In this document: positions 1 through 44,123 of the stretch, one piece after another | How the letters are laid out: every line of letters starts with the position of its first letter | How positions within the stretch are numbered: position 1 is the stretch's first letter | DNA from: a virus | DNA: 44,123 nt | Virus record (IMG/VR): IMGVR_UViG_3300010373_000016 | Span: 1 to 44,123 of that record | Strand: one strand, 5' to 3' | Notes under the pieces: generated by a model | What the model was told of the DNA's origin: nothing | The model's input: only the letters and a program-made list of their open reading frames with translations | Databases searched by the model: none | Translations under genes and position numbers: made by a program

Positions 1-123
1 TGACCTCTTCAATGCCATGCGATACGGTCAAAACCACTCTGGTAGCGGGTTTTAAGACTTTAGTATGGCAGGATTAAGACGCGTGTCGACTTTAGTGGGA
101 GATCCCGCGTCTTCACCCCCCAA
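1..123. repeat. Terminal direct repeat, left copy
   Basis: Bases 1-123 are identical to 44001-44123. The repeat begins inside the tRNA-like T-arm and runs about 100 bases past the tRNA-like part into phage sequence, so it is not an attL/attR pair. An overlap from assembling a circular molecule explains it best; a short packaged terminal redundancy is the alternative. The unique circle is 44,000 bp. Confidence 0.95.
56..113. promoter_or_regulatory. attP arm: direct repeats and inverted repeat before int
   Basis: Two copies of GACTTTAGT lie at 56-64 and 88-96, 32 bp apart (three helical turns). Inverted 8-bp arms AAGACGCG (76-83) and CGCGTCTT (106-113) sit just upstream of the integrase. Such spaced repeats beside an att core are typical of integrase arm-type sites or of the int operator. 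Function is inferred from position only. Confidence 0.45.
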
Positions 124-198
124 ATGGGTGACGTCAGGTGTTCCCTTACAAACTACCCTTCAGGTACGCTCTTGCGGCATCCGAGGCACGTAACCACG

Positions 199-1056
199 AT
201 GATGACATTTGGTGAGCTATGGGCTTTGTACTTCGAGCGGCACGTAAAAGCCCGTCTCAAACGAACCGATAACGCGCACTACTTCTATAAATGTCATGGC
301 AGTCGGTGGGCTGAAACGCCGGTGCCGGAAATTACTCGTGGGCAACTCCAAGACTGGATCGATACGTTAGGCGCCACCAGAGGACAAAGCGGCGCCAATA
401 GAGCCATAAACCAGATGGCAGCTGTCATCAATTGGGGAATCCGTCGCGGCTACTTTACCGGACTAGAAAATCCTTGCCGGTATGTTGATAGGTTCGATGA
501 GGTTCCACGCAGCCGGTTCCTTCTGCCGGAAGAGATCGATCGCTTCCGGAAAGCACTCGAGCAAGAGCCGCCGATCATGCGCGACTTCTTTTGGATGTGC
601 CTTTTGACCGGAGCACGAAGGGGCAACGTCGCCAGTATGCGGTGGGATAGGATCGACACGCAGCTGGCAATCTGGACGATTCCAGCCGCTGATTTTAAAA
701 ATCGAAGTGAACACGTGATAGCGCTCAGCCAGGCTGCCTTGGCGATTCTGCAGCGGCGGGCTCAAGACCCCGTAGCTTCATCCTGGGTATTCCCAAGTAA
801 GGGCAAGACCGGACACATCGTTGAACCGAAACGAGCTTGGGCAAGAGTCCTGAAACGATCCGGACTGGATGATGTTCATATACACGATTTGCGGAGAACG
901 GTCGGTAGCTATCTCGCCATACAAGGCGCTGACGGTTTTCTAATAGCTAAAATTCTTGGGCATAAGGATCTAAGATCTACGGCGGTCTATGCCAGGCTCA
1001 ACCTAGATCCCGCCAGAAAAGCATTGGAGAGAATCCAGACGACCATGCTAAGCTAG
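199..1056 (+). CDS. int: Tyrosine-family integrase
   Basis: Site-specific recombinase that inserts and, with a helper, excises the phage at the tRNA-Ala att site. The SAM-like core-binding domain covers about residues 1-90 and the catalytic domain the rest. The catalytic set is visible: Arg in TGARRGN, Lys in ADFKNRS, His and Arg in HIHDLRR, His in LGHKD and the nucleophile Tyr in AVYARL. The N-terminal arm-binding domain found in about 400-aa P4-type integrases is missing; upstream the frame closes at 61-63. I chose ATG 199 because the core domain starts there and GAGG lies 12 nt upstream. ATG 124 is in frame but has no Shine-Dalgarno sequence. It is alone in its unit, closed by the hairpin at 1076-1103, with attP immediately upstream. 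The family call is secure; the start is not. Confidence 0.93.
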   Translation: MMTFGELWALYFERHVKARLKRTDNAHYFYKCHGSRWAETPVPEITRGQLQDWIDTLGATRGQSGANRAINQMAAVINWGIRRGYFTGLENPCRYVDRFDEVPRSRFLLPEEIDRFRKALEQEPPIMRDFFWMCLLTGARRGNVASMRWDRIDTQLAIWTIPAADFKNRSEHVIALSQAALAILQRRAQDPVASSWVFPSKGKTGHIVEPKRAWARVLKRSGLDDVHIHDLRRTVGSYLAIQGADGFLIAKILGHKDLRSTAVYARLNLDPARKALERIQTTMLS

Positions 1057-1075
1057 GGCTCTTGGTTGAGCGACT

Positions 1076-1103
1076 GGCCGCCCTTTCTACTCGGGCGGTC
1101 TTT
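1076..1103 (+). terminator. Rho-independent terminator after int
   Basis: An 8-bp stem GGCCGCCC/GGGCGGTC with one G-T pair and a 9-nt loop is followed by TTT. It separates the integrase from the late operon. Confidence 0.8.
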
Positions 1104-1110
1104 CGTTCAG

Positions 1111-1158
1111 TTGCCAAAAGTTAAGCTGTAGCGTAAGCTGATAAGCTACCAGCTACAG
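1111..1158 (+). promoter_or_regulatory. Late promoter P1 with TTAAGCT motif cluster
   Basis: A -35-like TTGCCA (1111-1116) is followed after 17 bp by TAAGCT (1134-1139). Between them lies GTTAAGCTGTAGCGTAA, nearly the same as GTTAAGCTATAGCGTAA at 20115. Further copies of the half-site (TAAGCTG, TAAGCTA, AGCTAC) run to about 1155. The offset from the -35 box to TTAAGC is 10 bp, as at 20106. This is the likely promoter/operator of the packaging and head genes. Confidence 0.55.
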
Positions 1159-1172
1159 GGAGATACCTATAA

Positions 1173-1808
1173 ATGTCATCAGCTACTAAATCGCCTGACG
1201 CCGCGCTACGCGAGGCGGTCCAAGGAAAGTCTAAGTCACTTCCGCCTCATGTTGTCGCAACATTCACCGGGGACTACTACAAGTCCGCCGGCACCAAAGG
1301 CAAGGACTACGCACCGTACACTAAAGAGGTCAAAGTCCCTCTGTCCGTTATAGAGTTTGAAGGTCTTACACCCGTGGCGTTTTTCGAGAAACACCACGCC
1401 GAGAAAATGGTCCGCGAACTAGGCGGCATTGTCAGCGCCGATAGTCGACATACCCGTATCTGCGAACTGGTGGAAGTCAAAGGCGACTTACCGCGCGGGA
1501 TTACGCTAGATCAAAAACTCAATTGGACGGCAGACTACGCCAAGCTACGAGAGATCGCTATCGACATGGGCAAGGTTTCGTACGTCCGTATCGACTTGAT
1601 GGACGAGAAGCGCTACCAGGAAAGCGTAGCCATCATCCCTGAGCTGTACCCGACAGCCGCGAAGTTGCGAAACGCAATTAAGACTCTGAGTAATCCGGAC
1701 TCGCGGGAAGCTTTCGCCCGCGATCAAGCCAAGCTTGAACAGGATTACAAGGAAGGCAAAGGGATGCCGAAAGACATGCTGGCGGAGATCGCCGCTCTTG
1801 CAGACTAA
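1173..1808 (+). CDS. Hypothetical protein opening the late operon
   Basis: A 211-aa soluble protein that I do not recognise. It has no signal peptide or membrane segment. The N-terminus is Ser/Lys/Ala-rich, the middle (about residues 30-150) looks like a mixed alpha/beta domain, and the last 45 residues are charged and helical. GGGAG lies 10 nt before ATG 1173. It is the first gene behind promoter P1 and sits directly upstream of the terminase genes, so a role in packaging or early late-gene function is possible, but nothing in the sequence proves it. Confidence 0.75.
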   Translation: MSSATKSPDAALREAVQGKSKSLPPHVVATFTGDYYKSAGTKGKDYAPYTKEVKVPLSVIEFEGLTPVAFFEKHHAEKMVRELGGIVSADSRHTRICELVEVKGDLPRGITLDQKLNWTADYAKLREIAIDMGKVSYVRIDLMDEKRYQESVAIIPELYPTAAKLRNAIKTLSNPDSREAFARDQAKLEQDYKEGKGMPKDMLAEIAALAD

Positions 1809-1857
1809 TTTTCCTGACTCTGATTTCCAGCGCGCTACCGCAGAGCCACCGGCGCTA

Positions 1858-2190
1858 TTGACGCCGGTGGCTCCCTTCCAGCCTGAACCTGAAAAGCCGA
1901 AGTCTCTAAAAGAGCTGGCATCGAAGTACAGGGAGAAGGCAATCGACACTCTGGCAGAAATTCTCGACGACGAGAACGCCGGTCACATGTCGAAGATAGC
2001 CGCGGCTAATTCTATCCTTGACCGAACAGACGGCAAGCCCACTCAGTTCGTCGAGCAGACAACCAAGGTTCTCACCTATCAAGACTTACTGACTCAGATC
2101 GCAGTCAGAGAAGAAAAATTTGTGGAAGTCATAGAAGCGCAGTCAGTCAAGGAAATAGCGGCTGAAAAGGAATGGCGCGAACTCCTATGA
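1858..2190 (+). CDS. Probable terminase small subunit
   Basis: It directly precedes and overlaps terL, the usual place of the DNA-recognition subunit of the packaging motor. The core, LKELASKYREKAIDTLAEIL followed by KIAAANSILDRTDG, has the helical pattern (aa..L..il....a...R..AA..ildr..G) seen near the end of many small terminase proteins, and the C-terminus is a charged helix. The start is doubtful. The frame stays open back to TTG 1735 inside the previous gene, while TTG 1858 and GTG 1867 are the first candidates after that gene ends. None has a good Shine-Dalgarno sequence, so translation is probably coupled to the upstream gene. The end is fixed by the CTATGA overlap with terL. Confidence 0.6.
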   Translation: MTPVAPFQPEPEKPKSLKELASKYREKAIDTLAEILDDENAGHMSKIAAANSILDRTDGKPTQFVEQTTKVLTYQDLLTQIAVREEKFVEVIEAQSVKEIAAEKEWRELL

Positions 2191-3839
2191 CCGCCATGAG
2201 ACTGACTGAGCAAGAGATCGAGATTCACCGCCGGCTTGTTACCGACTACGAATTTTTCGCGCGCCACATCCAGAAGATCGAGCCAAAGGATCTGACCGAA
2301 CTTGACGGCGACGTCTTGGCTCAGTACGACGCCCTACACGGCGAAGACTCCATAGCCGGGATGATCCCGCTTGTCCCTCACCCGGGACAAAAGAGACTTC
2401 TGGGATTCCGCACGGCGATGCTTGCGGAGTTGGGCTTAGTGCGCGCTGCCCTAGTCAAGCCCCGTCAGGTCGGTTGGTCAACAATCATTCAAGGATTAGC
2501 GAACTGGCTAGCCGGCAAGACGCCGGGAATGAAGATCCATATCGTCAGCCACAACGCCGAGTCGACCCGGAAATTCTTGCGGCGAGCTCGGAAGATGGCA
2601 CTTGCCGCACCACCAACGGTGACGCCCGCCAAGCAAGTCGAGAACAGCAAAGAATTGATTTTTGCCAACGGCGCAAGCTATTCAATAGCCACCGCCGGAT
2701 CTCCTGACTCGGTCCGTTCTGATAGTTTCCACTTTGGTCATTTCTCCGAAGAGGCATTCTGGCCTGATCCGATAGCTTCCACCGGCGCTATCATTCCCGC
2801 CTTGTCCGACGGCGTAGGCTCAGAGGGCTACCGGGAATCTACCGCGCAAGGCCGCGGTACGCCGTGGCACCTATTCATTCAAGAATGTCTTGCCGGCGAG
2901 AACCGTTGGAAGGTGTTCTTCGATCCGTGGTTTGCTCACCCGAAATATCGCTTACAGCCGCCGGAAGGTTGGCGGCCGGACGAAGAGGCTTTGGAAGCGC
3001 AGCGGCTGTATAACCTCGACATGGCTCAACTCTACTGGCGAGCCATGAAGATCAAAGACCTCCGCGCCTTGTGGATGTTTAAGCAAGAGTTTCCGGCGAC
3101 CATTGACGAAGCGTTCCAGTCCTCAGCCAGTACGCTATACAATCCTGACGCTGTTACGCAGGCGCGGAAGAACGGTAGGCTCGGCATAATCGCGCCGGAC
3201 GCGCACGCCCCGATCATTATTGGCTGTGACCCGGCACGCACCGGCGACCGGACGGCATTAGCTATCCGCCAGGGAAGCGTACTCCATGAAGTACGCCGCT
3301 GGCCCAAAATGGATGATATGCAATTGGTAGGTATTATAGCCAATCTGCTTACTAATCCATATAAAGGACAGCACATCAAGAAATGCTTTATAGACTACGC
3401 CATAGGTCAAGGTGTAGTCAGTCGTTTACGGGAGCTAGGATTTTTTATGCAAGTACAAGCGGTCCATTTTGCAGAAGCGCCGACCGATCCGCGCTTCCTG
3501 AACAAGCGCGCAGAAATGTTTTTCAGTATCCGCGATTGGCTTGGCGACTCAGGCTTACTCGTCTCGATTCCTGATGACGAAGCGCTAGCAGCCGACCTTT
3601 TAGCTATTCCTGATTTCCTACAATCAATAGGATCGGAAAAGATTAAGCTGGCATCGAAAGACGAAATCAAGAAGGAATACGGCAGATCGCCGGACCTTGC
3701 CGACGCCGTAGCCTTGACCTTTGCCTACCCGGTGATGGGCGAGCGGATAGCTGAGCTACAGCAGTTCGCTAGGCACAACTTAACCCATGTGCCGGGCAGC
3801 GAGATAGCTAAGTTGATGAGTGACTTTGAAGCGCGGTAA
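2187..3839 (+). CDS. terL: Terminase large subunit
   Basis: ATPase and nuclease of the DNA-packaging motor. The N-terminal ATPase has a Walker A-like KPRQVGWST (about residues 91-99) and a Walker B-like HFSEEAFW (about 185). The C-terminal RNase H-fold nuclease shows its acidic residues in IIGCDPARTGD, FIDYAIGQG and SPDLADAVAL. At about 550 residues it has normal length. The ATG at 2187 overlaps the preceding stop (ATGA), which suggests translational coupling. ATG 2172 is also in frame, with AAGGA abutting it, which is too close to act as a Shine-Dalgarno sequence. The stop overlaps an ATG in TAATG at 3837-3841. Confidence 0.95.
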   Translation: MTAMRLTEQEIEIHRRLVTDYEFFARHIQKIEPKDLTELDGDVLAQYDALHGEDSIAGMIPLVPHPGQKRLLGFRTAMLAELGLVRAALVKPRQVGWSTIIQGLANWLAGKTPGMKIHIVSHNAESTRKFLRRARKMALAAPPTVTPAKQVENSKELIFANGASYSIATAGSPDSVRSDSFHFGHFSEEAFWPDPIASTGAIIPALSDGVGSEGYRESTAQGRGTPWHLFIQECLAGENRWKVFFDPWFAHPKYRLQPPEGWRPDEEALEAQRLYNLDMAQLYWRAMKIKDLRALWMFKQEFPATIDEAFQSSASTLYNPDAVTQARKNGRLGIIAPDAHAPIIIGCDPARTGDRTALAIRQGSVLHEVRRWPKMDDMQLVGIIANLLTNPYKGQHIKKCFIDYAIGQGVVSRLRELGFFMQVQAVHFAEAPTDPRFLNKRAEMFFSIRDWLGDSGLLVSIPDDEALAADLLAIPDFLQSIGSEKIKLASKDEIKKEYGRSPDLADAVALTFAYPVMGERIAELQQFARHNLTHVPGSEIAKLMSDFEAR

Positions 3840-3841
3840 TG

Positions 3842-3868
3842 TTAAGCTACGCCCGGAGGATAAGCTAC
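3842..3868 (+). promoter_or_regulatory. Pair of TTAAGCTA-type motifs at a gene start
   Basis: TTAAGCTA (3842-3849) and ATAAGCTA (3860-3867) lie directly before the GTG start of the next gene, with the Shine-Dalgarno GGAGG between them. A nearly identical arrangement stands before the gene at 13654. Placement over a translation start inside an operon is what dispersed stoperator sites look like. Confidence 0.4.
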
Positions 3869-4171
3869 GTGGGATTTGGTGGATTATTTCATAGCGGTCC
3901 GTCTAGCGCTCAGATAAACGTGCAGAACGATTATCAAGCAGTAGCGGCAGCAGAACAAGCCCAGCAGCAACAACAGGCAGCCGCGAACGCGGCTGCGGCT
4001 GCGCAGGACAGACAAACTATCGCCACTACGCAGCAGCAGTTTTCTAGCTCCATTTCCAACAAAGCAGCTGAGGCCGCAGTGCAACTCGGAATCCTGAACT
4101 ATATCAAGACAAGTCCTGAAGGTCTTTCGAATAGTCCGAAGACTGGCAGGCTGACATTGTTGGGGAACTAG
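3869..4171 (+). CDS. Small Gln/Ala-rich virion-associated protein with GFGGLF start
   Basis: A protein of about 100 residues between TerL and portal. The start is GTG 3869, with GGAGG 9 nt upstream; an upstream ATG at 3839 is in frame but puts the conserved start inside the protein. It begins MGFGGLF, the same seven residues as the gp14-like internal protein at 13654. Residues about 30-60 are a Gln/Ala-rich helical stretch (AEQAQQQQQAAANAAAAAQ), followed by a Ser-rich piece and a short helix. Function is unknown. The shared N-terminus and the position suggest a head- or core-associated minor protein. Confidence 0.7.
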   Translation: MGFGGLFHSGPSSAQINVQNDYQAVAAAEQAQQQQQAAANAAAAAQDRQTIATTQQQFSSSISNKAAEAAVQLGILNYIKTSPEGLSNSPKTGRLTLLGN

Positions 4172-6022
4172 ATGGAAGCAGGCACACCTTACTACGGAGA
4201 CGGTAATTCGCTTGGTAATCTGACCATGCGGAAGTACCGACAGATGCTCACGCACCGTGACGGAATGCGGAACATCATCCGTTTGTTGTCCAAGTTCATT
4301 TTGCTGCGCAATGCTTGGTTTGGTGATTCAAGCTATCCAAATAGAGTGGTGCGGCTATCTGTTACTGACGTTTCCGACGATACCGCCATTGATGCCTCTC
4401 GTTCAGCTTCTACAGCTTTTGCCGCCGCGCTCTGGCCCAACGCCGAAGAATCCTTCGAAGCCGTCCCACATCCTTTAATGCGTACGTCAGTCGAAGGCGA
4501 AGCTTTGCTACTTGACGAGGAAGTGAAGCGTTACTATGACCACATGACACACAAATTCCGCCAGCCATTCGCAGAGGCGGATTCGAACTTTTTGATCTCT
4601 TGGGGCGAACACTGGGACGAACAGATCGTACTTGGCACCAGTGGTATTTACGCCGAAGAGGACGAGTATAACGACGAGATTCCATGCCGATTCAAGACTC
4701 TTTCGATTGAGACTTGCGTTATCGACGAAGGACCGGATCACAGAGTTGATACCTTCGCCATGGAGTACACATGGACCGTGCGCATGGTCGTCGAGAAGTA
4801 TGGCATCGAGAACTGTTCGGCTCAGCTGCAAGAGCTTTACGGCACACCGGAAGGTCAAGACAGCTACGTCAAGATCATCTGCATGGTGCGTCCGCGGACA
4901 GGCATTAGCCCGATGGCGGACAAACGCGAAAAGAAAAACAAGCCTTACGCTTATATTTGTATGGAAGTCGCCACGCTGAACGTGCTTTACGAAGGCGGCT
5001 TGGACGAATTGTCTGGGTTTATGGCGAGATTCCGTAAACGCCCCGGCGAACTTTACGGCCGTAGTCTTGCCATGGATGCACTACCGACCGTAAAAGAGCA
5101 GAACGTTCTGCGTCGCGGATTCAGCTTGGCGCTCGGCAAGCAACTCGATCCACCGATTGGCTTCCGTCAAGATCAACTTGGCGGTGCTGGCACCGTCGAT
5201 ATTTCGATGGGTGCCAAGGTTCCGATTTACGATACTGGCGTCATTCCGCAAAGCCGTCCGCCGGTCGAGCCGCTAATCACGGTTCCTGAGCCGCGTGTAG
5301 CTAATGAGCGGATGACGAATATCGAAGAGAAGATAAATCAGAAATTCTTACTCGATAAGTTGTTGGACTTTAACAACAAAACACGGATGACGCTTGGCGA
5401 AGCGCAACTGCGGACAGACTTCCGTAACCAGGCGCTCGGCAATTTATTCGCGCGTCAAATGACAGAAATATTGCACCCGCTCATTATGTGGGTAATCCGT
5501 CTGTACTGGCGGCGCGGATTCTGCGGACTACACCCGGTCAAAGACTTCGTCACTATCCAACTTATGAAGCAGGCAGGACAGCAGCCGCTAGTCATGCCAA
5601 AACCGGTGGCGGACTTCTACGACAAAACCGGCAAACTTCCATTCGCAATCCGGTTTACCTCGCCGGCAGCTCGCGCTATGCGCGCTGATGCACTTATGGG
5701 CCTCGAGAAGCTGACGAACTTCGTGCTGGCACTCGTGACCGGCGGCGCAGCCGAAGCGATGGATAATCTCGACGTCGACGAAACTGTAAGGCTCTATCAG
5801 CACCACGTAGGCGCACCGAACAAAGCACTGCTTCCGGCAGACAAGCGGGACAAGGCGCGGAAGATCCGGCAACAAGCGCAGGCGAATATCCGTAATCTCG
5901 AAGCGCAAGAACAACAATCAGTCGTCGCTAAGAACCAGGCGAAGGCAGCAAAAGACAACGCACAAGCCGGCGTAGGTCAAGCGCCACAGCAACAGGGAGC
6001 ATTAAACATTGGGGCGGCGTAA
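4172..6022 (+). CDS. Portal / head-to-tail connector protein
   Basis: A 616-aa protein of the T7 gp8-like connector family, which forms the dodecameric ring at the capsid vertex through which DNA is packaged. Family features are the N-terminal helical region (RQMLTHRDGMRNIIRLLSKF), the clip/stem region and a conserved core such as RFRKRPGELYGRS (about residue 290). The C-terminal tail (about 555-616) is charged, Gln/Ala-rich and probably helical, as in barrel-bearing portals. It starts immediately after the previous stop (TAGATG), with GGGGA upstream. It lies between terL and the scaffold gene, as expected. Confidence 0.92.
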   Translation: MEAGTPYYGDGNSLGNLTMRKYRQMLTHRDGMRNIIRLLSKFILLRNAWFGDSSYPNRVVRLSVTDVSDDTAIDASRSASTAFAAALWPNAEESFEAVPHPLMRTSVEGEALLLDEEVKRYYDHMTHKFRQPFAEADSNFLISWGEHWDEQIVLGTSGIYAEEDEYNDEIPCRFKTLSIETCVIDEGPDHRVDTFAMEYTWTVRMVVEKYGIENCSAQLQELYGTPEGQDSYVKIICMVRPRTGISPMADKREKKNKPYAYICMEVATLNVLYEGGLDELSGFMARFRKRPGELYGRSLAMDALPTVKEQNVLRRGFSLALGKQLDPPIGFRQDQLGGAGTVDISMGAKVPIYDTGVIPQSRPPVEPLITVPEPRVANERMTNIEEKINQKFLLDKLLDFNNKTRMTLGEAQLRTDFRNQALGNLFARQMTEILHPLIMWVIRLYWRRGFCGLHPVKDFVTIQLMKQAGQQPLVMPKPVADFYDKTGKLPFAIRFTSPAARAMRADALMGLEKLTNFVLALVTGGAAEAMDNLDVDETVRLYQHHVGAPNKALLPADKRDKARKIRQQAQANIRNLEAQEQQSVVAKNQAKAAKDNAQAGVGQAPQQQGALNIGAA

Positions 6023-6320
6023 GAAACAAGAGGTCGCAACACCTACGCTTATAGCGGAGCTGCAAGCACTGGGCTTGTCTGTCGAAGACGTTTTGCGCGC
6101 TTTCGACTCAGTAGCTAACACGCCGGACGGTGAGATTGTCTTGCGAGCGATCTTCGAGCTGTCGCGCTATGACAAAGGGGTCATGACCTACGACGCCAAC
6201 ACCAGTGATCTCAACGTCAACGCGACGATTTATAACCTATCAAAGCGCGACGTATGGCTGAAGTTTCGCCAGTATCTGACAGCGGAAAAACGTGCCCTAA
6301 TCGAAAACAAGGAGAACTAA
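6009..6320 (+). CDS. Bbp19-like small protein
   Basis: A 103-aa protein starting at TTG 6009, overlapping the portal end by 14 nt, with GGGAG 9 nt before the TTG. The pattern TPDGEIVLRAIFELSRY, then a short loop, then ...YNLSKRDVWLKFRQYLT resembles the Bbp19 family (known from phage BPP-1), found between portal and capsid genes of temperate podoviruses. Its biochemical role is not known to me. It is predicted soluble and helical. The start Met-Gly-Arg-Arg-Lys-Lys is strongly basic. Confidence 0.6.
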   Translation: MGRRKKQEVATPTLIAELQALGLSVEDVLRAFDSVANTPDGEIVLRAIFELSRYDKGVMTYDANTSDLNVNATIYNLSKRDVWLKFRQYLTAEKRALIENKEN

Positions 6321-6324
6321 TCAA

Positions 6325-7248
6325 ATGGATGGAGTCGCAGTAGAAACAGGTGGTGGCATTGCAGCCACCGTACCAACACAGGGAGCGCCCCCCGCGCCGG
6401 CACCAGCAATGCCAGCATTTATGGATATCGTGCCGGCGGACTTGAGAGAAGAACAGTTCGTAAAGGACTTTGCTAAGGCAGAAAATCCCTTTGATGCTCT
6501 TTTCAAAGGCTATAAAGGCGCTCAAGAGCTGATCGGCAGAAAGTCAAATGCTGTCGAGATCCCCGGCGAGAACGCAACGCCTGAACAGGTCCAAGCTTAT
6601 CGCAAAGCAGTCGGCGTTCCAGAAACGCCGGACGGTTATAAATTTTCTGAGCGTGACCTGTCGAAAGAACCGGAAGCTGTTCAGAAAGTTTGGAAGGCCA
6701 GCGGCAATGACGCGCTGTATAAAGTAGTGGCGCAGGCAGCGCACGAAGCTGGGATCCCGCCGGCTCAGCTGGCTAAGCTAGTCGAGACGGTCGAAGGGCA
6801 TAACCTGAACCAGATCAAGACTATGGTTGCCGCCGCACAACAAAGCGCCGAACAGCAAAACGTCAAGATCAAAGAGGACTTCGCCAAGTTCTATGGTGGT
6901 CAGGACAAAGCCGACGCCGCGCGCCGGATTGGCGAAGAGACTTTGAAAAAAGTCGGGATGCCCAAAGAGATCGCGCAGATGGGAGCGGACGCCGCCCTTA
7001 TCTGGTTGGCTAATACTTTGCACCAGAAGGTTTACAGCAATGACAAGCTTTCTACGAATGGCGGTGGCGCACCACAAATGACCAAACAGGAGCTCCACAA
7101 CAAGATCATGCAGGAACGCGCTAAAACCGATCCGCGCACCGGCAAGCCAATCTATTCAGATAAAGCGCATCCTCAGCACAAACAACACTTTGCCTACGTT
7201 CAATCCTTATATAAGGATCTACACGAAATGGGCACGTCAAGCGAATAG
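6325..7248 (+). CDS. Scaffolding protein
   Basis: A 307-aa acidic/helical protein directly before the capsid gene, the standard scaffold position. A Pro/Ala-rich flexible N-terminus (about 1-35) is followed by FVKDFAKAENPFDALFKGYKGAQ, a motif typical of podovirus scaffolds, then long amphipathic helices, and a basic C-terminal segment likely to contact the shell (TDPRTGKPIYSDKAHPQHKQ). GGAG lies before ATG 6325. It should guide procapsid assembly and then leave. The unit is closed by the perfect hairpin at 7281-7308. Confidence 0.85.
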   Translation: MDGVAVETGGGIAATVPTQGAPPAPAPAMPAFMDIVPADLREEQFVKDFAKAENPFDALFKGYKGAQELIGRKSNAVEIPGENATPEQVQAYRKAVGVPETPDGYKFSERDLSKEPEAVQKVWKASGNDALYKVVAQAAHEAGIPPAQLAKLVETVEGHNLNQIKTMVAAAQQSAEQQNVKIKEDFAKFYGGQDKADAARRIGEETLKKVGMPKEIAQMGADAALIWLANTLHQKVYSNDKLSTNGGGAPQMTKQELHNKIMQERAKTDPRTGKPIYSDKAHPQHKQHFAYVQSLYKDLHEMGTSSE

Positions 7249-7280
7249 CTTTGAATGCGGGACGGACGAAATACGTGCTG

Positions 7281-7311
7281 ACGACCTCGGATTAATTTCC
7301 GAGGTCGTTTA
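7281..7311 (+). terminator. Terminator between scaffold and capsid
   Basis: A perfect 10-bp stem ACGACCTCGG/CCGAGGTCGT with an AT-rich 8-nt loop is followed by TTT. The U-tract is short, so it may be partial. It separates packaging/scaffold transcription from the capsid promoter. Confidence 0.7.
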
Positions 7312-7313
7312 GC

Positions 7314-7349
7314 TATAGCTTGACAGATAAGCTATAACCGTAGTCTAAT
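7314..7349 (+). promoter_or_regulatory. Late promoter P2 with overlapping inverted operator
   Basis: A consensus -35 TTGACA (7320-7325) is followed after 18 bp by TCTAAT (7344-7349). Inverted arms TATAGCTT (7314-7321) and AAGCTATA (7329-7336) overlap the -35 box and spacer, as expected for a repressor operator. It drives the capsid gene separately from the packaging genes. Confidence 0.65.
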
Positions 7350-7350
7350 T

Positions 7351-7472
7351 ACGGCCGTGGGTAGCCCGAGAGCGGGGTCCACAGTCTAAAGAGTGTCCGG
7401 CATAGTCCGGGGAGCGCTTCCAAGACCGACAGCCAAAAGAAGGTTTGTCACTCTCTTGGAGCGTTTTTCGCT
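7351..7472 (+). ncRNA. Structured capsid leader with RBS-sequestering hairpin
   Basis: This 122-nt leader contains a hairpin with stems GTGG/CCAC and GCCC/GGGG (7357-7382). It ends in a 10-bp stem with one bulge (7415-7425 with 7454-7463) followed by TTTTT. The only Shine-Dalgarno candidate, GGAG 7458-7461, lies in the 3' arm of that last stem, 11 nt before the capsid ATG. The last hairpin could act as an attenuator or translational switch. No known riboswitch class is recognised. Confidence 0.5.
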
Positions 7473-8369
7473 ATGTCAGATTTAAACGTCACGATTCAAC
7501 AGCACTGGGTTAACTCGTTCAGCGACACAGTTTTTGAACTTGCCCAGCAAACGAAAGCGCGACTGCGCGAACTCTGCGAATTTGAGCCGATTGTCGGCGC
7601 CAATAGATTCCTGGATCGGGTCGGCAGCGTCGACGTTCAGGACATCAATACCAGATCTCCTGAAATCGTGCCGTCTGACCTGCAATGGGACAGACGCCTC
7701 GCCACGCCTAACCGCGTGGGCGTTGCGTTCTTCGTAGACCGCAGGGATATCGAGCGCGTTCTGACCGATCCTAAGAGCACATACGCCAAGCGTGCGGCAC
7801 AAGCTCTGGAACGCGACTTTGACCGCACCTGTATTTCCAGTTTGGCCGCAACCGTCTTTACTGGACAGAACGGCACCACTCCCGTTACCGCCGCCACTGA
7901 CGGCGTCGCTACGGTGGACGGTACTCCTGGCTTCACTTATGACCTGATGCTGCAGGTAGACCAAAACTTCCAAGCTTACGAGATTGGAACGGAAGTCGGA
8001 CTGCGTAAATTCTTGCTGATCTCTGAGCAAGAACACGCACAGCTCATGAAAGAAGGCGAGCTGATCAACAAAGACTTCACTGACCGCGCCGTGGTTGATT
8101 CCGGCAAGATCAAGCAAGTCATGGACTTCGACGTAGTTCAGTTCGGATCCAAGATGCCTATTCCGATGCTGCCGGTAACGGGTTCCGTCCGTCAGTGCTT
8201 CGCCGCCGTTTCCGGTCAAATGAAGGTCGTCATGCCTTCGACCTGGGATATCGAATGGCAGCCGCGTAACGACCGCTGGAAGACTGATCAACTGCTCGCC
8301 TCCGGCGAACGCGGCTTTGTCCGTATGCAGGGTCAAGGCATCCAGATCATTAACGCCACTGCGACATAA
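7473..8369 (+). CDS. Major capsid protein
   Basis: A 298-aa protein in the capsid position after the scaffold. The sequence (LRELCEFEPIVGANRFLDRVG ... QWDRRLATPNRVGVAFFVDRRD ... ALERDFDRTCI) matches the pattern of podovirus major capsid proteins of the BPP-1/T7-like temperate group, which build the icosahedral shell. It has its own promoter (P2) and a structured leader, consistent with the high demand for this protein. No N-terminal scaffold or protease domain is fused to it. Identity rests on context and general family pattern, not on a unique motif. Confidence 0.85.
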   Translation: MSDLNVTIQQHWVNSFSDTVFELAQQTKARLRELCEFEPIVGANRFLDRVGSVDVQDINTRSPEIVPSDLQWDRRLATPNRVGVAFFVDRRDIERVLTDPKSTYAKRAAQALERDFDRTCISSLAATVFTGQNGTTPVTAATDGVATVDGTPGFTYDLMLQVDQNFQAYEIGTEVGLRKFLLISEQEHAQLMKEGELINKDFTDRAVVDSGKIKQVMDFDVVQFGSKMPIPMLPVTGSVRQCFAAVSGQMKVVMPSTWDIEWQPRNDRWKTDQLLASGERGFVRMQGQGIQIINATAT

Positions 8370-8424
8370 GCAGCGGAATAACGGCGGACTAATTCAAATT
8401 TCAAGCTAACGCAGAGGAAAGACC

Positions 8425-8949
8425 ATGGCTGTACAAAATTACTGGAACAACCTGACCAACAACCCGCCGCAGGCAACGCCGGCAGGACAGGACGCAGAAT
8501 ACTCCAACACTGGTATTCGTCCTCATATCCTAGAGAACAGCGCTTCTGTGGCGGCGGCAGACAGCTCCGGTTCTACTTATCTCCTGTTCAAAAACGTTCC
8601 TTGGAACGCCCGGCTTAGAGAGCTGAAGCTTGAGAACGACAACTTAGGCGCCGGCGCTCAGATCCAGATCGGACTGGCTGATTCCCGCACCGGCACTATC
8701 ATAAGTGCGACCTGTCTGTCAGCCGCGCAAAGCGCCGCTGCCGCTAATGGCAAGAACGCACCGCTTGATGGGCTCGCCGCTCTGACTCACGCTCAGACCT
8801 TGCAGGCTCTGTACGAAACTGCACTCGACACGCCGATCCCTCCGCAGGGACCGTACCGGTTTAACTATGACGTTGTGATGACGCTAAGTACTGCCGGCGG
8901 TTCCGCAGGCGTTGTCACCGCACGCGGCATACTGACGCCGGCAGGCTAA
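8425..8949 (+). CDS. Capsid-stabilising (cement) protein, probable
   Basis: A 174-aa Ala/Asn/Thr-rich beta-type protein immediately after the capsid gene. GAGG lies before ATG 8425. The segment STYLLFKNVPWNARLRELKLENDNLGAG... suggests a jelly-roll-like fold with a long insertion of small residues (TCLSAAQSAAAANGKNA). In BPP-1-type phages the equivalent gene codes for the cement protein that stabilises the shell, and I infer the same here from position. There is no signal peptide or membrane segment. Function is an inference. Confidence 0.6.
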   Translation: MAVQNYWNNLTNNPPQATPAGQDAEYSNTGIRPHILENSASVAAADSSGSTYLLFKNVPWNARLRELKLENDNLGAGAQIQIGLADSRTGTIISATCLSAAQSAAAANGKNAPLDGLAALTHAQTLQALYETALDTPIPPQGPYRFNYDVVMTLSTAGGSAGVVTARGILTPAG

Positions 8950-8989
8950 ACCAAGCCTGACGGAACACACTACCCCGAAGAGGATGATC

Positions 8990-9592
8990 ATGCGCAAAAT
9001 TGTTCTAGCTATCTTGACTTTATTCACTGTCGCACTGCCGGCGGTGGCGCAGGTCAGTGAACCTCTGCAGTTCGAATATAAGTTCCGAGCACCGGCACTC
9101 TTCACCAAAACCGCCGTTTTCACGATTGGATCCGGCGGGCAGAAAATGGATAACTACGGCACCATTTTCCGCACGCAAGGAACTGTTAGCTCGGTTACTT
9201 CCGGCACGACTACCGTAGGCGTGACGCTTCCGGCTCGCACACTTATCTCGAACGGGCACGGTATTCGGCTGCGCGTTGCGGGACGCTGCGCAGCTAACGC
9301 TAACGCCAAGACGATTAACGTCGTATTCGGCTCGGCCACAATTCAAATTCTCAACGCCGTAGCGTCAAACGGCAAGGATTTTTATGCTGACGTGATGATT
9401 TACCGTACTGGACTGAATGCTCAGCAAATCTCGGTAGCCGGCTATGCCAACGGCGCGCTTATCGACAACCTGTCTACGGCGACTACGCAAGTAGAGACCG
9501 GCACACTTGCCTTGCAAGTGCAAGTCCCAGCCTCAACAGGTGCCGCCGACGTTGTGATCAACGACGTTTCGATTTTCGGTGAATCTGGGTAA
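8990..9592 (+). CDS. Secreted beta-rich protein in the head module
   Basis: A 200-aa protein with a clear Sec signal peptide: MRKIVLAILTLFTVALPAVA followed by Gln, an A-x-A cleavage site. The start at ATG 8990 fits AGAGG 6 nt upstream better than ATG 8984. The mature part is beta-rich with many Thr/Ser/Val/Gly repeats (TVSSVTSGTTTVGVTLPARTL), and its tail contrasts with ordinary soluble capsid genes. A virion protein assembled in the cytoplasm would not need Sec export. It may therefore be exported to the periplasm or surface during infection, or the signal-like segment may act in membrane contact. Function is unknown. Confidence 0.75.
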   Translation: MRKIVLAILTLFTVALPAVAQVSEPLQFEYKFRAPALFTKTAVFTIGSGGQKMDNYGTIFRTQGTVSSVTSGTTTVGVTLPARTLISNGHGIRLRVAGRCAANANAKTINVVFGSATIQILNAVASNGKDFYADVMIYRTGLNAQQISVAGYANGALIDNLSTATTQVETGTLALQVQVPASTGAADVVINDVSIFGESG

Positions 9593-9607
9593 TGGCGGAG
9601 GTCTTTT

Positions 9608-10324
9608 ATGGCCTCGCCTTTAACGTGGGTCGATCTAAGTAATCTCGCGCTTCTGTCCTGCTACCAGAAGCCGATTACTAATATCGAAGATACCGACGAC
9701 CCTGCTGCCGTCGCCGCCAATCTCCTTTACGACCAAGTACGTCAGGAAGAGATCCGCGACGGTACTTGGAATTTCGCGCGAGCCCGGACAACGATCCCGC
9801 TCCTGCCGAACGTCACGCCGCTGACTGATTACATCGGCGCGTATCAGCTGCCGGTGGATTGCCTGAAGCTACACCACATCGGCACTGAATACGACTTGTG
9901 GAGTCCGCATTACCACGACGTCGTAGCGCAAAAGATCGTTTACTTCGGGCAGGCTGGCGATAGCTGGAATCTGATGAACGGCGATGAAAGCCCAGATCTC
10001 AACGATTTTCCTCCGAACTCGCTTTTTATCGAATACACATCGGACATAACTGACGTGTCTTCGATGGATGCCCTTTTTAAGAAAGTCCTACGCTACGCCC
10101 TGGCGAAAGAGTTTTGCATGGCGCTAAGTGGCGACGTGAAGACGCGCCAGCTTATGGAACAGCTCTACATGCAAGCGAAGCGTGAAGCTGCCGCTATCAA
10201 CCATCAAGAGCGCCCCATGCGCATCGTCGAGCGGGATCCGGTCGCATTGGCACGTCTCATGGATACGGAAATCTGGGACGGTCAGATACCTGTGCCGCCG
10301 TCGCTCTGGCCAACAGGAGAGTAA
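9608..10324 (+). CDS. Tail tubular protein A (gp11-like)
   Basis: A 238-aa adaptor that joins the portal to the nozzle. The family pattern YDQVRQEEIRDGTWNFARAR (about residues 45-64) is typical of T7 gp11-like proteins, where a segment ending W.FA..R is conserved. The rest is helical with a beta insert. GGAGG lies upstream of ATG 9608. It is followed after 3 nt by the gp12-like gene, with which it forms the tail tube. Confidence 0.88.
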   Translation: MASPLTWVDLSNLALLSCYQKPITNIEDTDDPAAVAANLLYDQVRQEEIRDGTWNFARARTTIPLLPNVTPLTDYIGAYQLPVDCLKLHHIGTEYDLWSPHYHDVVAQKIVYFGQAGDSWNLMNGDESPDLNDFPPNSLFIEYTSDITDVSSMDALFKKVLRYALAKEFCMALSGDVKTRQLMEQLYMQAKREAAAINHQERPMRIVERDPVALARLMDTEIWDGQIPVPPSLWPTGE

Positions 10325-10327
10325 GCC

Positions 10328-13210
10328 ATGGCGGTAAAAAATCTCGCCGCGCTACTCAACTTCGTTGGCGGGGAAATCTCGCCGCAGATTGCTGCGCGTA
10401 CAGATATCGAACTGCTTAATAAGTCTCTCGCTCGCTGCGAGAATTTCATCTGCCTGCCACAAGGCGGCTCGGCATACAGGCCGGGTACGTATAACGTCGG
10501 CATGACCAAGCTAAACAGTTCTGCATTTCTGATACCGTTTCAATTTAGCGCCGCAGACGCGCTCATGATTGTGGCGTCGAATCGGGTTTTCCGGTTCTAT
10601 CGAAATGACGCCGTCGTGCTAAACACGGCGGTCAGCATTATCCAAATCACGCAAGCAAACCCGGCGCTCGTCTACGCGCCCGGGCACGGTTTCGTTAATG
10701 GCACTGAAGTGTATATTTCCGGCGTTGGCGGGATGAACCAGCTTAACGGACGCTTCTTTATTGTCGCCAACGCAGTCAATAAGGCTACGACGATAAGTGC
10801 GATCACGAAGGCAAACCCTGGCGTGTTTACCGCCAATGGCCACGGGCTGAGCAATGGTCAATACGTCACCATTAGCGGTGCCGCGGGCATGACTCAGGTA
10901 AACGGAAATTGGATAGTACAGAATGCTACTACTAACACGTTTACGGTCGAATCCTTGACTGGCGTTCCTCTCAACACGACGAGTGATCCCACCTATACCG
11001 CCAATAGCGCGAGCGTCGACGGAAGTAATTTCACGCTGCAAGATCAGTTCGCCAATAATATCAATTCAACCGCGTACGGCGCCTTCACGAGCGGCGGCAC
11101 AGTCGCCAGCATCTACGAGCTGGCGACACCATACAACACAGCGGACCTTTCATTTATTCGCACGGCGCAGAGTGCCGACGTAATGTATTTGACCTGCTAT
11201 AACGAAGTGGTGGGTAATTCCTACAACCCGCGTAAGCTAGTCAGAAATGGTTTCACCAACTGGACGCTCAATACCTACAAACGGAAAAATGATCCGTTCC
11301 CGTCCGTAGCGCACACGTCCTTTACGCCGACGAAGATAACGAAAGCGGTTGGCTGTACCGTCACAGTCTCTAGCACTAACGGCTTGTCGGCTGGCGACAT
11401 TGTTTACGCTTTAAATATTGGCGGGATGATCGAACTCGACGGGCAGTTTTTCCAGGTCGGCGCCGTCACTGCTAAGACGTTCGAGCTACTTGACTCCGAT
11501 GGGAACCCGGTAGATTCGACAGGATTCACTACATTTACATCCGGCGGCACGTTTACCAGGCATTTACGCGATCCCGCCTGTTGCGGATACTCCGCCGACG
11601 GGCGACTTTGCCTAGCTGCCACTGAGCAGAATCCAGAGGGCTTTTGGGGATCGCGAACGCCCAAAGGCATTCTGACCCGTTACGATGATTACACCATCTC
11701 CAGTAAATCGAGTTCGACAGATCCCACCCTAGCAATGGCGTTTAGCTTCTCGCCGGTCAACAACACCATTGACATGATTAGAGAAATGGTTCAGTTCTCG
11801 GGTATGTTCGCGTTGCTCGGAGCCAGTTCGATCCGACTAGTTTACGGCGCTCAACAAGGGCAGCCGGCAACGCCAATTGCGATCAACGTATTACCGACGA
11901 TCCAAGGTGCAGCTCGAGTAAAACCGCTAGTCATTAACTGGGATTTGATCTTTGTCGACGTGAACGGACAGCGGTTGCGCGGGCTGCAGTACAACCTTGC
12001 CTATCAGACATTTCAGGCGAACGATTACAATCTGTCTTCTCCGCACTTCGGACAGGAATCGCCATTCATAAAATTGGCTTACGTTAAAGGCACGCCGGAA
12101 ATGGTTTATGTCCTGAGACAAGACGGCATCGTGTTGGCGTTCACGTTCAACAACATCGAGAATATTGCCGGTTGGTCAAGGATTATTCCAGGCGGTGGCG
12201 GCCAGGTCTTGGACATCGGCACGATCCGCAAATCAAACGGGACTGATGAACTTTGGATGATCGTTCAGCGGACTTTGAACGGTCAGACGTTTACTACCGT
12301 CGAAGTCATGGACGTGCAGCCGATTATCCCGTCTCGAGATTCATTTTTCACCGGCGGCTACAAAATCAATCCGGATACAGCGAAAGCTACCGATGACGCC
12401 AACTGGCAAGCTGCCGCGTGGGAAGCGCTCAAAGCTACGACATTCCTCGATTGCTCTCTGACATACGACGGCACCGCCCGCGGCGCTGCGGCTGGAGCAA
12501 ACATTACTATCACAGGTGACGCCACTACTGCCGGCAATACTGTCACGCTGACGGCGAGCGCTAGCGTGTTCCAAGCCAGCGACGTGGGTTCCCAATTCTG
12601 GAAGTACTACACGTCAACCGGCGCCGGCGGAGGCAGATTACAGATTACCGGATATACGTCAGGCACTTCCGTGCAAGCGTATGTCAAAGCGCCGTTCGAC
12701 AACAATAACGCTATCAACGCTGGTAGCTGGGCATTTGCCGTCAATCAGCTTTTCGGTCTTGATTGGTATAACAATAGCCAGGTGAATATCCAAGCCGACG
12801 GCGGCGGACAGCCAGCGCAGACAGTCACCAATGGCAGTATCAACCTGAACATTTACGCTGGCAAGATTCAAGTAGGATTCGGCTATACCGGGCGTATGGT
12901 GACGCAGAATATATCTCTTGGACAAGGAACAGATAGCAAACCGAGAAACATAAAGCATATTTACGCTAGGTTCCTGAATACAATTGGCTGTCAGATTGGG
13001 CCGGATTCGTACATCTGCCCACAGGTCGTGAACAACAAAGCGAACCAGATTCCAGACCGGCCGCCGGCGCCGTTTACTGGAATGCTAAGACTGCGCCAAT
13101 TGGATAAGTGGCAGGACAGCATGAAGCGGGCGACGGTTCTCCATACGGATCCAACTCCCTGCACGATACTTGCTCTGGAGTTCGAAGGCTATGTCACCGA
13201 CCCACCGTAA
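10328..13210 (+). CDS. Tail tubular protein B (gp12-like nozzle)
   Basis: A 960-aa large beta-rich tail protein. The start, AALLNFVGGEISPQIAARTDIELLNKSLARCENFICLPQGG, is characteristic of the T7 gp12-like nozzle family. Three inserted repeats of the type ITKANPGVFTANGHGLSNG ... GMTQVNG occur at about residues 98-140, 155-200 and 335-390 and look like small surface beta domains. These domains may bind carbohydrate or fibre partners, which is inference. Normal T7 gp12 is about 790 aa, so the extra length comes from these inserts. Confidence 0.88.
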   Translation: MAVKNLAALLNFVGGEISPQIAARTDIELLNKSLARCENFICLPQGGSAYRPGTYNVGMTKLNSSAFLIPFQFSAADALMIVASNRVFRFYRNDAVVLNTAVSIIQITQANPALVYAPGHGFVNGTEVYISGVGGMNQLNGRFFIVANAVNKATTISAITKANPGVFTANGHGLSNGQYVTISGAAGMTQVNGNWIVQNATTNTFTVESLTGVPLNTTSDPTYTANSASVDGSNFTLQDQFANNINSTAYGAFTSGGTVASIYELATPYNTADLSFIRTAQSADVMYLTCYNEVVGNSYNPRKLVRNGFTNWTLNTYKRKNDPFPSVAHTSFTPTKITKAVGCTVTVSSTNGLSAGDIVYALNIGGMIELDGQFFQVGAVTAKTFELLDSDGNPVDSTGFTTFTSGGTFTRHLRDPACCGYSADGRLCLAATEQNPEGFWGSRTPKGILTRYDDYTISSKSSSTDPTLAMAFSFSPVNNTIDMIREMVQFSGMFALLGASSIRLVYGAQQGQPATPIAINVLPTIQGAARVKPLVINWDLIFVDVNGQRLRGLQYNLAYQTFQANDYNLSSPHFGQESPFIKLAYVKGTPEMVYVLRQDGIVLAFTFNNIENIAGWSRIIPGGGGQVLDIGTIRKSNGTDELWMIVQRTLNGQTFTTVEVMDVQPIIPSRDSFFTGGYKINPDTAKATDDANWQAAAWEALKATTFLDCSLTYDGTARGAAAGANITITGDATTAGNTVTLTASASVFQASDVGSQFWKYYTSTGAGGGRLQITGYTSGTSVQAYVKAPFDNNNAINAGSWAFAVNQLFGLDWYNNSQVNIQADGGGQPAQTVTNGSINLNIYAGKIQVGFGYTGRMVTQNISLGQGTDSKPRNIKHIYARFLNTIGCQIGPDSYICPQVVNNKANQIPDRPPAPFTGMLRLRQLDKWQDSMKRATVLHTDPTPCTILALEFEGYVTDPP

Positions 13211-13676
13211 ATACAGCTACCGACCCTTTCAACTATCCGATCTCGACTGGATGGATTTGCTCGAGGCAGAAAAGAAAGTAGTCAGCAATAATGCTGAACT
13301 GCTTCGCGGATTCGCCACCAAAGATAACACCCGTAAAAGTTGTTTCGTGGTCATCTACATGGGTAGACCGTTGTTCATTGCTGGCTACTACGACCTTGGC
13401 GACGGTGCGGCGCAGATTTTTATTATCCCTGACAAGCGGGTTCTCGAACACCCGAAAGTGTTTATCAGGAACGTGATTAGATGGCGCCTGTGGCTTGAAC
13501 GCCGTCCATGGTGTAGCCGGATTCAAACGACTTCCGTAGCGAACGAATTGATCGATCGGTGGATGGAAGCTATGGGGTTTGTTTGCGAACGCGAGCTAAA
13601 CCAGTACAATGGGACGGGTCAAGACTATAAGCTATGGAGCCGAGTTAAGCTAGATGGGATTTGGCGGGCTATTTAA
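13191..13676 (+). CDS. gp13-like internal protein with acyltransferase fold
   Basis: A protein of about 161 aa starting at ATG 13191, overlapping the gp12-like gene by 20 nt; AAGG lies just before the ATG. The sequence YSYRPFQLSDLDWMDLL... and FVVIYMGRPLFIAGYYDLGDG...IFIIPDK resembles the GNAT-like fold of T7 gp13-related (DUF2833-like) proteins, which occur at exactly this point of podovirus genomes. The acetyl-CoA loop is not well conserved, so it may be a structural or assembly factor rather than an enzyme. The C-terminus ends in a basic segment that overlaps the next gene by 23 nt. Confidence 0.75.
   Translation: MSPTHRKYSYRPFQLSDLDWMDLLEAEKKVVSNNAELLRGFATKDNTRKSCFVVIYMGRPLFIAGYYDLGDGAAQIFIIPDKRVLEHPKVFIRNVIRWRLWLERRPWCSRIQTTSVANELIDRWMEAMGFVCERELNQYNGTGQDYKLWSRVKLDGIWRAI
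13626..13652 (+). promoter_or_regulatory. TTAAGCTA motifs before the gp14-like gene
   Basis: TAAGCTA (13628-13634) and TTAAGCTA (13645-13652) lie inside the end of the gp13-like gene and directly abut the ATG at 13654. The arrangement copies that at 3842-3868, where the following gene also starts MGFGGLF. Confidence 0.4.
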
Positions 13677-14184
13677 CGAAGAGAATGCGTTAACCAACAG
13701 CGCCAATCAATTTGGTTTGCTGGCTGGCCAGATGCAGCAAAACGCTGCCAATGAACAGGCGACGGCTCTTGATAATCAAGCTAACGTAGCAATACAGCAG
13801 ACGGCGCAGAATGTGGCGCTACAACAACGGAATATCGAAAACGCCGCTGGTACTCAGGCAGAACAGTATCTGTCTAGCGGCGTGGAAGACGTAGGCACGC
13901 CGATAGCTGTTCAGAATGAAACGAACCAGCTCGGACAGATGCAGATAAATTCCATGCTCCAGCAAGGACAGCTGCAGGCTAGCCTGTTGCGCACGCAAGC
14001 CGACTACGCGCAGGATCAAGGGCTTGAAGCCATGCTTGGCGCTAGAGGTAGCGCTGACATAAACACGCTACAGAATGAAGTTAACCAAACCCAAACCAAA
14101 GACCAGTTTATGAACAGCCTGATCGGCGGCATTGTTCCCGGCATCGTGCAAGGCGGTTTCAGCATACTTAAAGGCTTGATCTAA
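13654..14184 (+). CDS. gp14-like internal virion protein
   Basis: A 176-aa Gln/Asn/Ala-rich protein in the gp14 position. T7 gp14 leaves the virion first and forms a pore in the outer membrane during DNA ejection. The N-terminus MGFGGLF is shared with the small protein at 3869. The middle is a long predicted coiled coil (QANVAIQQTAQNVALQQRNIE), and the C-terminus has a hydrophobic Gly-rich stretch (FMNSLIGGIVPGIVQGGFSILKG) suited to membrane insertion. It ends in TAATG, overlapping the next start by one base. Confidence 0.8.
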   Translation: MGFGGLFNEENALTNSANQFGLLAGQMQQNAANEQATALDNQANVAIQQTAQNVALQQRNIENAAGTQAEQYLSSGVEDVGTPIAVQNETNQLGQMQINSMLQQGQLQASLLRTQADYAQDQGLEAMLGARGSADINTLQNEVNQTQTKDQFMNSLIGGIVPGIVQGGFSILKGLI

Positions 14185-16139
14185 TGGCAAAAATCACACC
14201 GTTTCAGGCTGACCTAGCTAACCGCCTTGTCGGAACTCCCGGCATAAATCCGGCTGCAGGAAAAGCAGCCTCGGAGCTGGCAGGCAAGACCGAACAACTC
14301 GAGGGAGCTGTTAACAGCCTCGCCAATCAGCAGGCAGGTTTTGAAGGCAGCTTGATGGGTTCGACTATTGGCGAAGTGGCGCGCGGGGCTGGCGAACTTT
14401 TCGCACAGCACGAAGCCAAAGTCAGGACGCAGCAACAGGCTTTAAACAAAGCGCATGTCGCTATCGCAGCGTACAAAGCCGCCGACGCGATGGACGATCA
14501 GCTAAACCAGGCGCAACAGCAACACGTCAATGACCCTGAGAACATTCCTTCCTCAGTGGAGGATTACATCCAGCAGCAAAAGCAGCCCTACCTCGATCAG
14601 TTCACGGATCCTCTTTTGCGGGCGCAGGCGGAAGAACACTACGAAGAACACGCGAACGTAATCAGAAACAAAGCGCGTGCAACTTCTCTCGACAAACAGA
14701 CAAAGCAGCTCGAGGCGATTCCCGCACAGGTGACGACCAAAGGGCTCCAGGCGATAGCCAACGCTCCTGACGGCAGCCCTACAACCGTCATGAATGAATG
14801 GCAGACAAACATGCACAATGGCACTCTTGCCATTGGACGGCTTGCACCACAGCTCGGCAACAACTACACAAACGCGGCGCTCGACAATCATGATCGGCAA
14901 TTGGCGAAAGGCGCTTACACAAAGATGGCGAGCGACCGCCCAGACGATCCCGTGCCTTCCATGCAGCAGATCGCCCAGACTCGCATCCTTCTGAAAGGGA
15001 ATCTGTCGATCAATGAATCTCTCACGCCTGAAGATAAGAAAGAGATTCATGCGAGCCTTGATGCCGCTGAAAGTAGCGATGCAAGGAGACTACAGCAGAA
15101 CCTCAAGATTGAGACTGCTAGTTTTATGTCGGCTTCAATAAGGAAAGCCGCCGATCTTGATGTACGCCGTGACGATCCGGAAGTACAGCAAAAACAGATC
15201 CAAGCATCGATTAAAGGCTTGGATGCCTTGAATGTAGATAAAGAATCTATCTTGAAAGACGCGCAGAATTTTCCGGCGGAAGTCACGGCGGCCAGACTTC
15301 AAGCCAACGAGACGCAGGCGCGCGAACTTCGTAGCCTTATCGATCTGGCTCAACGGCACATCGACTATAAGAAAGCGGTTGATCGGCAAGACGCGGCGGA
15401 AGCCCGCCGGATACAAGCCGAAATACAGAGAAACGAGAATGAAGCGAAGCGGGAAGCAAAAGCCCAGCTTAACGCTGAAGCTACTGACGCCGTCGCTGAT
15501 CTTCGAGAGCGTCGCGACAATATCCGCACGTTAATGACGGAAGATCCTATCGGTAACCACGATCAGATCGTTCAAGGATTGGCGGAAGCTCACCAGAAAG
15601 CGTACCTGATAAACAAAGCGTACCCGGCAAAGTCCTCAGAACTTACCTCTACTATCAACCTGCTTGACGCAGCGGCTATGCAGTACGCGAAGAACTTTAA
15701 GCGCGACTGGTACGACATCGGCGGCCAGCTTCAGGACTACGGCACGTATTTTTCCAGCGGGCTCAAAGATAGCGCTGTGAGCGTGCAACGTAAGACGCAA
15801 TTTGTCAATGACGTAAGAGGTTTGGCGCAGCAAATGGACGATGCCAGTAAGATGGAGAAAACCGGAGCGGCAATCAATCTCACGCCACGCGCACAGGAGA
15901 TGGCCAGCAAGTGGTTTGACTCCTGGCAAAAGACTAACCCGAACGCGACCGCTGCCGTTAAGCTTCAATCGCAGCTGACGATCCAGCAATACGCGGCAAA
16001 ACAATTCCCGCCGCCTCCATCTGCAAAGCAGCTTGAAAATGCTGGACAGCCGCATACTTTGCGGACAACGAAAGCGCCAAGCACGAAAGGTTTTGTTTCG
16101 CCTCCTAAAGTAGCGCAGGACTCGAATAATGGCGAATGA
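14184..16139 (+). CDS. gp15-like internal core protein
   Basis: A 651-aa, almost entirely helical, Gln/Ala/Lys-rich protein in the gp15 position. In T7 this protein forms the periplasmic tube with gp16 after ejection. Long charged heptad-like helices occupy residues about 300-430 (for example EARRIQAEIQRNENEAKREAKAQ written in part). It has no signal peptide or membrane helix. The start is coupled to the upstream gene (TAATG), and the C-terminus is Pro/Lys-rich and overlaps the next gene by 11 nt. Assignment is by position, size and composition. Confidence 0.78.
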   Translation: MAKITPFQADLANRLVGTPGINPAAGKAASELAGKTEQLEGAVNSLANQQAGFEGSLMGSTIGEVARGAGELFAQHEAKVRTQQQALNKAHVAIAAYKAADAMDDQLNQAQQQHVNDPENIPSSVEDYIQQQKQPYLDQFTDPLLRAQAEEHYEEHANVIRNKARATSLDKQTKQLEAIPAQVTTKGLQAIANAPDGSPTTVMNEWQTNMHNGTLAIGRLAPQLGNNYTNAALDNHDRQLAKGAYTKMASDRPDDPVPSMQQIAQTRILLKGNLSINESLTPEDKKEIHASLDAAESSDARRLQQNLKIETASFMSASIRKAADLDVRRDDPEVQQKQIQASIKGLDALNVDKESILKDAQNFPAEVTAARLQANETQARELRSLIDLAQRHIDYKKAVDRQDAAEARRIQAEIQRNENEAKREAKAQLNAEATDAVADLRERRDNIRTLMTEDPIGNHDQIVQGLAEAHQKAYLINKAYPAKSSELTSTINLLDAAAMQYAKNFKRDWYDIGGQLQDYGTYFSSGLKDSAVSVQRKTQFVNDVRGLAQQMDDASKMEKTGAAINLTPRAQEMASKWFDSWQKTNPNATAAVKLQSQLTIQQYAAKQFPPPPSAKQLENAGQPHTLRTTKAPSTKGFVSPPKVAQDSNNGE

Positions 16140-19100
16140 TCAGCAAACAGCAACGATTCCGCCGGAACTGCAGGGCGCACTTCAACAGGTGCAACAGGCT
16201 AATGCAGGCAGTTCAAGGACGCCATTAGCGACAGTTCCCGATGGGCTGCCCGACGAATTATCTCAGCAGCTTAAAGGCGTTGCTGAGCAGGAACCGCCAA
16301 GAGTTTCACCGACCGGACAGACGATTGAGCCTCAGCCCGGATGGCAGAATACGTGGAAAGGAATTACCGGCAATCTGGTAGGTGGCTCCTATGGCGCCGT
16401 CAAAGAGGCGGCTGCCGGTCTTGCCATTGGCGGCGGACTCTCTGACTTTGAGCAGCAGAAAAAACAAGTCGAAGATGACATTTATCTTCGCGCGCAGGCT
16501 GATGCGGAGGACTACGCAAACGGTCCGGGGCATAACCTGCTTACCGATATTATCGGCGGTGGCGTCCACGTTCTGCCCATGGCGGGAATCGGTTTAGGTG
16601 CAACGGCTTTAGGCACTCTTGCTACAGCTCCATTCCTTGGACCGGCAGCGCCATTTGCCGGGCTTGGCTTCGGTGCTCTGACAATGGGCACGCTGGCAAC
16701 AGGTCAGGGGATATACCGGCACATGAAACAGGGCTGGAGCAAAGACCACGCGCTAGCAGGCGGTTTGTTTTCCGGTGCAGTGGCAGCCGCAATGCAATTC
16801 GTAGGTATGGGAGCCAGCGAGAAAGCGGGAGCCGACACATTAGCGACTCTGGCATCGTCGCCAACTTTTCGGCAGGCAGTCACGGAAGTGACCGGGCATA
16901 TCGCTAAATCCATAGGCGTGAACGTCGGACTTGCCGGTGTGACTTCAGTAGCTGACGGAGCAGTAGATTATCTGCTAGCGGCTAAGCCTAAGACAATGCA
17001 GCAGGCGCTTTCGGCAGTTGCGCAAGAGTTTTATCAAAGTTCCGTTGCCGGTGTACTTCCGGCAGCCATCATCGGCGGTGGCGCGGCGGCGCTCGGCATC
17101 CGTGCGCGCATGAGTGCGACCGAACAGCATATCGAAGTTCTACGAAAAGCACTCGATCATGCGACACAGCTTAAAACGAAAGCGGAGCAGCCGACGCTCG
17201 AAGGGCACGTCGAAGAATCTGTCAGCGCAGACGATTTAGAAGCTCAACGAAAGAACCTCGAAGCTGGCATTAGGCGCAGCACGATTATTCGTGCGGGCTT
17301 GGCGATTAAAACGGCACCGAATGCTGGCGCCAAGGTTTTAGATATCCTTGCGAATGGCGGCACTCCTGACGAAGCCGCAGAAGCTCTGATTGACAGTGAA
17401 CCCGTCGATAAGCCTACGGGAGAAAAGGACCGGATACGTAGCTTCAATATCTACAAAGACACCGCCGGGCTGAACCTCGACGGCTTACTTCGATACGTCT
17501 TTCAACACGTTCCGCCGGCGGAGCAGGAAGCGCTAGTAAGAGCGCTCAGCATTGATCAAGCATCCAACGAAGCTGAAGTGAACCGGATGCTCTACCAGCA
17601 GCTTGCCGACACGCTTTTGAAAGAGGCTACGGGCCTTGATGATGCGGGCTTGACAAAGCTGATGCATGATGCCGCCACCACGAAAATAAAAGGCAAGTGG
17701 TCCGACGGAAGAACGATTCAAGCGCCGGACGAGTACGGTGTCATGCACGTTATGTCAGTGGACGAGGCAATCTCTTACCTGCTATGGGCTGAAAACTCCG
17801 ATGCTCAAGCGGCGCTGTACGCACCGGACGGTAACAACTTTCCGCGCGACTATGAGATCACTTTAACCGAGGCCATTAAAGCGCTTCCTGAAGGTCAAAA
17901 GTATCTCGACGCACTTGAAGGTTTCCGGAAGTTTTACCTTCAGATGGGAAAGACGCTGAAAGAAGTCCACGACCGCGCGACCGGCGATGATCTCGAACTC
18001 CAAATAAATCACGGCGGAACGATTAGGCGTGTCGGCACAGTTCAAGCCGACATGACAGAAATTGAGTCGAGGCTTCCCGGTCAGGAGTACGTCGCAAACA
18101 ATGGCGAGAGAGTCGAATCCACGCATAACGCTACTATTGAACGAGGCGCATTGACTACAGCTATAGCCAAGCGTGGTGCTTTCGCTAACGCGCATTCCCA
18201 TGCGGTGGCGACAGCTAACTACGAAGCCAATGTCGAGAGAGCTGGATTCTGGAATCAGTTCGTAAATGATCCTGACGTCGTTCAGGGGATCACCGGCAAG
18301 TGGAATAAAGGACTTCTTGAAAGAATCCGTGATCGTTACCGGGATCAAGTTCATGGCGTCCCAGCGGCGCAACAGGGTAGCATCGCTGAGATCGACAACA
18401 TAATTCGCGCCAACCGCGTAAGCGTCTTAGGCAGCAACCCTATCTATACATTGCAGCACTGGTTTACGCTGATTAACTTCTTTCTTGCACGAGACAATGA
18501 AGGCGTGCAGATTCCGTTTAACGAGCTGTCTGACGGCTTTCAGCATTTCTTTCTAAACAAAATAGAAGCGGTCAACGAGATTCAATCCTGGGATGAAGTA
18601 AAAGCTCGATACGCAGACGTTAATACCGTTGGCGGCATCGCTTCAGGCGAGCGAACGCCAGAAGAAGTGAACTACGAAAAGAACGCTTTGCAATGGTTCC
18701 AGAAAGGCGACATGCCCGCGCTTGAAGCAGGAACGTACGCGGTCTATCACGTCATCCTTAATCGCACGGGTGACGCTGTCTTGGCAAAGCAGACAGCGAT
18801 CCAGGCGTTCAAAGACTGCCTGGCCTCCGGTTCTTCGCAGCAGTGGACAGACTTGACGACAAACAAAATCACTAAGCTGTTTACTGCTTTCGAGCAGCCG
18901 ACGATTAGGCTGCGGCAGCACTCATTTGAAGCCAAGCTAACCGCCAACAATTTCCCGACGGCTAAGCATTTCCAAGACCAATTGCGTGCGGAACTCGTCG
19001 CACGTACGGCGTCGACCGTATTCCTGGCGCCGAAACTCGCCGTCGCTGTGGCTGACGCTGCGATACTGCATAATCCCAGTACATTGTTCAACACTATGCT

Positions 19101-19407
19101 ACGCATGGGGACGACGCTAACCTTTGGCAATATGCTGCCCGGCGCGAGCACGATAGGTGAGTCAGTTGTGGCGGCGGCTTCCGGCGGACGCTATGACCCT
19201 GACGTTTCCACGCCAGTAAGTCGGGTTGTGATCGGCGCGGCGAAAGCCGCAGGAATGGCGTCAGCGATGGCGACCGGGCACACGCCGCTGTCATTTCATC
19301 ACATCTTGCAAACCGTCATCGGCGTTTACCAGGCGCAGGCGTTGATCGGCAAAGGTAAACCAGTCGCGCCGATGATCTGGCTCGACAAAATTTTTGGAGG
19401 AAAATAA
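16129..19407 (+). CDS. gp16-like large internal core protein
   Basis: A 1092-aa ejection protein in the gp16 position, which in T7 spans the inner membrane during genome entry. Residues about 85-110 and 140-200 contain Gly/Ala-rich hydrophobic segments (GVHVLPMAGIGLGATALGTL, FAGLGFGALTMGTLATG) and another lies near 305-325. These could insert in the membrane. The N-terminal lytic transglycosylase domain of T7 gp16 is not visible: there is no lysozyme-like Glu motif, and the N-terminus is a Gln/Pro-rich linker. The C-terminal half is helical. AGGA precedes ATG 16129. Peptidoglycan cutting, if present in the particle, must come from another protein. Confidence 0.8.
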   Translation: MANDQQTATIPPELQGALQQVQQANAGSSRTPLATVPDGLPDELSQQLKGVAEQEPPRVSPTGQTIEPQPGWQNTWKGITGNLVGGSYGAVKEAAAGLAIGGGLSDFEQQKKQVEDDIYLRAQADAEDYANGPGHNLLTDIIGGGVHVLPMAGIGLGATALGTLATAPFLGPAAPFAGLGFGALTMGTLATGQGIYRHMKQGWSKDHALAGGLFSGAVAAAMQFVGMGASEKAGADTLATLASSPTFRQAVTEVTGHIAKSIGVNVGLAGVTSVADGAVDYLLAAKPKTMQQALSAVAQEFYQSSVAGVLPAAIIGGGAAALGIRARMSATEQHIEVLRKALDHATQLKTKAEQPTLEGHVEESVSADDLEAQRKNLEAGIRRSTIIRAGLAIKTAPNAGAKVLDILANGGTPDEAAEALIDSEPVDKPTGEKDRIRSFNIYKDTAGLNLDGLLRYVFQHVPPAEQEALVRALSIDQASNEAEVNRMLYQQLADTLLKEATGLDDAGLTKLMHDAATTKIKGKWSDGRTIQAPDEYGVMHVMSVDEAISYLLWAENSDAQAALYAPDGNNFPRDYEITLTEAIKALPEGQKYLDALEGFRKFYLQMGKTLKEVHDRATGDDLELQINHGGTIRRVGTVQADMTEIESRLPGQEYVANNGERVESTHNATIERGALTTAIAKRGAFANAHSHAVATANYEANVERAGFWNQFVNDPDVVQGITGKWNKGLLERIRDRYRDQVHGVPAAQQGSIAEIDNIIRANRVSVLGSNPIYTLQHWFTLINFFLARDNEGVQIPFNELSDGFQHFFLNKIEAVNEIQSWDEVKARYADVNTVGGIASGERTPEEVNYEKNALQWFQKGDMPALEAGTYAVYHVILNRTGDAVLAKQTAIQAFKDCLASGSSQQWTDLTTNKITKLFTAFEQPTIRLRQHSFEAKLTANNFPTAKHFQDQLRAELVARTASTVFLAPKLAVAVADAAILHNPSTLFNTMLRMGTTLTFGNMLPGASTIGESVVAAASGGRYDPDVSTPVSRVVIGAAKAAGMASAMATGHTPLSFHHILQTVIGVYQAQALIGKGKPVAPMIWLDKIFGGK

Positions 19408-19408
19408 C

Positions 19409-20104
19409 GTGACCGTACCGAATACCAACTATATGAATAGCTATACCGGCGATGGCGTTACGACGCAGTTTAGCTATACGTGGAATATCACCGAATCTCA
19501 GATGTTGGCGGTCTATGTCAACAACGTTTTGCAGGTGCAAGGAACTGACTATTCATATACAACGAATATCAATACTAGCCAGGTCGGCGGCAATATTACC
19601 TTCAGCTCGGTTTATAACGGCGTGAGCCACGTTGCGGGTCCGCCGGCAAACGGTGCGAATATTCAGATCATCCGCCAGTCAAACCAACTCCAGTCGAACA
19701 ACCTGAACAACAATCAGGCCATGCCGCCGTCAACAGTGATGGCGATGATCGATAAGCTGACCATGTTGGTTCAAGACGCGCTACGCTACTATCTGTCGCC
19801 AGCTACTACGTTTGCTGCGGGGACGCTCTATACGTTGCCTCATAAGCTAGGGTACGTTCCCACTCGTCTGCAATATCTTCTTATATGCACCGTAGCAGAA
19901 GCTGGCTACTCTGTTGGGGACACGATTGACATAACGCCTCAGTTTAATGCGCTTGGCGCGGCTCAAGTCGATATGACAAATATATACGTTAGGACTCTAA
20001 GCGCGCTTGGCGCTATAAACGTTCCGCACAAAACTACGTTCGCTTCAACCGCGCTGACACTTCCTGCTAATTGGCAATTACAAGTTGCCGCTGATGTGAC
20101 GTAG
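19409..20104 (+). CDS. Tail fibre protein with gp17-like N-terminus
   Basis: A protein of about 231 aa starting at GTG 19409, with GGAGG 8 nt upstream and only one base after the previous stop. Residues 1-110 match the T7 gp17-type virion attachment domain (YTGDGVTTQFSYTW ... VYVNNVLQVQGTDYSY ... GANIQIIRQS). The C-terminal part (about 130-231) is a short beta domain and not a long fibre shaft. It is therefore either an adaptor to which another receptor-binding protein docks, or a short spike. The 1218-aa protein downstream is a candidate partner. Confidence 0.85.
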   Translation: MTVPNTNYMNSYTGDGVTTQFSYTWNITESQMLAVYVNNVLQVQGTDYSYTTNINTSQVGGNITFSSVYNGVSHVAGPPANGANIQIIRQSNQLQSNNLNNNQAMPPSTVMAMIDKLTMLVQDALRYYLSPATTFAAGTLYTLPHKLGYVPTRLQYLLICTVAEAGYSVGDTIDITPQFNALGAAQVDMTNIYVRTLSALGAINVPHKTTFASTALTLPANWQLQVAADVT

Positions 20105-20160
20105 CTTGACCGTCGTTAAGCTATAGCGTAAAGTTTAAGCTTTGAAAGCTATAGCTAAAC
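20103..20160 (+). promoter_or_regulatory. Late promoter P3 with inverted TAGCTT/AAGCTA motif
   Basis: TTGACC (20106-20111), a 17-bp spacer and TAAAGT (20129-20134) form a plausible promoter with a weak -10. TTAAGCTA (20116-20123) fills the spacer and pairs with TAGCTT over the -35. Two further copies, TTTAAGCTTT and AAGCTATAGCT, follow to 20157. The 11-mer TTGACCGTCGT recurs on the other strand at 39842-39852. It probably drives the lysis genes. Confidence 0.6.
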
Positions 20161-20174
20161 TAGGAGTCGTCACC

Positions 20175-20492
20175 ATGATCGGAATTAATATCGAAGCACT
20201 CGCCAAATCTGAGATCGCGAAGGTCGAAGCCAAACTGAAAGCCATTGACGCCGATCATGACGGACTGTCCGACCTGGCAGAAGCGGAGAAGCTTGTCAGC
20301 GAAGCTGTTGCCGACCTGAAGGTTCTTGAAGCGAAAGTGTCGCCGGCAGAGATGGCGGCTGCGCTTAACGTACTCTTTCCCGGCAAGTTCAATGCCGCCG
20401 AAATTGCCTCTGCTGAAGCTGCGGTCGGAAAGATCCTCAGCGCTATTAGCCATGCGGCGGGCATGGCGAAGGCTGCGCAAGCGGTGCTCTAA
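20175..20492 (+). CDS. Small helical protein with one EF-hand-like loop
   Basis: A protein of about 105 aa. The start is ATG 20175, preceded by TAGGAG with 8-nt spacing; the TTG further upstream has no such support. It contains DADHDGLSDLAE (about residues 24-35). This fits the 12-residue EF-hand loop, with acids at loop positions 1, 3, 5, 9 and 12 and Gly at 6, so Ca2+ binding is plausible. The rest is Ala/Glu/Lys-rich helix, with a hydrophobic Ala-rich C-terminus (ISHAAGMAKAAQAVL). It lies between the fibre and holin genes, first behind P3. Function is unknown; a calcium-dependent tail or lysis factor is only a guess. Confidence 0.7.
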   Translation: MIGINIEALAKSEIAKVEAKLKAIDADHDGLSDLAEAEKLVSEAVADLKVLEAKVSPAEMAAALNVLFPGKFNAAEIASAEAAVGKILSAISHAAGMAKAAQAVL

Positions 20493-20505
20493 ACGGAGTC
20501 TCAAT

Positions 20506-20832
20506 GTGTCAGACGAGCGACAGGAGATAGAAACCAATGGAAGCGTTACTTCCGGTAGCGATTCAGTATGTTCTTGCGGGAACTCTCGTTTTGTCGCTCT
20601 CTGCGCTGTTTTTTGGAAGACCGTCCGAACCGACTTCGAACACCTCCCACAGTCTGATCGATCCGCCGCGATAAAGATCCTCGCCAACTGGATTGGTGTG
20701 ATCTGCCTGGCGTTCGTAGTCTGTTCCTTTATCTATCCCGACCGGGTGAATACGGCAATTGCTTCGCTCGGTTCACTGGCAACAATCATTGCGCTAATCG
20801 TGCAGCACAAAGCAGGCAAGAAAGATGGCTAA
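20506..20832 (+). CDS. Holin, probable (two membrane segments)
   Basis: A 108-aa protein starting at GTG 20506, with GGAG 7 nt upstream. An N-terminal soluble part of about 55 aa is followed by two hydrophobic segments, WIGVICLAFVVCSFIY and AIASLGSLATIIALIVQ, and a short basic tail HKAGKKDG. It lies directly upstream of, and overlaps, the endolysin start, the standard holin position. Holins form holes in the inner membrane to trigger lysis. The N-terminal cytoplasmic part is longer than usual and contains, in another frame, a small membrane ORF (20537-20674). If only that ORF is real, this gene could start later. Confidence 0.72.
   Translation: MSDERQEIETNGSVTSGSDSVCSCGNSRFVALCAVFWKTVRTDFEHLPQSDRSAAIKILANWIGVICLAFVVCSFIYPDRVNTAIASLGSLATIIALIVQHKAGKKDG
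20537..20674 (+). CDS. Nested small membrane protein inside holin gene
   Basis: A 45-aa ORF in the frame shifted by one relative to the holin and wholly contained within it. It starts at ATG 20537, with AGGAG 10 nt upstream. It encodes one strong membrane segment near the N-terminus (VAIQYVLAGTLVLSLSALFF) and a polar Pro/Ser-rich tail ending IDPPR. Embedded membrane proteins are known in phage lysis cassettes (for example the Rz1 arrangement), so an antiholin or pinholin partner is possible. The start context is good but the embedding makes it a candidate only. Confidence 0.42.
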   Translation: MEALLPVAIQYVLAGTLVLSLSALFFGRPSEPTSNTSHSLIDPPR

Positions 20833-21313
20833 TCAAGTTCTCACGGAAAAGAAGGCTAAGCAAATATCTGAGTGTGGTCTCAAGCTACTCAAAGAGTACG
20901 AAGGACTGCGCCTTGAAGCCTACAAAGATTCTGTCGGCGTCCTGACGATTGGCTATGGGCATGCAATTAAGCCCGGCGAGTCTTTTCCTGACTGGAAGAT
21001 TACGACCGAAGAGGCGGAAGAACTGCTTCTGAAAGACGTAGCTTGGGCCGTCGCTGTGGTCAACGCTACGCCGAATGCCGACAAGCTGAACGCCAATCAA
21101 TTCGACGCGCTAGTTTTGCTCGTCTTCAACATTGGCGCTGAAGCCTACAAGGAATCAACTATCCGCCGGTACGTTGCCAGTCAGCGCTACGAATGTGTGC
21201 CCGATCAGTTCATGCGCTGGGTCAGAGGCAAAGTTAATGGCGTGATGGTAAAGCTTCCCGGCTTAGTAAACCGTCGCAAAAATGAGGTTGTTCTATGGAA
21301 ATCAAAAGCCTGA
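20825..21313 (+). CDS. Endolysin, GH24 lysozyme
   Basis: A 162-aa T4-lysozyme-type muramidase that cuts peptidoglycan at the end of infection. The catalytic triad is visible: Glu in KEYEGLR, Asp in AYKDSVG and Thr in LTIGYGH. The conserved WRW-like C-terminal core is RFMRWVRGKVNG...GLVNRR. Full length for the family. There is no SAR or Sec N-terminal segment, so it depends on the holin for release. It overlaps the holin end by 8 nt and the next gene by 19 nt. Confidence 0.93.
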   Translation: MANQVLTEKKAKQISECGLKLLKEYEGLRLEAYKDSVGVLTIGYGHAIKPGESFPDWKITTEEAEELLLKDVAWAVAVVNATPNADKLNANQFDALVLLVFNIGAEAYKESTIRRYVASQRYECVPDQFMRWVRGKVNGVMVKLPGLVNRRKNEVVLWKSKA

Positions 21314-21621
21314 TCTTGGCTATAGCTGTTTGGTGCACGTACTCAACTGTTGATAGTGTCGCTCAAAACAACATCGACAGTAAGCCCGTCAAACCAGCAC
21401 ATAAGCTTCACCCTGTCGCTGCGATCAAGAAGGTCGCCGGCGGCGCGAAGTTTGCCGTTCAGCATCCCGTCAAGGCTTGTCAGAAAAGCTGCGAAGGCGC
21501 CTATAACTTCAGCCAAAAGCCGAAAGTGCAACACGCCGCAGCCTTCGCTAGCACCGTCGGAGCCTTTTCAGGCGCCGTTTATTTTGTAAAAGGTATCACC
21601 ATTCCGAAAGTCGGCTGGTAG
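21295..21621 (+). CDS. Small exported protein after endolysin
   Basis: A 108-aa protein overlapping the endolysin end. The N-terminus MEIKSLILAIAVWCTY...VDSVA followed by Gln-Asn is a probable Sec signal peptide with an A/V-x-A site. The mature part is basic, with two Cys (KACQKSCEG), and has a C-terminal hydrophobic segment (AAFASTVGAFSGAVYFV). It could be a periplasmic lysis accessory protein in the place of spanins, but no spanin coiled coil and no lipobox (Trp precedes the Cys) is present. Function is unknown. Confidence 0.65.
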   Translation: MEIKSLILAIAVWCTYSTVDSVAQNNIDSKPVKPAHKLHPVAAIKKVAGGAKFAVQHPVKACQKSCEGAYNFSQKPKVQHAAAFASTVGAFSGAVYFVKGITIPKVGW

Positions 21622-21631
21622 GAGGTTCGTT

Positions 21632-21913
21632 ATGTCATTACCCGGGATGCCGAAGTGCTATAGCCAAGCTATAACTAACGTGGCTACTACGGTGAATATC
21701 CGTCTCTGTCGCGCGTTAGTCATCCAGGTCGACAGCGGACAAGACATCTACGTCACCTTCGACGGAACCACGCCGACAGTGAACGGCGCAAACTGCCTCA
21801 AGATTCCTGCCGGAACTCAGTGGCAGAGTCCGCAAAACATCAATATGGGTATCGACTCGTTTAAATACATCGGATCCGCTGCGACGGGCCACCTGTCCGT
21901 TTTCGCGGCTTAA
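21632..21913 (+). CDS. Hypothetical small beta-rich protein
   Basis: A 93-aa protein with a strong Shine-Dalgarno AGGAGG before ATG 21632. The segments RALVIQVDSGQDIYVTFDGTT and GANCLKIPAGTQWQSPQ suggest a compact beta sandwich like small phage decoration or tail-tip proteins. It has no signal peptide. It sits between two genes for exported proteins and 12 nt before the 1218-aa gene, so it may be a partner of that product. Family is not recognised. Confidence 0.68.
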   Translation: MSLPGMPKCYSQAITNVATTVNIRLCRALVIQVDSGQDIYVTFDGTTPTVNGANCLKIPAGTQWQSPQNINMGIDSFKYIGSAATGHLSVFAA

Positions 21914-21925
21914 AGAGGAAAAATC

Positions 21926-24900
21926 ATGAAAAAATTCATAGCCCTTCTAGCGGCACTGCTCACGTTCTGCAGTGCCGCATACGCGCAGCAATACAACGTC
22001 CTGCCGACCGGGACACAGGTAAACGTTATCCCGATTGACGCTACTTCAGGGCTGCCGGCAAATATCGGATCTCGAGTCACGACCACAGCATTCCAACCGA
22101 CTGGATATACGGCGGCGCCTTCGCAGCCAGACGCTTCTATGGTTGTCGGATCTGATGGCCGGATCTATTTGCCGGTCTATAGCGGCACGGTATACGCCAT
22201 AGCCGCCATGAGTACCGGCGGTCAGTTCTCTGTCTACACATTGCCCACAAACAACGCTGTTGGTCAGCTCACGCTTGGCTCTGACGGGAATGTCTACGGT
22301 ACCTATGCAGGTCTTAATAAAATATTCCAGTTGACGACAGCTGGCGTTTTTACTGAGTTCACTTTGAACGTAGGCACGACGTGCTACGGCATCATTTCGA
22401 ACTCCGCTGACAGCAACCTTTACGTAGCGAGCGCTACCGGCGTAGTGATGCAAGTGAACACGTCCGGGTCCGTTCTCGCTACTGTGAACATGACTGGCAC
22501 CTACAACAATGGACAGCTTGCGCTTGACTCACAGGGGCAAGTTTGGGGCGGTGAATCTGGCAAGTTGTTTACGGTTACGACCGCGCCTGCAATCACTGAG
22601 TATTCGATAACCGGAACGCCGACAGCTATCTGTGCAGATCCCACCACTACCACTGTGTGGGCTATGGATGCTGCAGCCGGGACTATTTTTAACGTCGACG
22701 CGCAAACGGGAACGGTCTTATCCAGCGTACCGTTCGTGACGACGCCCGCCACTGGCGTAACAAATTGGGGCAACCTCACGGTGTTTGGCGGCAATTTGTA
22801 CGCCACTGAAGGATCGATCAACCAGCTTGTCTCGATCAATACTTCCACGCTGGATCAAACTCAGTACGCACTTCCGCAGATTAAGAACCTGACCGGAATG
22901 CTAGTCGGATCAGACGGTCTTCTTTACGCCTGCTCAGCGTCGACTGGATTCCTTTATCGTCTGGAATTTTCCGGCGCTCTACAAGTAGTAACGGCTGACG
23001 TGGTATCAGGCGCGGTGCCGATGCAAGCAGCCGCCGTCACTAACAGCAATGGCGCTATTCTCAAAGTCGGCGGCACACCTACCGCTATCGTCAGCATAAC
23101 TGGCAGCTTCACAGCAACCGTAAACTTTGAAGCTTCATTTGACAATTCCAACTGGGTAGCAATCGCGGGAGCCAAAGTAGGCACTGGTGGAATCAGCACG
23201 ACCGCCGCCGGCGCCGGCGACTGGGTTATTCCGATTCAGGGCTATCAGTTCTTACGTGCTCGGATCAGCGGGCGCACTGCTGGCAGTGTCACCGTCAACG
23301 GCTACACATCGACCTCTCTTTCGGTGCCTCTGCCTGGCAGTACCAACGTGATCGGTTCGGTGACTCAATCCGGTACTTGGAACGTCGGACTTAGCGCGGG
23401 TAGTAACGTAATTGGCGCCGTCACTCAATCTGGTACCTGGAACATTGGCAGCATAAGTACTCTGCCTTCGATTCCCACAGGGTCGAATGTCATTGGTGGT
23501 GTCACTCAATCTGGTACTTGGAATATCGGCAGCATAACGACGCTGCCCGCATTGGCGACAGGCAGTAACGTAATCGGCGGCGTCACTCAATCCGGTACCT
23601 GGAATATTGGTAGCATAACTACTCTACCTTCCATTCCTACCGGATCGAATACTATCGGCGCCGTTACCCAGTCCGGTACTTGGACGGTACAGCCGGGTAA
23701 CACGGCGAACACCACGCCATGGGTTGTGAACGACACGACCGCAAATCTTTCTCAGGCTTCGACTACGAGCGGCCAGAAAGGCAATTTGATAATGGGTGCT
23801 GCAAGCACCACTAACCCGACGTTGACGAACGGGCTCACGTATCCGATCAGCCTTACGCAGAACGGAGCTATAAGGGTAGACGCTTCGCTAACATCAAGCA
23901 CGCTGCCAGTCAGTCTGAGCGGTACAAATAATTTCCAACTTCTCGGCATAGCCAAAGGAACGACTTCGGCGCTGAATGCCACCGTGACCAGCCTCGACGC
24001 CAACCATAACGGGCTTGACGTAAACGTGGCGAATGGCGCGACTGTCAACGTGCTTGGCGGGAATAACACAGCGCCGCTGTTCGTCAACCCGACGATCAAT
24101 GCCTTCAACACTCCAAGCCAGAGCACGTACATCGCTACGGCTCAGTCCATTTGCGCAGGAAACGATGGAAACATTTGGGGCCTCGAACCGGGCGCGAACA
24201 AAGTTTTCAAAATGACGACAAGCGGGAACTTCACCGAGTACACGATCCCGACTGCCAACTCACAGCCCACCTGTTTGATCCAGGGCAGCGACGGCAATAT
24301 GTACGGCACTGAATCCGCCACTACAGCGAACAAGGTCTTTAAGCTCACGACTACCGGAACGTTCACCGAATTTGCAGTAACGACGGCCTCGGCAAAGCCG
24401 TTCGCGATCTGCCAAGGTACGGACGGAAACATTTACGGTGTCGAGTCGAACACAAACAAAGTGTTCAAGATGACTACTTCGGGGACGTTCACTGAGTTCT
24501 CCACCGGCGTAACGAGCTTTGTCCCTGCCGATATTTGCCAAGGTGCTGACGGACTACTTTACGTAGCTGGAAACGGCGGCACTAACCAGATGTTTTCCAT
24601 GACTACGGGCGGAACGTTCACGCAGCTGGGAGCCGGCGGAAGCAACTACGTTTGCCATGGCGCTGATAATTGCATTTACTTCTCTGGCGGATCTCAGGCT
24701 GGAGTCATTTACCGCTATGACGGGCACGCTGTTACTTCGTTTGACTCAACAGCCTTTTCTCTGACCCCAACAAAAATGGCTGTAGCGTCGGACGGCAACT
24801 TCTACGGCGGCGTCAGCGCGGGAGGGATAGGCCGAGGCGGGGTTGGCGGCCAGCTAATTCAAGTCACTCCAGAAGGCGTGACGTCGCTTTTCCCTTCCAC

Positions 24901-25582
24901 TTCGTTTGACGGCGCAATCGTCAGTACTTGTGAAGGAACCGACGGTTTTCTTTATGCGCTTAGCGAAGACACTGTTGGGTCAGTCTATAAGGTCTTTCAA
25001 ATTAAGCAGGCACAAGCCTTCGTAAATTTAGCGCAGGGCGGCCGTGTCCTTTCCCAAACAAACGCAGTACCCGTCAAACTAGCAGCGCAGGACAAATCGA
25101 CTTACGTAGCGACAACTACAGCTACGTGGGCAGTGGCTTCCGCGGGTACTGACGTTGTCGTACTTCAAGGGGCTCTTTTCCGTACTGTAAAAGTTCTCCG
25201 CATCCGAGTTTGGGGGAACCAGAGCACGGCGGCTGCAACTGCTTTCTCTATAGTGAAGCGCACTACCGCAAACAGCGGTGGCACCTCCACTAGCGTACTG
25301 CCGCTGTCCATGGACGACGCCAACCCTGCAGCAAATTCAGTGTTTACGCAGTACACAGTAAACCCGACTACGCTTGGGACTGCAGCAGCGAGCATAAGCG
25401 CGAGAGTCGTTACCTCAAACACCCTTCCTACCGGACCTTATGCCATTTACGAAGCGCCTGTAGGGGGGCAGCCGATTACTTTAAGGTCGCCTGCAGCAGG
25501 CACAGCGGAATACTTGGCGATCAACTGCAACGGTAACCCGCCAACAAACCTAGTTGTAGAAATCACTTGGACTGAGGAATAG
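21926..25582 (+). CDS. 1218-aa exported double beta-propeller protein
   Basis: A very long protein with a Sec signal peptide (MKKFIALLAALLTFCSAAYA followed by Gln-Gln). Two blocks of propeller repeats (about residues 60-360 and 740-1080) follow the pattern GSDGNVYGT ... NKIFQLTTAGVFTEFT, like virginiamycin B lyase (Vgb) or GloVer repeats. Between them lie five or six copies of NVIGGVTQSGTWN with ISTLPS-type linkers (residues about 470-590), a beta-helical spacer seen in phage adhesins. The C-terminus (about 1090-1218) is a beta sandwich. It is at the end of the late operon, where receptor-binding proteins usually are. It could be a tail adhesin, a surface protein shown by the infected cell, or an enzyme. 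GAGG precedes ATG 21926. The gene overlaps the opposite gene by 20 bp. Confidence 0.85.
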   Translation: MKKFIALLAALLTFCSAAYAQQYNVLPTGTQVNVIPIDATSGLPANIGSRVTTTAFQPTGYTAAPSQPDASMVVGSDGRIYLPVYSGTVYAIAAMSTGGQFSVYTLPTNNAVGQLTLGSDGNVYGTYAGLNKIFQLTTAGVFTEFTLNVGTTCYGIISNSADSNLYVASATGVVMQVNTSGSVLATVNMTGTYNNGQLALDSQGQVWGGESGKLFTVTTAPAITEYSITGTPTAICADPTTTTVWAMDAAAGTIFNVDAQTGTVLSSVPFVTTPATGVTNWGNLTVFGGNLYATEGSINQLVSINTSTLDQTQYALPQIKNLTGMLVGSDGLLYACSASTGFLYRLEFSGALQVVTADVVSGAVPMQAAAVTNSNGAILKVGGTPTAIVSITGSFTATVNFEASFDNSNWVAIAGAKVGTGGISTTAAGAGDWVIPIQGYQFLRARISGRTAGSVTVNGYTSTSLSVPLPGSTNVIGSVTQSGTWNVGLSAGSNVIGAVTQSGTWNIGSISTLPSIPTGSNVIGGVTQSGTWNIGSITTLPALATGSNVIGGVTQSGTWNIGSITTLPSIPTGSNTIGAVTQSGTWTVQPGNTANTTPWVVNDTTANLSQASTTSGQKGNLIMGAASTTNPTLTNGLTYPISLTQNGAIRVDASLTSSTLPVSLSGTNNFQLLGIAKGTTSALNATVTSLDANHNGLDVNVANGATVNVLGGNNTAPLFVNPTINAFNTPSQSTYIATAQSICAGNDGNIWGLEPGANKVFKMTTSGNFTEYTIPTANSQPTCLIQGSDGNMYGTESATTANKVFKLTTTGTFTEFAVTTASAKPFAICQGTDGNIYGVESNTNKVFKMTTSGTFTEFSTGVTSFVPADICQGADGLLYVAGNGGTNQMFSMTTGGTFTQLGAGGSNYVCHGADNCIYFSGGSQAGVIYRYDGHAVTSFDSTAFSLTPTKMAVASDGNFYGGVSAGGIGRGGVGGQLIQVTPEGVTSLFPSTSFDGAIVSTCEGTDGFLYALSEDTVGSVYKVFQIKQAQAFVNLAQGGRVLSQTNAVPVKLAAQDKSTYVATTTATWAVASAGTDVVVLQGALFRTVKVLRIRVWGNQSTAAATAFSIVKRTTANSGGTSTSVLPLSMDDANPAANSVFTQYTVNPTTLGTAAASISARVVTSNTLPTGPYAIYEAPVGGQPITLRSPAAGTAEYLAINCNGNPPTNLVVEITWTEE

Positions 25583-25727
25583 CCTCAACCTGATTCCTAA
25601 TACTCTTCATAACATCCGGGTACTGCCAAAACTCAGTAGCCGGCTGTTGCTTTGGCAGCGGTGACCGCATGGCGATCCAGCCGGCAACCAGAGTAAGTAG
25701 AATGGCGATTATTGTGTCTCGGCTCAC
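25563..25727 (-). CDS. Small membrane protein at the end of the early block
   Basis: A protein of about 54 aa starting at GTG 25727, with GAGGGAG just upstream. One N-terminal membrane segment (TIIAILLTLVAGWIAM) is followed by a polar tail. It is the last gene of the leftward block and its final 20 bp are antisense to the end of the 1218-aa gene. No terminator hairpin is visible between the converging units. Function is unknown. Confidence 0.6.
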   Translation of the reverse strand: MSRDTIIAILLTLVAGWIAMRSPLPKQQPATEFWQYPDVMKSIRNQVEAIPQSK

Positions 25728-25744
25728 TTTTTCTCCCTCAGGTC

Positions 25745-26092
25745 TTAACGCGGCCAGTCTGGATCGCATTTGTCGCACAAAATATCAGCACGGTGGAAGC
25801 ACTCTGTGCACCGGCAGGCATCACACGGGCCGCCGTTATTCGCACATTGCGGTTTCTTGCATTTGCCGCACTTGTCGCAGAATTGGGACTCGCTGTAATG
25901 CACACCGTTGGGGCAGTCGTGCACGATGCAGACCTTTTCGTTGTCGCATTGGCCACACCGGGGATGGTCATAACGCGCGTCGAGTTGCGCCTGCAATTCT
26001 TTGACGCGCTCTCTCAAAGCATTCACAGCCGGCCAATTGGTCGCGTCCACTACGGCACGGTTAAACAGCGTCATAAGCGGTTCCTGTGTCAT
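25745..26092 (-). CDS. Cysteine-rich zinc-ribbon-like protein
   Basis: A 115-aa protein with at least 17 Cys/His, arranged largely as CxxC pairs (CGQCDNEKVC, CDKCGKC, CDACRCTEC, CDKC). An N-terminal short helix (NALRERVKELQAQLDARY) may dimerise. Multiple zinc ribbons suggest binding of nucleic acid or of a host protein. GGAG precedes ATG 26092. It sits 3 nt after the end of the upstream gene, in the same early operon. I do not recognise the family. Confidence 0.7.
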   Translation of the reverse strand: MTQEPLMTLFNRAVVDATNWPAVNALRERVKELQAQLDARYDHPRCGQCDNEKVCIVHDCPNGVHYSESQFCDKCGKCKKPQCANNGGPCDACRCTECFHRADILCDKCDPDWPR

Positions 26093-26095
26093 CTG

Positions 26096-26281
26096 TTACT
26101 TCTCCTTGATTACGATTACTTCCAGCAACTTGATCGGATCGCCCGTCTCTACCTCGTCGCGATTCCATTCGCCCGCATCCTCGTCTCTAACGAGTTTCTT
26201 CGCGTGTTTCAGGTTTTCGGCATAAAACACTTCCGAGCAGCCGGTCGCGTCAATGTGCCAGATAGCTCTAAATTTGGGCAT
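26096..26281 (-). CDS. Hypothetical 61-aa protein
   Basis: A small soluble mixed alpha/beta protein (FRAIWHIDATGCSEVFYAENLKHAKKLV ... PIKLLEVIVI). The alternation of strand, helix and strand looks like a short ferredoxin-like or RNA-binding unit, as in several small phage early proteins. It lies between the resolvase and the Cys-rich gene on the same strand. GGTGA lies before the ATG. Function is unknown. Confidence 0.62.
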   Translation of the reverse strand: MPKFRAIWHIDATGCSEVFYAENLKHAKKLVRDEDAGEWNRDEVETGDPIKLLEVIVIKEK

Positions 26282-26312
26282 ATTTTCACCGTCTCATAAT
26301 GCTGATTACGTA

Positions 26313-26840
26313 TTAAGCTAGCTGCCCCAGCGGAACGCCAGCAAGATCGAGCGCCTTGGCGTAGCCAATGCAGATCGATTGCCAAACGTCCGGACCTTCT
26401 ACCATTCGCCCCGTCTTCGGGTTCTTTACTTTGTCGAACTCTTCCAGCCAGGGCCAGCGCTGCAGGCAGAAAGCCTTTTGATCTTTCTTGCAGAGGTTCC
26501 GGCGCTTGTCTCGATTGGGTTCCTCGTAGTGGTGAGGTAATCCGATCCGGCGCTGCCACCACGTTGATTCAATCAGTTCAATAGGAACACCGCACACGTC
26601 GACGATCACATAAGGCGCGCCGGTATGCCAGCCGAAATTAAACTGACTCTTCCCGCCTTGTCCTGCCCAGCCGCCGACTCTTTCGAATGCGCACAACTCA
26701 GGATGCGTGATCCAGCACCACAGATAGAGTTCGCGCCAATAGCTCGGCGTCGTGAACGACAAGACTTTAATCAGTTCGAGATCGTCGAACTGTGAAGCGC
26801 TGCCAGACTCGGCGGGATCGATCGCGAAAATTCTAGCCAT
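26313..26840 (-). CDS. RuvC-like Holliday junction resolvase
   Basis: A protein of about 175 aa with an RNase H-type fold. The start at ATG 26840 is supported by GGGGAGAG 4 nt upstream and overlaps the polymerase stop by 8 nt. The acidic residues are visible: Asp in ARIFAIDPAESG at the first strand, Glu in CAFERVGG and Asp in EGPDVWQSICIGYA near the C-terminus. This pattern fits RuvC-like phage endonucleases that cut branched DNA before packaging. The gene follows polA in the replication block, as in other phages with this module. Confidence 0.8.
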   Translation of the reverse strand: MARIFAIDPAESGSASQFDDLELIKVLSFTTPSYWRELYLWCWITHPELCAFERVGGWAGQGGKSQFNFGWHTGAPYVIVDVCGVPIELIESTWWQRRIGLPHHYEEPNRDKRRNLCKKDQKAFCLQRWPWLEEFDKVKNPKTGRMVEGPDVWQSICIGYAKALDLAGVPLGQLA

Positions 26841-28857
26841 ATCTCTCCCCTGACCATGCTTCAAAACCAATCGGCAACCCGCCTGACCACGGCGGCTGTG
26901 TCGTATTTACCAACAAAGTAAGTTGATCTCTAGCCCATTCCTCTTTGGCTTTCGGAACTTCCATCGTCCACTCGTCGTAGCATTGGTGCACAACGGCGCC
27001 AATGTTTTCGTTGGCTTGGCACATATACCAAGAGGAAATGTCGTAGTTTAATCCTTCAGCTATGTTTTGAATCGTCACGCACTTCGACACTTTCTTGCGG
27101 AGCCCGCGCGCCAGGTAAGACCAATAGACTTCTGTATCCTCGTCGTCATCATCCTGCTCGGCATCGTTCAAAACGGCTTTGTACTTTGACCGACGTGACA
27201 TGCGAAGGTCATGATAGAAAAGTTGTCTGCCGGATGGCAGCGTCAGGATTCGCAGGTTCCCTTTCTTCTCAATAAAGATTGGACCGGCTTGACCGCCATT
27301 TATAAACGCCTGCCACAGTTGCGCCCAGTAAGCTACGATCTGCGGGAAGTCTCTACGGAAACGCTGCTTAACGATGTCAGCCGCTATCCCTTGGCGTTCA
27401 GTCAGTGGCTTCAAAGGAAGCTTAGCTAGGTAGTTTTCAAAGTACAGTTTCCGCCCGCTCTCAATTTCGTGCATAGTGGCATTAGGCAAAATGAAGTCCG
27501 CGAGTCCGTCCATCGGAACGTTGTATTGCTCGGCACCACGCTGAAACGCGCCAATACCGCCAGCGAATCCCATAGACAAAACGGTAGCTTTGCAAGCTGT
27601 GCGCTCGATCAGGTCTGCTTTCGTAATCGTCTTGCCCCACAGTGCAGGACCGTAGGCACAGTACGGATCGCCCGACCGAAACAGATCAAGGAATGTTTGA
27701 TCGTCTGCGGCATAGCCAACGCATCGAGCCTCAATCTGGGACAGATCGCCACCTACCAAGACGCTTCCAGGACTGGCTTTGATCATTCCTCTGAGTCCGT
27801 GCTTCAGACCGACACCGGCATCAGCGCACACGCTGATCAGAAGCTCAGGCACTTCATGGATTAAGTTAGCCCAGTAGTCTGCCTTCGTTGTTCGTGGCAG
27901 ATTCAATAGTTGGACTCCACGACCTTTGACCCTGCCGGTCACCGCGCCGTAGTGATCGAACTCCTGGTAAAGTCTTCCGTTTACGTGGCGCCGTTTCATC
28001 TGATCGTATTTGGCAACAGATGAAAGCCCGGCTTCCTGTCTAAGCTCCAGCACCTGGCGCACGGCGGGCGGGAGGTCAAGGCTTAGCGTGCGGCGTACAG
28101 TGTCGGCGGTGCAGTCAACCATTTCCACGCCCTGCAGTTCGCACCACTCTTTGATTTTCTTAGGATTGGTGGCGGCTGGCACGAAGCCGTTTGTAAGCTG
28201 CGCCATACGGTGGTCGGCTTCAATGCTGAGCTGTTCTTTCAAATAGACCGCATTTTCTATAGCCCGAACGTCAATTGGAACACCGCGCATATTGATCTCT
28301 ACGTCCAACTCCCACAGCTTTTGAACGGCTGGCGGAAGATCAGGCAACTTAAAATCAATATCGGCTGTGACAAGTACATCCGTTTCGCAGTACGAGTACA
28401 GACGGGCAAACTCTTCCGGCTTTTGCACAGGAGTCCATTTGCCGGTCGCCAATTCTTTCATGACGCCTTTGCCGACAAGGTCTTTCAACAGTGAACACTG
28501 CAGAGCCTTGGCTGCCTCGTCAAGTCCGCGCGGATACCCGTAATATCCAGCCTTAGCCATGGTATCGATCACACGGCTCGGCGGAATCTCGATCCCGAGA
28601 ACGTTCTTGATGATCGCCAATTCAAAGAGAGCATTATGGAAGACAAAAATGACAGCCGGATCCGCGAGCATTTCCAGAATGAATGCGCGCATGGCGGCCT
28701 CTTCGCCGTACTTAAACGTTTTTGTGTAAGCGAAGCCTTTCCGCCAGCGGAACACAAAGCAGTTAATCCGCGTGGTCGGATCTACCGAGTATCGGTAAGG
28801 GCCGACTTTCTCCAGGTCGGCTTCGCTTGAAGTTTCGCAGTCTCCGTGGACTCTCAC
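26833..28857 (-). CDS. polA: DNA polymerase, family A
   Basis: A 674-aa replicative polymerase with proofreading and no 5'-3' nuclease domain. Exonuclease motifs: HGDCETSS (residues 4-11, Asp6/Glu8), FHNALFELA (about 75) and YCETDVLVTAD (about 130). Polymerase motifs: A in GGDLSQIEARCVG (about 375), B in RTACKATVLSMGFAGG (about 415) and C in HQCYDEW (about 625). The start is GTG 28857, overlapping the upstream stop as GTGA. The T7-type fingers are reduced. It lies in an operon with SSB, resolvase and helicases. Confidence 0.95.
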   Translation of the reverse strand: MRVHGDCETSSEADLEKVGPYRYSVDPTTRINCFVFRWRKGFAYTKTFKYGEEAAMRAFILEMLADPAVIFVFHNALFELAIIKNVLGIEIPPSRVIDTMAKAGYYGYPRGLDEAAKALQCSLLKDLVGKGVMKELATGKWTPVQKPEEFARLYSYCETDVLVTADIDFKLPDLPPAVQKLWELDVEINMRGVPIDVRAIENAVYLKEQLSIEADHRMAQLTNGFVPAATNPKKIKEWCELQGVEMVDCTADTVRRTLSLDLPPAVRQVLELRQEAGLSSVAKYDQMKRRHVNGRLYQEFDHYGAVTGRVKGRGVQLLNLPRTTKADYWANLIHEVPELLISVCADAGVGLKHGLRGMIKASPGSVLVGGDLSQIEARCVGYAADDQTFLDLFRSGDPYCAYGPALWGKTITKADLIERTACKATVLSMGFAGGIGAFQRGAEQYNVPMDGLADFILPNATMHEIESGRKLYFENYLAKLPLKPLTERQGIAADIVKQRFRRDFPQIVAYWAQLWQAFINGGQAGPIFIEKKGNLRILTLPSGRQLFYHDLRMSRRSKYKAVLNDAEQDDDDEDTEVYWSYLARGLRKKVSKCVTIQNIAEGLNYDISSWYMCQANENIGAVVHQCYDEWTMEVPKAKEEWARDQLTLLVNTTQPPWSGGLPIGFEAWSGERYG

Positions 28858-29201
28858 TGCAACACGCTTTTTCCTTTCGGAATCAAGATCCGGTGTTTCT
28901 TGCGCGTGTGAAACTCGCAGCGAACCAGGAAGTACTCAGCCAACGTTCGCGCCGATCCTTCCTGGCTGGTAGCAATGGTGGCGATCACCTTATGGTCACA
29001 GCGCCGGCACTGAGCCGTCAGGCTAATCAAGGTATCTTCGTACTGCTTGCCGTGTTTCGTCTTATAAGACTTCGAAGCCATCGGCTGCATGTTCTTGTAG
29101 TTGTCTTTGACGAGCGAATAGAGGACGTTACAGGCTTCAAGAAACCCAGCTACTTCCGGTCCTGTCAGATACTTCTTTAAGCTTTCTGGTGTCTCGCCCA
29201 T
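28854..29201 (-). CDS. Hypothetical protein upstream of polA
   Basis: A 115-aa protein translationally coupled to polA through GTGA. It begins with a helical part (ESLKKYLTGPEVAGFLEACNVLYSLVKDNY), then a possible zinc-binding pair (AQCRRCDHKV) and a basic C-terminus (FHTRKKHRILIPKGK). GAGG is 5 nt before ATG 29201. The close coupling to the polymerase and the basic, possibly Zn-binding composition suggest a DNA-replication accessory protein. That is inference. Confidence 0.68.
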   Translation of the reverse strand: MGETPESLKKYLTGPEVAGFLEACNVLYSLVKDNYKNMQPMASKSYKTKHGKQYEDTLISLTAQCRRCDHKVIATIATSQEGSARTLAEYFLVRCEFHTRKKHRILIPKGKSVLQ

Positions 29202-29219
29202 AACGTCCTCTCATTCGTC

Positions 29220-29423
29220 CTATGTCAATGGCGTGCCGACGGTTTGCGGAGTTTCAATCGTGCTCAGCGTTAAGTGTGCGCCTTGAGTCCGTCTGAAATT
29301 GTCCAAGTAACGGCGTAACGCTTCGCGTATTAAGTCTGATCGCGTCCGGTGTTCGCACTGAGCAATGTAATCAACTTGTTCGAGCATCGCCGGCGGTAAC
29401 GCGATCAAAATTTTCTTAGGCAT
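29220..29423 (-). CDS. CopG/ribbon-helix-helix transcription regulator
   Basis: A 67-aa protein whose first 48 residues fit the RHH fold: strand KKILIALPPAMLEQVD, helix A, then SDLIREALRRYLDNF. RHH proteins bind DNA as dimers through the first strand. AAAGGAG lies 8 nt before ATG 29423. A near-palindromic ACCATATACGGT lies about 35 bp upstream and a similar one stands at 42906-42917. These may be its operators. It is the clearest regulator in the genome. Confidence 0.85.
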   Translation of the reverse strand: MPKKILIALPPAMLEQVDYIAQCEHRTRSDLIREALRRYLDNFRRTQGAHLTLSTIETPQTVGTPLT

Positions 29424-29457
29424 TTCGGATAGCTCCTTTATAAGCTAGTTAACTGAC

Positions 29458-29469
29458 ACCATATACGGT
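29458..29469. promoter_or_regulatory. Candidate RHH operator ACCATATACGGT
   Basis: A near-perfect palindrome (10 of 12) upstream of the RHH gene. ACCATATGTGGT at 42906-42917 shares the frame ACCATAT..GGT. The AAGCTATA-type motif on the minus strand (29480-29488) lies next to it. Confidence 0.4.
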
Positions 29470-29483
29470 ATCACGTTTATAGC

Positions 29484-29603
29484 TTATACGTTGCGCATAT
29501 CGGGGAAGAAAATTGTTTTCAGCATGAGCCCGAACAGTTCGCCAATAGCTAATCCGGCTGCCAGCGGTGTAAGCAACAGAATCAATTGAAAAGTCTCAAG
29601 CAT
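29484..29603 (-). CDS. Small membrane protein, 39 aa
   Basis: This ORF begins at ATG 29603 with a strong Shine-Dalgarno GGGAGG 6 nt upstream and ends in TAA at 29484-29486. It encodes MLETFQLILLLTPLAAGLAI, then GELFGLMLKTIFFPDMRNV, which is one membrane-spanning segment with a short amphipathic tail. It lies between the SSB and RHH genes. Function is unknown. Confidence 0.6.
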   Translation of the reverse strand: MLETFQLILLLTPLAAGLAIGELFGLMLKTIFFPDMRNV

Positions 29604-29630
29604 GGATCGCCTCCCGGCAGTGGTGGGGTC

Positions 29631-29683
29631 GGCTGCCGCCTTATTCGAAACACCTGGGAGGGAGTCGAAGATCGGCGGCAGCC
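29631..29683 (-). terminator. Long-loop inverted repeat after SSB gene
   Basis: Perfect 10-bp arms GGCTGCCGCC (29631-29640) and GGCGGCAGCC (29674-29683) enclose a 33-nt loop between the SSB stop and the next Shine-Dalgarno. No U-tract follows, so it may be an RNA-stabilising or processing hairpin rather than a terminator. Confidence 0.4.
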
Positions 29684-29689
29684 TAGTTC

Positions 29690-30481
29690 TTAGATCGCGA
29701 TCTTCCAGGGATCAGGCTGTCCTGCAGGTGGCGGCGCCAGATCCGACGGCGGCGCGAAACTGCCAAAGACAGCATCGGGCGAAGCCTCCGGTACCAGGCG
29801 CGGCCCTTGGCGAACCAGCAGGACTTGATCGAACGACAACAACACTTTCTTGTGTATGTTGCCCTCCCAGTAGCAGTGTCCGAACACGCGCACGGTGCAG
29901 CCGTCCCAAATTTCGCTAGGATGGCACGGGATCAAAACGCGCTGAGAAGCGTCAAGCAAAGTCTCGCCTCTTGCTACGCGCTTCACGTTCTCTTCTTGAA
30001 CGCGCTGAGCGTCAGCCGAGTTTGCCGGGTCAGTGAAGCGGACGACTTTCGGTGCCGCCTCAGCCACCTTACGATCGTACTCAGCGCGAACGGTCGGGTT
30101 AGTCAGGTCCGCGCCTTCCATCTTTAATGACTTCAGCGACAAGGTCTTGCTCATGCTGAGCACGTACTTACCATGAGCGTAGCCATAGAGACTCGGGTTC
30201 CTGCCTGGCATTTCTTCCAGCTTACGCAAGATGCCGGTAGGTCCAAAGACAAAGCTTTGCCAGAGATTCGGGTTAGGCGCGTTAGCTTGCGCTACGCGGC
30301 TTACTGCGTCGATGATCGAATTGTTGGCAGTGAAAGCGTCAACCAGAGGGTCAAGCGACAATTCCAACGTATAGGCTTTGCTGCCTGCGCGTTGTCCGTC
30401 CTTAGCTTGTCCGGGATGCAGAAGCGAGAAGTTGAGCAAGCCTTCAGCGGTTATGAAATCAGATTTTACTTTTGTGGCCAT
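29690..30481 (-). CDS. Single-stranded DNA-binding protein, DUF2815-like
   Basis: A 263-aa protein with the general pattern of DUF2815-type phage SSBs. An OB-fold-like N-terminal half (TAEGLLNFSLLHPGQAKDGQRAG ... YTLELSLD) is followed by CTVRVFGHCYWEGNIHKKVLLSFDQVLLVRQG and a disordered acidic/Pro-rich tail. Such proteins protect single strands at the replication fork. AAGGA lies before ATG 30481. It sits next to the DUF2800-like nuclease, its usual partner in this replication module. Confidence 0.8.
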   Translation of the reverse strand: MATKVKSDFITAEGLLNFSLLHPGQAKDGQRAGSKAYTLELSLDPLVDAFTANNSIIDAVSRVAQANAPNPNLWQSFVFGPTGILRKLEEMPGRNPSLYGYAHGKYVLSMSKTLSLKSLKMEGADLTNPTVRAEYDRKVAEAAPKVVRFTDPANSADAQRVQEENVKRVARGETLLDASQRVLIPCHPSEIWDGCTVRVFGHCYWEGNIHKKVLLSFDQVLLVRQGPRLVPEASPDAVFGSFAPPSDLAPPPAGQPDPWKIAI

Positions 30482-30548
30482 GGTCTATCCTTTGTTGTTT
30501 GTTGTTTTAAAACGGGTCGCCAGTAGCATCCCAGTGGTGAGGGGTACG

Positions 30549-31775
30549 CTATGCAACCGCCGTGGCTGCATCTTTCTTCTTTCGGGTACGCTTGGGTTTT
30601 GGCTCGTCCGACTTTGGGGCTTCCGGCTGTGCCTCCGCAGGCGTCGCCAAAGACTCGAACGGGCTGGCGGCAGATCCCGGCTTCAGTTTCTTTCCGGTAC
30701 TGGGTCGGACGGTCGCCGGGAAGTCGACAGTTATGTTTTTCGCCTTCCAGACTTTCTCGAGTTGAGCAGGGCTGATTGTCGAGACTTTCGTAATGACGTA
30801 TTCGTTTTCTTCGAGTCCGGCGACAGCGCAGACTAACTTAGTTTGATCTTCGTCCTGCCAGGCTCGATTACCTTCGCCATCTTCCAAGTGAAATTCTGGA
30901 ACTCCGGTCGGATCGAGTTTCAAGATCTCGACGGCGTCATTCTCTGCTGCCGTCAGCACGTCAATAATGTGTTTCTTCATGCTGAGTAGCTTAGACAGCC
31001 GTATACCGCGCGGTTGTTCTATCTGACCTTCAAGCAAGCCGGACCAGATGCCGGCGCTTTGCTCGTTTATCCAGGCGGATCGGGCTTGGCAGGTCGACCG
31101 GATCGGACACCAGTAATCCATGCAGTGATCGCCTGGGATCTTGTCGTAAGGATTAGCTATAGCACGGTCAATGGCTGCCTTGTAGATGGCTTCGTAAGCT
31201 GGCAGGTCGACCGCCGGCAGCGACCATTTACGAACGTGGATCTCGCCGTCACTGTCCGATTGAACGATGACAAAATGCCAGTCCTTTAGCGTAGCGCGGA
31301 CCATCGGATCTAGCTTGTTGTAGCGTGACACCGCGTAAAAAATCAGCTGATCGTTCTTTTCAGCGGACACTAGCTGATTGCCTGACTTGTAATCTATCGT
31401 GATGCCGTCGCCAAAGAGTTTGAAGCCGTCAACGTCAGGCGTCCCGCCGGCTTCCGGGTAATCCGGATGGAAGTCCAGCATTTCTTCAATGTGGACGTCA
31501 GCCATAGTGAATCCCAACTCTGCCAAGACAGCTTTGATCTTCTGTCCGGCAGCGACAGCAATTTTGCATTCTTGCAAATCGCGCTCGGATAGCGTAAAGC
31601 CTTCGCTCGACAAGCTCGTAGTCAGGTATCTTTCGAGCCAAGAATGGATGCGTGTTCCGCGCTCGGCCGCTTCGCCTGGTGGCGACGGGTTTTCTTCTCT
31701 CGCCTTCCAGCTACCGGGGCACAGCAAACCAAGTGGTATTGTGCTGCCGCCAAATTTTTTATGTGTTTCTGCCAT
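30549..31775 (-). CDS. RecB/Cas4-like nuclease (DUF2800)
   Basis: A 408-aa PD-(D/E)XK nuclease. The active-site elements are GGTPDVDGF (about residue 115), ITIDYKSGNQL and NDQLIFYA. An iron-sulfur cluster is likely: an N-terminal Cys in LLCPGSW and a C-terminal group HCMDYWCPIRSTC (about 235). This set is typical of the DUF2800/Cas4-AddB family, which resects DNA ends in recombination. The C-terminal 60 residues are Lys/Pro-rich. AGGAG precedes ATG 31775. It works in the same cluster with SSB. Confidence 0.85.
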   Translation of the reverse strand: MAETHKKFGGSTIPLGLLCPGSWKAREENPSPPGEAAERGTRIHSWLERYLTTSLSSEGFTLSERDLQECKIAVAAGQKIKAVLAELGFTMADVHIEEMLDFHPDYPEAGGTPDVDGFKLFGDGITIDYKSGNQLVSAEKNDQLIFYAVSRYNKLDPMVRATLKDWHFVIVQSDSDGEIHVRKWSLPAVDLPAYEAIYKAAIDRAIANPYDKIPGDHCMDYWCPIRSTCQARSAWINEQSAGIWSGLLEGQIEQPRGIRLSKLLSMKKHIIDVLTAAENDAVEILKLDPTGVPEFHLEDGEGNRAWQDEDQTKLVCAVAGLEENEYVITKVSTISPAQLEKVWKAKNITVDFPATVRPSTGKKLKPGSAASPFESLATPAEAQPEAPKSDEPKPKRTRKKKDAATAVA

Positions 31776-31789
31776 GATTGTTCTCCTGC

Positions 31790-33343
31790 TTAATCCCAGC
31801 GGTCGATAGTGTAGATAGCGGTGCCAAGAGCCGTCGTCACACGAATCTTGTTTGGCGCCTGTGTCTCTCCTACACGGATGCCATTGGCGGAAGCTTCTTC
31901 CCTGCCGGTAAGCTGACGAGAGCGGGAATAAGCTTCGAGAGTGGCGCGGATGCCGTGCAACTCTGACTTGAGAATTTCAGGGAACAGCCCTAAGCCAGCT
32001 TCTCGCGTATCCTTGCAGCCTTGCAGAATAAAGATCGCGCTCTTGCCTTGATGCTGATTCTTGTTCTCGTTGTCCCACATTGAAGGCTGCAGCGCCACGC
32101 CGGTAACGTCGATCCAGGCGCCTCGCTGCAATGACCAATGCTCAGGAGCCGACAGCCCTTGATACACATACCAAGAGAAAGGATTATTCCATTGAAGGAT
32201 CTGCGGCGCGTCGGCGTTTGTGGCCGTCACCAAGGCGCAGAAACTCATACGAGATTCCATAAAGATCTCAATCTTCGTGGCGTTCGGCAGCACCGTCCGC
32301 GCGAATTTCTCCCAAGTGATCGCCTTGGCTGACATTGCCAGTGGCGCGGGCGTCACGTTGTTGTATGTTGGCAGGTGCCCAAACACGGTGCCGCGGGCCG
32401 GTTTTTCCGTAACGGGCGGTTTCCAGATAGTTTGAATCTCGTCGAGCCTGGCAAACCGCCGATGTAATGCCGGCTCGATTCCGAGTTGAGCCACAAGCTT
32501 TTCAGCTTGCTCGATATTGCCAGCTCGAGGCGCAGCTTGCGGACGTTGATACTGAAGCGGATTCATCTTGGAATTGAAACGGCGTTTCACTTCCTCGAAG
32601 CTAAGACCGGCTGCGATATCTTCCAATAGCGTACCGATCATAGTGCTGCGCGGCTGGCAGAATCCGACTGGCGCATGAGCAACGGCACGCCATATCAAAT
32701 TTTCCCTGTTCTTCGCCGGGAGATCGTGCATTTGAAGCAGGAAGCGGACCGGACCTAAGACCTTTTCTGAACGGTACAGCGCCTCTGCTTCAAGTAGCGT
32801 GGCTGCTTGCGCTACGATGTCGCGCCCGAAGTCTGCCAAGCCATGAAGCAACGTCCGGCGATCTTCGCGTTTGACTGCCCGCATCTGCCCGGGCGTCAGT
32901 GTCAGATGCTTGTGCGCTACTTTATCCGGCGGTGTTATAGCAAAGTGTGTCCAGCCGCCAGATAACGCCGTCCCCCATGCCTCGTCTTTAAACAACGCAA
33001 CGCCGACGACCTTACCGCGGCGCACAGCTTCCGCCATTGCTTCGAATGTAGCGGCATAAAAGAAGTGAGTATCGCCGGTCCAGATAGCGGACTCAAGCGT
33101 CCCGTCCTCTTTAATAGAAGCGAGACTGCCGAAAGTGCGAATGAATCTCTTGCAGCAATGGCAATTGTGTTCTTGGCGTTCATCCGGGAGCGTATTCAAA
33201 TACACTTCCCAAAGATCCTCTTCCGTCTCAACTTCAAACAGCGCCGGACCGTTGCGCTTAATCACTTCATTGAAGTGTTGTTGAATCGACGGCAGGATAT
33301 CATCGAACGATGTCCTCGCGTGAATTGTGGTGCTCGTCTTCAT
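31790..33343 (-). CDS. Conserved-looking 517-aa phage protein, unknown function
   Basis: A large soluble protein in the replication operon. A Cys cluster HNCHCCKRFIRTFG (about residues 58-71) suggests zinc binding. The middle includes helical repeats (RRTLLHGLADFGRDIVAQAATLLEAEAL). The C-terminus is beta-rich with WSLQRGAWIDVTGVALQPSMW. I do not recognise a catalytic motif. A GGGAGGG Shine-Dalgarno lies 4 nt before ATG 33343. Location between the nuclease and helicase genes suggests a role in DNA replication or repair. Confidence 0.78.
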   Translation of the reverse strand: MKTSTTIHARTSFDDILPSIQQHFNEVIKRNGPALFEVETEEDLWEVYLNTLPDERQEHNCHCCKRFIRTFGSLASIKEDGTLESAIWTGDTHFFYAATFEAMAEAVRRGKVVGVALFKDEAWGTALSGGWTHFAITPPDKVAHKHLTLTPGQMRAVKREDRRTLLHGLADFGRDIVAQAATLLEAEALYRSEKVLGPVRFLLQMHDLPAKNRENLIWRAVAHAPVGFCQPRSTMIGTLLEDIAAGLSFEEVKRRFNSKMNPLQYQRPQAAPRAGNIEQAEKLVAQLGIEPALHRRFARLDEIQTIWKPPVTEKPARGTVFGHLPTYNNVTPAPLAMSAKAITWEKFARTVLPNATKIEIFMESRMSFCALVTATNADAPQILQWNNPFSWYVYQGLSAPEHWSLQRGAWIDVTGVALQPSMWDNENKNQHQGKSAIFILQGCKDTREAGLGLFPEILKSELHGIRATLEAYSRSRQLTGREEASANGIRVGETQAPNKIRVTTALGTAIYTIDRWD

Positions 33344-33361
33344 AATCCCTCCCAGGAATTT

Positions 33362-33463
33362 TTAAATCGCGGGGGCTGACGGGTTTTCACCGTCCGGCGG
33401 TAGTACTACCCTCCGTGCTGTATTGGCTCCCATAAAGACTGCCTGTCGCCTGGACGTGCTCAT
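33362..33463 (-). CDS. Small basic protein, 33 aa
   Basis: A short ORF from ATG 33463 (AGGA 8 nt upstream) to TAA at 33362-33364: MSTSRRQAVFMGANTARRVV with a Pro-rich tail LPPDGENPSAPAI. It fills the gap between the 517-aa gene and the 89-aa gene. The start context is acceptable, but the ORF overlaps an inverted repeat, so it may be fortuitous. Confidence 0.35.
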   Translation of the reverse strand: MSTSRRQAVFMGANTARRVVLPPDGENPSAPAI

Positions 33464-33506
33464 CAACGTCGTCCTTAGGCGCCTTGTCGTTTCGAGCGAC
33501 AGGCAG
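33439..33506. repeat. Inverted repeat in intergenic RNA
   Basis: Perfect 11-bp arms CTGCCTGTCGC (33439-33449) and GCGACAGGCAG (33496-33506) enclose 46 nt that hold a further local hairpin TGTCG/CGACA. This region separates two minus-strand genes and could be an RNA processing or stability element. Confidence 0.5.
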
Positions 33507-33530
33507 ACCGGTCCAGTCGAGAAACGAAGA

Positions 33531-33800
33531 CTATTTAGCCTTCTTGTCCGCTTTCCCGCCCTTAATGGCTTCCGCTATGGCGTCTTCTTTCACTTCGGAC
33601 TCCGGTAACTGGGAGCCTTGGAAGGTCAGAGTCTGCTTGCCGATCTTCACGGTAACGAACGTGTCGCCCTGAAGTTCGTCGGTCTTGCGCACAACGCCGT
33701 CCTCACCTTTCTTAAAAACCGGCGTCAAACCTCCCTCGTCGACACCGGTAACGGTGGCGGTCAGGGTCAAAGTGTCGCCTTTCTTGTGTCTGCCTTTCAT
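33531..33800 (-). CDS. Hypothetical OB-like small protein, 89 aa
   Basis: A basic N-terminus (MKGRHKKGD) is followed by alternating strands (TLTLTATVTGVDEGG ... TFVTVKIGKQTLTFQ) that look like a small beta barrel, then a charged helical tail with GGKADKKAK. A very strong Shine-Dalgarno AGGAGG stands before ATG 33800. It may bind nucleic acid, which is inferred from the fold pattern only. It lies just downstream of the tRNA gene. Confidence 0.65.
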   Translation of the reverse strand: MKGRHKKGDTLTLTATVTGVDEGGLTPVFKKGEDGVVRKTDELQGDTFVTVKIGKQTLTFQGSQLPESEVKEDAIAEAIKGGKADKKAK

Positions 33801-33854
33801 GGTGGCATTTCCTCCTATAGTGTTTGTCTCGTACAGTTCGCACTTTTGCGAAAT

Positions 33855-33929
33855 TGGTAGCGGGAATCGGGATCGAACCGATGACCTAACGGATATGAAC
33901 CGCTCGCTCTGCCTCTGAGCTATCCCGCA
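33855..33929 (-). tRNA. tRNA with CAT anticodon (Met/Ile2 type), CCA encoded
   Basis: All arms fold: D-stem GCTC/GAGC, anticodon stem AGCGG/CCGTT, loop TTCATAT and T-arm ATCGG TTCGATC CCGAT. The acceptor pairs at positions 2-7, but positions 1 and 72 are T and T, an unpaired end, and CCA is encoded (33855-33857). CAT can be elongator Met, initiator, or Ile2 with lysidine. The unpaired 1-72 resembles initiators, but the three G-C pairs of the initiator anticodon stem are absent. It lies between the Acb2-like gene and the 89-aa gene. Confidence 0.9.
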
Positions 33930-33969
33930 GTATTGCCCCAGATCCGCTGAGGCGCCGGGATCCGCCTTT

Positions 33970-34272
33970 CTAAACTGCGCCTTTGAATGTAATGGCTGTA
34001 TTCACCAACATCCGGCAATCCGTCAGCGCGTTAAGCGCGCGTGTGCGTGTCGGGCACGGCGGCACCAAAGACAAAATCTCTTTGTATGCGGCTGCCAATT
34101 TCTCGCGAATGGCTTGCCCCTCTTCGACCATGGCGGGCGTCCACGCATGGAACGTAAACAACTCGTCGACGAGTTTGTCATCGTCCGGCGTTCCGACTGC
34201 GCGGTTCAGGTCCGCTAGTCCGGCCGACGGTTTGTACTCTTCTTTTGCGATTGTTTCAACAGCTTGAGACAT
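33970..34272 (-). CDS. Acb2/Tad1-like cyclic-nucleotide sponge (anti-defence)
   Basis: A 100-aa helical protein. The core LFTFHAWTPAMVEEGQAIRE followed by KLAAAYKEIL...PTRTRALNALTDCRMLVNTAI has the pattern of the Acb2/Tad1 hairpin family: F.(Y/F)HAPT...(R)(Y/E)..IR..A..., then (S/T)R(E/A)..LALTKLEEA..WANAAIA. Known members bind cyclic di- or trinucleotides or cyclic ADP-ribose products, and so block CBASS and Thoeris signalling. This one has an extra 30-residue acidic N-terminus. It is expressed in the early block, as expected for anti-defence genes. AAAGGA precedes ATG 34272. Family assignment is from the pattern remembered, so binding specificity is unproven. Confidence 0.62.
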   Translation of the reverse strand: MSQAVETIAKEEYKPSAGLADLNRAVGTPDDDKLVDELFTFHAWTPAMVEEGQAIREKLAAAYKEILSLVPPCPTRTRALNALTDCRMLVNTAITFKGAV

Positions 34273-34307
34273 TTTTCTTTCCTTTATAGAAGTAAGCAGG
34301 GACTTAA

Positions 34308-34835
34308 TTAGGCGGCTTGTCCAAGACGGGCTTGGAGACTCGCCACAAATTGGGGAAGCTGATCCTCGGTCAACATGCTCGGACGACTAGCGGTCTGATT
34401 GATCGCTCGGCAGAGTTTTTCCAACTCAGCCAACGCCGTCGCAGGTGCGCCGAATTTCTTGATCTCGTTGATCAGCCACTCGTCAAACTGTTGACGGCTG
34501 GCGAATCCCATTGAAGCCAACGCGCCGCTAGCTACAGGTGCAGCAGGAGCCGGCTGGGCGGGTGCCGCAGCAATAGGCGCAGGCGCCGCAACTGGTGCAG
34601 GAGCCGGTACGGGGGCAGGTGTAGGCACCACAGGAGTCATTACCGGGGCCGCAGTAGGGACAACAGGTGCAACCGGGGTTGGCTGCACCACTTGCAAGTT
34701 TGGGGCTGCCGTCTCCGCTATAGCTTGAAGCGTTAGCGTTACCGCTTTCTCGATAAGCGGCGTCAAAAGGTCAAGCAACCTCTCAACTTTCATGGCGACG
34801 CGGGTTTGCGCGTCCATCTGAATTGCATTCGACAT
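34308..34835 (-). CDS. Possible internal start: Pro/Ala-rich helical protein
   Basis: Inside the helicase gene, ATG 34835 has GGAGG (34846-34850) 10 nt upstream, as good as any gene start here. The product of about 175 aa (MSNAIQMDAQTRVAMKVERLL, then a Pro/Ala linker, then a helical end) would stand alone. The helicase body ends just before this point, at VIDVVMKPNG, so a lost stop codon or a programmed second product are both possible. Only expression data can decide. Confidence 0.45.
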   Translation of the reverse strand: MSNAIQMDAQTRVAMKVERLLDLLTPLIEKAVTLTLQAIAETAAPNLQVVQPTPVAPVVPTAAPVMTPVVPTPAPVPAPAPVAAPAPIAAAPAQPAPAAPVASGALASMGFASRQQFDEWLINEIKKFGAPATALAELEKLCRAINQTASRPSMLTEDQLPQFVASLQARLGQAA

Positions 34836-36107
34836 ATGAGATGTTCCTCCATTTGGTTTCATCACGACGTCAATCACTTTCCGTTTCTTCTTGTTAGAAG
34901 AAACGATTACATCTTCAAAACTACGGGCAGCCCGTAGCTTATCGCAAATAACAGTTTTGTCTTGTCCGTATCTAAGGACTCTGCCGCCGGCTTGTGTCTC
35001 CCTCCCTGGGCACCACTCCGGTTCAGCGTGGATGTAGTATCGCGTAGCGTATTGCAATCCGTCAAGCCCCTCCCCGCCGGACATGATTTGGAGCAAGAAC
35101 ACGCGCCTGTTTAGGTTTCGACGAAATTCCTCTACCGCCTGGTCCCGTAGCTTACGTGAAATTCCGCCATAAATTTTCAGCGGATTGTACTTTGAAAGTA
35201 GTTTTTCTAGACCTTCCGTCACCTGACGGTGGTAAGTAATCACTACCAGTTTGTCGACACCGCCGGCTAGTTTTTCCTCGACGTACTGGGCGACGTATGG
35301 GACTTTTGCCTCGGCAACGATCCGGCGCATCATGGACTCATTCATGAAGTCTGCGCCAATCCATTCAGGATGTTTTTCAAACGGAACGTCTAAATAGACT
35401 TCGTTCTCAACTACGTCAGGGCATTCCGGCCAGATGTCCGGTAAGCTACGACGGAGCATGACCGACTGAAGTGCCGCCGTCAGTTCAGGAACGTTGGACG
35501 CGCCTTTGCCCATGGCGGCAAGTCCGCCGCAATATCTTTGCTGGTACTTGTCCCAGGTGTCGTATTTGCCGAGAACTTCGGGGAAGTGAGTACGGAGAAC
35601 GGCGTAGAGCTCTGCCGGTCGGTTCGGCATGAGCGTGGCTGATAATGCCCATTTCCAGTAGCAACGATTGGCAATGCCGTACTTGGCGTCATAGACCGCT
35701 TTCGTTTGTTTTGACGTGTGGGACTTGAGCCGGTGAACCTCGTCCTCAATTAGACAGTGCCAGGCACGCTCAAAGGCTTGTTTCCGGATCTCCGGTACTC
35801 GGATCAGCTCGTAGTTGATAATCAGCCACGGCGCGTCTGTGAGCTGGTAGTCCTCGCCATACGCTACCTGAATGTCCTCGTCGGCACATAATCCCCAACG
35901 AACCATTTCCCGGCGCCACTGTTCTTTTACGATACTCGGGCAGAGGATAATGCCGCCTTGGCAGTTCGCCCGCTTAGCGGCGTCGATCACCATGACGGTC
36001 TTGCCGCTGCCAGTGTCGTCGCCTAATAGCGCGTGAGGACGGCCAAAAGGCATCGACAAAAGAAAGTCGGAACCTTGCATTTGCAGTGGTTTTAGTGAAA
36101 GGTTCAA
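34308..36107 (-). CDS. SNF2-type helicase with extra C-terminal domain
   Basis: A DNA-dependent ATPase/helicase of about 599 aa starting at TTG 36107 (its TTG overlaps the previous stop as TTGA). Motif I is DDTGSGKT (about residues 30-37), motif II EDEVH, motif III SATLMPN, and motif VI QAGGRVLRYGQ (about 380). A Pro/Ala-rich linker at about residues 475-530 leads to a helical C-terminal region. That tail begins with an internal ATG preceded by GGAGG at 34835, so it may be read also as a separate protein. It belongs to the replication block and probably remodels forks or strips host proteins. Confidence 0.88.
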   Translation of the reverse strand: MNLSLKPLQMQGSDFLLSMPFGRPHALLGDDTGSGKTVMVIDAAKRANCQGGIILCPSIVKEQWRREMVRWGLCADEDIQVAYGEDYQLTDAPWLIINYELIRVPEIRKQAFERAWHCLIEDEVHRLKSHTSKQTKAVYDAKYGIANRCYWKWALSATLMPNRPAELYAVLRTHFPEVLGKYDTWDKYQQRYCGGLAAMGKGASNVPELTAALQSVMLRRSLPDIWPECPDVVENEVYLDVPFEKHPEWIGADFMNESMMRRIVAEAKVPYVAQYVEEKLAGGVDKLVVITYHRQVTEGLEKLLSKYNPLKIYGGISRKLRDQAVEEFRRNLNRRVFLLQIMSGGEGLDGLQYATRYYIHAEPEWCPGRETQAGGRVLRYGQDKTVICDKLRAARSFEDVIVSSNKKKRKVIDVVMKPNGGTSHMSNAIQMDAQTRVAMKVERLLDLLTPLIEKAVTLTLQAIAETAAPNLQVVQPTPVAPVVPTAAPVMTPVVPTPAPVPAPAPVAAPAPIAAAPAQPAPAAPVASGALASMGFASRQQFDEWLINEIKKFGAPATALAELEKLCRAINQTASRPSMLTEDQLPQFVASLQARLGQAA

Positions 36108-36298
36108 TGCACTATTACCTTTGGGCGACAGTTTGGGCAGTCGCAAGCCAGCTCGAGCAAAGTCTTCCGGTTAATGGGTAGCGGATACTTCCTGCCTTGT
36201 CCCAGCCACATATACTGAATGCCAGCGCGCACGGAGTCACAGACAGAGACTGTCAGCCAGCGTTTGTCTTCTGCCTTGACGATTATGTAGGTACACAT
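36104..36298 (-). CDS. Small Cys-containing protein, 64 aa
   Basis: Start ATG 36298, with AAGG 9 nt upstream; it overlaps the end of the preceding gene by 16 nt. It has a short beta start (MCTYIIVKAEDKRWL) and two Cys near the end (ACDCPNCRP) that could bind zinc. Its stop overlaps the TTG start of the SNF2 helicase, so the two genes are probably coupled. Function is unknown. Confidence 0.6.
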   Translation of the reverse strand: MCTYIIVKAEDKRWLTVSVCDSVRAGIQYMWLGQGRKYPLPINRKTLLELACDCPNCRPKVIVH

Positions 36299-36543
36299 TC
36301 AAAGCTACCTTGCCGCCACCAGCGGAAAAACTTGTCTACTTCTTTCTGAGCTATCGGAAACATTTCGCCGTTCCGCCAGCCGCATTTAGCCCAGCGGCTA
36401 TGGTATTTTCGGCGGTGGCAGTCTTTTCCGTGCGGGATAAAGTGAATAGCTGCAGATCGCTTGCCGTCGCTGACTTGCCACATATAGACGTCCCAGTAGT
36501 CCATTCGCTGCAGGACTTGGCGTGTGAAGATTGTCTCTGTCAT
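36283..36543 (-). CDS. Hypothetical 86-aa protein
   Basis: Start ATG 36543 overlaps the previous stop as ATGA. Composition is aromatic and basic (MDYWDVYMWQVSDGKRSAAIHFIPHGKDCHRRKYHSRWAK in two parts), with a central mixed alpha/beta core and W-rich C-terminus (FRWWRQG). Such small proteins sit between the methylase and the helicase in other phages. I do not recognise a function. Confidence 0.62.
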   Translation of the reverse strand: MTETIFTRQVLQRMDYWDVYMWQVSDGKRSAAIHFIPHGKDCHRRKYHSRWAKCGWRNGEMFPIAQKEVDKFFRWWRQGSFECVPT

Positions 36544-37178
36544 AGGACAGCCCTCCAGGGATCTCTGATTACGCCGTGGATATTTCCGTACCGTGGCGTA
36601 CTGGGTTTGATTCCTGCCGGCGGCTCGAACTTAATTCGGTACGTCTTGCTGCCTGGCTTCTGGTTTGGGTTACGCCACGGTTTATGCTCGTATGGCAGGA
36701 TTAGGTCGTACCATTCATGGTCAATGTTATCCGGCAAAAGAAACAGACTGTTAAAGCCGAAATGACTTTCAAAGATTGCTTTTTCAATTGCCAAAGTCAT
36801 AATCGGCTGCGAGTATGGCGGCTGAAGCCAGCCGACAGTTCCCAGCTCATGCCACGGCTGGCTAAGCGCGTCATGCTCGATGGTCAGGAATCTCTCGCAT
36901 TTCGTATTGTTGGCATCCGCAAATAGATCAATGTCTGGCGTAAGATTCCAGATCTCGCAGATGTTGTAGAACACTTCCCACGGCGTAGCCCATTCATCTC
37001 GTCCGTCAGCTCGTTGTTTCGGCACGTCCTTTGTCTCAATTTCTTCTATGACGGCCTTCATGCCTTTGGCGCACAAATCCCAGCACATCCATGCATCTCT
37101 GACAAGCTCGCAGAAATTTAGGCGTCTGCAAACATCGCAGGTTTTGACCGGAGGCGAAGGTATGGTGTCTGTGCTCAC
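36540..37178 (-). CDS. Phage N6-adenine methyltransferase-like protein (Dam)
   Basis: A protein of about 212 aa of the phage DNA N-6-adenine-methyltransferase family. The start is GTG 37178, coupled to the VapE stop (GTGA), with GGAGG 7 nt upstream. The conserved region EWATPWEVFYNICEIWNLTPDIDLFADANN, then GWLQPPYSQP, matches this family, but motif IV is Gln-Pro-Pro-Tyr instead of Asp/Asn-Pro-Pro-Tyr, so activity may be changed. An N-terminal Cys set (CDVCRRLNFC ... CWDLC) may bind zinc. It could protect phage DNA from host restriction. Confidence 0.8.
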   Translation of the reverse strand: MSTDTIPSPPVKTCDVCRRLNFCELVRDAWMCWDLCAKGMKAVIEEIETKDVPKQRADGRDEWATPWEVFYNICEIWNLTPDIDLFADANNTKCERFLTIEHDALSQPWHELGTVGWLQPPYSQPIMTLAIEKAIFESHFGFNSLFLLPDNIDHEWYDLILPYEHKPWRNPNQKPGSKTYRIKFEPPAGIKPSTPRYGNIHGVIRDPWRAVL

Positions 37179-38803
37179 AATAAATCCTCCCAGGTCAATT
37201 CCTTCCGACTCCATTTCTTAGTGCTCTCGTTATAGGCGTATCCAAGGTCTTTGAGCGCTGCTCCCAGGCGGAGTCTTTGGCGCGAATTTACTTGGCTGCC
37301 ACTGAACCCTAGGAAATAGAATGCCTGCGTGAGACTGAATCCACTTGGCGGCTGACTTCTCGCCCATTCGCCAAGCATGTCGCACCACGGGTCAGTTACC
37401 CTACGTGCTTCCTGTTCAGCTCGCGCTAACGCCAAAATTTCCAGATCGTCAATCCAAGATTTTTCGGACTGCCGATATCTGTAGACCGCTTCAGCAAAAT
37501 ATTGATCCCGGTCCCGCTTGAGCCGTTCAATGTCGAACGTGCCGGTTTTGATTGGCCACCACCGGCGGTTTTCGTCATCAGTCAAGTACTCGCAGCTCGC
37601 ATTTGGGTTCATAGTGGCGACAAAGACCGATTCGCGCTTTACCGTCTGCACTGTACGAGCGTAGGACGGTCGGTAAGTGTCACTTCCCGTGCTGATGATC
37701 TTCTTTATCCAATCGTGCTCATGAGTTTTAAAAGTGCCAGTGATCTCCGGCAGTTCGATGAACCATTTCCCTCGCAGTACTTGATAGGTGTCTTTATCTC
37801 CCGGTATGAGCTCGCCAACCGAGTACCAATCGCCGCCTAGCGTCTCAACCCAAGTTGACTTCTTTTGCCCTTGTTTCGATTCAAGAATTAAGACGTAGTC
37901 TTGTTTGCAGCCTGGCTCGAATATCCGCTTGACGGCGGCGATCATCATGCACCTGCCGGCGGCGCGCGTAAAAGCGTTATCTTCGCAGCCGGTGGTATCA
38001 GGCAGAAAAGTGTCGAGCCGTTGGACGCCGTCCCAGACAAGACCGTTCAGGTAATCCCGTACCGGATGATAAGACTCAGCGGCGATCTCGCAGGCAGCTT
38101 CCAGACGGTCGATCGATACTTCTAACGCTACGCTGTCACACGAGCTGAACCAAGCTTGCATAAAAGCGAAGTCGGTCTTAGTGAGCTGTTCGTCCTTATT
38201 CAGCTGGTCACGTCGCCAATCAGGACGACCAGGTATTTCGAGTCGGTCGGCAAACTGGTTATATTTGATTCTGCCTGCCCATTTGGGATCGTGTTTGAGG
38301 TAATAGACTACGTTCCCCTGAGTGTTCAGAGGCATCATGGATTTAGAATGAAGTTTTAAAGCCTTCTGAAAAACCGTGGCTTTTATTTCCCGGTGCGCGT
38401 CCATACTGACGACATTTGTTTTTATTTCCGTTCCGGCTGGTGGCGCCATGACTACAGGAAAGTGTGCCTCTGGTGTCTTGGAACCGGCGGCATTCTGCGC
38501 GTACTTGAAAGCGTGTTGAACCTTGCGCCATAAGTCGCCGTCGTTCCATGGCGGGCAGCAAAGCGGGTTCCATACTTCCGCCATTAATTGGTAGGCTGAC
38601 TGTTCACTGGCTCCGTGATCCCGCAGTTTGCAGGCAAGACGGTAAGTCTGATCGTCACCGTTTTGACCTTCGACCGCCGGCGGCCAGGATTCACATATCC
38701 GCCGGCAGTCGTCCTCGGCAAAAATAGAAGTATCTGAGCCGGTCGCGGTTGGTTCCGCAACGACTTCCAAGGAAGCTAGAAACGCTGAATGAGCATCAGC
38801 CAA
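37175..38803 (-). CDS. VapE-type AAA+ helicase (virulence-associated E family)
   Basis: A replicative helicase-like protein of about 542 aa that works with the prim-pol next to it. The start at TTG 38803 has GAGG 9 nt upstream, just inside the end of the prim-pol gene. The ATPase is in the C-terminal half: a Walker A-like SKQGQKKST (about residue 320), Walker B in GKWFIELPEI (about 355) and FVATMNPN...YLTDDENRRWWPI (sensor and Arg finger, about 410-435). The second Gly of the usual GxxGxGK(S/T) loop is Lys here. The first half is a primase-like helical domain. Full length for the family. Confidence 0.85.
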   Translation of the reverse strand: MADAHSAFLASLEVVAEPTATGSDTSIFAEDDCRRICESWPPAVEGQNGDDQTYRLACKLRDHGASEQSAYQLMAEVWNPLCCPPWNDGDLWRKVQHAFKYAQNAAGSKTPEAHFPVVMAPPAGTEIKTNVVSMDAHREIKATVFQKALKLHSKSMMPLNTQGNVVYYLKHDPKWAGRIKYNQFADRLEIPGRPDWRRDQLNKDEQLTKTDFAFMQAWFSSCDSVALEVSIDRLEAACEIAAESYHPVRDYLNGLVWDGVQRLDTFLPDTTGCEDNAFTRAAGRCMMIAAVKRIFEPGCKQDYVLILESKQGQKKSTWVETLGGDWYSVGELIPGDKDTYQVLRGKWFIELPEITGTFKTHEHDWIKKIISTGSDTYRPSYARTVQTVKRESVFVATMNPNASCEYLTDDENRRWWPIKTGTFDIERLKRDRDQYFAEAVYRYRQSEKSWIDDLEILALARAEQEARRVTDPWCDMLGEWARSQPPSGFSLTQAFYFLGFSGSQVNSRQRLRLGAALKDLGYAYNESTKKWSRKELTWEDLL

Positions 38804-39263
38804 GGGTAATTTCCTCGTAAGCTTTGCCGTCGACAATCGAGCCAGGACCGACCGTATAAGCGCCGTCAGATAAGAAGTCGATTCCCGGCCACTGATCTTG
38901 TTTCTTACGTACTTTCAGATCGGCGGGTTTTGTGGTGTAAATGTGCCTGCCGCCTGCCGGCGTTGCCACCGCCAGACGGACAGGCATCCCACCACTGGGA
39001 AAGTTTTTGGCGAGACATTCAGCTAATACGTCGCGTCCAGCCGGATAATTTCTAGGGTCGGCATCAAGTACCAGATCAGTTGATGCTAATGCGATGCCGT
39101 AGTTTATTTCCGGACAGGCAGCAAACCAACGGCGAACGATATCCGCGTCCCGTGTGGCTTCCTTAAACCCGCTTGTACCGGCGATTGGAATTTTGGTGCC
39201 GGGTGATAGCGCGAAAACAGCAAAGCCGCGTTCGAGCATTTTTAGTGCGTGGTCGAGAATCAT
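38796..39263 (-). CDS. Bifunctional primase-polymerase N-terminal domain (prim-pol)
   Basis: A 155-aa archaeo-eukaryotic-type primase/polymerase. The catalytic acids are in LVLDADPRN (about residues 67-72), the His in GRHIYT (about 110) and a third Asp in GIDFLSDG (about 130). GGAGGT lies 7 nt before ATG 39263, and the start overlaps the upstream stop as ATGA. In many phages this domain is fused to the helicase; here it is a separate small gene overlapping vapE by 8 nt. It makes primers for the family-A polymerase. Confidence 0.85.
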   Translation of the reverse strand: MILDHALKMLERGFAVFALSPGTKIPIAGTSGFKEATRDADIVRRWFAACPEINYGIALASTDLVLDADPRNYPAGRDVLAECLAKNFPSGGMPVRLAVATPAGGRHIYTTKPADLKVRKKQDQWPGIDFLSDGAYTVGPGSIVDGKAYEEITLG

Positions 39264-39433
39264 CCGGCGTACCTCCAGTTTGGATTTGTCCCACGTCGCC
39301 TATTACAAGGACCGCAAGACGGTTGGACGCAGTAGGCGTTTCTACCGTCGCCCCACACGCGGAGTAGCCATAGTTTACGAGCTCGCCGCTGGCGTGAATT
39401 GCCGCGACGGTCGCCGCCTCTACGTCGATACAC
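39260..39433 (-). CDS. Short HNH-like protein, internally shortened
   Basis: A 57-aa ORF starting at GTG 39433 and ending in ATGA overlap with prim-pol. RRARKLWLLRVWGDG (about residues 17-31) and VQPSCGPCNRRRG (about 35-48) match the two ends of the small HNH endonucleases of phages, but the central 30-40 residues with the second Cys pair and the His-Asn region are missing. It may be a nuclease remnant or a zinc-binding mini-protein. The coupling to prim-pol suggests it is translated. It overlaps the previous gene by 14 nt. Confidence 0.6.
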   Translation of the reverse strand: MYRRRGGDRRGNSRQRRARKLWLLRVWGDGRNAYCVQPSCGPCNRRRGTNPNWRYAG

Positions 39434-39605
39434 TGGCTACGTTCTCCGGTATCGTGTAGGGGCAGACAGGCAGTACGGGACGCTTGCATGACGCGCATGT
39501 GAGCGCGCTTGGGTCCCATACGCTACGGACAATCGTATGTCCGCGTCCCTCGGCTAGTACCCAGTTGACGGCGAAAGTGATTATTTGTTTGGCTGTGCGA
39601 TTCAT
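39420..39605 (-). CDS. Small Cys-containing protein, 61 aa
   Basis: Start ATG 39605 overlaps the upstream stop as ATGA. An N-terminal helix (AKQIITFAVNWVLAEGRG) is followed by a possible zinc site, TCASCKRPVLPVC (about 36-48). It lies in the chain of short coupled genes leading to prim-pol. I do not recognise the family. The product may help the HNH-like protein that follows, which is a guess from order only. Confidence 0.58.
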   Translation of the reverse strand: MNRTAKQIITFAVNWVLAEGRGHTIVRSVWDPSALTCASCKRPVLPVCPYTIPENVASVST

Positions 39606-39763
39606 GCTTCCGCCTTCTTCTGCAACGTCTGGTAGGGCTGGCGCTGTTCTAGCATCGTCAGCAGTACGTCGAGGTGATCTAATGACCTGGCGACGGTAGC
39701 TTGTTCCTCACGCGCCTTGCGTAATGTCTTACGCATGTGGGCTAGTTCTCGTTTTGTTAGCAT
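39602..39763 (-). CDS. Small helical protein, 53 aa
   Basis: ATG 39763 to TGA at 39602-39604, ending in ATGA overlap with the next gene. It encodes MLTKRELAHMRKTLRKAREE, then a helix (ATVARSLDHLDVLLTMLE) and a basic tail. It looks like a short coiled-coil protein. It is the first gene of the prim-pol operon, about 56 bp behind the inverted repeat at 39820. The Shine-Dalgarno is weak (GGCGGG). Confidence 0.6.
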   Translation of the reverse strand: MLTKRELAHMRKTLRKAREEQATVARSLDHLDVLLTMLEQRQPYQTLQKKAEA

Positions 39764-39819
39764 GGCAAAACCCGCCGGCGGTGCCGGCAGTCCTCAGGTA
39801 ATCTGTTCTCAGTGGTTTT

Positions 39820-39869
39820 CGTAGCTTACAAAATGTAAGCTACGACGGTCAATACACTACCGGTAGTGT
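39820..39869. promoter_or_regulatory. Replication-operon promoter flanked by two palindromes
   Basis: On the minus strand the -35 TTGACC (39847-39852) starts TTGACCGTCGT, the same 11-mer as at 20106. About 18 bp downstream lies TAAGCT as a -10. A perfect 10-bp inverted repeat CGTAGCTTAC/GTAAGCTACG (39820-39844, 5-nt spacer) covers the spacer and -10. A perfect 16-bp palindrome ACACTACC/GGTAGTGT (39854-39869) lies just upstream of the -35. Operators or an origin element are likely. Confidence 0.6.
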
Positions 39870-39877
39870 GGGCAGGC

Positions 39878-40183
39878 TCAAAGGCACGCCAGCCATGGAT
39901 CGGTTATATCGTCCGTTACTACTTGCGGTAGCGTATCGGATTGCTTAGTCATATCTCTTTTGATCTGATTAGCTGCCGATCTTCCCGGACGTTTTTTGCC
40001 GGGTACCCAATGAGTACCCGGGACGTGGCTTGCCATGATGACTTTGCAGTCAAAATAGTCTTGTGGCTCGAAAATAATGTTCTTGCCGACCCTCTTATGA
40101 GGCAAGATGCCCTTACGGATAAGGGCCTTGATGTTGGAGACAGTCGAGTTAGTATCTCGCGCCAAGTTTTGAATCGTATACAT
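39878..40183 (-). CDS. Helix-turn-helix DNA-binding protein (MerR/excisionase-like)
   Basis: A 101-aa protein. Residues 1-50 fit a winged HTH of the MerR/excisionase type: MYTIQNLARDTNSTVSNIKA, then LIRKGILPHKRVGKNIIF, with the typical 'R.GR.I.F' wing. The C-terminus is basic (GTHWVPGKKRPGRSAANQIKR). The start overlaps the previous stop as TAATG. It stands directly upstream of the promoter with two palindromes, so it may regulate that promoter. Excisionase is the alternative, although it lies far from int. Confidence 0.75.
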   Translation of the reverse strand: MYTIQNLARDTNSTVSNIKALIRKGILPHKRVGKNIIFEPQDYFDCKVIMASHVPGTHWVPGKKRPGRSAANQIKRDMTKQSDTLPQVVTDDITDPWLACL

Positions 40184-40356
40184 TAGTCCTCGTCCACCTC
40201 AATTACACACTCTTTGAACATTTGCTCCAGGCGCTCGGCTTCCGCTCGTTCCTCGGCGGACATTTCGCTGAGAAACGCCCGCATATTGGTTACATACACT
40301 CGTTCGAGCGCCTTGCGGATAATCAGCTTTTCGTCGTAAGTCAATCGCCGTTTCAT
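40183..40356 (-). CDS. Hypothetical 57-aa helical protein
   Basis: Start ATG 40356, preceded by GGGAGGG (4-nt spacing). The product is a highly charged helix (MKRRLTYDEKLIIRKALERV ... FLSEMSAEERAEAERLEQMF) with an acidic tail. Its stop overlaps the HTH gene start (TAATG), so the two are probably made together. Function is unknown; it might bind the HTH protein. Confidence 0.6.
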   Translation of the reverse strand: MKRRLTYDEKLIIRKALERVYVTNMRAFLSEMSAEERAEAERLEQMFKECVIEVDED

Positions 40357-40388
40357 AATCCCTCCCATGGTTCGCTGTCAAGCATACG

Positions 40389-40409
40389 GGGCAGGCTGTT
40401 AACCTGCCC
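40389..40409. terminator. Intergenic hairpin GGGCAGG/CCTGCCC
   Basis: A 7-bp perfect stem with a 7-nt loop lies between the Ala-rich gene and the 57-aa gene. No U-tract follows on either strand, so function as a terminator is doubtful. Confidence 0.4.
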
Positions 40410-40428
40410 ACAATGCCGGACAGCTGAG

Positions 40429-41199
40429 TTAACAGGTCACGTCGAGGAACTCGCTTCCAGGCGTTTTCATTTCGATCAGAACTTGCACAGCAAACTCAGC
40501 CACGTCTACCAGAATTTGCTCACGAGCAGCAGCAGCAGCAGCAGCAGCATCAGCAGCACGAGCAGCAGCATCAGCAGCAGCAGCAGCATCAGCAGCATCA
40601 GCAGCAGCAGCAGCACGAGCAGCAGCATCAGCAGCAGCAGCAGCATCAGCAGCATCAGCAGCAGCAGCATCAGCAGCAGCACGAGCAGCAGCAGCAGCAG
40701 CATCAGCAGCATCAGCAGCAGCAGCATCAGCAGCAGCACGCCCGCTAGTCAGATCGACTGCCTGGCTGCACAAGGCTGCATGCGCTTCCAACGCTTCACG
40801 GTGCGCTTGTATTGGATGTACCGAGGCGGCTGCGCGTAGTGCGATTGGCGTTAGTGTATTGATAGTGTACATGGCTATCTTTTCGACAAATAGAACATAA
40901 TTGAAATTGTCTCTGGTTCCGAGTGATGCTAACGCTAAGCGCTTCAATCCAGCTGCGCGGGATTCCGGCGAAGTCCAGCCGTAAGCGTCATTCATACCGA
41001 TATTGAATGATGTCAAAATCTCGTGTACGCAGCTGGATTTATCCGCTGGCATTTCGGACTGCGGGTCGTCGAAAATCAAATGAATAGCTTGCATGACGCA
41101 CACATCTCCGGGCCAGTCATTCTCGCCTTTACCGCTGCAGAGTCCTTTCTTGAGCAAGTCTGTGAGCTTGCAGGTGTTGGCTTGATTCAATTCGATCAT
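40429..41199 (-). CDS. Phage protein with conserved N-terminus and Ala/Asp repeat helix
   Basis: A 256-aa protein starting at ATG 41199 with GAGG upstream. Residues about 1-150 have the pattern of a common phage small-protein family (DVCVMQAIHLIFDD ... PADKSSCVHEILTSFNIGMND ... AAGLKRLALASLGTRD). Residues about 155-226 are almost only Ala with Asp and a few Arg (AAADAAAADAADAAAAAAR and so on), encoded by a repeat of GCT codons. This should form one very long alanine-rich helix of about 100 Angstrom. The last 30 residues are a normal helix. Function is unknown; ice-binding-like or structural roles are only guesses. Confidence 0.78.
   Translation of the reverse strand: MIELNQANTCKLTDLLKKGLCSGKGENDWPGDVCVMQAIHLIFDDPQSEMPADKSSCVHEILTSFNIGMNDAYGWTSPESRAAGLKRLALASLGTRDNFNYVLFVEKIAMYTINTLTPIALRAAASVHPIQAHREALEAHAALCSQAVDLTSGRAAADAAAADAADAAAAAARAAADAAAADAADAAAAADAAARAAAAADAADAAAAADAAARAADAAAAAAAAREQILVDVAEFAVQVLIEMKTPGSEFLDVTC
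40525..40738 (-). repeat. GCT/GAT trinucleotide microsatellite in coding DNA
   Basis: About 70 consecutive codons on the minus strand are nearly all GCT (Ala) with GAT (Asp) and CGT (Arg) at irregular spacing. Larger duplicated units, such as DAADAAAAADAAARAA, occur twice. Slippage changes the helix length but keeps the frame, since the unit is three bases. This is extraordinary in a genome with otherwise normal complexity. Confidence 0.95.
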
Positions 41200-41300
41200 T
41201 TGCTATTCCTCTCTGTGAATCTGGACGTGTTCGCGCCCCGTGGCGCGTTCAGTGCCAGGCAGGATGCCCAGCCATTACGCTGGGCAAATTGCCGGGCAGC

Positions 41301-41624
41301 TTATTCTTCAATCCAATCACTCGCGTGAACTTTGCAGCGTGACGACATGCCGCAAATGCAATCGGGATCTGTCTCAATGCCGAGGCGCTCAGCCAGCGCT
41401 ATCTGTAGACGCTGAATGTCCGCGCGTGTGCTGCGACATGCTTCTAAATGATTGCCGATCTTACGCCCGTCAATTTCGTTGTCATCATAAGCTAGGCGTT
41501 CAGCAGCAACGAGCAAGGTCGCAACGTAGTCCACTGCGTTTACTGCTTCGCTCAGCTGCTCCATAGCTTCGCGAAGCTGGTCGCGAACCTGAGGGCTTTT
41601 CGTTTTCAGCTCCAACTTTCCCAT
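41301..41624 (-). CDS. Hypothetical helical protein with Cys/His end, 107 aa
   Basis: Start ATG 41624, with GGAG 9 nt upstream; the longer in-frame reading through the tRNA-like gene is not credible. The protein is helical (VRDQLREAMEQLSEAVNAVDYVATLLVAAERLAY), ending in a possible zinc site CICGMSSRCKVH. It lies directly downstream of the Leu-like tRNA and upstream of the Ala-rich gene. Function is unknown. Confidence 0.65.
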   Translation of the reverse strand: MGKLELKTKSPQVRDQLREAMEQLSEAVNAVDYVATLLVAAERLAYDDNEIDGRKIGNHLEACRSTRADIQRLQIALAERLGIETDPDCICGMSSRCKVHASDWIEE

Positions 41625-41656
41625 TGTCAATATCTCCCGATTGATGTTATAGTGGG

Positions 41657-41732
41657 TGCAGGTGGTGGGATTCGAACCCACAAATTGCCCGTACTGCGAA
41701 TACGTTGCGTCTGCCATTTCCGCCACACCTGC
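41657..41732 (-). tRNA. tRNA-like gene with Leu-type body and CGC anticodon
   Basis: All helices form: acceptor GCAGGTG/CACCTGC (7 bp), D-arm GCG/CGC with a Leu/Ser-type large loop, and T-arm GTGGG TTCGAAT CCCAC. The anticodon arm (ACGTA/TACGG, loop TTCGCAG) gives CGC, which reads Ala GCG. The variable region is only 7 nt although the body looks like a class II tRNA-Leu. The 3' end reads A then CCC, not CCA. It may be a recoded, degenerate or suppressor-like tRNA. Confidence 0.75.
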
Positions 41733-41738
41733 ATAAAG

Positions 41739-41763
41739 AGCCCAGCTTCACGGCTGGGCTTTT
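41739..41763. terminator. Hairpin terminator AGCCCAGC/GCTGGGCT
   Basis: An 8-bp perfect stem with a 6-nt loop, followed by TTT on the plus strand and by TCTTT on the minus strand. It lies between the tRNA-like gene and the small gene at 41767. A hairpin with the same seven-base stem stands at 41266-41285. Probably bidirectional. Confidence 0.6.
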
Positions 41764-41766
41764 CGC

Positions 41767-41886
41767 TTACGCCGCCCAGTTAATAGGGCAGGCGCAACGG
41801 TGCCGCAGTAATGCGCGCTTCAATGCCAAGCGCATACGAACTCGTTCCCAGAGTAGCTGCCGTGTTGACGATAGCTTAATGCTCAT
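41767..41886 (-). CDS. Small basic protein, 39 aa
   Basis: ATG 41886 (GGGAG 9 nt upstream) to TAA at 41767-41769. It encodes an Arg/Leu-rich amphipathic helix (LSSTRQLLWERVRMRLALKR) and ends RHRCACPINWAA with two Cys. The start lies 2 nt after the preceding stop. It could be a small nucleic-acid-binding protein. The Shine-Dalgarno makes it credible. Confidence 0.55.
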   Translation of the reverse strand: MSIKLSSTRQLLWERVRMRLALKRALLRHRCACPINWAA

Positions 41887-41888
41887 GG

Positions 41889-42080
41889 CTAGATTCTCCC
41901 TGTGAATGACATAGCGTAGGGCATCGCCACTACGCGCCCGTCTTTACGCACATGCAAGCGGACAGACTCGTTAGCCTTCACATCAAGGCGCTGCGAGTGT
42001 TTGGCTGTCCACATCCACTTGCCGGACACAAACCTCTCAGTCAGTGCCGCTGTCGTCAGCTTGAATCTCAAGAAAACCAT
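41889..42080 (-). CDS. Hypothetical 63-aa beta-type protein
   Basis: Start ATG 42080, preceded by GGGAGGG with 5-nt spacing. The sequence MVFLRFKLTTAALTERFVSGKW...VKANESVRLHVRKDGRVVA suggests five short strands, a small barrel-like fold. It is the last gene before the regulatory hub. Function is unknown. Confidence 0.6.
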   Translation of the reverse strand: MVFLRFKLTTAALTERFVSGKWMWTAKHSQRLDVKANESVRLHVRKDGRVVAMPYAMSFTGRI

Positions 42081-42103
42081 GTTATCCCTCCCAGTCAACA
42101 TAA

Positions 42104-42187
42104 CCGTAGCTTATCACAGCTTATCGGGATACGCTACGGGCTAAGCCGTGTCGTCGAGATAGTTAAGCTATAACTTTAGTTAAGTCG
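42104..42187. promoter_or_regulatory. TTAAGCTA motif cluster, left edge of regulatory hub
   Basis: Copies: TAGCTTAT (minus orientation, 42106), CAGCTTAT (42117), CTAAGCC (42141), TTAAGCTATAAC (42163-42174) and GTTAAGTCG (42179-42187). They stand in the gap between the last minus-strand gene and a small plus-strand ORF, as expected for a switch region. Confidence 0.5.
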
Positions 42188-42200
42188 ACACTCTTGGAGG

Positions 42201-42214
42201 CTCGTATATACGAG
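42201..42214 (+). promoter_or_regulatory. Perfect palindrome between Shine-Dalgarno and start codon
   Basis: CTCGTATATACGAG is a 14-bp perfect palindrome. GGAGG (42196-42200) lies directly before and GATG directly after, so a hairpin would bring the ribosome-binding site next to the ATG at 42216. It could also be a DNA operator. Confidence 0.5.
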
Positions 42215-42215
42215 G

Positions 42216-42317
42216 ATGAAAAGCGATCAGGTCTTGGAGACTGGTGAAATGCTGATTGTATGGAGTCTGATCACCTGTTACTTGATTTTGGCAAACTTTG
42301 GGATGTTGTTTGGGTAA
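42216..42317 (+). CDS. Small plus-strand membrane protein, 33 aa
   Basis: An ORF from ATG 42216 to TAA 42315-42317: MKSDQVLETGEMLIVWSLIT, then CYLILANFGMLFG. It has one membrane segment. It is the only plus-strand gene inside the minus-strand block, in the regulatory hub, which is where lysogeny-expressed exclusion genes often lie. The GGAGG is far away unless the palindrome folds. Followed by a hairpin at 42338-42366. Confidence 0.45.
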   Translation: MKSDQVLETGEMLIVWSLITCYLILANFGMLFG

Positions 42318-42337
42318 GTTTGTAATTTCGGGTGAAC

Positions 42338-42366
42338 AGGCGGGGCAAGCGTGATAGGTCCCGCCT
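42338..42366 (+). terminator. Weak hairpin after small plus-strand ORF
   Basis: Arms AGGCGGG (42338-42344) and CCCGCCT (42360-42366) enclose a 15-nt loop. No U-tract follows. It might end transcription of the 33-aa ORF. Confidence 0.35.
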
Positions 42367-42374
42367 TGTGGCGG

Positions 42375-42481
42375 TTAAGCTATATCGCGGCGGGTACGAC
42401 TCACCAGTCACGTAGTTAAATCGTACCTTTAAAGAGAAGCCAGCCCTCATACTATTGTCTACAATTAAGTTAAGTCGTATC
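42375..42481. promoter_or_regulatory. Hub operators: TTAAGCTA and GTTAAGTCGTATC copies
   Basis: TTAAGCTA at 42375-42382, GTTAAATCGTACC at 42415-42427 (11 of 13 like the next) and GTTAAGTCGTATC at 42469-42481. An exact inverted copy of the last one stands at 43029-43041, and its first 9 bases also at 42179. These four copies surround the 90-aa gene. Confidence 0.5.
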
Positions 42482-42492
42482 CATCAAATAAA

Positions 42493-42520
42493 AAGCCTTC
42501 AACCGCGTGGCTGAAGGCTT
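42493..42520 (-). terminator. Terminator of the 90-aa gene
   Basis: Arms AAGCCTTCA and TGAAGGCTT (9 bp) with a GC-rich loop, followed on the minus strand by TTTTTATTTG. A good intrinsic terminator for the gene at 42546. Confidence 0.75.
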
Positions 42521-42545
42521 GAAAGTTCACGCTGCCGAGATACAG

Positions 42546-42818
42546 CTAAACTGGATCTACTAGATGCATTTCTGAGCGTCGTTCGGCGGCTAGTTCTTCT
42601 GCTAGAAACGCTGCTGCAATGCGTCGTTGGCCGGGCGACATTGCTTTTACTCTTGCTTCTACCGTTGTCCTTGCCTCTCTGTGGAGACGTGCTTGCAGAA
42701 TGTCATCTGGCGTCCAATTGCCTATCTTAGTTGCGGCTTTGGCTAGTATCCGCTCAGCTTTCTGGGGAGGCAGAGCCTTCAAAGCTTCAGCTACTGCGCG
42801 CTTCAGTGAATCAGTCAT
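42546..42818 (-). CDS. Hypothetical regulator candidate, 90 aa
   Basis: Start ATG 42818, with GAGG 7 nt upstream. The protein is helical and basic (SLKRAVAEALKALPPQKAERILAK ... TIVEARVKAMSPGQRRIAAAFLAEE, approximately). It stands alone between four copies of GTTAAGTCGTATC-type sites, with its own extended -10 promoter and terminator, the position of an immunity gene. No classic HTH is evident, so the regulator role is inferred from context only. Confidence 0.55.
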   Translation of the reverse strand: MTDSLKRAVAEALKALPPQKAERILAKAATKIGNWTPDDILQARLHREARTTVEARVKAMSPGQRRIAAAFLAEELAAERRSEMHLVDPV

Positions 42819-42844
42819 ATTTATGCCTCGCTGAATGTTCAACT

Positions 42845-42850
42845 ATTGTA
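42845..42850 (-). promoter_or_regulatory. Extended -10 promoter of the 90-aa gene
   Basis: On the minus strand TGGTACAAT is an extended -10 (TGn plus TACAAT, 42845-42850), about 27 nt upstream of the start. The -35 is poor. Strength is uncertain. Confidence 0.4.
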
Positions 42851-42905
42851 CCACGATACAGTTTAGCAAACAGGCTTACTGAGCCAATCTCGGAGTTAAT
42901 CCGTC

Positions 42906-42917
42906 ACCATATGTGGT
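42906..42917. promoter_or_regulatory. ACCATATGTGGT near-palindrome
   Basis: Contained in CACCATATGTGGTG with 5-bp inverted arms. It shares ACCATAT..GGT with the site before the RHH gene at 29458. The gap 42851-43083 holds no convincing gene, only this, the operator at 43029-43041 and an AGCTTAGCTA element at 43061. Confidence 0.4.
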
Positions 42918-43083
42918 GGCATAGGTGGGTAAAAGGAGTGTCCCGCTACCCCCTACTGCACCCATTGCGGCGCGGCGCGCGAGCCCGGCCAAAGGGAGCA
43001 TACACCCCAAGCCCAAAAATTCAGAAACGATACGACTTAACTAAAAACCGCAACAGCACTAGCTTAGCTATCGACCTACTATA

Positions 43084-43335
43084 CTAACTAATAGTCGAAA
43101 GATTACGCTTATCGCGCCAGGATTTAATACCGCACCAAAACCGTCGCAAGGCGTACCATCCTCCTAATACAACTAGAAGCGCCAGTACACCGCAGTCATC
43201 TCCCTGCCGACGGATCACACAGACGAGAAGAAATAGCGCTAGCCCTGGCACTACTATCCTCCATCCGACAGCGCAGCCGGTCACGCATACGGAAAGAAGT
43301 ACCGCAGCCTCTAAGGTCGTATTAATGCTACTCAT
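43084..43335 (-). CDS. Small membrane protein, 83 aa
   Basis: Three hydrophobic stretches are visible (LEAAVLLSVCVTGCAVGW, IVVPGLALFLLVCVI and VLALLVVLGGWYAL), then a basic tail with RRFWCGIKSWRDKR. The start overlaps the upstream stop as TAATG, so it is coupled to the 170-aa gene. Early expressed membrane proteins of phages often exclude superinfection; that is a guess here. Confidence 0.62.
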   Translation of the reverse strand: MSSINTTLEAAVLLSVCVTGCAVGWRIVVPGLALFLLVCVIRRQGDDCGVLALLVVLGGWYALRRFWCGIKSWRDKRNLSTIS

Positions 43336-43847
43336 TACTGACGGTGTTCGGCACCGAAGGAAGTGCCTTCATAAAAGCCGCGAAGCCATTCATTATCTGT
43401 ATTTTGCGGAGCGGGAACAAGGCGCTTTTCGAAAGCGAGAAGAATGCCGGCGTGAAAACCTCTATAGTAGCTAGAATTTCCGTCGCCCTCTACAGCATGT
43501 TTAAGAGATGAAGAAGCCAAGCTATGAGTAGTTGGCAGCGCTAAAACTTGCTTAGCTTTTAACTCCCGATCTCTTTCGGCTCGGGCAGCCGCACTGCCTT
43601 TAGCTTCCTGTTCGGCACAGAAGCGGTTAACACATTCAACATGGGCAGCGGTCTTATTATCCTTGCCCGGGTTGGCGGTTGGCAGATATATAGCTTCGCC
43701 CTCCTTTATATGATGGCGACAAGCTTTGATCCGGCAGCGTAAACCGTCTTGCCTGGTAGCTGCCGGCTTGACTATAGCGCGAGATTTCAATTCAAAAGCC
43801 GCCTCCAGTTCGGAAGCAGCATCCCAGCGAAAGCGAGTATCAGTCAT
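43335..43847 (-). CDS. Hypothetical 170-aa protein, first early gene
   Basis: Start ATG 43847 with GAGG upstream, 22 nt downstream of the promoter at 43869-43896. It contains a possible zinc site: CRIKACRHHI (about 37-46) and HVECVNRFC (about 68-76), a pattern like small Zn-finger domains. The middle is helical and charged, and the C-terminus has YYRGFHAGILLAFEKR and WLRGFYEGTSF, two similar aromatic/Gly segments. Function is unknown. It is the first gene transcribed on the minus strand, next to attP. Confidence 0.65.
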   Translation of the reverse strand: MTDTRFRWDAASELEAAFELKSRAIVKPAATRQDGLRCRIKACRHHIKEGEAIYLPTANPGKDNKTAAHVECVNRFCAEQEAKGSAAARAERDRELKAKQVLALPTTHSLASSSLKHAVEGDGNSSYYRGFHAGILLAFEKRLVPAPQNTDNEWLRGFYEGTSFGAEHRQ

Positions 43848-43868
43848 ATATGTACCTCGTAGCTTAAC

Positions 43869-43896
43869 TATATACGATGAATGTCCAAAATGTCTA
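43869..43896 (-). promoter_or_regulatory. Early promoter of the leftward block
   Basis: On the minus strand TAGACA (-35, 43891-43896), a 16-bp spacer and TATATA (-10, 43869-43874). A TTAAGCTA copy follows immediately downstream (43860-43867), where a bound regulator would block initiation. Confidence 0.5.
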
Positions 43897-43924
43897 GACG
43901 AAAATAATATTTGAGCGTATGATT

Positions 43925-43971
43925 AGGTCTACAGAAGAGAAACGTTTCGGATTGCAGATCGGTCAGGTCTA
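43925..43971. promoter_or_regulatory. Possible left attP arm repeats
   Basis: Two copies of AGGTCTA at 43925-43931 and 43965-43971, 40 bp apart, just left of the tRNA-like core. Possible integrase or helper sites. Confidence 0.35.
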
Positions 43972-43976
43972 AAATT

Positions 43977-44020
43977 TGGAGCGTAAGGGAGTCGAACCCT
44001 TGACCTCTTCAATGCCATGC
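43977..44020 (-). other. attP: attP core: 3' half of tRNA-Ala(GGC)
   Basis: On the minus strand this reads anticodon loop ATGGCAT, 3' anticodon stem TGAAG, variable AGGTC, T-arm AAGGG TTCGACT CCCTT and acceptor end ACGCTCC A. These are tRNA positions 32-73 of tRNA-Ala with anticodon GGC, with no 5' half. Phages that integrate in tRNA genes carry exactly this part so that the gene is restored. It spans the join of the circle, 150-200 bp from int. Confidence 0.88.
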
Positions 44021-44123
44021 GATACGGTCAAAACCACTCTGGTAGCGGGTTTTAAGACTTTAGTATGGCAGGATTAAGACGCGTGTCGACTTTAGTGGGA
44101 GATCCCGCGTCTTCACCCCCCAA
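44001..44123. repeat. Terminal direct repeat, right copy
   Basis: Identical to bases 1-123. See the left copy for interpretation. Confidence 0.95.

Follow-up and report, generated by a model that had tools for sequence, protein, structure and literature searches.

Dispersed TAAGCTA heptads and dyads in a temperate phage genome as probable operators of one phage-encoded regulator

Short words repeated across a phage genome raise the question of whether a single regulator reads them at early and late genes alike, and such a word is present in the phage DNA analyzed here, a stretch of 44,123 nt referred to as the window. The original prediction was that the 8-mer TTAAGCTA recurs in the window, nearly always in gaps or at gene boundaries, compared with about 1.3 copies expected by chance. 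The seven positions given for it (3842, 13645, 20116, 26313, 42163, 42375 and, on the minus strand, 43860) are each exact, the expectation is correct for uniform random sequence, and the description of the locations is fair; an eighth, minus-strand copy was found at 41872, close to where a small ORF begins. The close variants said to fill 1121–1155, 7314–7336, 39820–39844 and 42104–42187 are also real. The core of the motif is the 7-mer TAAGCTA, of which the window contains 28 copies, compared with 4.89 expected under an order-3 Markov model, and which ranks first among 420 anagrams of itself (anagram mean, 0.5). In non-coding DNA, 16 copies are found against 0.62 expected (Poisson p ~1e-17). 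In the comparison with shuffled sequence that had been proposed as a check, the enrichment thus lies far above the shuffles and is concentrated in the gaps, and the dispersed motif is confirmed and is stronger than first stated.

The number of non-coding copies varies with the gene map. The first map gave 15 non-coding and 13 coding copies (Markov means for non-coding DNA, 0.66 and 0.95; highest simulated counts, 4 and 6; 500 simulations each). Cutting ORF 13170–13676 at position 13620 makes the copies at 13628 and 13646 non-coding and yields 16 non-coding and 12 coding copies, and the strictest map, in which both are taken as coding, leaves 14 non-coding copies, so that 12–14 of the 28 copies lie inside ORFs. 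The coding copies are also in excess, numbering 13 against 1.6 in 100 synonymous shuffles (maximum, 5) and 12 against 3.6 under the Markov model with the map of 16 non-coding copies; this coding excess is unaccounted for by an operator reading. The non-coding copies show a flanking preference that is absent from the coding ones: 16/16 non-coding sites (14/14 on the strict map) carry G or T at position −2, compared with 5/12 coding copies. G/T followed by A/T is favored in front of the core and pyrimidine-purine behind it, giving a site with a 7-bp core and weak preferences spanning ~11 bp, and some sites are symmetric. When run without constraints on the gaps, an EM motif search settled on a nonspecific AT-rich signal and was abandoned.

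The symmetric sites, which were overlooked in the original prediction, are five 14-bp head-to-head TAAGCTA dyads with at most two mismatches, located at 1122–1135, 7309–7322, 20117–20130 and 20145–20158 and, in a less perfect form, at 42164–42177, compared with ~0.1 expected (30 simulations). Head-to-head pairs at exactly 7 bp occur four times, always in non-coding DNA (mean 0.0175, maximum 1, in 400 simulations), and every other offset or arrangement of non-coding pairs occurs at most twice. No head-to-tail heptad pair at offset 7 is present in the window, and heptads abutting at a 7-bp step never exceed runs of two.

A dyad (1122–1135) and heptads at 1134 and 1142 form a plus-strand cluster (1122–1148) upstream of gene 1173–1808, and the heptad at 1134 serves as the −10 box of a plus-strand promoter-like sequence starting at 1111 (TTGCCA-17-TAAGCT; score 9.0). 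Two plus-strand heptads 18 bp apart (3843–3867) are located after the terminase stop codon and ahead of the next gene, the start of which is probably GTG 3869; no promoter-like sequence was identified there among the 45 best listed. The top-scoring promoter-like sequence of the window (TTGACA-18-TCTAAT; 7320–7349, plus strand), with a perfect −35 box and a −10 box matching at 5/6 positions, precedes the major capsid gene (7473–8369); on the same strand (7309–7334), a dyad (7309–7322) overlaps its −35 box and a heptad (7328–7334) lies in its spacer. Another two plus-strand heptads 18 bp apart (13628–13652) are found just upstream of gene 13654–14184, within the 3′ end of ORF 13170–13676, and a promoter-like sequence (TTGCGA-16-TACAAT, starting at 13583, plus strand) lies upstream of them. 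The plus-strand array at 20102–20158 comprises a minus-oriented heptad at 20102, the dyad 20117–20130, a heptad at 20136 and the dyad 20145–20158; its first dyad begins in the spacer of a promoter-like sequence (TTGACC-17-TAAAGT; 20106–20134, plus strand) upstream of the ORFs preceding the endolysin gene (20825–21313). Where the convergent arms meet, a plus-strand heptad (26314–26320) occupies the final bases of the minus-strand ORF 26313–26870.

Beyond this junction, two inverted heptads (29441–29486) are located 17 and 56 bp upstream of a gene for a ribbon-helix-helix protein, and two inverted heptads with 7 bp between them (39822–39842) lie upstream of the small ORF 39602–39763. The minus-strand heptad 41872–41878, near the start of the small ORF 41767–41886, encodes Lys-Leu in frame. 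Two minus-strand heptads in the same orientation, TAAGCTA and TAAGCTG (42107–42123), precede gene 41889–42101; the imperfect dyad (42164–42177, plus strand, two mismatches) lies upstream of the small plus-strand ORF 42216–42317; a plus-strand heptad (42376–42382) is found 3′ of a GC-rich inverted repeat spotted by eye; and a minus-strand heptad (43060–43066) lies in the gap separating genes 42546–42818 and 43084–43335. The minus-strand heptad 43860–43866, 12 bp before gene 43335–43847, directly follows the −10 box of the promoter-like sequence of the first early gene (TAGACA-18-TATAGT; 43867–43896, minus strand). Among the six best promoter-like sequences, three, namely those of the early minus-strand gene, the major capsid gene and the region before the endolysin gene, carry or directly adjoin a site. 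The presence of the motif at both early and late units supports this part of the original interpretation. Dyads lie on promoter-like sequences in 3/5 cases (1122, 7309 and 20117). Taken as a statistic, the proximity of non-coding sites to promoter-like sequences is weak: at scores of 9.5, 8.5 and 7.5, the proportions of sites are 3/16, 4/16 and 6/16 and the corresponding backgrounds 0.058, 0.104 and 0.20.

On balance, the sites probably serve as operators for a single transcription regulator encoded by the phage, with the lysogeny repressor as its likeliest identity. The sites themselves, their enrichment, the dyads, the location at promoter-like sequences and the partial conservation in one relative are observed, and binding, repression, lysogeny and the identity of the binder are inferred. 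The regulator would read 7-bp half-sites, TAAGCTA, with the 14-bp dyads at five places probably acting as strong sites and the heptads at gene junctions, which stand alone or in loose pairs, as weaker auxiliary ones. Protein bound at these sites would mask the capsid promoter at its −35 box and spacer, the promoter preceding the lysis region at its spacer and the early minus-strand promoter at its start region; both early and late promoters being covered, one protein could therefore silence both units in the prophage. Sites at junctions may additionally slow elongation in the manner of stoperators.

Other explanations were weighed against this one. The sites could bind a phage-encoded activator of late or middle genes, given their presence at late promoters and their repeated clustering, and the phage encodes a MerR-like winged-helix protein; MerR activators bind within promoter spacers. 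However, the sites are placed over the −35 box, spacer or start region, the early promoter also bears a site, and the capsid promoter has boxes so close to consensus that it should need no activator, which makes activation unlikely. Slightly less likely still are stoperators in the true L5 sense, in which most sites would halt elongation and overlaps with promoters would be incidental. Such a role is favored by the pair 3843/3861, at which none of the 45 best-scoring promoter-like sequences listed lies, and by the orientation of non-coding sites with transcription, observed for 12/16 in the window (p 0.04), 16/21 when those of the related phage L012 are added (p 0.013) and 22/27 after adding the L016 genome's own motif (both relatives are described below). 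On the strict gene map, however, this preference falls to 10/14 in the window (p 0.09) and 13/18 with L012 (p 0.05); in addition, four non-coding sites oppose the transcription of their arm, the dyads are symmetric and mostly lie on promoter-like sequences, and the pair 13628/13646 does have a promoter-like sequence upstream, at 13583.

An RNA-level element, such as a translation initiation or leader signal, would account for the eight non-coding copies that precede a start codon by no more than 25 bp and for the left arm, where 7/7 non-coding copies with the exact word are in sense orientation, but is very improbable because antisense copies occur in the right arm and in L012 and because head-to-head dyads are present; copies are also found in promoter spacers, upstream of the expected transcript. 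We give hardly any weight to a codon-pair or compositional bias (Lys-Leu as AAG CTA) spilling into the gaps. The coding excess and the fact that 9/10 sense copies within ORFs (13628 and 13646 counted) read AAG CTA in frame agree with it, but the non-coding excess is far larger, and the flanking preference and dyad statistics of non-coding DNA argue against such a bias as the whole account. Replication, packaging or partition sites are just as hard to credit: the recurring heptads are similar to the centromere repeats to which the ribbon-helix-helix protein Omega binds (PMC9499535), whereas the sites here are spread genome-wide at promoters and junctions with no single array, and the phage carries an integrase.

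If the sites are operators of a phage-encoded regulator, two proteins come into consideration as the binder. A 67-aa ribbon-helix-helix protein (29220–29423, minus strand; Pfam RHH_1, 33.8 bits against a cut-off of 20.5), which has a relative in L011, is the first candidate, tentatively and at somewhat short of an even chance. A 101-aa MerR/HTH_17-like winged-helix protein (39878–40183, minus strand), with matches below the Pfam cut-off and a relative in the L016 genome, is a more doubtful second candidate. Its predicted structure (mean pLDDT 74) had no match in the PDB at E 0.001, and the closest hits, with E-values of 0.07 or higher, include the DNA-binding domain of pSK1 Par, RacA, MerR proteins, phage Pukovnik Xis and BldC. 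No canonical repressor was recognized among the early proteins scanned, and their comparison with Pfam or PHROGs profiles gave no match to an L5-type repressor. The sole match to the tyrosine recombinase family among the subset of proteins scanned is the integrase (124–1056). A match to isrG at 40488–40727 (39 bits against a cut-off of 100) falls within a gene of alanine-rich repeats and was discounted.

To our knowledge, dispersed operator systems are known from few phages. Asymmetric 17-bp operators of the C1 repressor are scattered over the genome of phage P1 as TAAGCTA is here, but the P1 site is 17 bp long and its repressor is unrelated. As described in PMC9283540 and PMC6550527, cluster A mycobacteriophages such as L5 and TipsytheTRex carry 20–30 stoperators genome-wide, of which a minority lie within promoters and many in short gaps between genes, predominantly oriented with transcription; the site is 13 bp and asymmetric, varies in sequence between relatives and is bound by a monomeric two-domain repressor. 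In the SPbeta prophage, according to PMC10516654, a 15-bp element (SPBRE) at many promoter regions is recognized by the master repressor MrpR, which has a tyrosine recombinase fold unrelated to that of the L5-type repressor (PMC9283540; PMC6550527; PMC10516654). The original likening of the motif to L5 stoperators holds for dispersal and gap enrichment and, more tentatively, for the preference for the direction of transcription, and fails for the 7-bp core, the 14-bp dyads and the opposing sites; no repressor of L5 type was recognized among the early proteins scanned. TAAGCTA shares with SPBRE its dispersal at promoter regions of one phage, with a motif of 7 rather than 15 bp. Our best reading is that the TAAGCTA system would resemble the dispersed operators of L5 and SPbeta with another sequence. 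Omega (ParB) of plasmid pSM19035 is described in PMC9499535 as a ribbon-helix-helix protein that binds 7-bp non-palindromic heptads (WATCACW) in both orientations, in contiguous runs of 7–10 and in arrays overlapping promoters. This phage likewise encodes a ribbon-helix-helix protein and has heptads abutting at 7-bp steps (four pairs); unlike Omega, it has pairs and singles of a different sequence in runs of at most two. A comparable system was absent from the titles and abstract openings of the papers listed on Obscuribacter phages, Melainabacteria prophages (12 of 17), temperate phages of Vampirovibrionia and TAAGCTA operators, which is no proof of absence from print. If operators, the sites would add a dispersed system made up of short heptads together with dyads, from phages associated with a bacterial order that has not been cultured.

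The tyrosine integrase gene (124–1056, plus strand; Pfam Phage_integrase) marks the phage as temperate, and a 42-bp attP core (43977–44018, minus strand) matches without mismatch the 3′ end of Candidatus Obscuribacterales tRNA-Ala(GGC) genes. Because this attachment site and a related prophage point there, the host probably belongs to this order of little-known non-photosynthetic relatives of cyanobacteria. The density of TAAGCTA is 635 per Mb in the phage and 26–59 per Mb in four Obscuribacterales genomes (11–24 times rarer), and a host-wide motif was ruled out because of this rarity. The protein encoded at 43335–43847 had no match in 53 Obscuribacterales genomes in a search run without a positive control, and a profile search of genome contigs with a terminase alignment found no relative.

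Conservation of the sites in related phages, proposed as a further check, proved partial in one relative, and no non-coding enrichment of TAAGCTA was seen in the others. That relative, L012 (54–61% protein identity; L055 has the same sequence), contains five non-coding copies against 0.33 expected, some of them antisense, although TAAGCTA is only tenth among its enriched non-coding 7-mers, behind CTTGACA and others. L012 keeps the sites 3842 and 13645 at two late junctions: both heptads of the 3843–3867 pair are conserved, the second as TAAACTA, as is the second heptad of the 13628–13652 pair. Its capsid promoter is retained with a diverged site, the locus matching 1122 holds only TAAGCTG and no exact TAAGCTA, and its one dyad with at most two mismatches is coding. 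Dyads of this kind were sought in L011, L009, the L016 and L052 genomes and the G013 prophage, and none was found.

The more distant L016 genome, in which TAAGCTA is not enriched (8 copies; 3 against 4.6 in the first 14 kb), contains another dispersed word, GACAGATTA, with 8 copies in all and 6 in non-coding DNA against 0.02–0.04 expected. It is found at three corresponding loci: the capsid promoter, the region preceding the homologue of gene 1173 and that preceding the first early minus-strand gene. Relatives seem to hold the regulated loci constant while changing the word read there. Rather unlikely as a whole is the combined proposal that the small ribbon-helix-helix protein is a genome-wide lysogeny switch in an Obscuribacterales phage family, reading 7-bp heptads and 14-bp dyads at early, capsid and lysis promoters, with relatives that keep the loci and swap the word forming immunity groups; if it were true, immunity groups could be predicted from sequence for phages not yet growable, because the words are readable straight from the gaps. 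Beyond L012 and the L016 genome, the relatives examined show neither TAAGCTA enrichment nor a replacement word of the GACAGATTA type: L009 has two copies of TAAGCTA, both coding, L011, which carries the ribbon-helix-helix homologue, has none, and the L052 genome and the G013 prophage have four and one, with no word connecting the capsid promoter to other loci; the best word of the L052 genome, ATCAGTTTC (four copies), is missing from its capsid promoter. In the gaps of L016, AGCGAAGC and CACAGCAGG outscore GACAGATTA in at least one of two tests and were set aside as local rather than dispersed because 16/18 and 9/9 of their copies, respectively, sit in one repeat stretch at 28.9–29.5 kb. The repeated words of L010 were likewise set aside as a 15-bp tandem repeat, probably of a pentapeptide-repeat gene.

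The over-representation of an 8-mer, TTAAGCTA, claimed in the original prediction was borne out: the word occurs in eight copies in the window, and its 7-bp core, TAAGCTA, in 28, compared with 4.9 expected. Sixteen of these heptads lie within the approximately 3.1 kb of gaps between genes, where 0.62 are expected, and 14 remain non-coding under a strict gene map that counts the copies at 13628 and 13646 as coding. Among variants of the heptad in the gaps, those with one substitution at the central G or C are nearly absent (0 or 1 copy each), and some changes at positions 1, 2, 3, and 7 are seen two to five times. A G or T is located two bases upstream of the heptad in all 16 non-coding copies but in only 5 of the 12 coding copies; thus, the gap copies form a separate class. 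Most sense copies within ORFs read AAG CTA (Lys-Leu), and a codon-pair effect may therefore give part of the coding excess. The commonest 8-mer of the window is a different word, CAGCAGCA, with 38 of its 42 copies within the gene at 40429–41199, which contains a long alanine-rich repeat.

A search for pairs of half-sites with at most one mismatch identified the head-to-head arrangement, which generates the 14-bp palindrome TAAGCTATAGCTTA. Exact 7-bp head-to-head pairs occur four times in the genome (1122, 7309, 20117, and 20145), all in non-coding sequence, whereas 400 simulated sets of gaps yielded 0.0175 on average and never more than 1. The sole other arrangement with four pairs window-wide, tail-to-tail at 12 bp, has two of them within genes. 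Allowing up to two mismatches adds a dyad at 42164, giving five compared with about 0.1 expected. Direct heptad pairs 18 bp apart are found at two loci (3843/3861 and 13628/13646), and inverted pairs at two others (29441/29480 and 39822/39836). A second repeated word, GTTAAGTCG, occurs three times, exclusively in the early region (42179 and 42469 on the plus strand, 43033 on the minus strand).

The 44,123-base record contains a 123-bp terminal repeat and therefore probably represents a circularly closed genome. Its plus-strand left arm encodes terminase, head-tail adaptor, major capsid, tail, and internal virion proteins and an endolysin, its minus-strand right arm encodes DNA polymerase, a DUF2800 protein, an SNF2 helicase, a Dam-type methylase, and a VapE-like protein, and a tyrosine integrase gene is located at 124–1056. 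A near-identity DNA search with the first 25 kb found no match in the phage collection. The attachment site (43977–44018, minus strand) is a 42-bp perfect match to the 3′ portion of tRNA-Ala(GGC) genes, and a 40-base pattern of this site, with one position free, matched three stretches in the genome collection, every one titled Candidatus Obscuribacterales or Candidatus Obscuribacter. One of these three genomes, G013, harbors a prophage at the same tRNA-Ala(GGC) (contig 19, 34974 to about 77480), flanked by a shared 18-bp repeat, with an integrase 53% identical to that of the window and distantly related head and tail genes. Because of the attachment-site identity and this related prophage, we infer a Candidatus Obscuribacterales host. 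The window also carries two minus-strand tRNA genes, Met(CAT) at 33855–33929 and Ala(CGC) at 41653–41733.

Promoter-like sequences were scored with a textbook sigma-70 matrix. The top-scoring sequence, TTGACA-18-TCTAAT at 7320, lies upstream of the capsid gene, with a heptad inside the spacer and a dyad covering the -35 box. At rank 5 (43896, minus strand) a heptad immediately follows the -10 box on its 3′ side, and at rank 6 (20106) a dyad begins within the spacer; ranks 2 to 4 have no motif site. Lower-ranked sequences with a nearby site are located at 13583 (score 9.4), 41485 (9.0), 1111 (9.0), and 41865 (8.7). At a score of 9.5, 3 of 16 sites are associated with a promoter-like sequence against a background of 0.058, which is weak as a general statistic, and the argument depends on which promoters carry sites rather than on overall association. 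A consensus-tool search of positions 1–20000 found no excess of promoter-like sequences (10, compared with 13.3 in shuffles), and it did not list the 7320 sequence, whose second hexamer lacks the A that the tool requires at position 2. TTGACA precedes the capsid gene in the window, L012, L009, the L016 genome, the G013 prophage, and the L052 phage.

Conservation of the sites in relatives was found in part in the related phage L012 (54–61% protein identity for terminase, portal, capsid, and tail tube), namely at the terminase junction, at 13645, and at a diverged capsid site, but not in L009, L011, or the L016 genome. L012 has eight TAAGCTA copies, compared with 1.7 expected; five are non-coding, compared with 0.33, and nine other 7-mers outrank the heptad there. 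In the aligned stretch from the terminase stop to the following start codon, the conserved blocks are the pair of motif copies, the second reading TAAACTA in L012; the spacing of the pair differs by 2 bp, and GGAGG is common to both phages. At 13645, the second copy is retained, and the stretch overlaps the end of an ORF, so coding constraint may partly account for its conservation. The capsid promoter is retained with GATTAGTTTAG in place of the window's GATAAGCTATAA, and the counterpart of the 1122 locus has a single TAAGCTG only. The comparison covers loci within the L012 contig, and the counterpart of 20117 lies outside it; L055, identical to L012 in 103 of 103 sampled 60-mers, was left out of the counts.

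L009 has two TAAGCTA copies, both coding, L011 has none, and the L016 genome shows no enrichment of the heptad. The latter contains eight copies of GACAGATTA, six of them non-coding, compared with 0.02–0.04 expected. These lie at the capsid promoter (41467; window counterpart 7328), upstream of the gene 1173 homologue (34523; counterpart 1122–1148), and at three positions (33540, 33575, and 33699; counterpart 43860) upstream of the first early gene on the minus strand. This match of loci was noticed post hoc and is not a formal test, and the early-gene correspondence is positional, with no homology detected. No word linking the capsid promoter with other loci was found in the L052 genome or the G013 prophage. 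Non-coding sites are co-directional with transcription, assigned by arm, in 12 of 16 cases in the window, 4 of 5 in L012, and 6 of 6 in the L016 genome (own motif); with the latter two compiled by hand, the pooled count is 22 of 27 (p 0.0008), or 19 of 24 (p 0.003) with 10 of 14 in the window under the strict gene map.

The pattern is consistent with a single regulator whose operators control both early and late units in a temperate phage. A unit of 7 bp, single or in abutting inverted pairs, fits a ribbon-helix-helix protein; each dimer of Omega from pSM19035 recognizes a single 7-bp heptad, and the heptad arrays overlap promoters (PMC9499535). The one such protein encoded in the window (29220–29423), whose start is preceded by two inverted heptads, is a candidate regulator by this analogy. 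L011 encodes a homologue (61% identity); counting against the candidate, L011 is motif-free both near that gene and elsewhere; L011 and L012, with a metagenome number in common, are possibly one phage. The L016 genome, with its own, different motif, gave no ribbon-helix-helix match. It does encode a homologue of the winged-helix protein at 39878–40183, a second candidate, which would suit a shared regulator with altered specificity. An ordinary helix-turn-helix dimer would also suit the 14-bp dyad, and no repressor of this kind was recognized among the early proteins scanned. L5-type stoperators and SPBRE/MrpR are similar in outline to these sites; the motif and, as far as recognized, the regulator differ. 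The sites resemble a dispersed operator system, a likeness to stoperators short of established family membership.

The leader before the major capsid gene (7345–7477) shows strong DNA conservation and can be folded, with 7 of 20 predicted pairs changed on both sides among four phages; an Rfam search that admitted E values up to 1 gave no match in it. A covariance model of the leader recovered the four sequences it was trained on and nothing in 17 other sources; later matches were the L052 phage, which was not used for training (E 2.8e-13), and L055, which equals L012. In the virion region, the proteins encoded at 3869–4171 and 13654–14184 both begin with (M/V)GFGGLF, and the motif arrangement ahead of the two genes is similar, perhaps reflecting a duplicated gene start.

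Follow-up and report, generated by a model that had tools for sequence, protein, structure and literature searches.

This locus raises the question of why a podovirus should encode, among its late genes, proteins that look as if they are exported from the host cytoplasm. The original prediction named three such proteins, of 200, 108, and 1218 aa, gave coordinates for them that were correct, and held that each carries a Sec signal peptide of a kind lacking from podovirus virion proteins. The window analyzed here, meaning the whole 44,123 nt of IMG/VR record IMGVR_UViG_3300010373_000016, ends with an exact direct terminal repeat of 123 bp (1–123 and 44001–44123), and is therefore probably a complete virus genome. 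According to its gene content it is a temperate, T7-organized podovirus, with genes for terminase, head-tail adaptor, scaffold, major capsid protein (MCP), a phrog_486 virion protein, tail tubular proteins A and B, internal virion proteins, a short T7 gp17-type fiber, holin, and endolysin, as well as an integrase gene; early genes lie on the other strand. Direct pattern scans gave no match to the three proteins or the portal in IMG/VR, nor to the portal or tail tubular B in GTDB genomes, and thus pointed to no host. An acidobacterial host was considered as a candidate from the style of the cleavage sites (AxA before Q) and the propellers described below.

Signal peptides were scored using a home-made rule (positive n-region, hydrophobic core, and A-x-A type site, with a threshold of 4.5), calibrated on the 42 proteins of a 49-kb E. 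coli control, where it found five of six exported proteins and called two of the 36 others. The N-terminus of the 200-aa protein, MRKIVLAILTLFTVALPAVA followed by Q, scored 6.2, and that of the 1218-aa protein, MKKFIALLAALLTFCSAAYA followed by Q, scored 6.1, both higher than all proteins of the E. coli control. A von Heijne matrix gave 11.7 for the latter; this matrix was kept as a second opinion only, because many cytoplasmic proteins scored highly with it. The Sec/SPase I features sought by the rule are present in both proteins but are not clear in the 108-aa protein, whose N-terminus (MEIKSLILAIAVWCTYSTVDSVA followed by QNN) failed the rule, having an n-region without net positive charge and Asp at −4, and reached only 4.3 with the matrix, which is within the reach of ordinary cytoplasmic proteins of E. 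coli. Judged by sequence, the signal peptides are clear in two of the three proteins and marginal or doubtful in the 108-aa protein. It is very improbable that they are chance or start-site artifacts, an explanation that the failure of the 108-aa protein would suit but that is contradicted for the other two, since scores of at least 6 occurred in 5 per 100,000 shuffled N-termini and in none of 2047 internal Met starts, and since a homologue at 43% identity conserves the signal peptide.

At the threshold of 4.5, no rule match was found in T7, HTVC010P, PfDIW6, or 10KY502B (the last three over most of the genome). Matches in other controls were to spanins, lambda Lom, one VP2 ORF, one protein of phage AF, and one of podovirus ct8d5349. 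The premise that podovirus virion proteins lack such signals thus holds in the T7-type controls, apart from spanins, but does not extend to phages AF, AH02, and ct8d5349, which carry a signal on fiber-like proteins.

The 200-aa gene (8990–9592, plus strand; signal peptide 8990–9049, predicted mature beta-sandwich 9050–9589), for which Shine-Dalgarno spacing favors the ATG at 8990 over that at 8984, is an extra gene between the MCP-adjacent phrog_486 virion protein (8425–8949, plus strand), which has no signal peptide, and tail tubular protein A (phrog_394; 9608–10324, plus strand). Among the relatives inspected, this slot is filled only in the window, L002, and G002, each time by a protein with a signal peptide. 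In L002, whose tail tubular B is 60% identical to that of the window, the slot is occupied by a homologue of the 200-aa protein (43% identity) with a signal peptide ending VVA before Q, and in G002, at 46% in tail tubular B, the protein in the slot begins MKKYLSALLALFFAVCAIQPSFG followed by A. No homology was detectable between the bodies of the G002 and window proteins (hhalign probability 0.1%), and the G002 body matches PDB chain 9eg4_H, "orf16" (E = 5e-23). An AlphaFold model of the G002 protein was discarded, as its pLDDT was 41 and it did not identify PDB 9eg4. The G002 genome is terminally redundant over ~142 bp (L031:19237–19378 and L007:1–142), apart from a mismatch close to the end, and its slot gene spans the junction. 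In L003 and those of L008–L018 that were inspected the slot is empty, with tail tubular A directly after the phrog_486-like protein. Because these more distant relatives lack the gene, and because unrelated bodies share the signal peptide, we read the slot gene as an accessory insertion of which the signal peptide is the constant feature, in what is a small sample of three genomes.

Microcystis phage Mae-Yong1326-1 has a 168-aa homologue of the body of the 200-aa protein, which lacks a signal peptide and is encoded among structural and tail-fiber-like genes. A structure model of low confidence (pLDDT 57, pTM 0.59) predicts a beta-sandwich similar to domains of KP34 depolymerase and phi15 tailspike, which were matched in BFVD together with other Caudovirales proteins; a PDB fold search with the same model gave no significant match. 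The KP34 and phi15 domains, however, sit in virion proteins, whereas the 200-aa domain stands alone behind its signal peptide. Neither the 200-aa nor the 108-aa protein returned anything above the cut-off in PHROGs, Pfam, or NCBIfam. The tail-binding N-terminal domain of T7 gp17 type is present in a 236-aa protein (19394–20104, plus strand), an ordinary virion fiber without a signal peptide, and is absent from the 200-, 108-, and 1218-aa proteins.

The 1218-aa protein (21926–25582, plus strand; signal peptide 21926–21985) contains a Vgb-lyase-type beta-propeller at residues ~713–1010 (24062–24955; Pfam PF24684, E = 7e-41; PDB 2qc5, E = 2e-35), with similarity to PDB 2z2n as well. It differs from Vgb lyase in being larger, in having an export signal, and in its His motifs, PHAI and PHGI in the lyase, which read PFAI and PADI here. 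As the His residues, which we take to be catalytic in the lyase, are absent, binding is a likelier function for this propeller than catalysis. A second propeller is probable at residues ~60–345 (22103–22960), as judged from blade motifs at residues 75, 118, 160, 201, and 328 and a weak PDB match over residues 67–221, and repeats of GSNVIGxVTQSGTWNIG lie between the two propeller regions (residues 482–587; 23369–23686). The C-terminal region (24956–25579) had no relative in the phage collection. Instead of being a phage fiber, the 1218-aa protein could be a secreted propeller of bacterial origin that has been adapted. It is preceded by a 93-aa protein (21632–21913, plus strand) without a signal peptide and with weak Fn3-associated similarity.

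By these features the three proteins do not make up a single set, as the 200-aa and 1218-aa proteins are beta-rich and adhesin-type, whereas the 108-aa protein (21295–21621, plus strand; marginal signal peptide 21295–21363) is small and basic, and the start of its gene overlaps the 3′ end of the endolysin gene (phrog_7; 20825–21313, plus strand). Its sequence and position make a role in lysis or in the envelope more likely. Its mature part has 12 K, no R, one D, and one E, with a pI of 10 and a net charge of ~+10; by simple scan it has neither a lipobox nor a transmembrane segment that would mark it as a spanin, and no lipobox ORF or o-spanin was seen in the window. Given the basic composition, the overlap with the endolysin gene, and the failure to find a lipobox o-spanin, it is a reasonable guess, albeit one we think unlikely to be right, that the 108-aa protein replaces the spanins as a basic periplasmic peptide disrupting the outer membrane after endolysin action. 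A different signal-peptide protein adjoining the endolysin of G002 is in keeping with this guess; the marginal signal peptide, the lack of any homologue found, and the fact that a simple scan can miss spanin genes argue against it. In G002 three further signal-peptide proteins are encoded near the endolysin, two in an operon after it and one on the opposite strand. A 122-aa protein adjoining that endolysin (L030:2380–2745, minus strand) has a strong signal peptide and a hydrophobic C-terminus, and nothing in the phage collection matched the C-terminal region of a 346-aa protein of G002. A cleavable signal peptide has also been predicted on a published endolysin (PMC8951688).

Fiber-like proteins with signal peptides were also found in other phages. 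The 340-aa hypothetical protein of Pseudomonas phage AF (24808–25830, phrog_31472), encoded after the spanins, joins a signal peptide to fiber-like sequence, and its homologue in AH02 (gene 17, ~47%), a phage annotated with P22-like morphogenesis genes, has a signal peptide of its own. These proteins resemble those of the window in that a tailed phage encodes, in its late region, a fiber-like protein with a Sec signal peptide, but there is no sequence homology between them. A profile built from the AF and AH02 proteins and run on IMG/VR yielded 13 loci, including AF itself (L053), near-copies of it (L054 and L055), and what look like two near-identical pairs (L056/L057 and L060/L062). A signal peptide is present at all 13 loci (12 by rule and L063 by reading), including those with only the C-terminal domain in common, such that the N-terminal body changes while the signal peptide persists. 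The strongest evidence for selection on export is this retention of the signal peptide by proteins whose bodies differ. At L060, a second signal-peptide ORF (L060:3413–3817; MKKWLLAILFFCSFSVA followed by AQ) lies immediately 5′ of the fiber-like one. The Manatee Spring podovirus ct8d5349 encodes a 906-aa C1q/BclA-like fiber protein with a signal peptide just 3′ of its T7-type fiber, with a low matrix score of 2.9. On the sequences, therefore, some phages seem to export fiber-like proteins from the host cytoplasm and not to assemble them into particles inside it.

The signal peptides and their conservation, the extra-gene slot, and the relationship to fibers and propellers are thus features of the sequences themselves, and the original prediction of export has good support in two of its three late-operon proteins, with the signal peptide kept in relatives. 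We favor, with moderate confidence, the reading that these are late accessory proteins, made from phage fiber or adhesin-type beta domains fused to a cleavable Sec signal peptide, that most likely act on the host surface or are released with the progeny. In vivo, we infer, they would be produced late from the late block, exported by the host Sec system, and cleaved after A-x-A; folding would follow in the periplasm or on the cell surface, and they would not join the capsid in the cytoplasm. Export together with fiber-type domains suggests action on cell surfaces or on released material, the most likely role outside cells being to bind the host receptor or a surface polysaccharide, which would keep progeny from being wasted on debris or on cells infected before. 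Alternatively, within the same proposal, the proteins may coat or join virions after lysis. Against this reading, no lipobox or C-terminal sorting signal that would account for passage of the outer membrane was seen, and the 1218-aa protein may derive from a bacterial secreted propeller.

Two other fates have to be weighed against late accessory action, and both appear improbable, to a similar degree. The proteins might be virion parts that are secreted, fold in the periplasm, perhaps with disulfides, and are added to completed particles as decoration fibers, either at lysis or later; the genes lie within the structural operon, the bodies are related to phage structural proteins, and the mature 1218-aa protein has 11 Cys. 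The core virion gene order, however, is unchanged in relatives without the extra gene, and we know of no tailed phage that assembles by secreting fibers and then attaching them to finished particles. They might instead be morons for lysogenic conversion, expressed from the prophage and altering the lysogen surface in the manner of lambda Lom, which is likewise exported and encoded among the tail genes of a temperate phage; the integrase gene would agree with this. Lom, however, is annotated as an outer membrane protein, whereas the window proteins are a beta-sandwich and a propeller, and no plus-strand promoter-like match lies near 8990. In the lysis region, the 1218-aa gene has a single such match upstream of it, at 20106, ahead of holin and endolysin, and the scan yields no more sites than shuffled sequences do. 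The genes around the 200-aa gene are closely packed, with gaps of 40 and 15 bp on its two sides, and the signal-peptide genes equal the neighboring structural genes in GC and GC3. Because of these gaps, the lack of a promoter-like match, and this composition, the 200-aa gene is likely co-transcribed late, which would argue against a moron expressed in lysogens. The composition of the signal-peptide genes likewise gave no support to a recent foreign origin.

Exported phage proteins as such are well known, with Lom, Bor, Llp, and Cor as examples. The role proposed here for the late accessory proteins is closest to that of T5 Llp and T1 Cor, which are phage-encoded, exported, and mask receptors; blocking by proteins such as Llp keeps progeny from adsorbing in vain to debris and to infected cells (PMC9586334). 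Llp and Cor, however, are small superinfection-exclusion lipoproteins described as made early in infection (PMC9586334), whereas the window proteins have no lipobox. In the open-access papers searched, fiber-type proteins with Sec signals were not found described as a class, and we therefore read them as a new form of the known exported proteins typified by Lom and Llp/Cor. A tentative extension, which we hold to be possible but short of probable, is that tailed phages carry an unrecognized class of exported fibers, in which fiber or adhesin domains have repeatedly been fused to Sec signals that stay in place when bodies are swapped; such fibers would be produced late and secreted as soluble receptor blockers or surface coats. 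If this is true, a fiber-like domain in a phage genome could not safely be taken for a virion receptor-binding protein, which would affect host-range prediction and virion annotation, and there would be a late, secreted layer of phage–host or phage–phage interaction, open to direct study in the cultured phages AF and AH02.

Some further observations concern annotation and the remainder of the window. Portal protein B is annotated in the lambda reference record as starting with a sig_peptide (leader peptide; L043:2836–2901), which is presumably not a Sec signal. Tail tubular B of the window (10328–13210) has E1_FCCH-type repeats (PF16190), and a GNAT-like acetyltransferase gene, assigned by position and resemblance, lies within the late operon at 13170–13676, with tail tubular B on one side and an internal virion protein on the other; acetyltransferases are annotated at this place in L003 and L004 too. 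Among the early genes, on the minus strand, are a tRNA-Met (cat; 33855–33929) and a tRNA-Ala (cgc; 41653–41733).

Follow-up and report, generated by a model that had tools for sequence, protein, structure and literature searches.

A Phage Protein With Two Vgb-Type Propellers and a Predicted Sec Signal Peptide at the End of a Late Gene Block

Introduction

A phage genome deposited in IMG/VR encodes, at the end of a late gene block, a 1218-aa protein that combines two Vgb-type beta-propellers with phage modules, a C-terminal jelly roll and a signal peptide, all of them recovered by computation. Our tentative reading is a non-catalytic adhesin that a temperate T7-like phage expresses late, exports through Sec and adds to its particles at lysis or later; to this leading account we give somewhat less than an even chance. 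The signal peptide shifts the question from the propellers themselves to the role of an exported virion-type protein.

The Phage Genome and the Propeller Gene

The window, which is the whole 44,123-base stretch analyzed (record IMGVR_UViG_3300010373_000016), is very probably a complete phage genome because it begins and ends with the same 123 bases (1–123 and 44001–44123, a perfect direct repeat). Pfam comparisons identified a tyrosine integrase (PF00589) and a head-tail connector (PF12236), and PHROG comparisons an internal virion protein and a T7-type tail protein (10328–13210). The rightward genes are the late genes, with opposite-strand ORFs beginning at ~26,870, and the propeller ORF (21926–25582, + strand) is the last of this rightward block of structural and lysis genes. 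It lies shortly downstream of a co-directional endolysin gene (20825..21313, +; PF00959 120 bits, phrog_7), which follows a gene for a short, 236-aa T7-type tail-fiber protein with an N-terminal anchor (19394..20104, +; phrog_1640 and other tail-fiber families). The immediate neighbor, which stops 12 nt short of the propeller gene, encodes a 93-aa protein without a signal peptide (21632..21913, +; a weak Fn3_assoc match under the cut-off). The ATG start is preceded, 6 nt upstream, by a ribosome-binding site read from the sequence (AGAGGA, 21914..21919, +), and the ORF is confirmed as a real gene with a good ribosome site. Promoter-like sites around it show no excess (2 observed vs. 5.1 expected).

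When genome contigs were searched with an alignment of four terminases, a single locus was returned, in Inquilinus limosus (33%), a match too distant for naming a host. Elsewhere in the window, an ORF at 40429–41199 (− strand) has a long alanine/aspartate-rich stretch that arises from short repeats in the DNA, with 22 overlapping in-register copies. There are also two predicted tRNA genes (41653–41733 and 33855–33929, called as Ala-CGC and Met-CAT), within the first of which an ORF (41301–41726) starts.

Protein Architecture

The initial annotation had described a double propeller around a repeat spacer; both propellers and the spacer stand, but the signal peptide and three modules had been overlooked, namely a beta-sandwich-like module, a TSGQKGNL module and the C-terminal jelly roll. 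The protein begins with a putative Sec signal peptide (MKKFIALLAALLTFCSAAYA followed by QQ; residues 1–20, 21926..21985, +), called by rule. Propeller 1 (residues ~61–354, 22106..22987, +) is followed by the beta-sandwich-like module (residues ~353–473, 22982..23344, +), whose fold is suggested by sequence and which is also present in other phage proteins; it had tblastn matches in 8 viral loci, the best being L037 (41% over 102 aa). The spacer (residues 474–587, 23345..23686, +) consists of five N[VT]IGxVTQSGTW[NT] repeats, of the NVIGxVTQSGTWN type, starting at residues 474, 494, 521, 548, and 575, and its DNA repeats are spaced 60 and 81 nt. The TSGQKGNL module (SGQKGNL...GAIRV; residues 608–651, 23747..23878, +) was recognized through its match to a phage protein in another locus (L174:20-1498, 50% over 44 aa). 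Propeller 2 (residues ~706–1057, 24041..25096, +) and the predicted jelly roll (KRTTANSGGTS...WTEE; residues ~1058–1218, 25097..25579, +) complete the chain.

The jelly roll was modeled with a pLDDT of 91.2. Its top matches among viral structures were uncharacterized phage proteins (first TM 0.86 on the query), and those in the PDB (Z 6.7 to 9.0) were mostly capsid jelly rolls, with a Haloferax virus turret, a Helicobacter phage cement protein and a phage tail fiber in the same range; at the level of a model, these PDB matches indicate fold class only. We found 53 other non-redundant copies of this domain, and no Pfam, PHROG or PDB sequence family covers the 54 members: at E up to 1 the members had only scattered Pfam matches (best 0.013), and families of PHROG were matched by single members alone (E 0.007 and 0.01). 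The domain has thus far gone uncatalogued.

An adhesin-like build, as first proposed, is supported by these modules. The outcome named in advance as speaking against the initial description, a model without propellers or a best match to ordinary tail fibers only, was looked for and did not occur. A gp17-type N-terminal tail-anchor domain is absent from the 1218-aa protein, the sole PHROG match of which is phrog_34644 (unknown function), and judged by its sequence the protein is not a gp17-type fiber.

The Propellers and Their Relation to Vgb

Each propeller has seven blade repeats, as read from alignments. The identity of propeller 2 is certain at the level of sequence, with a PF24684 (Vgb_lyase) match of 140.3 bits (E 7.4e-41; cut-off 50) and PDB sequence matches to 2qc5 (E 1.8e-35) and 2z2n (E 1.6e-33). 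Propeller 1 scores 47.1 bits (E 2e-14), under the same cut-off of 50, and its AlphaFold model is all beta (pLDDT 84.2, pTM 0.85) and gives the propeller that had been anticipated, with the Vgb structures 2qc5 and 2z2n as the top Foldseek PDB matches (TM 0.83–0.84). By fold, both propellers are assigned to the Vgb family, the first through its predicted model and the second through its sequence.

Membership in the family of Vgb enzymes is another matter. A lyase function had been left as an option, and the catalytic residues were searched for. Glu268 of Vgb, which we take to be a catalytic residue, aligns with Val866. In the same alignment with 2z2n, His270, marked as catalytic by the H270A structure 2z2p, corresponds to Ala868. 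The position equivalent to H270 is not a histidine in any blade of either propeller, and the whole protein contains 3 histidines. Because the Vgb catalytic histidine is missing from all blades, the 1218-aa protein, as its residues indicate, is not a streptogramin lyase. We therefore hold an active Vgb-type lyase, conferring resistance to streptogramins or cleaving some other cyclic peptide, to be most improbable, despite the 140 bits of the PF24684 match. The Vgb-type propeller fold also serves other chemistry, for example in CylK, according to the part of the source available (PMC8916777), and "no lyase" is therefore not the same as "no activity."

The closest propellers found were those of other viral contigs (L174, 43–46%; L173, 41%), followed by a Deinococcus plasmid (38.9%); the initial proposal that the propellers were captured from a host gene is unproven. 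Of 8 viral stretches containing the Vgb blade motif, 6 (L169, L170, L171, L173, L174, and L175) code for propellers of the Vgb type and 2 for none. The blades of L175 (7200–10934) lie within a large protein with a match to a virion structural family and no called signal peptide. Many blades are likewise found within a 1215-aa protein of L169 (L186 in full; 3381–7025), again without a called signal peptide; the part of this protein that was compared matched no PHROG family, and the L186 stretch holds two signal-peptide genes. L171 encodes a 340-aa propeller protein with an N-terminus that by eye resembles a signal peptide. L174 has the TSGQ and middle-type modules in one gene and a propeller in another close by, elements that form a single gene in the window.

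Distribution of the Modules

Counts in IMG/VR were 79 stretches for the spacer motif and 81 for the jelly-roll motif. When pieces of the protein were compared by tblastn with these motif loci and L003–L007, the spacer was found in 59, the jelly roll in 82 and the middle module in 8, with 0 matches for the propellers. On these counts, the protein is an assembly of modules common among phages, to which two rare ones are added. The whole protein used as a query against viral contigs returned no relative, nor did the portal, and its exact architecture was not seen elsewhere in the viral contigs searched. Against phages, the whole protein matched 2 Streptococcus records (31.5%); in tblastn searches of the phage collection, the middle and spacer region matched 2 records and the C-terminal domain none. 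Neither of the two records L003 and L004 matched the 1218-aa protein.

Predicted Signal Peptides and Putative Exported Gene Clusters

The N-terminus has classic n-, h-, and c-regions and an AYA-QQ site, which we read from its AxA pattern as cleavage after residue 20; with these regions and a signal-peptidase I site, the protein is placed in the Sec-exported class by prediction. Signal peptides were predicted with a home-made rule rather than with SignalP; the rule misses PhoA and Bla, and its first version, which called LacY, was replaced. In control genomes it called 3 of 53 lambda genes (lom, Rz, and bor) and 0 of 30 in T7. Among 40 window ORFs, those at 8984, 20142 (weak), and 21926 were called as signal-bearing. 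The first of these (8984..9592, +; rule-based) lies between the head genes and tail tubular protein A, and its counterpart in L007 (8698–9315, 41.7%) also has a signal peptide.

Signal peptides were called in 12 of 47 non-redundant spacer proteins (p 1.3e-5) and in 11 of 47 non-redundant jelly-roll proteins (p 6.6e-5), vs. 42 of 795 other ORFs in the same loci; the jelly-roll count still includes L131, and L034 looks like a further miss of the rule. For the tree and the neighbor count, visual inspection overrode two calls, L131 being set to signal-less and L165 to signal-bearing. Among non-redundant loci in which the member has a same-strand neighbor, an exported one was present in 12 of 21 with a signal-bearing member vs. 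5 of 68 without. Counted by gene, 16 of 35 neighbors were exported vs. 5 of 104 (p 9.8e-8), with 19 of 686 among genes further off; 35 of 130 loci had been removed as redundant, and the count before removal was 20 of 47 vs. 7 of 175. An AxA-Q-type tetrad occurred in 15 of 21 signal-bearing members and in 18 of 41 other signal-bearing ORFs; among ORFs without a signal peptide the figure was 207 of 1465.

Mapped onto the jelly-roll tree, the presence of a signal peptide in 13 rows requires 10 changes, at least 5 of them forced by supported branches, and equally few changes arose in 37 of 500 shuffles; the jelly roll of the window sits on a long branch (2.06) with unsupported placement. Signal peptides are thus scattered over the tree and clustered by locus. 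Several of the genes concerned lie among virion genes, with signal-bearing jelly-roll proteins between the major head protein and tail tubular protein A (L044), between the major head protein and the head-tail adaptor (L143), after the major head protein (L154) and with a portal gene nearby (L097). For L164, L165, and L101, comparison of the neighbors tested gave no family with a known function. Three large signal-peptide genes stand in a row in L101 (3338–9408) and in L164 (5676–12333), possibly in the places of tail-fiber genes.

A search of the open literature with limited terms found no report of signal peptides on clustered fiber-type genes of tailed phages, which does not prove absence. 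In the accessible portion of one Klebsiella phage paper, a signal peptide is given for an internal virion protein as well as for a spanin, an endolysin and a hypothetical protein; that of a second contains a gene-wide statement of none and then names an endolysin and a holin.

Possible Roles of the Protein

In the sequence of events that we favor, the signal peptide would direct the protein to the periplasm, the mature protein would fold outside the cytoplasm, the jelly roll may mediate oligomerization and the propellers could act as binding discs for host-surface ligands. The protein would then wait extracytoplasmically with other exported parts and, in the preferred ending, become a distal receptor-binding element of the particles at lysis or later. 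An adhesin is suggested by the recurrence of the spacer and jelly roll in many phage proteins, and a structural role by Vgb propellers in structural-type proteins elsewhere (L175, and the context of L174). An exported protein cannot be assembled into a tail within the cytoplasm; joining after lysis has a precedent in T4 fibers and P22 tailspikes, free forms of which bind particles in vitro. These are non-exported proteins, so the joining of an exported one is proposed by analogy. Against particle joining, the phage has a separate short fiber gene (19394–20104), the 93-aa neighbor has no signal peptide and the PDB matches of the jelly roll are middling (best Z 9.0) and mostly to capsid proteins.

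The exported adhesin might instead bind the receptor of its own phage on the infected cell and would thereby guard against superinfection and against the loss of progeny on debris. By analogy this is a credible but rather unlikely role, with the signal peptide and late position in its favor, and a receptor-binding protein would need to gain only a signal peptide, a single step. Its precedent is Llp of phage T5. According to the part of the source available, this exported protein, whose gene follows that of the receptor-binding protein, keeps phages from adsorbing to infected cells, and such proteins also keep them from adsorbing to lysed cell fragments (PMC9586334). Llp is, however, a small lipoprotein, whereas the window protein has 1218 aa and no lipobox (Cys15 is preceded by Phe), and multi-gene exported clusters suit a complex better than a single blocker. 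We lean slightly toward particle joining over receptor blocking because the exported genes come in sets, several of them among virion genes.

Both of these roles presume export, and an ordinary virion adhesin assembled in the cytoplasm, with the hydrophobic N-terminus serving only as an anchor or an inefficient signal, would agree with the virion-type look of all remaining modules and with the many relatives that have no signal peptide. Propeller receptor-binding proteins are reportedly known, for example in phage phi11. We nevertheless judge this improbable, given the full n/h/c structure with its AxA-Q site, the tree-scattered and locus-clustered signal peptides, and the virion proteins of lambda and T7, which are signal-less by the same rule. 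More doubtful still is a lysogenic-conversion moron, a surface adhesin made for the lysogen in the manner of lambda lom or bor: an integrase is present (PF00589), and lambda lom, an outer-membrane protein with a signal peptide, sits between tail-fiber genes, but an own promoter is not indicated for the propeller gene, which starts 12 nt behind a co-directional gene, and several relatives lie among head and tail genes.

Among known systems, the 1218-aa protein shares with Vgb (PF24684; 2qc5, 2z2n) the seven-bladed fold and repeat sequence in both blocks, and differs from it in the missing catalytic His/Glu, the two propeller copies and the fusion to phage modules and a signal peptide. Like T7-type fibers and phage receptor-binding proteins, it has a modular beta-rich build, a gene placed after internal virion and fiber genes, and modules common to structural-region proteins; unlike T7-type fibers, it has a Sec signal peptide and no anchor domain was found in it. 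With T5 Llp it would share being phage-encoded, exported and possibly partnered with a receptor, as predicted, although Llp is small and lipidated. Lambda Lom is likewise a signal-peptide protein coded among tail-fiber genes, but is a 206-aa outer-membrane protein.

Implications

The apparently non-enzymatic use of a Vgb propeller suggests that the name alone should not label such genes as resistance genes. In the textbook view, tailed phages assemble in the cytoplasm. It may be, although we consider it unlikely on balance, that in several lineages of tailed phages whole sets of fiber- or decoration-type proteins are Sec-exported, with the particle finished or the cell surface armed outside the cytoplasm, and that the window protein is one member of such a set. 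The 1218-aa protein is a novel version of the phage adhesin-like proteins, the surprising part being the exported clusters. If true, exported clusters of virion-type genes in many uncultured phages would imply either that particles are completed outside the cytoplasm or that receptor shielding is widespread.
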